A DNA stretch of 35,104 nt from Prochlorococcus sp. AG-418-F08 (GTDB taxonomy: Bacteria; Cyanobacteriota; Cyanobacteriia; PCC-6307; Cyanobiaceae), in NCBI GenBank assembly GCA_003214295.1, contig QCLV01000013.1:1-35104 (forward strand), in the 5' to 3' direction. Of this stretch, positions 1 through 35,104 are shown piece by piece. Position 1 is the stretch's first letter. Every line of letters starts with the position of its first letter. The translations under genes were made by a program, and so were the position numbers. The notes beneath the pieces are model-generated. The model was not told the DNA's origin and searched no databases. It saw only the letters and a program-made list of their open reading frames with translations.

Positions 1-369
1 ATCCTCAAATTTTGCCTGGACTATATTTACTTCTGACATTGGAATACCTTTCCATAATTTCTTACTTTTCCAATTTACCAATATTAAAGCTTCTTCTTTT
101 TCTTTATCCCAATATAATTGTCTCCCCAAAAAACCATTTTGAGAAGATAACCACGGATCCCAAATCTCTTTTTCAGCATTCAACCATGCCGCTTTTGCGT
201 CTGCAGGGACTTTAAGTCTTAATTCTTCAATAACCATTTCACCTTGATAATTATCCATAGGAAGAGCTTTTAAATTAGGTATATCAGATTGAAAAATTAA
301 AACTACTAAGCAAATTAATAATAAACAAAATCTTTGAATTTTTTTTTTCAAATTTAAATTAAATTTCAT
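1..369 (-). CDS. TIGR03792-like cyanobacterial protein, 3' end cut by the window edge
   Basis: The frame starts at an ATG whose bases overlap the TGA stop of the trmD-ispF frame (ATGA overlap), and stays open for 123 codons to the window edge, so the C-terminus is missing. Residues about 10-28 are a hydrophobic segment after a lysine-rich start, which fits a signal peptide or membrane anchor. The rest has evenly spaced tryptophans (motifs such as EIWDPWL, LYWDK, VNWKS) typical of the uncharacterised cyanobacterial TIGR03792 family, which I recognise by memory of its pattern only. The function is unknown. The overlap suggests translation coupled to the upstream frame. Confidence 0.6.
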
Positions 370-1586
370 TTTTTCTCAAGAAGAACTACTGAATGGCAAC
401 TTATACCCTCTTCTCTCCCCTCTGGACCTAATTTTTCATTCGTGGTTGCTTTAATCCCAATTAAATTTTCATCAATATTTAAGATTTCAGAAATGTTTTT
501 TTTCATTAGTTTTATATGAGGCATGATTTTTGGCCTTTCTGCAACAAGAACACTATCAATATTATTTATTTCCCAACCATCTTGTCTGATCAAGTCAATT
601 ACTTTTGATAACAAAAACAAGCTATCTGCATTTTTCCATTTTTCATCAGATGGGGGGAAATACTTTCCTATGTCGCCAAGCGAAAGTGCTCCCAATAATG
701 CATCCATTATTGAGTGACTTAAAACATCAGCATCACTATGACCATCCAATCCTAAATTTTCAGGATGATGCAATTTTACACCTCCAATTATTAAATCTCT
801 ATCCTCTACTAGTCTGTGAATATCGTATCCATTACCTATTCTAAATTTCATGAATTGATTATTTTCTTTTATTATTCTCTTACTTTGTGGGGATTTTTTG
901 TAGTTTTCATTTGAAATTAAGTCACTTCTTCTCTCCAATGTTCTTTCAAAACTTTTTCTTCTTCTCCACGATTTAATCTCTTCATGATTACCGCTCACTA
1001 AAATATCTGGCACTTTCATATCTTTAAAAGTTAACGGCCTCGTGTATTGAGGATACTCTAATAAAGAAGAATTATGACTCTCATCGACTAAGGAGTCTGG
1101 ATCACCAAGAGTTCCTGGTAATAATCTAGTCAAACCGTTAATTATTGATATAGCGGGTATTTCACCTCCAGAAAGTACATAATCGCCTATCGATACCTCT
1201 TCATCAGCTAAACATCTAATCCTTTCATCAAAACCTTCATATTGACCACAAATAATTATTATTTGATCCAAAGTGGACCATCTCGCAAGATCCTTTTGCT
1301 TTAGGACTTTACCCTGTGGGCTCATCAGCAAAGTTTTACTTTTAGGTAATTTTCTAATTGATTCATATGCCTTATAAATAGGTTCAGGTTTTAATACCAT
1401 ACCTGCTCCTCCTCCATAAGGCTTATCGTCTACCTGTCTGTAAGAACCTTCTCCATATTCTCTCAAATCATGTAAATTTACATCGATCAAATTCTTATCT
1501 AGGGCTTTTGTGATGACCCCTAAATTATTTATTGATTCAAAAGCTTTAGGGAACAATGTAATTACATCAAAATTAAAACCACTCAT
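366..1586 (-). CDS. trmD-ispF: Fused tRNA (guanine37-N1) methyltransferase TrmD and MECDP synthase IspF
   Basis: One 406-codon frame holds two enzymes. Residues 1 to about 230 are TrmD, which methylates G37 of tRNAs using S-adenosylmethionine; the YGGGAGMV (57-64), [10 protein letters not shown] and [11 protein letters not shown] motifs form its cofactor-binding trefoil knot. Residues 246-406 are IspF, which cyclises CDP-methylerythritol phosphate in the plastid-type isoprenoid pathway; D255, H257 and H291 match the metal-binding DxH and downstream His of the family. A lysine-rich linker of about 15 residues joins them. There is no stop between the parts, but M246 is a natural IspF start, so a separate IspF could also be made by internal initiation. 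The era stop codon directly abuts this start (TAGATG), so the two genes form an operon. Each domain is of normal family length. Confidence 0.92.
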
Positions 1587-2498
1587 CTAGAAATCTTCCT
1601 CATAACCAAACTCAATTAACCTTGATTCTTTTTTTCTCCAATTTGGAACAACTTTCACAAACAACTCTAGGTGAACTGGACCATCAATTAATTTTGACAT
1701 ATTTGATCTTGCTGTCTGACCAATCATTTTTAACATTGAACCTTTCTTTCCAATAAGAATGCCTTTTTGAGTTGATCTTTCAACAATAATAGTAGCCAAA
1801 ATAGCTGTAAAAACTTTGCCATTTTTTCTTTTCATTTCCTCTCTTTTTTCTATCTTTACTGCAACACTATGAGGGACTTCTTCCCTTGTATTTATTAATA
1901 CCTGCTCTCTTACTAAATCAGATAATAAGTTATCTAATGGTTGATCACAAATAGTCTCTTCACCATAAAGTTTTGGTCCTTCTGGAAGAAAATTAAGTGC
2001 CATATCAACTAGTTCAGAACATCCTTCTCCTTTAGAGGCACTTACAATTTGAAAGTTTCTATTAATTCCGAAAAATCTTCTATATTGATCTAATCGTACA
2101 TTCCTAAATTCTTTATCAACTAAATCCCACTTATTTAATGCAACAATAAACTCAGTTTTATTTGCTATTAAAAAGTTCAAAATATATTCATCGCCTCTAC
2201 CTGGTTCTTCACTTGAATCAATTACAAAAATTACCATATCAACTCCATTAATTGCAGATTTTGCGTTTTTTACTAATATCTCTCCAAGTCGATGATGAGG
2301 TTTATGAACACCTGGCGTATCAACAAAAATTATTTGCCCATTGTCTTTAGTCAGTATTCCTTTTAATTTATTTCTAGTAGTTTGCGCTATTGGAGAAGTG
2401 ATTGTTATTTTTTCTCCAATCAATTTATTTATTAAAGTAGATTTACCGACATTTGGCCTTCCTAGTAAAGTTACGAACCCAGATTTATAATTGGCCAA
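1587..2498 (-). CDS. era: GTPase Era
   Basis: Era is a GTP-binding protein that binds the 3' end of 16S rRNA and helps mature the small ribosomal subunit. The 303-residue product has the full set of GTPase motifs: GRPNVGKS (13-20), the TT switch I region near 40, DTPG (60-63), NKWD (122-125) and a SASKG guanine-specificity loop. The C-terminal third is a KH RNA-binding domain with the sequence ILIGKKGSMLKMIG. Length is normal. The gene is immediately followed by trmD-ispF with no spacer and is divergent from a small hypothetical gene 38 bases away, so its promoter must lie in or next to that short gap. Nothing is missing from the motifs. Confidence 0.97.
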   Translation of the reverse strand: MANYKSGFVTLLGRPNVGKSTLINKLIGEKITITSPIAQTTRNKLKGILTKDNGQIIFVDTPGVHKPHHRLGEILVKNAKSAINGVDMVIFVIDSSEEPGRGDEYILNFLIANKTEFIVALNKWDLVDKEFRNVRLDQYRRFFGINRNFQIVSASKGEGCSELVDMALNFLPEGPKLYGEETICDQPLDNLLSDLVREQVLINTREEVPHSVAVKIEKREEMKRKNGKVFTAILATIIVERSTQKGILIGKKGSMLKMIGQTARSNMSKLIDGPVHLELFVKVVPNWRKKESRLIEFGYEEDF

Positions 2499-2536
2499 GG
2501 ACTTTTAATACATCAATAATAAAATTCTGATCAAAA

Positions 2537-3064
2537 ATGAAAAAAAAAACCATAAATTTAAAAGAAGCTTCGTTCACGCAAGCAATAAACATATCCGCAC
2601 AATGGTGCAAAGAGTGGGGTGAAGATTTACTCAGTGAAGAGGTTTTAGCAGATAGAATCGCAGAGCTAACTAAAACAAGAAATGGACTCAGAGGATTTTT
2701 TGCATACGCTTTATCAGATAAAGATTGTTTTTTGTTAGATAAACTTCCTTTTTCACTAATTTACAAACTGAACGAAGGTGGGGATGCTGTAACAGACATA
2801 GTATTAAAAAATTTAATAATGAGTTCCGCTCAAATTATTATTCATCGAAGAGATAATAATAATGAATATGAGATAACATCGGAAAACATTTCAGATAGAT
2901 GTAAGGCTATTTTAAGACTGCTAGAAACTAAGTCAGTTACAAAGTCTGTCAATCAAGTCCTTAGAGACTTAGATGATATGGGCAACAGTTTTGATAATTC
3001 AGTAAAGTATGACTCAGAGCAAAAGGAATTTATAAAAAAACAAATTCTTGATATCGCTCAATAA
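2537..3064 (+). CDS. Conserved-looking hypothetical protein, 175 aa
   Basis: I do not recognise a family. The product is soluble and mixed-charge, with no signal peptide or clear membrane segment. An N-terminal stretch (about 18-45, with WCKEWGEDLLSEEVLADRI) and a middle part (LDKLPFSLIYKLNEGG, about 68-83) look like folded helical sequence. The gene stands alone on the plus strand, divergent from era and convergent with the Bax-inhibitor-type gene. It starts at an ATG followed by a run of lysine codons, with no good ribosome-binding site, and ends just before a strong hairpin. Codon use resembles the neighbours, so it is probably a real resident gene. Role unknown. Confidence 0.75.
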   Translation: MKKKTINLKEASFTQAINISAQWCKEWGEDLLSEEVLADRIAELTKTRNGLRGFFAYALSDKDCFLLDKLPFSLIYKLNEGGDAVTDIVLKNLIMSSAQIIIHRRDNNNEYEITSENISDRCKAILRLLETKSVTKSVNQVLRDLDDMGNSFDNSVKYDSEQKEFIKKQILDIAQ

Positions 3065-3065
3065 A

Positions 3066-3091
3066 AAAGCGTAGAAATAAATCTACGCTTT
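3066..3091. terminator. Bidirectional intrinsic terminator between two convergent genes
   Basis: A perfect 10-bp stem (AAAGCGTAGA at 3066-3075 and TCTACGCTTT at 3082-3091) closes a 6-base loop. It begins right after the stop of the hypothetical plus-strand gene. Read on the minus strand, as an extension of the Bax-inhibitor-type gene, the stem is followed by a T run, so it is a better terminator in that direction. It is the clearest hairpin terminator I found in the window. Confidence 0.85.
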
Positions 3092-3113
3092 AGGTTAGAA
3101 AATTAAATAATGC

Positions 3114-3851
3114 TTAGTCTCTTCTTCCGCCACCTTGAAGTGCAATCATTAATCTCAATATAAAAACAAAAAGATTTATATAAGTTAGATACATACCCAA
3201 TGCCCCTGCAAGATATTGATCATCACTGTATCTTCTTGGCATTGTATAGAAATCCACGAAAGACATTGCAACAAACAAGACGGTTCCAAATCCCGCAATT
3301 ATCAATTCAAGGCCTGATCCTCCAAAAACTCCTGGGGCAAAGAATCCTCCAATTATTTGGACAAACATTGCGATAAGAAGACCTATCAAACCAAGACCAA
3401 CAACACCGCTTAGTGCCTGACCAACGCTATCACTCATTCTCTGGCCTGTGTAAGACGCAATAACGAAAGTTATACCAGTAGCCAAAGCAGCTGTTCCAAC
3501 AGAACCAATACCAATAGTTCCTATTGCTAGAGCAACTATTCCACTTAATGTGAATCCAGTTAACAAACTAAATCCTGTAAGTAAAGGCAAAGCCTTTGAA
3601 TTATTTGCATTATTTGCAGCATTAGTTGCTATAAAAAACAAAACCAATTCCGCAATTAAAGCAACTATCGAGAGAGGCTGAAACAGTCCAGGGTTTGTTG
3701 CTATAAGTGAGACTCCTGCTAAAACACCTAAAGAAGTTAGTACCATACCTCCACCAACGTAAGGTAGAGCCTTTTGAACAACATTTGGTCCAACAATTGA
3801 ACTAGTTTGTGCTTCACGAATAGCTTGATTGAAATTACTACTTGCTGGCAT
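3114..3851 (-). CDS. Bax inhibitor-1 / YccA family membrane protein
   Basis: The 245-residue product is almost entirely hydrophobic, with about seven predicted membrane spans after a hydrophilic N-terminus of roughly 25 residues. The general pattern fits the bacterial Bax-inhibitor-1 family: glycine-rich spans, a conserved region around FVDFYTMPRRYSDDQYLAGALG, cut here to its ending YLAGALGMYLTYINLF, and a last membrane span. Family members are pH-sensitive calcium-leak channels or modulators of membrane proteases; the substrate here is unknown. It lies downstream of phoH in the same direction, after 74 bases, and ends at a shared terminator. The ATG start at the chosen position leaves the family-typical short N-terminal tail. 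Confidence 0.88.
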   Translation of the reverse strand: MPASSNFNQAIREAQTSSIVGPNVVQKALPYVGGGMVLTSLGVLAGVSLIATNPGLFQPLSIVALIAELVLFFIATNAANNANNSKALPLLTGFSLLTGFTLSGIVALAIGTIGIGSVGTAALATGITFVIASYTGQRMSDSVGQALSGVVGLGLIGLLIAMFVQIIGGFFAPGVFGGSGLELIIAGFGTVLFVAMSFVDFYTMPRRYSDDQYLAGALGMYLTYINLFVFILRLMIALQGGGRRD

Positions 3852-3925
3852 TTTCTTTTTTTAAATATGATTTTATTCTACTCGATTTTTAAAATTTCAG
3901 GGTACGGATCTCCAGAGTTTTAAAG

Positions 3926-4882
3926 TTATTGATAAGCCTCAATAATTTTCTGGACTAAAGGATGACGAACCACATCTTCAATAGTTAAATAACAAAATTT
4001 TATACCTTGAGTTTCAGAGAAAAGTCTAGATGCTTCAATGAGGCCACTTTCCTGGTCTTTTTTTAAATCAATTTGTGTAATATCTCCGTTTACAACCATT
4101 TTTGATCTGTCTCCTAATCTGGTCAAAAACATTCTCATTTGAGTGCAAGTAGTGTTTTGTGCTTCATCTAGAATAACCATAGAATTTTCTAAAGTTCTGC
4201 CTCTCATAAATGCTAGAGGAGCAACTTCAACAATTCCCTTATCGATTAACGAATTAGTTCTATCAAATCCAAAAATACTATGCAAAGAATCAAATATTGG
4301 TCTTAAGTATGGATCAACTTTTTGTTGCAAATCTCCAGGGAGGAATCCTAGACTTTCTCCAGCTTCTACGGCTGGTCTGGTTAAAACAATTTTATCTATT
4401 TTTTTCTCATTCAACAGTCTCGCTGCGCAAACAGTTGCTAAAAATGTCTTTCCAGTTCCAGCGGGACCAATTGCGAACGTAAGATCAAAATTTTCAATTG
4501 ATTCAACATATTCTTTTTGCCTTATAGTTCTTGGCCTCAAATATCTTCCTTCTTTTGAACGCGCAAGAACCTTTTTCCCAAGTTCAGCATGTGACGATGA
4601 GTCTCCCATATTTAGAGAACTTAAAGCCGCTTTAAGATCTACCTCTGGGACTTCTAAGCCTTGTTCCCAAATTGGCCTTGTTAGTTCTACTAAGGCTGAG
4701 GCTCTTTCAATCTTAGACATAACACCATTCATCTCAAGTTGTAGGCCTCTTATGGTTAAAGAAACTCCTGTTAAAGACTCAAACTTTTTTAAAAAGGAAT
4801 TACCTGGGCCAGATAGTGCTGTAGCAGCATCAGAGCTAGGCAAATCTATTGTGAAGTGACCAGTTTTGGAAACTTCCTTCAT
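3926..4882 (-). CDS. phoH: PhoH-like ATPase
   Basis: The 318-residue protein is a PhoH-family P-loop ATPase, often linked to RNA handling or phosphate stress; its exact cellular role in cyanobacteria is not settled. Walker A is GPAGTGKT (139-146) and Walker B is MVILDEAQN (235-243). An N-terminal region of about 115 residues with a KH-like pattern (FLKKFESLTGVSLTIRG) precedes the ATPase core, and the motif NGDITQIDL follows it, as in the family. It is read in the same direction as rpsP, 36 bases downstream of it, which suggests cotranscription with ribosomal and export genes. Length and motifs are normal. Confidence 0.94.
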   Translation of the reverse strand: MKEVSKTGHFTIDLPSSDAATALSGPGNSFLKKFESLTGVSLTIRGLQLEMNGVMSKIERASALVELTRPIWEQGLEVPEVDLKAALSSLNMGDSSSHAELGKKVLARSKEGRYLRPRTIRQKEYVESIENFDLTFAIGPAGTGKTFLATVCAARLLNEKKIDKIVLTRPAVEAGESLGFLPGDLQQKVDPYLRPIFDSLHSIFGFDRTNSLIDKGIVEVAPLAFMRGRTLENSMVILDEAQNTTCTQMRMFLTRLGDRSKMVVNGDITQIDLKKDQESGLIEASRLFSETQGIKFCYLTIEDVVRHPLVQKIIEAYQ

Positions 4883-4918
4883 ATAGTTTTTTTATAAGAA
4901 TAGAAATTAATCAAAGCA

Positions 4919-5284
4919 CTAGCTTTCAGCTTCATTAACCTCACTTTCAGCTTTACTACTATCATTTTCTTCGTCTTTGGTTTTAGCCTTAGCTAATTTT
5001 TCCTTCTCTAATTTTGCCTTACCAATTGCAATAGAAGGTCTTTCTATTTTTTCTAGTAAGCCTCCCTTTTCTAATAAAGTTCTCACAACATCAGTTGGCT
5101 GAGCACCCTGATTAAGTCTTGTTCTTAGAGCTTCCGTATCAAGCCTGGTTTCTTTAGTTCTCGGGTTATAAAAACCTAGTTCTTGCAGAGGTCTACCATC
5201 TCTTCTGGAAGTACTATTGCATGCAACAATTCTGAAACTTGCCTCTTTTTTCTTTCCAAAGCGCTTAAGGCGCAATTTAATCAT
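4919..5284 (-). CDS. rpsP: 30S ribosomal protein S16
   Basis: S16 is a small-subunit protein needed for assembly of the 30S body. The N-terminal 80 residues are the complete S16 domain: the start [20 protein letters not shown], the [15 protein letters not shown] motif and the [13 protein letters not shown] ending. Residues about 85-121 form a charged, low-complexity tail rich in Lys, Glu and Ala, which is longer than in E. coli but common in cyanobacterial S16. It lies between ffh (upstream, 53 bases) and phoH, all read on the minus strand. Confidence 0.97.
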
Positions 5285-5337
5285 CTTAAATCAGTGCGTT
5301 TTAATAATAATATCATTTAAAGGTAAAAATATAGAAA

Positions 5338-6795
5338 TTATAAATCTGCAAAACCTTTTTTCTTTTTATTATTTTTTTGTTTTTTCATTGGTTTATTATT
5401 ATTCATTCCTGGCATTCCCCCCATTCCTGGCATTCCCCCCATTCCTGGCATTCCTCCCATTCCTGGCATTCCTCCCATTCCTGGCATTCCTCCATTCGAC
5501 ATTTGTTTCATAAAACCTCTCATTCTTTGAAAATCAGCTAATACTTTATCTACATCTTTTGCTTCATAACCACTACCCTGAGCAATCCTTTGTCTTCTTG
5601 AAGGCTGAGCAGCAAGAACTTCAGGTTTTTGTTTCTCCTCAAGAGTCATTGATGAGATCATAGATTCTATTTTCTTAAGTTGATCTTCTCCATCTTTTAT
5701 CATCCCATCGTCAATTTTATTCATTCCAGGTATTAATTTTATTAATCCACCAAGTGAGCCCATCCTTTTTATTAATCTCATTTGCTTAACAAAATCATTA
5801 AAGTCAAAAGTTGCTTCTTGAAGTTTCTTTTGCATAGCTTCTGCATCAGCAAGCTCGACTTCCTTTTGAGCTTTTTCAACAAGTGTTAAAACATCACCCA
5901 TTCCTAAAATTCGGCTAGCCATTCTCTCTGGATGGAATGGTTGCAGTGCCTCTATTTTTTCACCTACACCAATGAATTTGATAGGTTTACCACTTATTTT
6001 TCTTATTGATAAAGCAGCACCTCCTCTAGAGTCACCATCCAACTTAGTTAATATCGCTCCCGATATCCCTACTTTTTCATGGAACGACTTTGTTAAGTCA
6101 GCAGCTTCTTGTCCAATCATAGAATCAACAACAAGTAAAACTTCATCAGGATTAGAAACTTCTTTTATCCGAACCATTTCAGTCATCATTGAATCATCAA
6201 TTTGCAATCTTCCTGCAGTGTCAATAATGATTGAATTAAAATTATTTTCACTCGCATAACTCAATGCGTGCTTTGTTATCTCTTCTGGTTTGCTATTTTT
6301 TTCTTTCGCCGAAAAAACTTCTAAGTCGTATTGACTTCCTAATGTTTTAAGTTGTTCAACAGCCGCTGGTCGATAAATATCCGCAGCCACCAAAAGAACT
6401 TTTTTTTCTTTTCCTTTCAAATAAAGCCCTAATTTTCCTGTTGCAGTTGTTTTACCAGCCCCCTGAAGTCCAGCCATTAAAATAACAGTGGGACCACTTT
6501 CATTCTCTTTTAATGGAGAATTTTCATTCCCCATAATGTTAATCAATTCTCTATTAACAACTTCTATAAATTTTTGACTTGGGTTTACACCCCTAACTAC
6601 CTCTTCTCCGATGGCTTTATCTTTAACATCTGATATAAACTCCTTTACTACAGATAAACTTACATCAGCATCAAGAAGTGCTCTTTTAACCTGATTCAAG
6701 GCATCATTTATATTATTTTCACTAATTTTTGCTTCGCCTCTTAAACCTTTTACTGCGTCTTCAAAGCGTGATGAAAGTTCATCAAACATTATCAA
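5338..6795 (-). CDS. ffh: Signal recognition particle protein Ffh, intact copy
   Basis: Ffh binds 4.5S RNA and signal sequences and delivers nascent membrane proteins to FtsY. The product has an N-terminal helical bundle, a GTPase domain (GLQGAGKTT at 109-117, DTAGR at 192-196, TKLDGD at 250-255) and a C-terminal M domain from about 320, containing [10 protein letters not shown]. The tail carries five Gly-Gly-Met-Pro-Gly-Met units before a lysine-rich end. The frame can open at a TTG (485 aa), but the ATG two codons later gives the family-like start MFDELSSRF, so I prefer 6789 as the start. It lies downstream of the ARC6 gene in the same direction. The C-terminal part, from residue 337, is repeated in the right arm of the inverted repeat. 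Confidence 0.96.
   Translation of the reverse strand: MIMFDELSSRFEDAVKGLRGEAKISENNINDALNQVKRALLDADVSLSVVKEFISDVKDKAIGEEVVRGVNPSQKFIEVVNRELINIMGNENSPLKENESGPTVILMAGLQGAGKTTATGKLGLYLKGKEKKVLLVAADIYRPAAVEQLKTLGSQYDLEVFSAKEKNSKPEEITKHALSYASENNFNSIIIDTAGRLQIDDSMMTEMVRIKEVSNPDEVLLVVDSMIGQEAADLTKSFHEKVGISGAILTKLDGDSRGGAALSIRKISGKPIKFIGVGEKIEALQPFHPERMASRILGMGDVLTLVEKAQKEVELADAEAMQKKLQEATFDFNDFVKQMRLIKRMGSLGGLIKLIPGMNKIDDGMIKDGEDQLKKIESMISSMTLEEKQKPEVLAAQPSRRQRIAQGSGYEAKDVDKVLADFQRMRGFMKQMSNGGMPGMGGMPGMGGMPGMGGMPGMGGMPGMNNNKPMKKQKNNKKKKGFADL
5405..5494 (-). repeat. Five tandem 18-bp units inside ffh
   Basis: The 18-base unit ATTCCTGGCATTCCCCCC (plus-strand sense) occurs five times in a row. Units 3 and 4 differ by one C-to-T change; unit 5 carries it too and also ends in A. 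It encodes the methionine-rich hexapeptide repeat GGMPGM in the M-domain tail of Ffh. The near identity of the units suggests recent expansion or contraction by slippage. Confidence 0.93.
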
Positions 6796-6836
6796 AAAGT
6801 AATTTTAATTATTATAGATGATCTAGAAGTTAATAC

Positions 6837-8936
6837 CTAGAGGCCACTTACAAAATCAACTAATTTCCATTTTTTGTTAGAAAAACCCAGAATATATTTA
6901 ACTTTCAGCGGAGTCAATGATGTTTCATTAACAAGTTCTCCAGAATTATTTATTATTTTCTCTAAGTAATTTAGTTCAGCTAAAACAGCGATTCTAGAGG
7001 AGGTTTGTGATTCCAGATCTATCTTAAGTATTTGAGAATTAATTTCTTTATAAATTCCTTTCTTTATATCATTTTGTCTTTCTTCTATTGTTCTATCGAT
7101 TAAACTATTGCCGACAATCTTCGAGAGATTAATTTCACTCTTACCAGATAAGTAATTACTTTTAGTTTGAAGCCATGTATTAATCAAATTTGTTATCTCT
7201 TCTAAAGAAGGAGAGGCTGTAGTAATTTCTATTTCTTTAAGGGCTTTTTTTAAAGTTAGATCTTCATCATTAGAATTCAATTCATTTAATGGTTTCTTTT
7301 TGATTTCTTGAAAAGTATTTTTATCACTATCCTTTTGATTTTTATCAATAACTATAAGCGGTTTTTTAGTAACAGTTTTTTCCTGAATTGATTCTTTAAA
7401 ATTATTTTTTAAAAAACCCAAACCAATACCAAATGAAAATAAGATTAAAAATGCATATATGTAAAATCTATAAGTTGACCGACCGGTAAACTCTTTATCC
7501 TTCAAGAACTCTCCAAAATTAAACTTTAGTTCAGCAATTTTTTCAATTAGATATTTATAAAAATCTATTGATTTATTCTTAAAGATTTCCTCATTGAATT
7601 TATTTTCTTGGATATCAGGTTTTTCATATTCTTGTTTTATGCCACCTGGCCAAGGTAATTTTTTATCGTTATTTTCAGATGTATTATCAAAATCTTCAAT
7701 AATTATCGAAGATTCTTTATTGATGTTTTTGTTTTGAAGACTTGATTTAATTGTTATTTTATTAGATTTCTTTTCTAATTTTTCAATAAATTCTTGAATT
7801 TCTCTATCTTCAAACCAAGAGTCTAAGTCCACTTCTTTTGATTCAATATCTCTATAACCAACTAATACATCATTCTCTAACCAATTTTTACAGAAAATAC
7901 ATATCGCTTCTAACTTATTCCCTGGAAAATTATTAAGCCAATCTCGTAGTTTTTCATCAGAACTACTCAAAAACCTTGCAGAAGCCTGATCAACATCAGC
8001 TAAAAGCAAGTCTAAACAACCAGCAAGAGGCATTGAATCAAGACCTGATAAATTCAGTTTCCTTAAAATTCTCTTTGCTTCAAATAATTTCTCAGGCTTT
8101 CTTCTTGAAAACCCAATTGCTGTTAAGGATAGAAAAGCTAAAAATCCTGCCTCTAGTGAACCTCTCTTTTGTAATTCAAGAAATAAATCTATCTGTTCTT
8201 GTACTGTCAAATATGGCTTTATTTGTTGAAAAAAAGCTTCGAATTCTTGTTGATTCAGATAATTTCCATATTCAGATTTATTATTACCTTCTAAACCTCC
8301 TCTTTTAATTATTAAATTTTCCAGCATACTCAAACCTTTTTTATGAGAGTCCTGATCTTTTAAGTCCCTACTAACTAGATCTAAAATTCTGTAAGGAAGC
8401 AGCGCAATCAAATCTTCTTCAAGTTCTTTCCTTTTTTCGCTCAACTTTCCCATTCTTTGAAGAAGTTGTATACCCTCCTGTAAAAAGTCAGCGGCGTTTG
8501 AATAAAATCTAAGCTGTTGTTCTTGAATGGCGGAGTCTCTAGCAGTTAAAGCCGCCAATAAAGTTAGATCGGCTTCTCTACTACTTCCTAAAGCTGGTGT
8601 TTGCGGGGGCTGCAAAGCTTTTATCGCTATTTTAAAAGCTTCTTTTGGAGAACCAGATTCCCAAAGAAGTAGTAGTCCTGCGACTTCTCTATTTGAAGAA
8701 AAATCTAACCCAGAGGATCCATCTAGTAGCAAATTTTCATATTCTCTTCTGCTATCTGGGTCTGTGAGTAAATCAGCAGTGAGGCGAAGCAATTCTGATC
8801 TTTGAGTTAGAACTTCATATGTAAAACCTTCATCTGGAGTTTTATCCAATCGTAATTGAAACGCCCTTAATATTTCCTCCGATGTTGCAGAGGGGCTTAC
8901 TCCAATTAAGCGAAAATGATCTAAAGGAAGTTCCAA
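6837..8936 (-). CDS. ftn2: ARC6/Ftn2 (ZipN) cell division protein
   Basis: The 699-residue protein matches the cyanobacterial division factor called Ftn2, ZipN or ARC6, which tethers FtsZ to the inner membrane at the division site. Evidence is the order of parts: an N-terminal J-like domain (about 1-70, DHFRLIGVSPSATSEEILRA, ending in DPDSRREYE), a long helical region with LLLAALTARDSAI and related repeats, a charged linker, one membrane span near residues 490-510 (FYIYAFLILFSFGIGLGFL), and a C-terminal domain of about 110 residues resembling the ARC6 intermembrane-space-type domain (LINTWLQTKSNYLSG through KWKLVDF). The J-like domain lacks the HPD motif, as is usual for this family. It lies upstream of ffh in the same direction and is divergent from pdhA. 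Confidence 0.92.
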   Translation of the reverse strand: MELPLDHFRLIGVSPSATSEEILRAFQLRLDKTPDEGFTYEVLTQRSELLRLTADLLTDPDSRREYENLLLDGSSGLDFSSNREVAGLLLLWESGSPKEAFKIAIKALQPPQTPALGSSREADLTLLAALTARDSAIQEQQLRFYSNAADFLQEGIQLLQRMGKLSEKRKELEEDLIALLPYRILDLVSRDLKDQDSHKKGLSMLENLIIKRGGLEGNNKSEYGNYLNQQEFEAFFQQIKPYLTVQEQIDLFLELQKRGSLEAGFLAFLSLTAIGFSRRKPEKLFEAKRILRKLNLSGLDSMPLAGCLDLLLADVDQASARFLSSSDEKLRDWLNNFPGNKLEAICIFCKNWLENDVLVGYRDIESKEVDLDSWFEDREIQEFIEKLEKKSNKITIKSSLQNKNINKESSIIIEDFDNTSENNDKKLPWPGGIKQEYEKPDIQENKFNEEIFKNKSIDFYKYLIEKIAELKFNFGEFLKDKEFTGRSTYRFYIYAFLILFSFGIGLGFLKNNFKESIQEKTVTKKPLIVIDKNQKDSDKNTFQEIKKKPLNELNSNDEDLTLKKALKEIEITTASPSLEEITNLINTWLQTKSNYLSGKSEINLSKIVGNSLIDRTIEERQNDIKKGIYKEINSQILKIDLESQTSSRIAVLAELNYLEKIINNSGELVNETSLTPLKVKYILGFSNKKWKLVDFVSGL

Positions 8937-9084
8937 GCAAATATCCTATTGAAATTTCTTAGACAAATTTTATCAATTTAAAAATTTTTTTCATAAGGTC
9001 TTATAGAGTTTTAAAAAAAAATCATGAAAATCGACCTTCACGGCTTAGAATGTTAACAAATCAAAACTTCATTAAGGTATTTTC

Positions 9085-10122
9085 TTGGAAACACACGTAG
9101 AGAGAATCTCAAATCTTCAAGAGATAAAAAAAGCCGAATTAAATCGAGAAACCGGATTATTTCTTTTTGAAGATATGACACTTGGCCGAAGGTTCGAAGA
9201 TAAATGTGCAGAAATGTACTACAGAGGCAAAATGTTCGGTTTCGTTCATTTATATAACGGTCAAGAGGCTATTAGCACTGGTGTAATTGGAGCCATGAAA
9301 AAGAAACATGATTGGTTTTGTAGTACCTACCGCGACCATGTCCATGCACTAAGTGCAGGTGTTCCATCTTTTGAAGTAATGAGTGAGCTTTTTGGTAAAG
9401 CTACAGGTTGTAGTAAAGGCAGAGGGGGTTCAATGCATTTATTTTCAAGAGAACATCATTTATTGGGAGGATATGCATTTATTGGTGAGGGAATTCCAGT
9501 AGCTTTAGGAGCTGCTTTTTCAAGTAAGTACAAAAAAGAAGTCGCTAGTGATAACAATAGTGATGCAGTAACTGCAGCATTCTTTGGAGATGGAACTTGT
9601 AATAACGGACAGTTTTTTGAATGTTTAAATATGGCTCAATTGTGGAAATTGCCGATAATTTTTGTTGTTGAGAATAACAAATGGGCTATTGGCATGGCTC
9701 ACGATAGAGCAACAAGCAATCCTGAAATTTGGAGAAAAGCTTCCGCTTTTGGGATGCATGGAGAGGAAGTTGATGGGATGGATGTATTGGCTGTAAGAGG
9801 AGCAGCACAAAGAGCAATTGAGCGCGCAAGAGCAGGAGAAGGGCCAACACTTTTAGAATGCCTGACCTATAGATTTAGAGGACATTCTCTTGCAGATCCT
9901 GACGAATTAAGATCTGAGAAAGAGAAGGAGTTTTGGGGGGAAAGAGATCCTATAAAGAAATTAGCAAAAGAATTGATTGATAATAAATTTGCGACGGAAG
10001 ACGAATTAAAGGGTATTGAAAAGAAAATAGATAATGAAATATCCGAGTCAGTTAAAAATGCTCTAGAAGCACCCGAACCTCCCTCACAAGAATTAACAAA
10101 ATATATTTGGGCAGAAGATTAG
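9085..10122 (+). CDS. pdhA: Pyruvate dehydrogenase E1 component, alpha subunit
   Basis: This subunit carries the thiamine-diphosphate site of the enzyme that decarboxylates pyruvate and starts acetyl-CoA formation. The cofactor motif begins with GDG (168-170) and ends with ENNKW (196-200); the phosphorylation-loop-like region with [12 protein letters not shown] is also present. Length (345 aa) is normal. The start is a TTG, chosen because AAGG sits seven bases upstream and an earlier in-frame start is not available. It is monocistronic and convergent with the sigma factor gene with one base between the stops. The E3 subunit gene lpd is elsewhere in this window; E1-beta and E2 are not here. 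Confidence 0.96.
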
Positions 10123-10123
10123 A

Positions 10124-11065
10124 TTAAATTCCGCTAGGTAATTTTCTAGTTAAATTTCTTAGCTTACGTAGTGCCTTTAGTTCAACTTGTCTTACCCTTT
10201 CTCTAGATACTTCCAATAATCGTCCTATTTCAGCAAGTGTATGTCTTTCATTACCCTCTAATCCAAATCTTAATTTCAAAACATGTTGCTCTTGCTCGCT
10301 TAGATGACTTAACCACTTCCCAAGTTGCTCCTGATGCATTTTTTGCTCAACTTGATCTAAAGGCTCTTCATTATTACTGTCTGCAATTAAATCGCCTAAA
10401 AAGCTCCTCCCATCATCACCATTAACTGGAGCATCTAAACTGCTTGTTGATAAGGCTTGTCTTAAAACAGAATCTAATTCTTCAACATCAATTTCCAATG
10501 CTTCTGCTATTTCAATTCTGCTTGGCATTGCTCCTAATTTGTGTGCTAAATCCCTACTAACTTTTCTGATAGATGCTAGCCTTTCACTAAGATGCACTGG
10601 CAAACGGATAGTTCGTGATTGACAAGCAATTGCTCTTGTCATACTTTGACGAATCCACCAAAAAGCATATGTAGAAAATTTATATCCTCTTGTCGGATCA
10701 AATTTTTCAACTGCTCTTTCTAAACCAAGAGAGCCTTCTTGTACTAAATCAAGTAGTTCGAGACCTTTACCCTGATATTTTTTTGCGACACTGACGACTA
10801 ATCTTAAATTAGCTTTCATCATTCTTTCTTTAGCTCTTCTGCCGATTTTTATTGTTCTTTTTTGTTGAGTTGTAAATTCTTTAATTTTTTCATTTAATTG
10901 ACCATCCTCTGTAAGAATCATCATTTTCTGTACTTGATTACCCAATTCAATTTCTTCAGCAGGTGTTAACAGTGGAACTCTACCGATATTTTGCAAATAC
11001 CAACTTATAGGATCATTACCCCTTCTTTTTTGTGGTTCTGCTTGAGCAGGGATTGATGAAACCAT
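10124..11065 (-). CDS. Group 2 (RpoD-like) alternative sigma factor
   Basis: The 313-residue protein is a sigma-70 family factor without the long region 1.1 of the primary sigma. Region 1.2 starts near DPISWYLQNIGRVPLL (18-33). Region 2 covers about 82-150, with the promoter-melting part GYKFSTYAFWWIRQSMTRAI. Region 3 follows, and region 4 near the C-terminus has the helix-turn-helix TLAEIGRLLEVSRERVRQVE. Complete regions 2 to 4 make this a functional-looking factor. Such factors in cyanobacteria respond to light, circadian phase or nutrient stress; which one this is cannot be told from the sequence. It follows the nnrDE-type gene on the same strand after 139 bases. Confidence 0.95.
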   Translation of the reverse strand: MVSSIPAQAEPQKRRGNDPISWYLQNIGRVPLLTPAEEIELGNQVQKMMILTEDGQLNEKIKEFTTQQKRTIKIGRRAKERMMKANLRLVVSVAKKYQGKGLELLDLVQEGSLGLERAVEKFDPTRGYKFSTYAFWWIRQSMTRAIACQSRTIRLPVHLSERLASIRKVSRDLAHKLGAMPSRIEIAEALEIDVEELDSVLRQALSTSSLDAPVNGDDGRSFLGDLIADSNNEEPLDQVEQKMHQEQLGKWLSHLSEQEQHVLKLRFGLEGNERHTLAEIGRLLEVSRERVRQVELKALRKLRNLTRKLPSGI

Positions 11066-11204
11066 TTTTTTACCAGTTTAGGTATTAAAACTTTCCTATA
11101 CTTTTATGGAAAATGCCTATTTTTTAATAGTCGCTTCAGATTTCATGTAATATTTGTATGTGTATGTGTTAAAAGCTAAAAATAACTCTCTTAAATTGTT
11201 TCTT

Positions 11205-12770
11205 TCAAGATATTTGTCTCATTTTTCTATTTTTCATTAATTTTGATATTTCATCGCCAATCGCAGATGCATTTGACCCCTTTTTACACTTTGATGCAGC
11301 ATATGAATGTAAGAGTACGTATTTAGCAAAATATTCAGTTTTTATCTTTCCAGAGACTGTTAAATCAATCGCAGACCCGCCAGCTAAAAACCCAGTTAAA
11401 AGATCACCCAAGCCAGCTCTGGCTGATTGAGAATCAGTCCCAAAAAGTTGCCATGCTTGTTTATTGTTAGCCACTACGCTATGGGCACCCTTTAACAAAA
11501 TACTAATATTAAATTCTTTTGCCGCCTCAAGAGCTAGTCCAACATTATTCTCACCTTTTATGCCAGGGAATAATCTCAGAAATTCTTTGCTATGGGGTGT
11601 AATCCATGTTTTAAATTTTCTCTCTAAAAAGAACTTTGATCCTAATTTAGATTGGGAAATTCTATTAAGTGCATCAGCATCCAAAATCAATAACCCTTTG
11701 AAACCTATTAAAAAATCTATTGATTTTTGCCAATCATCATTATCAATTCCTATTCCTGGGCCTACAGCTAACGAATCATATGCACTTAGATCAATATTCT
11801 TTAATCCACTAAAAATAGATGCATTACCAGTTTGATTGCAATGCATAGTTCCTTTTAAAACTATTTCAGGTGCAACTTGCCAAATAGACTCAGCAACTTT
11901 CTCAGGCAGGACTGCTGATACAAAACCTGCTCCACTCGATATTGCCCCTTTTAATGCTAAGTATGCTGCTCCAGGATATTTTTCACTTCCTGCCATTAGT
12001 AATGTTCTTCCTCTTTTATATTTATTAGAATTTTTTGGTAAAGAAGGTAAATCAATATTTTTTAAATCTTTGTAAGTAACTTTAAATATCTTTTTTTCAA
12101 CTTTAAACAATTTACTAATTGGAACCCCAATATCTATGCATCTTAATTCTCCAATGAAAGGTAAAGCAGAATCTTGCGTTAATCCGATTTTATTAAGACC
12201 TATAGCTAAAGTGTAGTTTGCCTTTACTGCATTATCTAAAAAAGGCTTTCCCTTATCAGGACATAATCCTGTAGGAATATCAATGCTTATTACCTTGCCA
12301 AATTTGTTGTGATATTTTTGATTAAACAGTTTAATTAATTTATTATCAACTTTTCTTGTTTGATTATTACCAAAAACAGCATCAATCCATAGTTCTTTCC
12401 CATTTACATCAGGGGGCTCTTCTAATTTTGTGACACCAATAGTTGTAAGATAATTAAGGTGATTTCTTGTAAGTGTTTTTTTTATCGGAAATGGACACCA
12501 TACCTGTACTAAAAAACCTTTCAAAAAAAGCTCTCTAGCTATTACGGCACCATCCCCACCATTATGCCCAGGACCAATTAAAACAGTTATTCCATGTTTA
12601 AGAAGAGGTTTTCTTTTCAAGAGCCATTTACTAATTTGGATACCAGCTTTTTCCATCAATGCTTCTTGTGGCATACCATCAGAAAACATTTCTTCCTCTA
12701 AATTCAAAATTTGCCTTGAATCAACAATTAAATGTTTAGAGTCAATTGTTGGCCATCCAATTTCGTTCAT
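11205..12770 (-). CDS. nnrDE: Bifunctional NAD(P)H-hydrate epimerase and dehydratase
   Basis: The enzyme repairs damaged NAD(P)H hydrates: the N-terminal half epimerises them and the C-terminal half dehydrates the S form using ADP or ATP. Residues 1 to about 215 are the YjeF N-terminal domain (NGGDG at 70-74, followed by AVIARELF). From about 240 the carbohydrate-kinase-like domain shows AGSEKYPGAAYLAL, AVGPGIG, LDADALN, TPHSKEFLRLFPG and the GTDSQSARAGLGDLLTG anion-hole and catalytic Asp motif. Total length (521 aa) is usual for the fused form. It is divergent from mnmA (46-base gap) and upstream of the sigma factor. Confidence 0.95.
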   Translation of the reverse strand: MNEIGWPTIDSKHLIVDSRQILNLEEEMFSDGMPQEALMEKAGIQISKWLLKRKPLLKHGITVLIGPGHNGGDGAVIARELFLKGFLVQVWCPFPIKKTLTRNHLNYLTTIGVTKLEEPPDVNGKELWIDAVFGNNQTRKVDNKLIKLFNQKYHNKFGKVISIDIPTGLCPDKGKPFLDNAVKANYTLAIGLNKIGLTQDSALPFIGELRCIDIGVPISKLFKVEKKIFKVTYKDLKNIDLPSLPKNSNKYKRGRTLLMAGSEKYPGAAYLALKGAISSGAGFVSAVLPEKVAESIWQVAPEIVLKGTMHCNQTGNASIFSGLKNIDLSAYDSLAVGPGIGIDNDDWQKSIDFLIGFKGLLILDADALNRISQSKLGSKFFLERKFKTWITPHSKEFLRLFPGIKGENNVGLALEAAKEFNISILLKGAHSVVANNKQAWQLFGTDSQSARAGLGDLLTGFLAGGSAIDLTVSGKIKTEYFAKYVLLHSYAASKCKKGSNASAIGDEISKLMKNRKMRQIS

Positions 12771-12816
12771 AATTAGTACAAAGCATTTAAAGTACTGTTC
12801 AGCAATTTAAACTTTC

Positions 12817-13974
12817 ATGTTAAAGACACAAAAGGATAAAAAATTAGAGAACTATTTTTCTACTAATAATAAAACTAAAAAGAAGAAAAATATCATTGTA
12901 GGTCTTTCAGGTGGTGTAGATAGTTCACTTTCAGCGGCACTTCTTTTAGAAAGAGGCTGGAATGTTGAGGGACTAACACTTTGGCTAATGAAAGGAGAAG
13001 GCTCCTGTTGTTCTGAAGGATTAGTAGATGCTGCTGGCCTTTGTGAAGATTTAGGAATTAATCATAAAATAATAGACTCAAGAGAAATTTTCGAAAGAGA
13101 GGTAATTAAAAAAACTACTGAAAGCTATGAGAAAGGATTCACTCCACTGCCATGTTCGATGTGCAACAAGAATGTGAAGTTTGAAGAGATGCTTAATTAC
13201 GCAATAAACAAAAAAGACTTTACTCATATTGCGACAGGACATTACGCAAGGATAAAAAAATCATCTTATGCAGAAAAACTTGATAGCAAAGGCATTGTAT
13301 TTAATGACTTCCTTCTTCTCAGAGGTGCTGACGAAAACAAAGACCAAAGTTATTTTCTTTATTCTCTTTCACAAGAAGTACTAAGCAGATTAGAATTTCC
13401 TCTTGGTGAAATGAAAAAAGAAGAGACAAGAAAGGAAGCCTTGAGATTAGGCCTTAGAACTGCTCAAAAACCAGAAAGTCAAGATTTATGTTTAGTTGAG
13501 CATTATGGATCAATGCAGAGATTCATCGACAAACACATTGAACCTAAAGAAGGAGAAATTGTGCATGTAAATGGAAAAGTCCTGGGAACGCACAATGGTA
13601 TTCAGCACTTCACAGTAGGTCAAAGAAAAGGTTTGGGCATCGCTTGGCCGGATCCATTGTATGTAAAAAGTTTAGACAGGGTAAAAAACATAGTTTACGT
13701 AGCAGATAAAAGAGATTTATTTAAGAGAGAAGCAATAATTACTAAGGTTAACTGGGTTTCAATCGAAGAACCTAAACAAGAGATAGAAGTAGAAGCACAA
13801 ATCAGATATAGAAGTCATCCAGTAAAAGGAACTTTAATACCTTTGAAAAATTTTGATAATCCAACTACAACATTTAAATTAATTTTTGAAGAAAGTCAAA
13901 GTTCGGTAACTCCCGGACAAGCTGCAGTTTTTTATAAAGGAGAAATTTTATTAGGTGGTGGATTAATTAGTTAA
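12817..13974 (+). CDS. mnmA: tRNA-specific 2-thiouridylase MnmA
   Basis: MnmA puts sulfur on uridine 34 of Lys, Glu and Gln tRNAs. The N-terminal PP-loop is SGGVDSS (31-37). The cysteines expected for sulfur transfer are in PCSMCN (C113, C116) and DLC (C225). The C-terminal part has [11 protein letters not shown] and the conserved ending [12 protein letters not shown]. The N-terminus has about 24 extra lysine-rich residues before the PP-loop, so a somewhat later start cannot be excluded. The 3' end overlaps the end of the lnt gene on the other strand by 8 bases. Confidence 0.96.
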
Positions 13975-15455
13975 TTTTCCAAAAGATATTTAATCCCATA
14001 AATAATATAAACAAAAACAAAATAGGTTTATCTCCAAATTTTGTATAGAAAGTCTTTTCGGATGAAAAATTAGGGAACACTATTTCATTTTGCTCAACAT
14101 CATAATCTAAAAGTTTAATTATTTTCCCATCATCTTGAACTAAGCCCGAAGGGCCCGTATTTGATACTAGTAAATTATTTTTCTTATTTTCAATACTTCT
14201 CAATCTAGCCAAAGATAGGAATTGATTATAAAGCTTAGCTGGATATGGATCTAAATTTGCTGCAGTTATTATTAGTTTTGCACCGCTATTAATAGCCTTT
14301 CTTATTTCTAGTCCATCACTAATTTCGTAACATATAGCTACTGCTAGTGGGGGTGTAAATTTAGGATCAAAAAATCGTGAATCATAGCCTGGTTGAATTC
14401 CTCCTACTGCAGATAATCCTCTTGAAAAACTATCTAGAAATCTAGGTATTTTTTCACCTATTGGAACAAGTCTATTTTTATCTATAAATGAGGTAAAAGA
14501 TTTATCTCCAATTTGAAATCCGAGTAAAGAACTTCTTAACTCATTATTTGAATTTCTGAAACCTCCTGATAAGGTATTAACCTTAATGCCTTTAGAAAAA
14601 TAAAAATTATTAGATAGAGTTCCTTCAGGAGCAACAAGAAGTTTCGCTTTGTTTGATAAGGCATATTTTTGAGCGATAGATAGCTTTTCTTCAATAAATT
14701 CATCATTTATTTTTAATTTTTCTCTTGTTGGTATATTAGTTTGCCAAATCGCTACTGGATATTCATTATTTCCTTTTATTGGAGATTTTAAACCTCCAAA
14801 TAAATGTAAGAAAATAAACAACAAAAGTCCTAAAAGAAATATTTTTTTAAAGTAAAGTTTTCTTTCCCATCTACCTTGAATATAAAAAAATCCAAAATCC
14901 AATCAATATTTGTAATACGCATAAACCACTTGCACCAATCCATTTTGCTAAACCAGCAAGATAAATATCACCTGGAATAAGACTTTCTCCTAAACCTATC
15001 CAAAAAAAAGGTGTTTGAGAAAGTATCATTTCACCAATACCCCAAGTCAAAGATAAAAAAAATACTTTTACTGTTAAAGATAATATTTTCATTTTGAAAA
15101 CATCCTCTTTCCAGAGAATAATTTCAACTAACAAACCCCATAAATAAACTAATATCCCACCCAAAAAAGCGCAAAATATTAATATCAAAGTGGCAATAAT
15201 TAAACTTGCAAGCCATGAAAAACCTAGCCAACTTAGTGGGTGAAGATCATAAAGCCAAGAATGACTTATCAAGATAAAGAAAAAACCCCAACAAAAATTT
15301 GCTGTTCTCCTTTCACTTCCCTTCCATAAAATAAATAATGATATCGGCATAAAAATCAGCCAAAAATGAGTTGAGACTGAAATTCCTCCTAAAATCCCTC
15401 CCAAACCAGGGTAAAAATATTGTCTTAGACTTTTAATTTGAGTTGGGATTAACAA
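13967..15455 (-). pseudogene. lnt: Apolipoprotein N-acyltransferase, split by a frameshift
   Basis: Lnt adds the third acyl chain to lipoproteins in the inner membrane. Two overlapping frames together make one normal-length protein: a 194-codon N-terminal membrane part (14871-15455, TTG start) and a 311-codon part (13967-14902) with a last membrane segment and the nitrilase-type catalytic domain. In the second part the triad is present: E93 (VAPEGTLS), K142 (DKNRLVPIGE) and C191 (AICYEISDG). The break is at a run of seven A (plus strand 14884-14890); with six, the sequence reads through as IGFWIFYIQGRWER. So this is a one-base insertion: a real mutation, a sequencing error, or a slippage site. 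All catalytic parts survive, which argues for an error or a recent event. Confidence 0.88.
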
Positions 15456-15541
15456 TCTAAAATTACGAAATTAAATTTATAATCACCCATTTATTGTACC
15501 TTCATTCTGTAGACTAGGTATTAGTCACTTTCAAAATTTAA

Positions 15542-16114
15542 GTGAAAGAAGTATTTATTAGTTTTGCAGTTTTTGTTTTTTGTGTTTCATTAACTCTTTT
15601 CAGTCAATTTAATTCACCTCAAGTTGTTAATGCTGCTGAATCAGAAACTCAGTCAGTTCAAAGAACACCTGTTGCAAAAGCATCAAATGTCTCAAATAAT
15701 AATTTATTTGAACTAGACCCATCAGATCCAAATCCTATACTTTTCGCTATGGCAGAAGAAACACCATCAGACAACAATTCAAGGACTACAGAAAGTGGTC
15801 TAATTATTGCAGATCTCGTAAACGGGGAAGGAGATGAGGCTATTGCTGGGCAAACAGTTACTGTAAATTACACAGGAAAACTAGATGACGGAACACAATT
15901 TGATACCAGTATCGGCAGAGCTCCATTCAGCTTTCCCTTGGGTGCTGGTCGAGTAATAAAAGGTTGGGACGAAGGTGTAGCAGGCATGAAAGTTGGAGGC
16001 AAAAGAAAATTAACAATACCTCCGGAACTTGGATACGGATCAAGAGGAGCTGGAAATGTAATACCTGCTAATGCGACTTTAATATTTGAAGTTGAATTAT
16101 TAAAAGTCAATTAA
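15542..16114 (+). CDS. FKBP-type peptidyl-prolyl cis-trans isomerase
   Basis: The 190-residue product has an N-terminal signal or anchor (about residues 4-30, mostly Phe, Val and Leu, ending near VVNAAES), a low-complexity Ser/Asn-rich linker, and a C-terminal FKBP domain from about 85. That domain has [38 protein letters not shown] and the [13 protein letters not shown] loop. It isomerises proline bonds, probably in the periplasm or thylakoid lumen. The start is GTG; a TAA lies directly upstream in frame, so no earlier start is possible. It is divergent from lnt and precedes the nickel-SOD genes, but it is not known to be part of that set. Confidence 0.94.
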
Positions 16115-16192
16115 ATTAAGTTAGAAAAATATTTAAGACTTTTCAATTTAGTTAATCTCCAAGTAATATATGTACAACACTAAATATTTGAA

Positions 16193-16666
16193 ATGTTAAG
16201 TAAATTCATCAATTCTTTTCTAGATAAAAAATCCCCAATGACAGTCCATGCTCACTGCGATGGTCCTTGTGGTGTTTACGATCCAGCATCTACGAGAGTT
16301 GCAGCTGAAGCAGTTTTATCAATGACAAAAAAACTTATTGCATTAGAAGCTCCTTCTAGCACTGATTCAGCAGAGTGGGCTTCATACAGTAATACATTCT
16401 CTAGATATGTTGCAGTTAAAGAGGAGCAAGCAAAAGAAACAAAGAAAGAGATTCTAATTTTGTGGACAGATTATTTTAAACCAGTTCACTTAGAAACTTA
16501 TCCAGACTTACATGAAACCATTTGGAAGGCGGCTAAATTATGCAGTGCATGCAAAGTTAATATTGACTTAGCCCAAGCTGAAGAACTCATGAGTTATGTA
16601 GAAAAAATTCATAATATTTTCTGGGCTTCAAAAGGAAGATCAGACGCTTTTGTAAAAGCTAGTTAA
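16193..16666 (+). CDS. sodN: Nickel superoxide dismutase precursor
   Basis: Ni-SOD turns superoxide into peroxide and oxygen, sparing iron and manganese. The precursor is 157 residues: a 20-residue propeptide ending in VHA, then the nickel-hook sequence HCDGPCGVYDPA, in which H21, C22 and C26 are the nickel ligands after cleavage. The mature part of 137 residues is the expected four-helix subunit of a hexamer. Removal of the propeptide requires SodX, encoded directly downstream and overlapping the stop. A weak TAATAT box 24 bases upstream of the start could be the -10 element. The gene is complete with no odd feature. Confidence 0.97.
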   Translation: MLSKFINSFLDKKSPMTVHAHCDGPCGVYDPASTRVAAEAVLSMTKKLIALEAPSSTDSAEWASYSNTFSRYVAVKEEQAKETKKEILILWTDYFKPVHLETYPDLHETIWKAAKLCSACKVNIDLAQAEELMSYVEKIHNIFWASKGRSDAFVKAS

Positions 16667-17067
16667 TCAGAGTTATTTTCAAAAGTTTTTTTGATTTTAT
16701 TTTATTTTTTTTAGGTTTAAGAAAAACCGCGATTATTAGTGGTGAATCTATGCTTCCTTACCTAAAAAAAGGAGATATTGTATTTTTTAAAAAATATAAA
16801 AAAAATAAATCAATACTTAAAAATCGACAAATAGTTATTTTTAATCATCCAATTAAAAATAAAATCCTAATAAAAAGGATAAATTCAGTAAATCAAAATA
16901 ACATTGAGGTTATTGGCGACAATATTGAATTTAGCGAAGATAGTAATAAATTTGGATTAATCAATAACGAAAAAATAATTGGGATTGTCACCTCTAAATT
17001 AGTTATTCCTAAATTAAAAAATTTTTTAATTCAAAAAAACAGAAGCACTTCTTTGAATCCAAAATAA
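16663..17067 (+). CDS. sodX: Nickel-SOD maturation protease SodX, start codon not resolved
   Basis: This is a short S26 (signal-peptidase-like) protease that cuts the SodN propeptide. The frame shows LRKTAIISGESMLPYL, in which the Ser before Met is the expected nucleophile, then ILIKRINSV with the general-base Lys, and VIGDN (box E). The first ATG (16750) is one codon after the catalytic Ser, so it cannot be the true start. The frame is open upstream from 16663 and begins with a hydrophobic helix, FFDFILFFLGL, but has no ATG, GTG or TTG. Either a rare codon such as ATT is used or a base is missing in the 8-T run (16705-16712): with nine T, a TTG at 16691 would open the frame. The coordinates given are the open frame, not a proven start. 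Confidence 0.8.
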   Translation, partial: LIRVIFKSFFDFILFFLGLRKTAIISGESMLPYLKKGDIVFFKKYKKNKSILKNRQIVIFNHPIKNKILIKRINSVNQNNIEVIGDNIEFSEDSNKFGLINNEKIIGIVTSKLVIPKLKNFLIQKNRSTSLNPK

Positions 17068-17697
17068 TCCCAAAGCAAACGAAAGCCCTCCTGTTACAGC
17101 TATTAATCTTTTAATAAATTTTTGACTTGCTTTAAAGGTAGTAAAAGATATTAAACAAGTAAAAAGATTCATACTTATGAGTGAACCAATTAAATATGAA
17201 ATCAAATATAAGCAAGCGCTTGTTAAAGGTAGTGCTAAAGCAGGAAGAACTGCAAGAAAATGTGAACCTCCAGCTATACCGTGTAGCAAGCCTAAACCAG
17301 TCAAAGCATGTGAGTGCTTATTATTATTTTTTTGTTCCTTAACATGAAAGTGAAAGTGTCGATGGGCAATTCCATTCTCATGCTTATGGGAATGCGAGTG
17401 GATACTTAATTGAAAAGAATTTTTTATAGCAAATACTCCAACAATTAGAAGTGAAATTCCAACTAGGAATTCGGCAATACTAGAAAATTTGTTTAATGGC
17501 GTAATATCCTTAATAAAAATCGCTAGAAAAGCTAACAAGAGGACTCCTGACGAATGTCCCAAGCCCCATGAGAAACTATTTTTAAGAGCTTTTTGGGGAT
17601 TATTAATCGCTGCTGGTGCCATAGCAATGAGATGATCAGCGCCACTAACTACATGCACAAATCCTGCCACTATACCTGTTAAAATTACAGCCTGCAT
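17026..17697 (-). CDS. sodT: SodT/UreH-like nickel transporter
   Basis: The 223-residue product has about six membrane spans and a His-rich cytoplasmic or periplasmic loop (near 105-127, with HSHSHKHENGIAHRHFHFH). Residues 15-22 read HVVSGADH, the metal-site signature of the UreH/NicO-related transporters, and LGLLHGIAGGSHF repeats a His motif in the second half. In marine cyanobacteria a transporter of this type sits next to sodN and sodX and is taken to supply nickel; location here supports that role, though cobalt cannot be excluded. It is convergent with sodX, with 42 bases of coding overlap. It follows trpC on the same strand. Confidence 0.88.
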   Translation of the reverse strand: MQAVILTGIVAGFVHVVSGADHLIAMAPAAINNPQKALKNSFSWGLGHSSGVLLLAFLAIFIKDITPLNKFSSIAEFLVGISLLIVGVFAIKNSFQLSIHSHSHKHENGIAHRHFHFHVKEQKNNNKHSHALTGLGLLHGIAGGSHFLAVLPALALPLTSACLYLISYLIGSLISMNLFTCLISFTTFKASQKFIKRLIAVTGGLSFALGLFWIQRSASVFLN

Positions 17698-17752
17698 ATA
17701 TATTCAGTACAACTCTGTTTATTCAATTTTATAGCACGATTTGAAGTCAATA

Positions 17753-18640
17753 TTAAATTGAGTTAAATAATTTCTTGAACGATTGTTCAATATCAGTTTC
17801 TCTCATAAAAGTTTCACCAATTAATACTCCCATGATTCCAATAGACCTAAGCGATTCTAAATCTTCGGCACAATTAATTCCAGATTCACTTATAGGAATA
17901 ATATTTTGTTTTAAAAATATATCTGCATATTTATGCATCAATTCTTTTGATGTTTTTAAATCCGTTTTAAAAGTCTTTAAATCCCTATTATTTATTCCAA
18001 TCAAATTAAAAGATTTTAACTTTAGAATCCTTTCTAATTCATTAGAGTTATGGACTTCAACAAGAACACTCATCTTTAAATTATCAGCTATTTTCTTTAA
18101 ATAAATTAAATCATCATCACTTAAAATCGCAGCTATTAATAATATTGCATCAGCACCAGATACCCTTGCTTTATAAATCTGATAAGCAGAAATGATAAAA
18201 TCTTTGCAGAGTAGAGGGAGATTAGTTGATTTCCTTACAGTTTCGAGTATTTCATAACTACCTTGAAAAAACCTTTTATCGGTAAGTACTGAGATACATG
18301 ATGCACCTAATCCTTCATAACAAATTGCTATATTTTCAGGGTTAAAATCTTTTCTAATCACTCCTTTACTCGGACTAGCTTTTTTTATTTCAGCAATAAC
18401 CCCTGGTTTTATTTTTGACTCCAAGATATTTTTGTAAAAATCTTTGGGAGTAGGAAGTTTTTCAATCTTTTTGATGAGATCTTCTAAAGAGACTATTTTT
18501 TTAAAATTCTTAATTTCAATATCCTTGTGCCATACAATTTCTTCCAGAATGTTTTTTGCTTGTGCCTCTCTATGAGGTACAGCATATTCTAAATTTTCTA
18601 CCCTTACTGTTGGATTTGGTGGCCTGCGTCTTATCTCCAT
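17753..18640 (-). CDS. trpC: Indole-3-glycerol phosphate synthase
   Basis: TrpC closes the indole ring in tryptophan synthesis. The 295-residue protein is a TIM-barrel with the family's signature stretches: [34 protein letters not shown] and ISESGI, in the right order. The first 40 residues ([20 protein letters not shown]) are the cyanobacterial N-terminal extension and not part of the barrel. It starts 12 bases after lpd on the same strand, so it is the third gene of a trmH-like, lpd, trpC run. No trp leader or attenuator is visible. Confidence 0.97.
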
Positions 18641-18652
18641 TTATTTTAGATA

Positions 18653-20092
18653 TTATTTTATTTGAGAAGCCGCCTGTTTATATGCGACCTCAACTACTTC
18701 ACTAAGAGTAGGATGAGTATGAACTTCTTTAGATAATTCAATTACATCTTGGTCCCTTGAAATAGCGTTCGAAATTTCTTGAATTAAATCAGCTGCATGT
18801 AACCCAAAAATATGCGCCCCTAATACTTTCCCATTATCTTTGTTGAAAATCAACTTTAGCAATCCATCACTCTCTAATTCAGCCAATGCTTTTGAATTAG
18901 CCTTAAAGAAACTTTTGACAACTCCCAAAGTAAAATTTTCTTTTGTAGATATCTCTTTAGCTTCAACTTCAGAGAGACCAACTGAACTTATCTCTGGGTG
19001 GGTAAAGGTTGCTGCGGGGATACTTTTATAGTTAATTTCGACATTACCACCGCAAATATTATCAACAGCAATAGTGCCCTGCGCTGCAGCTGTATGGGCA
19101 AGCATTAGTTTGCCCGTTACATCTCCAACAGCCCAAATGTTAGGTATTATTTGATCACCATTCTTAACTCTCATTTGATCATCTACAGGAATGAAACCTT
19201 TTACTGTTTCGATACCAACGGAATCAAGATTTAAGTTATTACTATTAGGACTTCTGCCAGTTGCGACTAGTACAGCGTCAACTTCTAAAGTTTCTGAAAC
19301 TTCCTTAGATTTTGCATCAGTAAGTTCTATTTTTACAGGGCATCCAGGTGTTATTTTTGTCGCAAAGACATTTGATTTTGTGTCTATATCTCTTGCTTGA
19401 ATAAGGTTCTTCTTAGCAATTTTAGTGATGTCTGGATCAAATGTTGGCATAATATTCTCCAAAGCCTCGATCATGGTAACTTCACAACCAAGCGCGGTAT
19501 AAACATCAGCAAATTCAAGACCTATATATCCGCTTCCAATAATTGCTATCCATCTTGGAAGCCACTCAAGTTTAACCGCATCATCGCTAGTAAATACGGT
19601 CCTATTATCCAAAGTTATTCCACGGGGCACAAAAGGAGAAGAGCCTGTTGCTATAACAATATTCTTACATGTGAAAATTTTATCAATTCCGTTTTTATCT
19701 CTTACACCTACTTTTTGATTTCCTTCAATTCTTCCAATGCCTAAAATAATTTCAACTCCACTCCTCTTAAGAGTTTTTGTTAAATTTTCTCTAACATTTA
19801 AAACTAAATTATTTGCATGATCTGCAATTTTTGATCTCTCGAACCTTACTGGTGAAGCATGTATACCAAATTTAGCTAAATGTTCATAATTAGCTATTTC
19901 TCTAACTTTTCCACTTGCAGCCAAAAGAGCTTTAGATGGAACACAACCCTTGTTAACACAAGTGCCTCCCATATCAGAAGATTCTACTATTGCGACTTTC
20001 AGTCCCTTACCAGCAGCATGTTTAGCGGCATCAAAACCTCCATATCCTGCTCCTATTACGATTAAATCAAAATCAAAACTTGAATCAGTCAC
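18653..20092 (-). CDS. lpd: Dihydrolipoamide dehydrogenase (E3)
   Basis: E3 reoxidises lipoamide in pyruvate dehydrogenase and related complexes using FAD and NAD. The 479-residue product has the N-terminal FAD motif GAGYGG (14-19), the redox-active disulfide C45/C50 in GGTCVNKGCVPSK, the NAD motif IIGSGYIGLEFA, the second FAD motif IWAVGDV and the catalytic HTHPTLSE (His460, Glu465) in the interface domain. Length is normal. It sits 11 bases after the trmH-like gene and 12 before trpC. Together with pdhA in this window it marks the pyruvate dehydrogenase complex. Confidence 0.97.
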   Translation of the reverse strand: MTDSSFDFDLIVIGAGYGGFDAAKHAAGKGLKVAIVESSDMGGTCVNKGCVPSKALLAASGKVREIANYEHLAKFGIHASPVRFERSKIADHANNLVLNVRENLTKTLKRSGVEIILGIGRIEGNQKVGVRDKNGIDKIFTCKNIVIATGSSPFVPRGITLDNRTVFTSDDAVKLEWLPRWIAIIGSGYIGLEFADVYTALGCEVTMIEALENIMPTFDPDITKIAKKNLIQARDIDTKSNVFATKITPGCPVKIELTDAKSKEVSETLEVDAVLVATGRSPNSNNLNLDSVGIETVKGFIPVDDQMRVKNGDQIIPNIWAVGDVTGKLMLAHTAAAQGTIAVDNICGGNVEINYKSIPAATFTHPEISSVGLSEVEAKEISTKENFTLGVVKSFFKANSKALAELESDGLLKLIFNKDNGKVLGAHIFGLHAADLIQEISNAISRDQDVIELSKEVHTHPTLSEVVEVAYKQAASQIK

Positions 20093-20103
20093 TTTTTATT
20101 TAT

Positions 20104-20925
20104 TTATTTAGAGATATATGCGACTCTTTTTCGTTCTAGTAATAACGGAACTGCAACACAAGCCACATTCAATGATTCTACAATCTCACTATGCGGAATT
20201 GTAATTGTTTCATTAAAAGCTTCTTGAATTTTTTTATGAATACCTTGACCTTCATTACCCAAAATTAATGCTGTACGTCTAGACCAATCAACTTCCCAGT
20301 AAGGTTTTGAAGGTTTTTTTGAACTCTCATTATGGCTACTAGTAGAGAAAATATTAAATCCTGCATTTGATAATTCAGACAAAGACTTAAGTAAAGAATT
20401 TAATATTTCTTCTTCAATGCCATCAAATCTTAAAAATGGCATATGAAAAACTGCACCTGAAGATGCTCTTAATACTTTTTGGCCTAATGGGTGCGCACCT
20501 CCAGCTAAAAAAATTGCATTAACACCTGCAGCTAAAGCGGTTCTAAATAGATTACCCATATTCCCAGGATCTTGAATTCTGTCAAGAACAAGAACAAAAT
20601 CATCTTTTCTATTAAATTGATAATTAGGTATTGCTGAAATCTCTACTAAAGCTGCTATCCCATCTGGATTAATTGTTGAAATCGCAGATGCCAAGAGTTC
20701 CTCTGAGACAATATTTATTAATGACTCATCAAATTTTTTGCTTAGATTTTGATTCTTTCTAAGCCATTTTTCGGTAGCTAACATCTTAGAGGGATTTTTT
20801 CCAGACTTCAGCAATTCTTCAATGAGATGTGTACCCTCTATGCAAAAAAAGTCTTGATCTTTTGGAGATGATCCTCTCTTAAATGATCTAAATCTTTTAA
20901 CTAGATTATTGTTTTTACTAGTTAT
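20104..20925 (-). CDS. TrmH/SpoU-family RNA 2'-O-methyltransferase, start not canonical
   Basis: A SPOUT methyltransferase for ribose methylation of rRNA or tRNA. The C-terminal part shows the family motifs: DRIQDPGNMGNLFRTA, GAHPLGQKVLRASSGA, ALILGNEGQGI and the ending IPHSEIVESLNVACVAVPLL (final knot). The first usual start codon in frame is a TTG at 20814, but it is inside the substrate-binding domain. The frame continues upstream, encoding the family-like CIEGTHLIEE and ITSKNNNLVKRFRS, and is open to 20979, with no ATG, GTG or TTG. The best-matching start is an ATA at 20925, so either a rare start or a base substitution in the assembly is likely. Target nucleotide not determinable. Distance to lpd is 11 bases. 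Confidence 0.85.
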   Translation of the reverse strand: MTSKNNNLVKRFRSFKRGSSPKDQDFFCIEGTHLIEELLKSGKNPSKMLATEKWLRKNQNLSKKFDESLINIVSEELLASAISTINPDGIAALVEISAIPNYQFNRKDDFVLVLDRIQDPGNMGNLFRTALAAGVNAIFLAGGAHPLGQKVLRASSGAVFHMPFLRFDGIEEEILNSLLKSLSELSNAGFNIFSTSSHNESSKKPSKPYWEVDWSRRTALILGNEGQGIHKKIQEAFNETITIPHSEIVESLNVACVAVPLLLERKRVAYISK

Positions 20926-21134
20926 TTTTAAAAAAGTATTTTCTATGAGTATTTTAAAAAATTGGTTATCAACTATATTTTAATTCATAAATATTTTGAT
21001 CAATTATTTATTAAATTTTTATTTCCCAAGAGATCAAAAAATACATTTTCACTTTTAATTAATATTCATGACGTTACATAGGGTGGACTTAATATTATTA
21101 GTTTGTCATGATGAATCTAATAAATTAAGTCTTA

Positions 21135-22505
21135 ATGATTTGCGGAAGCAAAACGAAGTCATATCTTAAATCGCAAAATTTAAAGATTCTTGGCCAAGGC
21201 AAGTTAAATGGAATAGTTGAAATAAGTGGCGCGAAGAATTCCGCCTTAGTTTTATTAGCCTCGTCATTGCTAACTAATGAAAAAATAGTTCTTGAAAATG
21301 TACCTTTTCTCACTGATATTGAAAAGATGGGGAATATCTTAAAGAATTTAGGGGTGAATTTAGTTCGTAAAAATAACCAACTAGAAATAGATCCAACAAC
21401 TATTTCGATTAAAGAACTCCCATATGAACTTGTTAAAGGATTAAGAGCTAGTTTCTTTTGTATAGGTGCACTATTAACTAAATTTGGAGAAGCTCAAGTA
21501 CCTTTACCAGGTGGATGCAATATTGGTTCAAGGCCAATAGACGAGCACATTAATGGATTAATCGCACTAGGAGCAGACATTATTATTGAAGAAGGAATTG
21601 TAAAGGCAAAAACAAGGGGGAATAAAAATAGACTTCATGGCACTCATATTAAATTAAATTGTCCAAGTGTAGGTGCGACTGAAACTTTAATAATGGCAGC
21701 ATCTTTAGCCAAAGGAAGAACTACTATTGAAAATGCGGCTAGAGAGCCTGAAGTTCAAGATTTATGCCAAATGCTTAATAAAATGGGGGCAAAAATTTAT
21801 GACTCCGGTAAAGAAACAATTATTATTGATGGTGTTAATAAGCTTGGCGGATGTACCCATAAAGTAATTCCAGACCGAATAGAAGCTGGAACTTTTCTAA
21901 TAGCTGCTGCTGCAACTTCCTCTTCAATAACAATTTCTCCAGTAATCCCTCATCATCTTGAAGCTGTCACTAATAAGCTTCAAGAGAGTGGGAGTAAAAT
22001 TACGATTAAAGGTAATTCGATTTCTATCAAGAGTAAAGAGATTAAAGGAGTAGATATTGAAACAGCTTCTTTCCCAGGCTTTCCTACTGATTTGCAGGCA
22101 CCATTTACAACTCTAATGACAATCGCAAATGGTGAATCAAAGATAACTGAAACAATTTTCGAAAACAGAATGAATCATATTTATTTACTAAATGCAATGG
22201 GCGCCAGTATAAAACTAAACAAAAACGTAGCTCACATCAAAGGTGTTAAAACAATTAATGGGATGAATCTAGTTGGCTCAGATTTAAGGTCATCAGCTGC
22301 ATTAATAATTGCAGGAATCATCGCAAAAGGTAGTAGTAATTTCTATGGATTAGAACATCTAGATAGAGGTTATGAAAATTTTGAATTAAAACTAAAAAAT
22401 TTAGGTGTAAAAATAATTAGAGAGATCACTAAAAATACTATTGAGGAGAATGGATATAAAATTGAACCTAAATCTGAAAATCTTCCAAAACTCGAAGCAG
22501 CCTAA
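21135..22505 (+). CDS. murA: UDP-N-acetylglucosamine 1-carboxyvinyltransferase MurA
   Basis: MurA makes the first committed step of peptidoglycan synthesis, transferring enolpyruvyl to UDP-GlcNAc in the cytoplasm. K34 in SGAKNSAL and the loop cysteine C128 in LPGGCNIGSRPIDEH are present, so the enzyme would be of the fosfomycin-binding type. The C-terminal half has GFPTDLQAPF, EN(R)MNHI and DLRSSAALIIAG. Length (456 aa) is slightly longer than usual, due to about 14 extra N-terminal residues and a C-terminal tail of about 10. Upstream there are about 155 bases before the trmH-like gene, with no clear promoter elements that I can defend. Confidence 0.97.
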   Translation: MICGSKTKSYLKSQNLKILGQGKLNGIVEISGAKNSALVLLASSLLTNEKIVLENVPFLTDIEKMGNILKNLGVNLVRKNNQLEIDPTTISIKELPYELVKGLRASFFCIGALLTKFGEAQVPLPGGCNIGSRPIDEHINGLIALGADIIIEEGIVKAKTRGNKNRLHGTHIKLNCPSVGATETLIMAASLAKGRTTIENAAREPEVQDLCQMLNKMGAKIYDSGKETIIIDGVNKLGGCTHKVIPDRIEAGTFLIAAAATSSSITISPVIPHHLEAVTNKLQESGSKITIKGNSISIKSKEIKGVDIETASFPGFPTDLQAPFTTLMTIANGESKITETIFENRMNHIYLLNAMGASIKLNKNVAHIKGVKTINGMNLVGSDLRSSAALIIAGIIAKGSSNFYGLEHLDRGYENFELKLKNLGVKIIREITKNTIEENGYKIEPKSENLPKLEAA

Positions 22506-22542
22506 TTTTTCCAAATATATTTTTAAAACTATGAAAGTAGAT

Positions 22543-22653
22543 TTAAACGTAAGCGATATTGATTAGTGAAATACAACCCAAAAATAATATAAACAAAACT
22601 AGAAAGCGATTAGACCAAATTTTATCTAAACCATTAAATTTGAATTCGTTCAT
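22543..22653 (-). CDS. Small membrane ORF B, 36 aa, overlapping ORF A
   Basis: This 37-codon frame starts at an ATG that shares four bases (ATGA) with the stop of the small ORF upstream. The product has a charged start (MNEFKFNGLDKIW) and one hydrophobic span, RFLVLFILFLGCISLINIAYV cut to its core FLVLFILFLGCISLI at about 18-32. It has no recognisable family. The overlap suggests translational coupling to ORF A. It lies convergent to murA, 37 bases from its stop. Single-span proteins of this size are common subunits of cyanobacterial membrane complexes, but I do not claim that here. Prediction rests on intact frames, membrane pattern and the stop-start overlap. Confidence 0.5.
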   Translation of the reverse strand: MNEFKFNGLDKIWSNRFLVLFILFLGCISLINIAYV

Positions 22654-22757
22654 ACCCAAGTTCCACTATTTGATCCGAATGTTGTAAGTATAGTTACTGC
22701 AATAAAAAGATAAGGGACAAATTTAAATGATAATTTTTTAGCTTGAGTTTTAGACAT
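22650..22757 (-). CDS. Small membrane ORF A, 35 aa
   Basis: The frame begins with ATG after a run of A on the minus strand and ends in a TGA that overlaps the start of ORF B. The product is a basic head (MSKTQAKKLSFKF) followed by one hydrophobic segment, VPYLFIAVTILTTF (about 14-27), and a short tail ending SGTWV. No family is recognised. The arrangement (basic head, one span, coupled second single-span ORF) looks like a small two-gene operon. It is far too short for homology judgement by eye; a random open frame cannot be excluded. Confidence 0.5.
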   Translation of the reverse strand: MSKTQAKKLSFKFVPYLFIAVTILTTFGSNSGTWV

Positions 22758-22999
22758 TTGCTTTTTTTTTCAAATATAACATAATATTACTAATTATGAA
22801 GATATCTCCTTTAAAAAAGAATTTTAAGCGCATTTAATCGCAAAAATGTATCATAAATGTTTAAATTTTCTTTTTCCCCTCATTTCTTGTCAGCAAATGC
22901 ATTAAATAATTCTATGTTTTTATCGAAAAGATTAACTATTAACAAACGTTATCTTGATAACTGTTCCTTGACTAAATCAATAGTCAATAAGTTGATTTT

Positions 23000-23008
23000 T
23001 GTTATAAT
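23000..23008 (+). promoter_or_regulatory. Extended -10 promoter for tRNA-Leu
   Basis: The sequence TGTTATAAT is a perfect extended -10 element (TG, one base, TATAAT). It ends 27 bases before the mature tRNA-Leu. No good -35 box is at 16-18 bases upstream, which is common for extended -10 promoters in this A+T-rich lineage. The 240 bases between here and small ORF A hold no further gene that I can support. Confidence 0.65.
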
Positions 23009-23035
23009 AAAAAAGTTAATTTTTTCAAAAGCCTT

Positions 23036-23117
23036 GGGAGCGTGGTGGAATTGGTAGACGCACCGCACTCAAAATGCGGCACCTTCGGGTATGTCGGTTC
23101 AAGTCCGACCGCTCCCA
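23036..23117 (+). tRNA. tRNA-Leu (CAA)
   Basis: Acceptor stem GGGAGCG pairs with CGCTCCC at 23110-23116, followed by discriminator A. The anticodon stem CCGCA/TGCGG frames loop CTCAAAA, giving anticodon CAA for UUG codons. The T arm is GTCGG, TTCAAGT, CCGAC. A long variable arm (around CACCTTCGGGT) is present, as required for tRNA-Leu. The CCA end is not encoded. Confidence 0.97.
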
Positions 23118-23122
23118 CTTTA

Positions 23123-24298
23123 ATGAATACCTATAGTAGATTCGATATATCTTTCAAAAAAGGAAAAGGTTGCTGGCTATGGGACAAAACAGGTAAAAGG
23201 TATCTTGATGCAGTAGCTGGTATAGCAACTTGTAGTCTTGGACATAGCGATAGAGTTTTGAGAAGAAGGTTATCAACTCAACTAAAAAAGATCCAGCACA
23301 TTTCTAACCTCTACAACATTGAAGAACAAGAACAATTAAGCAGAACCTTAACGAATATGAGTTGTGCTAAAAGTGTCTTCTTCTGTAATAGTGGTGCGGA
23401 AGCAAATGAATCAGCAATTAAATTAATTAAAAAATATGGAAATAAAACAAATAAAGGTAAAGAATCAATTATTCTTGCAGCAGAATCCAGCTTCCATGGA
23501 AGGACGCTTGCAGCCTTGAGTGCCACTGGACAACCAAAATATCAAAAAGGTTTCGAACCAATGATTCAAGGGTTCAAATTTTTTAAATTTAACAATTTTG
23601 ATTCGGTAAAAAAATTATTTGAAGAGTGTGAAAATAATGATCAAAAAATTTCTGGCGTTTTAGTTGAACCAATACAAGGCGAAGGTGGCGTAATACCTGG
23701 AAGTAAAATATTTTTTAAAAGCCTGAGAGAAATATGTGATAAATATAATTCTCTTCTGATTTTAGATGAGGTCCAAAGTGGAGTTGGTCGAACTGGGAAA
23801 ATGTGGGGTTATGAGAATTTAGGAATTGAACCTGATGGATTCACCCTTGCTAAAGGATTAGGAGGAGGTCATGCAATTGGAGCATTATTGGTAAAAGAAA
23901 AAGCCAACATTTTTTCTCCAGGGGATCATGCAAGCACTTTTGGAGGGAACCCATTCGCTTGTAAAGCTGCCCTAACTGTATTAGAAGAAATAAATAGAAG
24001 AAATATTATCAATAATGTTTATCTAAGAGGGGAACAATTAAGTGCTGGGTTTGAAGAATTGTCAAAAAAATTTCCAAATATTATTATCGGGAAAAGAGGT
24101 TTAGGTTTAATACAAGGTCTTGTGATCAATGATGATTATGCTGATGCAAAAAAAATTACATTAAAATCTTTTGATAAAGGATTACTGGTAGTTCCTGCAG
24201 GAGAAAATGTTGTAAGGATTGTCCCACCATTAGTTATTTCTCGAAGAGAAATTAATATTCTTTTGGATAAGCTAAATTCAATTTTTGAAGAGTTATAG
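23123..24298 (+). CDS. argD: Acetylornithine aminotransferase
   Basis: ArgD transfers an amino group to N-acetylglutamate semialdehyde in arginine synthesis, using pyridoxal phosphate. The frame is open from 23042, but that start lies inside tRNA-Leu. The ATG five bases after the tRNA gives a normal 391-residue protein. The PLP lysine is K244 in TLAKGLGGGHAIGALL; D215 is in LILDEVQSGVGRTG, and the GAEANESAIK and SSFHGRT motifs of class III aminotransferases are present. The tRNA and argD are close enough to share a transcript. It is followed 11 bases later by folC. Confidence 0.96.
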   Translation: MNTYSRFDISFKKGKGCWLWDKTGKRYLDAVAGIATCSLGHSDRVLRRRLSTQLKKIQHISNLYNIEEQEQLSRTLTNMSCAKSVFFCNSGAEANESAIKLIKKYGNKTNKGKESIILAAESSFHGRTLAALSATGQPKYQKGFEPMIQGFKFFKFNNFDSVKKLFEECENNDQKISGVLVEPIQGEGGVIPGSKIFFKSLREICDKYNSLLILDEVQSGVGRTGKMWGYENLGIEPDGFTLAKGLGGGHAIGALLVKEKANIFSPGDHASTFGGNPFACKAALTVLEEINRRNIINNVYLRGEQLSAGFEELSKKFPNIIIGKRGLGLIQGLVINDDYADAKKITLKSFDKGLLVVPAGENVVRIVPPLVISRREINILLDKLNSIFEEL

Positions 24299-24309
24299 CA
24301 ATTTAAATT

Positions 24310-25542
24310 TTGAAAAATGCAAATTTAAAAATGTTTGAATTATTATCTCCTAAATATGAAAGGGATAATATCAAGTTAGGTTTATCAAGAATTAAAAAAG
24401 CACTTCAAGAACTTGGTAATCCTTGCAAGAATATCCCTGCGATACAGATTATTGGAACCAATGGGAAAGGATCAATCGCGGCATATTTAGAAAGTATACT
24501 TTTTGAAGATAAAAGGAATTTCGGTGTAACGACATCTCCTCATCTTTTGGATGTATGCGAGAGGATTAGAGTTAATAAAAAAAATATCAACAAAACTGAT
24601 TTTGAAAAAATTTATAGATTAATAGAAAAAAATTTTTCAACATTTGAATTAACTCCTTTTGAAAAAATTATTTGCTGCGCACTAAATTTTTTTGACCATC
24701 AAAAAGTTGAATTACTCATTCTTGAAGCTGGTTTAGGGGGACGATTAGACGCAACAACAGCCCATAAATCTAGACCAATCATTGCTATTGGGAATATTGG
24801 CTTAGACCATAAAGAATTTCTTGGAGATACGATTGAAAAAATTGCCGAAGAAAAATTAGCAGTTATTGAAAAAAACTCAATTGTCATCTCATGCAATCAA
24901 AATAGTCAAGTTGAAAATTTAATAACCAAAAAAGTTAAAAAGGTAGGAGCAGAAATTATTTGGAAAGATTCAATTTCAAACAGCTATGAGCTTGGATTAA
25001 AAGGAATTTTTCAAAAGCAAAATGCTTCAGTAGCTGTTGGAGCAATTGAAGCGCTGAATAATTTGGGATTTAATATAAAAGAAAAACACATATCTGAAGG
25101 TCTTAAAAAGACAACTTGGAAAGGAAGGCTAGAAATAATAAATTATTTCAACAAAGAAATTCTTGTAGATTGTGCGCACAATTATCCTGCTGCGAAAGCA
25201 CTTTCTAATGAGCGAAGCAATTGGGAGAATGAAGATAAAGGAATTTATTGGATTTTAGGAGTCCAAAGACAAAAAGATATTTACGCAATATTAAAAACAC
25301 TTCTAAAGAAAAATGATCACTTATTACTTGTGCCAGTTCCAAACCAACCTAGTTGGCAATTAAGTGATCTCTCTCAGATTAAAGAAATTGACTTTCAAAA
25401 AACAATTGAATTTAAAACATTTGAACTTGCAATTGAGTATTTATTTTCTTTAAAAAAATGGCCGACTAATCATCCTGTTCTAACAGGTTCTATTTTTTTA
25501 GTTGCTGAATTTATTAAATTTGCGAATAAACAGAAATGTTAA
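24310..25542 (+). CDS. folC: Folylpolyglutamate / dihydrofolate synthase
   Basis: FolC adds glutamate to folates, and in many bacteria also to dihydropteroate. The P-loop is GTNGKGS (49-55); the family motifs SPHL, ERIRVN and the region LEAGLGGRLDATTA, IGLDHKEFLG and DCAHNYPAA follow in order. The frame opens with TTG; an in-frame ATG seven codons later could also be the start (M8) and gives a more typical N-terminus. It lies 11 bases after argD, in one transcription unit. The stop overlaps the end of the FAD-oxidase gene on the other strand by four bases. Confidence 0.95.
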   Translation: MKNANLKMFELLSPKYERDNIKLGLSRIKKALQELGNPCKNIPAIQIIGTNGKGSIAAYLESILFEDKRNFGVTTSPHLLDVCERIRVNKKNINKTDFEKIYRLIEKNFSTFELTPFEKIICCALNFFDHQKVELLILEAGLGGRLDATTAHKSRPIIAIGNIGLDHKEFLGDTIEKIAEEKLAVIEKNSIVISCNQNSQVENLITKKVKKVGAEIIWKDSISNSYELGLKGIFQKQNASVAVGAIEALNNLGFNIKEKHISEGLKKTTWKGRLEIINYFNKEILVDCAHNYPAAKALSNERSNWENEDKGIYWILGVQRQKDIYAILKTLLKKNDHLLLVPVPNQPSWQLSDLSQIKEIDFQKTIEFKTFELAIEYLFSLKKWPTNHPVLTGSIFLVAEFIKFANKQKC

Positions 25543-26891
25543 ATTTTAAATTGTTCTTTTACTTCCCAACCTTCCAATTTTCCAGGATTTAATAGCCCTT
25601 TAGGATCAAATCTTAATTTCGCTTTTACTTGATCTGCATCCACCACTCCTAGACCTCCTCCTTCAACTGTTAAAACATGAGGATTAAAAATAAACGCACC
25701 AAGTTTCTTGCAATCTTCCATTATTTCTTTTAATTCTTCTGCCCCATTCCATTTTAATACAGGCAAAGCCGCTAATCGCGGTGATCCTTGTTGAGAAACT
25801 GCCTCTAAATGCCAAAGAACTTTTTTACCCCATTTTTTTCTCAAAAAATTAATTAATTCTAGTTCATTATTAAGTGGCAAAAGCATCTGTAAATACGTCC
25901 AATTTTTATCCCTAGACCTCATATGAAGAGTTGTATGATTCCATACGACTTCAGAAATTCCATTCACGAGCTTCTCTTCTTCCCCAAGTAGGGTAGATTC
26001 AACTTTAAATTTTTTACAAATTAGGTCTATGGTTTTTATTCCTCCAAGAGTAGATTGTACTAATATCTTGTGACTTCTAGATTTACCTTTAAACCATTTT
26101 GGCATTTGATCTACAATTTCTTCTTCAAGAATTGCTCCTAATTTCAGGTCAATTGCTGCGCTAGTAAGAGTTTTTAATATTTCTATTGTTTTTTCAAATT
26201 CAATACAGTCGATAACTAATGAGCACCACTTACGTTTGATATCAGTTGCAAGTAATAAAGAAGTAATTATTCCATTAGTCCCATAAGCATGATTAAGAGG
26301 TTCTGATTCTTCAGCATCAAATTTTAATAATGCGGGTTTTTCATTCATCGTTACTGCCTCTAAACCAATAAGATTTCCTGGATCTCTTAAAAATCCCCAT
26401 CTAATGGAACCAATACCTCCTGATCCACCTGCAATAAAACCTCCAATTGTTGCGGTTTTCCAAGTACTAGGAAGCAGCCTCAATTCTCTTCCATATTTCT
26501 CTAATTGTTTATTCAAATCTCCCATAACACAGCCAGACTGTACTTTTACAAAGCCTGTATCTGGATCAAATTCTTCTACCTTATTAAAATGATTCATCTG
26601 CATTACAACTCCTTTAAATAATGGGACAGCTTGTCCATAATTACCTGTACCTGAACCCCTTAAAGTAAGTGGTATAGAAAATTTCCAACAAATTTCTGCT
26701 ACTTCCTTTACCGCTTTGTGATCACTAGGTCTTACTACCAAATCAGCAATACATTCGTCTAATTTTTCAGTAAGGATTGGAGAGTAGTTATAAAAATCTT
26801 TTGAAAGTCTTTTTACATCGGATTTATTTTCAATGATCTCTAAGTTTTTGACTTCTCTAAATTTGTCTGTAAATTTAAGTTTTGATATCAT
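25539..26891 (-). CDS. FAD-binding oxidoreductase, GlcD-like
   Basis: The 450-residue protein has the FAD-binding type 4 fold of 2-hydroxyacid oxidases such as GlcD. The signature stretches are PLTLRGSGTGNYGQAVPL (loop that holds the FAD pyrophosphate), then a region with ATIGGFIAGGSGGIGSIRWG, and the C-terminal ending RFDPKGLLNPGKLEGW. No glcE or glcF neighbour is here, so glycolate is only one possible substrate; D-lactate or another hydroxyacid is equally possible. The protein has no iron-sulfur motif of its own. It is convergent with folC (4-base overlap) and lies downstream of the amidohydrolase gene in the same direction, 37 bases away. Confidence 0.88.
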   Translation of the reverse strand: MISKLKFTDKFREVKNLEIIENKSDVKRLSKDFYNYSPILTEKLDECIADLVVRPSDHKAVKEVAEICWKFSIPLTLRGSGTGNYGQAVPLFKGVVMQMNHFNKVEEFDPDTGFVKVQSGCVMGDLNKQLEKYGRELRLLPSTWKTATIGGFIAGGSGGIGSIRWGFLRDPGNLIGLEAVTMNEKPALLKFDAEESEPLNHAYGTNGIITSLLLATDIKRKWCSLVIDCIEFEKTIEILKTLTSAAIDLKLGAILEEEIVDQMPKWFKGKSRSHKILVQSTLGGIKTIDLICKKFKVESTLLGEEEKLVNGISEVVWNHTTLHMRSRDKNWTYLQMLLPLNNELELINFLRKKWGKKVLWHLEAVSQQGSPRLAALPVLKWNGAEELKEIMEDCKKLGAFIFNPHVLTVEGGGLGVVDADQVKAKLRFDPKGLLNPGKLEGWEVKEQFKI

Positions 26892-26928
26892 TAATAAAAA
26901 TTTTATGCTTTGTATATAAATTAGCCAA

Positions 26929-28164
26929 TTAGCAATATAAATTGCCTTTTATAAATACTTTTCTCTTTAAATTGCTCGAAAAAACATCTGCCCATCTTTG
27001 TGCATCTAAAATCACAAAATCAGCAGGACAACCTTTTTTAATTAAACTATCCCATTTTAAATTTAATAATCTGCTTGGAGCTAAAAAAATAGAAGATAGA
27101 GTCATTCTCTCCCAGGGATTTAGTTGAAGCATAGGCATCGAGCAAGACAACATATAAAAAGGGTCAAAATTACCAAATGGGTACCAAGGGTCTTGAACAT
27201 TATCACTACCAAGAGATACATCCACATGTGATTTTTGTAATTGCTTTATTGGCGCAACTGGCCTTTTAAAAGAAGTAGTTTTATTACTTCGATTGAGCAG
27301 CCAAAAGTTTGTTAGGGGTAAAGCAATAACCTTAATATTTTTCTCAGCCATTTTTTCTCCTAAATTTAAAATCTCTCTATTACTTAAAGAAATAAGACTA
27401 CTCAAATGACTGCAAGTGATTGGAATACTATTAATTTTTAAATTTTCAATTGTTTCTAATAAAACTTTTATTCCCGCTCCAGGTTCAATAATTGATTCAT
27501 CAATATGCAAATCAATTTCTAATTTATATTTACTAGCAAGAAGAAGCATCTTTGCTAGAAATTTGCTTGTATTTTTTTTATTGAAAGGAGGGACAATAAC
27601 GCTTCCTAAAATACCTCCATTAGAGGAAAATATTTTTGCCAAATCTTCTCCATCAGTTGTATCCCAGAATTCTACTGGAGCTAGAGCAACGTATTGTAGA
27701 GTCAACTCAGATGAAAATTTTTTTTGTAATTTAAAAAGTTCAATCCAAATATCAATAGATTGACCTTTATATGTATCGATATGACTTCTAATAGCTCGAT
27801 ATCCATTTCTAATAGCAAGTTTTAATGATTTCTCAACTCTTTCAAGAACCTTATCTGTAGTTCTAGTTTTATGTTCTTCAAGATTTACTGATAATGCTCC
27901 TCCGTAGTTTGATTCCAGATTAGGAAAGTCTGCCCACGTAAATGATTTATCAAAATGCGAATGCGTTTCAACAAATCTTGGTAATAAAATATTTTTTGGT
28001 TTTGTACATTTATTTTTTAAAGGCTTTAACTCAGAAACAAATCCGTCCTCCCAACTTATGGAAACTGAACACAAATCCTCTACATCAATAATGAGGTTAT
28101 CAAAATCTTCTATTAAACAAAGGCTTCTGGGAATAAGTACGTCAGCTGTGCCGGAATTAATCAA
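26929..28164 (-). CDS. Cytosine-deaminase-like amidohydrolase
   Basis: The 411-residue protein is in the amidohydrolase superfamily and resembles CodA, which turns cytosine into uracil. Metal and catalytic positions appear in order: HSHFD (H68, H70), RSHID, LHIDES (H220, E223), CSHL (H253) and the SLGSDNVQDPWYPFG region with D321. The last one, with its DPWYP, is particularly CodA-like. It may act on cytosine or a related ring compound; the substrate cannot be read from the sequence. The start is TTG, with no earlier ATG in frame. It is transcribed toward the FAD oxidase gene and may share a message with it. Confidence 0.85.
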   Translation of the reverse strand: MINSGTADVLIPRSLCLIEDFDNLIIDVEDLCSVSISWEDGFVSELKPLKNKCTKPKNILLPRFVETHSHFDKSFTWADFPNLESNYGGALSVNLEEHKTRTTDKVLERVEKSLKLAIRNGYRAIRSHIDTYKGQSIDIWIELFKLQKKFSSELTLQYVALAPVEFWDTTDGEDLAKIFSSNGGILGSVIVPPFNKKNTSKFLAKMLLLASKYKLEIDLHIDESIIEPGAGIKVLLETIENLKINSIPITCSHLSSLISLSNREILNLGEKMAEKNIKVIALPLTNFWLLNRSNKTTSFKRPVAPIKQLQKSHVDVSLGSDNVQDPWYPFGNFDPFYMLSCSMPMLQLNPWERMTLSSIFLAPSRLLNLKWDSLIKKGCPADFVILDAQRWADVFSSNLKRKVFIKGNLYC

Positions 28165-28296
28165 ATTTTTTTTAATTGTTCTTTTATTTTAAAACATAAG
28201 AAAACTTTACTGAATTAGAAAATAATTAAAATTTCGCTAAAAGATAAAAATAACTATGTAAAATTACCCTTTAGTTGTTAGATTTATAAATGTGCG

Positions 28297-28369
28297 GCGG
28301 GCGTCGCCAAGTGGTTAAGGCAGCGGCTTGTGGCGCCGCTATTCGGGGGTTCGAATCCCCTCGCTCGCC
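28297..28369 (+). tRNA. tRNA-His (GTG)
   Basis: Acceptor GCGGGCG pairs with CGCTCGC at 28362-28368 with one G-T pair. The discriminator is C, and the base before the acceptor is G, giving the G-1:C73 pair unique to tRNA-His. The anticodon stem GCGGC/GCCGC encloses TTGTGGC, giving anticodon GTG. The CCA end is not encoded. It stands between the amidohydrolase (divergent) and miaB. Confidence 0.97.
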
Positions 28370-28441
28370 CTCAAGAAAATTGCAGCAAAATTTTTTAACT
28401 TGTAATTTTGAATTAAAGAATCATAAAAAATTTCTAGCAAA

Positions 28442-29767
28442 GTGCTAACAAAAACAAAACCAGACGAAAAAAAATTTCGAAAGAATTCAACTACTAGCAG
28501 TTATTGGATAACAACATTTGGATGCCAAATGAACAAGGCTGATTCTGAGAGAATGGCTGGTACATTAGAGAAAATGGGATACACCAAAGCAGATAATGAG
28601 TTAGATGCCGATTTGGTCTTATACAACACATGCACCATTAGAGATAATGCAGAGCAGAAAGTTTATAGCTTTCTAGGAAGACAAGCAAAAAGGAAGCACA
28701 ATACACCCAGCCTGAAACTCGTTGTGGCAGGTTGTCTCGCCCAGCAGGAGGGGGAGTCCTTACTAAGAAGAGTTCCAGAACTTGATTTAGTAATGGGGCC
28801 TCAGCATGTAAATAACCTTGAGAATCTTCTAGGAAAAGTTGACTTAGGAAATCAAGTTGCTGCCACAGAAGAGACCTTCATTTCTGAAGATATAACAAGT
28901 GCTAGGAGAGAAAGTTCTATTTGTGGCTGGGTTAATATAATTTATGGATGTAATGAAAAATGTTCATATTGTGTAGTTCCCTCTGTAAGGGGGAAAGAGC
29001 AATCAAGATATCCAAATGCGATAAAAAGTGAGATACAAAAATTAGCTGATGATAATTTTAAAGAAATTACTCTTTTGGGTCAGAATATTGACGCTTATGG
29101 TAGAGATCTTCCAGGAACTACAAAAGAGGGGAGAAAAGAAAATACTCTAACTGATCTTTTATATTATATTCATGATGTTCAAGGAATTCGCAGAATAAGA
29201 TTTGCTACTAGTCATCCAAGATATTTTTCAAAAAGGTTGATTCAAGCTTGTTATGAACTTGAAAAAGTCTGTGAACATTTCCATATTCCCTTCCAAAGTG
29301 GAAATGATGAAATCTTAAAGCAAATGAGATTAATAAAAAGGATGGGCTCACTTGGTGGATTAATAAAATTAATACCTGGAATGAATAAAATTGACGATGG
29401 GATGATAAAAGATGGAGAAGATCAACTTAAGAAAATAGAATCTATGATCTCATCAATGACTCTTGAGGAGAAACAAAAACCTGAAGTTCTTGCTGCTCAG
29501 CCTTCAAGAAGACAAAGGATTGCTCAGGGTAGTGGTTATGAAGCAAAAGATGTAGATAAAGTATTAGCTGATTTTCAAAGAATGAGAGGTTTTATGAAAC
29601 AAATGTCGAATGGAGGAATGCCAGGAATGGGAGGAATGCCAGGAATGGGAGGAATGCCAGGAATGGGGGGAATGCCAGGAATGGGGGGAATGCCAGGAAT
29701 GAATAATAATAAACCAATGAAAAAACAAAAAAATAATAAAAAGAAAAAAGGTTTTGCAGATTTATAA
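28442..29767 (+). CDS. miaB: MiaB 5' part joined in frame to the 3' end of ffh
   Basis: MiaB is a radical-SAM enzyme that adds a methylthio group to isopentenyl-adenosine 37 of tRNAs. Residues 1-292 are MiaB: the N-terminal domain starts [13 protein letters not shown], with further cluster cysteines in YNTCTIRD and VVAGCLAQ, and the SAM cluster motif CNEKCSYC. From residue 293 (29318) the sequence is Ffh from its K337 onward, through KQMR, and ends with the ffh stop. The MiaB radical-SAM domain end and TRAM domain are missing. The native gene should run on beyond this point. The start is GTG. The joined reading frame is a product of the junction, not a credible natural protein. Confidence 0.93.
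29318..29767 (+). pseudogene. ffh: 3' fragment of ffh (M domain), residues 337-485
   Basis: These 149 codons plus stop are identical to the end of the intact ffh in the left arm. It has lost the N and GTPase domains and has no start of its own, being read only as the tail of the truncated miaB. It retains the [10 protein letters not shown] motif and the GGMPGM repeats. As a separate protein it would not function in signal recognition. Confidence 0.94.
29611..29700 (+). repeat. Second copy of the five 18-bp ffh units
   Basis: The mirror of the repeat in the left arm, with the same number of units and the same variant bases. Tandem repeats normally change copy number quickly, so the identity of the two tracts supports a very recent or technical duplication. 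Confidence 0.93.
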
Positions 29768-29820
29768 TTTCTATATTTTTACCTTTAAATGATATTATTA
29801 TTAAAACGCACTGATTTAAG

Positions 29821-30186
29821 ATGATTAAATTGCGCCTTAAGCGCTTTGGAAAGAAAAAAGAGGCAAGTTTCAGAATTGTTGCATGCAATAGTACTTCCAG
29901 AAGAGATGGTAGACCTCTGCAAGAACTAGGTTTTTATAACCCGAGAACTAAAGAAACCAGGCTTGATACGGAAGCTCTAAGAACAAGACTTAATCAGGGT
30001 GCTCAGCCAACTGATGTTGTGAGAACTTTATTAGAAAAGGGAGGCTTACTAGAAAAAATAGAAAGACCTTCTATTGCAATTGGTAAGGCAAAATTAGAGA
30101 AGGAAAAATTAGCTAAGGCTAAAACCAAAGACGAAGAAAATGATAGTAGTAAAGCTGAAAGTGAGGTTAATGAAGCTGAAAGCTAG
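29821..30186 (+). CDS. rpsP: 30S ribosomal protein S16, inverted-repeat copy
   Basis: Identical in all 121 residues to the left-arm S16, including the charged C-terminal tail. A second S16 gene would be unusual in a small streamlined genome, and this one follows a broken ffh instead of an intact one. I regard it as the mirrored copy of a single gene. Confidence 0.9.
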
Positions 30187-30222
30187 TGCTTTGATTAATT
30201 TCTATTCTTATAAAAAAACTAT

Positions 30223-31179
30223 ATGAAGGAAGTTTCCAAAACTGGTCACTTCACAATAGATTTGCCTAGCTCTGATGCTGCTACAGCACTATCTGGCCCA
30301 GGTAATTCCTTTTTAAAAAAGTTTGAGTCTTTAACAGGAGTTTCTTTAACCATAAGAGGCCTACAACTTGAGATGAATGGTGTTATGTCTAAGATTGAAA
30401 GAGCCTCAGCCTTAGTAGAACTAACAAGGCCAATTTGGGAACAAGGCTTAGAAGTCCCAGAGGTAGATCTTAAAGCGGCTTTAAGTTCTCTAAATATGGG
30501 AGACTCATCGTCACATGCTGAACTTGGGAAAAAGGTTCTTGCGCGTTCAAAAGAAGGAAGATATTTGAGGCCAAGAACTATAAGGCAAAAAGAATATGTT
30601 GAATCAATTGAAAATTTTGATCTTACGTTCGCAATTGGTCCCGCTGGAACTGGAAAGACATTTTTAGCAACTGTTTGCGCAGCGAGACTGTTGAATGAGA
30701 AAAAAATAGATAAAATTGTTTTAACCAGACCAGCCGTAGAAGCTGGAGAAAGTCTAGGATTCCTCCCTGGAGATTTGCAACAAAAAGTTGATCCATACTT
30801 AAGACCAATATTTGATTCTTTGCATAGTATTTTTGGATTTGATAGAACTAATTCGTTAATCGATAAGGGAATTGTTGAAGTTGCTCCTCTAGCATTTATG
30901 AGAGGCAGAACTTTAGAAAATTCTATGGTTATTCTAGATGAAGCACAAAACACTACTTGCACTCAAATGAGAATGTTTTTGACCAGATTAGGAGACAGAT
31001 CAAAAATGGTTGTAAACGGAGATATTACACAAATTGATTTAAAAAAAGACCAGGAAAGTGGCCTCATTGAAGCATCTAGACTTTTCTCTGAAACTCAAGG
31101 TATAAAATTTTGTTATTTAACTATTGAAGATGTGGTTCGTCATCCTTTAGTCCAGAAAATTATTGAGGCTTATCAATAA
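30223..31179 (+). CDS. phoH: PhoH-like ATPase, inverted-repeat copy
   Basis: Identical in all 318 residues to the left-arm PhoH, with the same Walker A and B motifs. The spacing to rpsP and to the next gene is also unchanged. Complete as a gene, but probably a mirrored copy of one locus. Confidence 0.9.
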   Translation: MKEVSKTGHFTIDLPSSDAATALSGPGNSFLKKFESLTGVSLTIRGLQLEMNGVMSKIERASALVELTRPIWEQGLEVPEVDLKAALSSLNMGDSSSHAELGKKVLARSKEGRYLRPRTIRQKEYVESIENFDLTFAIGPAGTGKTFLATVCAARLLNEKKIDKIVLTRPAVEAGESLGFLPGDLQQKVDPYLRPIFDSLHSIFGFDRTNSLIDKGIVEVAPLAFMRGRTLENSMVILDEAQNTTCTQMRMFLTRLGDRSKMVVNGDITQIDLKKDQESGLIEASRLFSETQGIKFCYLTIEDVVRHPLVQKIIEAYQ

Positions 31180-31253
31180 CTTTAAAACTCTGGAGATCCG
31201 TACCCTGAAATTTTAAAAATCGAGTAGAATAAAATCATATTTAAAAAAAGAAA

Positions 31254-31991
31254 ATGCCAGCAAGTAGTAATTTCAATCAAGCTATTCGTGAAGCACAAAC
31301 TAGTTCAATTGTTGGACCAAATGTTGTTCAAAAGGCTCTACCTTACGTTGGTGGAGGTATGGTACTAACTTCTTTAGGTGTTTTAGCAGGAGTCTCACTT
31401 ATAGCAACAAACCCTGGACTGTTTCAGCCTCTCTCGATAGTTGCTTTAATTGCGGAATTGGTTTTGTTTTTTATAGCAACTAATGCTGCAAATAATGCAA
31501 ATAATTCAAAGGCTTTGCCTTTACTTACAGGATTTAGTTTGTTAACTGGATTCACATTAAGTGGAATAGTTGCTCTAGCAATAGGAACTATTGGTATTGG
31601 TTCTGTTGGAACAGCTGCTTTGGCTACTGGTATAACTTTCGTTATTGCGTCTTACACAGGCCAGAGAATGAGTGATAGCGTTGGTCAGGCACTAAGCGGT
31701 GTTGTTGGTCTTGGTTTGATAGGTCTTCTTATCGCAATGTTTGTCCAAATAATTGGAGGATTCTTTGCCCCAGGAGTTTTTGGAGGATCAGGCCTTGAAT
31801 TGATAATTGCGGGATTTGGAACCGTCTTGTTTGTTGCAATGTCTTTCGTGGATTTCTATACAATGCCAAGAAGATACAGTGATGATCAATATCTTGCAGG
31901 GGCATTGGGTATGTATCTAACTTATATAAATCTTTTTGTTTTTATATTGAGATTAATGATTGCACTTCAAGGTGGCGGAAGAAGAGACTAA
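31254..31991 (+). CDS. Bax inhibitor-1 family protein, inverted-repeat copy
   Basis: Identical in all 245 residues to the left-arm copy, with about seven membrane spans. It ends before the mirrored terminator, here read in its better direction, with the stem followed by a T run. Confidence 0.86.
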   Translation: MPASSNFNQAIREAQTSSIVGPNVVQKALPYVGGGMVLTSLGVLAGVSLIATNPGLFQPLSIVALIAELVLFFIATNAANNANNSKALPLLTGFSLLTGFTLSGIVALAIGTIGIGSVGTAALATGITFVIASYTGQRMSDSVGQALSGVVGLGLIGLLIAMFVQIIGGFFAPGVFGGSGLELIIAGFGTVLFVAMSFVDFYTMPRRYSDDQYLAGALGMYLTYINLFVFILRLMIALQGGGRRD

Positions 31992-32013
31992 GCATTATTT
32001 AATTTTCTAACCT

Positions 32014-32039
32014 AAAGCGTAGATTTATTTCTACGCTTT
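32014..32039. terminator. Bidirectional terminator, inverted-repeat copy
   Basis: Same 10-bp stem and 6-base loop as in the left arm, between the mirrored Bax-inhibitor-type gene and the hypothetical gene. On the plus strand it is followed by TTTTTTAT, so it serves the Bax-inhibitor-type gene best. Confidence 0.85.
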
Positions 32040-32040
32040 T

Positions 32041-32568
32041 TTATTGAGCGATATCAAGAATTTGTTTTTTTATAAATTCCTTTTGCTCTGAGTCATACTT
32101 TACTGAATTATCAAAACTGTTGCCCATATCATCTAAGTCTCTAAGGACTTGATTGACAGACTTTGTAACTGACTTAGTTTCTAGCAGTCTTAAAATAGCC
32201 TTACATCTATCTGAAATGTTTTCCGATGTTATCTCATATTCATTATTATTATCTCTTCGATGAATAATAATTTGAGCGGAACTCATTATTAAATTTTTTA
32301 ATACTATGTCTGTTACAGCATCCCCACCTTCGTTCAGTTTGTAAATTAGTGAAAAAGGAAGTTTATCTAACAAAAAACAATCTTTATCTGATAAAGCGTA
32401 TGCAAAAAATCCTCTGAGTCCATTTCTTGTTTTAGTTAGCTCTGCGATTCTATCTGCTAAAACCTCTTCACTGAGTAAATCTTCACCCCACTCTTTGCAC
32501 CATTGTGCGGATATGTTTATTGCTTGCGTGAACGAAGCTTCTTTTAAATTTATGGTTTTTTTTTTCAT
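32041..32568 (-). CDS. Hypothetical protein, 175 aa, inverted-repeat copy
   Basis: Identical to the left-arm hypothetical protein. No family recognised; same divergent position next to era. Confidence 0.73.
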   Translation of the reverse strand: MKKKTINLKEASFTQAINISAQWCKEWGEDLLSEEVLADRIAELTKTRNGLRGFFAYALSDKDCFLLDKLPFSLIYKLNEGGDAVTDIVLKNLIMSSAQIIIHRRDNNNEYEITSENISDRCKAILRLLETKSVTKSVNQVLRDLDDMGNSFDNSVKYDSEQKEFIKKQILDIAQ

Positions 32569-32606
32569 TTTTGATCAGAATTTTATTATTGATGTATTAA
32601 AAGTCC

Positions 32607-33518
32607 TTGGCCAATTATAAATCTGGGTTCGTAACTTTACTAGGAAGGCCAAATGTCGGTAAATCTACTTTAATAAATAAATTGATTGGAGAAAAAATAA
32701 CAATCACTTCTCCAATAGCGCAAACTACTAGAAATAAATTAAAAGGAATACTGACTAAAGACAATGGGCAAATAATTTTTGTTGATACGCCAGGTGTTCA
32801 TAAACCTCATCATCGACTTGGAGAGATATTAGTAAAAAACGCAAAATCTGCAATTAATGGAGTTGATATGGTAATTTTTGTAATTGATTCAAGTGAAGAA
32901 CCAGGTAGAGGCGATGAATATATTTTGAACTTTTTAATAGCAAATAAAACTGAGTTTATTGTTGCATTAAATAAGTGGGATTTAGTTGATAAAGAATTTA
33001 GGAATGTACGATTAGATCAATATAGAAGATTTTTCGGAATTAATAGAAACTTTCAAATTGTAAGTGCCTCTAAAGGAGAAGGATGTTCTGAACTAGTTGA
33101 TATGGCACTTAATTTTCTTCCAGAAGGACCAAAACTTTATGGTGAAGAGACTATTTGTGATCAACCATTAGATAACTTATTATCTGATTTAGTAAGAGAG
33201 CAGGTATTAATAAATACAAGGGAAGAAGTCCCTCATAGTGTTGCAGTAAAGATAGAAAAAAGAGAGGAAATGAAAAGAAAAAATGGCAAAGTTTTTACAG
33301 CTATTTTGGCTACTATTATTGTTGAAAGATCAACTCAAAAAGGCATTCTTATTGGAAAGAAAGGTTCAATGTTAAAAATGATTGGTCAGACAGCAAGATC
33401 AAATATGTCAAAATTAATTGATGGTCCAGTTCACCTAGAGTTGTTTGTGAAAGTTGTTCCAAATTGGAGAAAAAAAGAATCAAGGTTAATTGAGTTTGGT
33501 TATGAGGAAGATTTCTAG
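32607..33518 (+). CDS. era: GTPase Era, inverted-repeat copy
   Basis: Identical in all 303 residues to the left-arm Era, with intact GTPase motifs and KH domain. Era is a dosage-sensitive housekeeping protein normally encoded once, which again points to a mirrored copy. Confidence 0.91.
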   Translation: MANYKSGFVTLLGRPNVGKSTLINKLIGEKITITSPIAQTTRNKLKGILTKDNGQIIFVDTPGVHKPHHRLGEILVKNAKSAINGVDMVIFVIDSSEEPGRGDEYILNFLIANKTEFIVALNKWDLVDKEFRNVRLDQYRRFFGINRNFQIVSASKGEGCSELVDMALNFLPEGPKLYGEETICDQPLDNLLSDLVREQVLINTREEVPHSVAVKIEKREEMKRKNGKVFTAILATIIVERSTQKGILIGKKGSMLKMIGQTARSNMSKLIDGPVHLELFVKVVPNWRKKESRLIEFGYEEDF

Positions 33519-34739
33519 ATGAGTGGTTTTAATTTTGATGTAATTACATTGTTCCCTAAAGCTTTTGAATCAATAAATAATTTAGGGGTCATCACAAAAG
33601 CCCTAGATAAGAATTTGATCGATGTAAATTTACATGATTTGAGAGAATATGGAGAAGGTTCTTACAGACAGGTAGACGATAAGCCTTATGGAGGAGGAGC
33701 AGGTATGGTATTAAAACCTGAACCTATTTATAAGGCATATGAATCAATTAGAAAATTACCTAAAAGTAAAACTTTGCTGATGAGCCCACAGGGTAAAGTC
33801 CTAAAGCAAAAGGATCTTGCGAGATGGTCCACTTTGGATCAAATAATAATTATTTGTGGTCAATATGAAGGTTTTGATGAAAGGATTAGATGTTTAGCTG
33901 ATGAAGAGGTATCGATAGGCGATTATGTACTTTCTGGAGGTGAAATACCCGCTATATCAATAATTAACGGTTTGACTAGATTATTACCAGGAACTCTTGG
34001 TGATCCAGACTCCTTAGTCGATGAGAGTCATAATTCTTCTTTATTAGAGTATCCTCAATACACGAGGCCGTTAACTTTTAAAGATATGAAAGTGCCAGAT
34101 ATTTTAGTGAGCGGTAATCATGAAGAGATTAAATCGTGGAGAAGAAGAAAAAGTTTTGAAAGAACATTGGAGAGAAGAAGTGACTTAATTTCAAATGAAA
34201 ACTACAAAAAATCCCCACAAAGTAAGAGAATAATAAAAGAAAATAATCAATTCATGAAATTTAGAATAGGTAATGGATACGATATTCACAGACTAGTAGA
34301 GGATAGAGATTTAATAATTGGAGGTGTAAAATTGCATCATCCTGAAAATTTAGGATTGGATGGTCATAGTGATGCTGATGTTTTAAGTCACTCAATAATG
34401 GATGCATTATTGGGAGCACTTTCGCTTGGCGACATAGGAAAGTATTTCCCCCCATCTGATGAAAAATGGAAAAATGCAGATAGCTTGTTTTTGTTATCAA
34501 AAGTAATTGACTTGATCAGACAAGATGGTTGGGAAATAAATAATATTGATAGTGTTCTTGTTGCAGAAAGGCCAAAAATCATGCCTCATATAAAACTAAT
34601 GAAAAAAAACATTTCTGAAATCTTAAATATTGATGAAAATTTAATTGGGATTAAAGCAACCACGAATGAAAAATTAGGTCCAGAGGGGAGAGAAGAGGGT
34701 ATAAGTTGCCATTCAGTAGTTCTTCTTGAGAAAAAATGA
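33519..34739 (+). CDS. trmD-ispF: Fused TrmD-IspF frame, inverted-repeat copy
   Basis: Identical in all 406 residues to the left-arm frame, with the internal ATG (34254) at codon 246 where IspF would begin. Because both arms may derive from the same reads, this second occurrence is not independent proof that the fusion is real. Confidence 0.88.
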
Positions 34740-35104
34740 AATTTAATTTAAATTTGAAAAAAAAAATTCAAAGATTTTGTTTATTATTAATTTGCTTAGT
34801 AGTTTTAATTTTTCAATCTGATATACCTAATTTAAAAGCTCTTCCTATGGATAATTATCAAGGTGAAATGGTTATTGAAGAATTAAGACTTAAAGTCCCT
34901 GCAGACGCAAAAGCGGCATGGTTGAATGCTGAAAAAGAGATTTGGGATCCGTGGTTATCTTCTCAAAATGGTTTTTTGGGGAGACAATTATATTGGGATA
35001 AAGAAAAAGAAGAAGCTTTAATATTGGTAAATTGGAAAAGTAAGAAATTATGGAAAGGTATTCCAATGTCAGAAGTAAATATAGTCCAGGCAAAATTTGA
35101 GGAT
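34736..35104 (+). CDS. TIGR03792-like protein, partial, inverted-repeat copy
   Basis: The same 123 codons as at the left edge, again cut at the same base by the window end. Starts in an ATGA overlap with the IspF stop. Confidence 0.58.

Follow-up and report, generated by a model that had tools for sequence, protein, structure and literature searches.

Does a contig that begins and ends with the same sequence in opposite orientations record an inverted duplication in the chromosome, or did the repeat arise while the DNA was amplified and assembled? The window analyzed here, a stretch of 35,104 bases, is the whole of contig C13 of a Prochlorococcus-type assembly, and therefore both arms of its repeat finish at contig ends. 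When the window was compared with its own reverse complement from base 1, bases 1 to 5787 and 29318 to 35104 were exact reverse complements over 5787 bases, and beyond this match only 66 of the next 200 bases agreed. A chance origin is excluded at such a length. These data confirm the perfect 5787-bp terminal inverted repeat that a sequence-only reading of this DNA had claimed, and its statement that the two arms share one end base was borne out by the contig ends. The ORF list and the family matches also upheld the content that had been claimed for the arms, seven doubled ORFs plus the end of ffh, and the tandem repeat was indeed doubled with them. The features are as follows (window coordinates, strand in brackets).

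1-5787 (+): left arm, taken as the natural copy; runs into the core through ffh
5788-29317 (+): unique core of 23,530 bp; in the parts compared, colinear with relative G004
29318-35104 (-): right arm, probably an artefact that repeats the left arm, finishing at the contig end
1-369 (-), copy 34736-35104 (+): gene of the TIGR03792 family, truncated at the contig edge (ORF and family match)
366-1586 (-), copy 33519-34739 (+): fused trmD-ispF ORF, 406 aa (ORF and family match)
1587-2498 (-), copy 32607-33518 (+): era (ORF and family match)
2537-3064 (+), copy 32041-32568 (-): 175-aa ORF without NCBIfam or Pfam match
3114-3851 (-), copy 31254-31991 (+): Bax1-I family gene (ORF and family match)
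3926-4882 (-), copy 30223-31179 (+): PhoH-like gene, match below the NCBIfam curated cut-off
4919-5284 (-), copy 29821-30186 (+): rpsP (ORF and family match)
5338-6795 (-): intact ffh, 485 aa, spanning the left junction; its 3' end alone is doubled in the right arm
5404-5497 (+), again at 29608-29701: tandem repeat inside ffh, 18-bp unit, 5.3 copies
5779-5787 (-): nine-base ffh sequence bordering the natural left junction, matching AAGCAAATG of the right junction
28442-29767 (+): fused miaB-ffh ORF, 441 aa, probably artefactual; about 292 aa from the front of MiaB, then the tail of Ffh
29309-29326 (+): putative chimeric junction, miaB up to 29317, then inverted ffh
29318-29326 (+): the nine bases AAGCAAATG of ffh, which miaB also has in 15 of 29 relatives

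The assembly comprises 1,323,692 bases in 40 contigs, of which the shortest has 2,022 bp, and is 81% complete. Since it has this number of contigs, this completeness and this shortest contig, and since many of the named relatives carry names of single-cell style, we infer that the source was a single amplified genome, the DNA of which would have been amplified with phi29 polymerase. The shortest contig resembles the rule of keeping contigs of >2,000 bp that is stated in PMC6122165. The best named matches to the Ffh of the window, among the best 80 of 147 loci, were from Prochlorococcus, with an identity of about 95%. Searches of the assembly covered 35 of the 40 contigs, the other five reading entirely as N in the fetched stretches, and in the searchable part the only further match to the arm was 62 bp at 77%.

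The left junction has the arrangement of the relatives

Window bases 1 to 9000 were searched in the own genome and in 40 other genomes of the genus, sampled evenly across a larger set, and the counts for the left junction and the arm were taken by eye from the alignment table. Positions 5787/5788 were spanned by one alignment block in 33 of the 40 relatives, five of which (G007, G008, G025, G034, and G036) had only the last 250 to 465 bases of the arm in that block. No spanning block was found in the remaining seven (G002, G011, G013, G014, G019, G028, and G035). Because ffh is intact with 485 aa and 33 of the 40 relatives span the position, the left junction is, by sequence comparison, natural and the usual arrangement of the relatives. 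A doubled part of the arm, that is, two long matches to one arm region, was seen in none of the 40 relatives, although in seven of them (G002, G008, G013, G014, G019, G028, and G035) under half of the arm was matched.

The right junction is confined to one assembly

At the right junction, miaB is broken at 29317 and reads on in frame into the end of ffh on the opposite strand. The relevant part of miaB was present in 100 of 120 relatives, and the 29 best-scoring ones were fetched for comparison. In all 29, miaB runs on normally past the junction, and its agreement with the ffh sequence extends over at most 9 bases. The nine junction bases in miaB were AAGCAAATG, exactly as in ffh, in 15 of the 29, AAACAAATG in 13, and AAGCAGATG in 1; the nine-base homology at the join is thus deduced from relatives, the own miaB end being unassembled, and is imperfect in 14 of 29. 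Matches of at least 9 bases to the start of the arm are rare in the core, with only 2 among 47,060 positions on both strands. The joined points in miaB and ffh lie 23.5 kb apart.

At the protein level, the pattern of the miaB-ffh junction occurred in 1 of 266 genomes of the genus, which was the own genome, and a search of the genome_contigs collection, which may omit the own record, gave no match to it. Judged by the relatives, the right junction belongs to this assembly alone and is foreign to the real chromosome. Gene order in related genomes had been named beforehand as a check, and it gave the following outcome: the left junction is the usual one, and the right junction is found only in the own assembly.

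The contig lies once in ordinary order, and its outer flanks are missing

On the relative G004, the contig maps once, to C2:209289-238624, in consecutive blocks and in order. The own contig C24 ends at 201070 and the own contig C3 begins at 245953 on the same relative, leaving gaps of about 8.2 and 7.3 kb. Since C24 and C3 flank it there, the contig is present once and in ordinary order. A 6.1-kb stretch of the relative G038 leading out of miaB and an 8.0-kb stretch of G038 leading to the outer end of the arm were then used as queries, and neither the continuation of miaB nor the sequence outside the arm was found in the readable contigs of the own assembly; beyond miaB and the arm themselves, these searches returned only a 40-bp match at 85%.

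No terminal inverted repeat was present in any of the 34 other readable contigs; for the larger contigs, the scan took in the two ends only, with 6 kb or slightly less per side. Within this scope, the defect occurs a single time in the assembly. Five contigs that seemed equal to their own reverse complement were rejected, all of them reading entirely as N. The end of C16, the start of C23, and ends of C25 and C33 carry many common, diverged repeats of up to 260 bp with about 76 to 100% identity, which may derive from one or several large repetitive genes at which the assembly was interrupted.

Probable origin of the repeat by a fold-back chimera

We consider it highly probable (about 0.92), on the sequence comparisons above, that the inverted repeat is an artefact of amplification and assembly, namely, a chimera of the inverted (fold-back) type that phi29 polymerase produces during multiple displacement amplification (MDA). 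The sequence-only reading had preferred a fold-back chimera or a double use of one set of reads over a genuine duplication, and this preference is supported by the private right junction, the nine-base match, the missing flanks, and the single-copy placement. We would refine it in one respect, in that both readings would hold together: the molecule would be chimeric at 29317/29318, and the assembler would in addition have used the arm twice. A displaced 3' end that halted in miaB at AAGCAAATG would have paired with CATTTGCTT, its complement in ffh (the roles of miaB and ffh may also have been reversed), and the paired end would then have been extended along the arm. The chimeric molecule would have been amplified, and the true continuation of miaB would have been lost from coverage. 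The assembler, holding a single arm with an outer dead end that was joined to both ends of the core, would have written the arm twice, and an arm written twice gives identical arms, an identical tandem repeat, and a common end base. Assemblers work with k-mers of 21 or more, and because the nine-base match is far shorter than these, a real chimeric molecule would be needed.

Such events have been described. MDA chimeras arise when a displaced 3' end pairs with a short matching sequence on another strand and is then extended. In PMC1855051 (Lasken and Stockwell 2007), 406 of 475 chimeras were inverted, and more than 70% of the junctions had a homology of 2 to 21 nt. Of the inverted chimeras reported there, 337 of 406 spanned less than 10 kb, and above 10 kb homology was present in only 34.8%. 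A later study, as far as its available passages go, places the peak of chimera overlap at 6 nt (PMC4595205). Like the inverted chimeras of PMC1855051, the window joins two sites of one genome, the second segment inverted, at a short common sequence that falls, by the relatives, within 2 to 21 nt, and by the relatives its junction is absent from the chromosome. Unlike most of them, the joined points are not within 10 kb, a distance that is usual and not required, and the window comes from an assembled contig rather than from reads.

Chimeras have also been found in Prochlorococcus itself: in the accessible passages of PMC2731171, two single-cell libraries had about 1 chimera per 10 kb, and each assembly contained seven chimeric contigs. 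As in the window, those contigs linked non-contiguous Prochlorococcus regions; that study, in the same passages, had a reference genome and reads and used other sequencing and another assembler, and the passages describe no terminal inverted repeats. For single-cell Escherichia coli assemblies, the portion of PMC5794965 consulted gives 59 ± 9 misassembled contigs before cleaning.

Counting against a chimera are the distance of 23.5 kb, together with the share of only 34.8% with homology above 10 kb, the deduction of the homology from relatives and its imperfection in 14 of 29, and the lack of a terminal repeat in the 34 other readable contigs as scanned. Template switching in vivo can likewise use short homology.

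Alternative origins of the repeat

If the repeat were instead a genuine, very recent inverted duplication, at least 5.8 kb with era, trmD-ispF, rpsP, and other loci would have been copied in inverted orientation into miaB, destroying it; microhomology-mediated template switching inside the cell is one conceivable route, and the cell would have been sampled before the copy diverged or was lost. Identical arms are what a fresh copy should have, the nine-base match at the join is compatible with template switching in vivo, and the absence of the outer flanks from the assembly leaves room for a second flank; in a contig, such an event would be indistinguishable from a chimera. Set against this are the lack of the junction in all 265 other genomes of the genus and the lack of a doubled arm in the 40 relatives, seven of which show under half of it; presence in relatives would support a duplication but is not required of a recent event. 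Two flanks might also be expected to link the outer end of the arm to other contigs, but BLAST, with matches of at least 40 bp considered, showed none between the arm and the end of any other readable contig. We regard a genuine duplication as very unlikely; if it were true, it would be a fresh inverted duplication in a streamlined lineage with no such duplication in the genomes searched.

Still less probable is a ligation or PCR chimera from library preparation, or a purely computational mis-join, in place of MDA. Mis-joins by assemblers are possible, but the nine-base common sequence, as judged by relatives, is too short to confuse an assembler at the usual k-mer sizes. Chimeras formed by ligation require no common sequence and arise only rarely at any given position, so one of them should not dominate an assembly. 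That ligation-based library preparation can yield inverted-repeat chimeras is reported in PMC13141652. Least credible is an invertible segment, where the sequenced DNA would hold the core in either orientation and the contig would mix both, of which an arm joined to both ends of the core is a possible outcome: the inverted form would break miaB and ffh, the two core ends have at most 9 bases in common by the relatives, and the miaB-ffh junction of that form is absent from the 265 other genomes of the genus.

A second inverted repeat in AH-716-K03

Inverted repeats of at least 100 bp with at least 95% identity were sought in 89 loci (9 relatives and 80 named loci, mostly parts of contigs). Only one locus, L130 on NODE_7 of Prochlorococcus sp. 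AH-716-K03, exceeded this threshold. Its arms are exact, 1,376 bp long, and lie at 14757-16132 and 17824-19199, and one of them finishes at the contig end. In the four relatives whose alignments were compared (L113, L117, L121, and L125), the segment that follows the other arm aligns in reverse orientation, and at the join the two aligned sides share 0 to 3 nt. By this comparison, the repeat in AH-716-K03 is probably a chimera too. Like the window, L130 has a perfect inverted repeat with one arm at a contig end and an arrangement that is contradicted by the relatives compared; unlike the window, its arms are only 1,376 bp long around a loop of 1,691 bp, the other arm is internal to the contig, and the overlap at the join is 0 to 3 nt.

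Variation at trmD-ispF and near ffh

Among 74 loci with a match to trmD-ispF, a count that takes in L083, L015, and others, the two genes formed one frame without a stop in 41 and one frame with one stop in 1; in 32, some of them cut by contig ends or divergence, the match was not in one block. Many of these split loci have 0.6 to 4.5 kb of other DNA between trmD and ispF. In L083, the insert opens with a 505-aa ORF that has a weak Phage_integrase match below the Pfam cut-off, and the peptide FRIGNGYD of the start of ispF is present at both ends of the insert. The integrase-like ORF and the repeated peptide suggest that integration may occur where ispF starts, which is unproven because the exact common DNA at the insert ends was only 6 to 10 nt in the 19 loci checked. 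In contig C17 of the relative G007, about 3.9 kb of extra sequence (5298-9234) lies between the rpsP side and ffh, possibly a second variable site of the region.

Implications

Contigs of this type burden public genomes with false duplicates and false gene fusions; in the present case these are the extra copies of era, trmD-ispF, rpsP, and further loci on the one hand and the fused miaB-ffh ORF on the other. They can be flagged without reads, by a perfect inverted repeat that reaches the contig end together with a junction that is private to one assembly and located at a short common sequence. The repeat of the window is most probably a commonplace amplification artefact, and its value lies chiefly in the warning that it gives and in the simple rule for screening that it offers.
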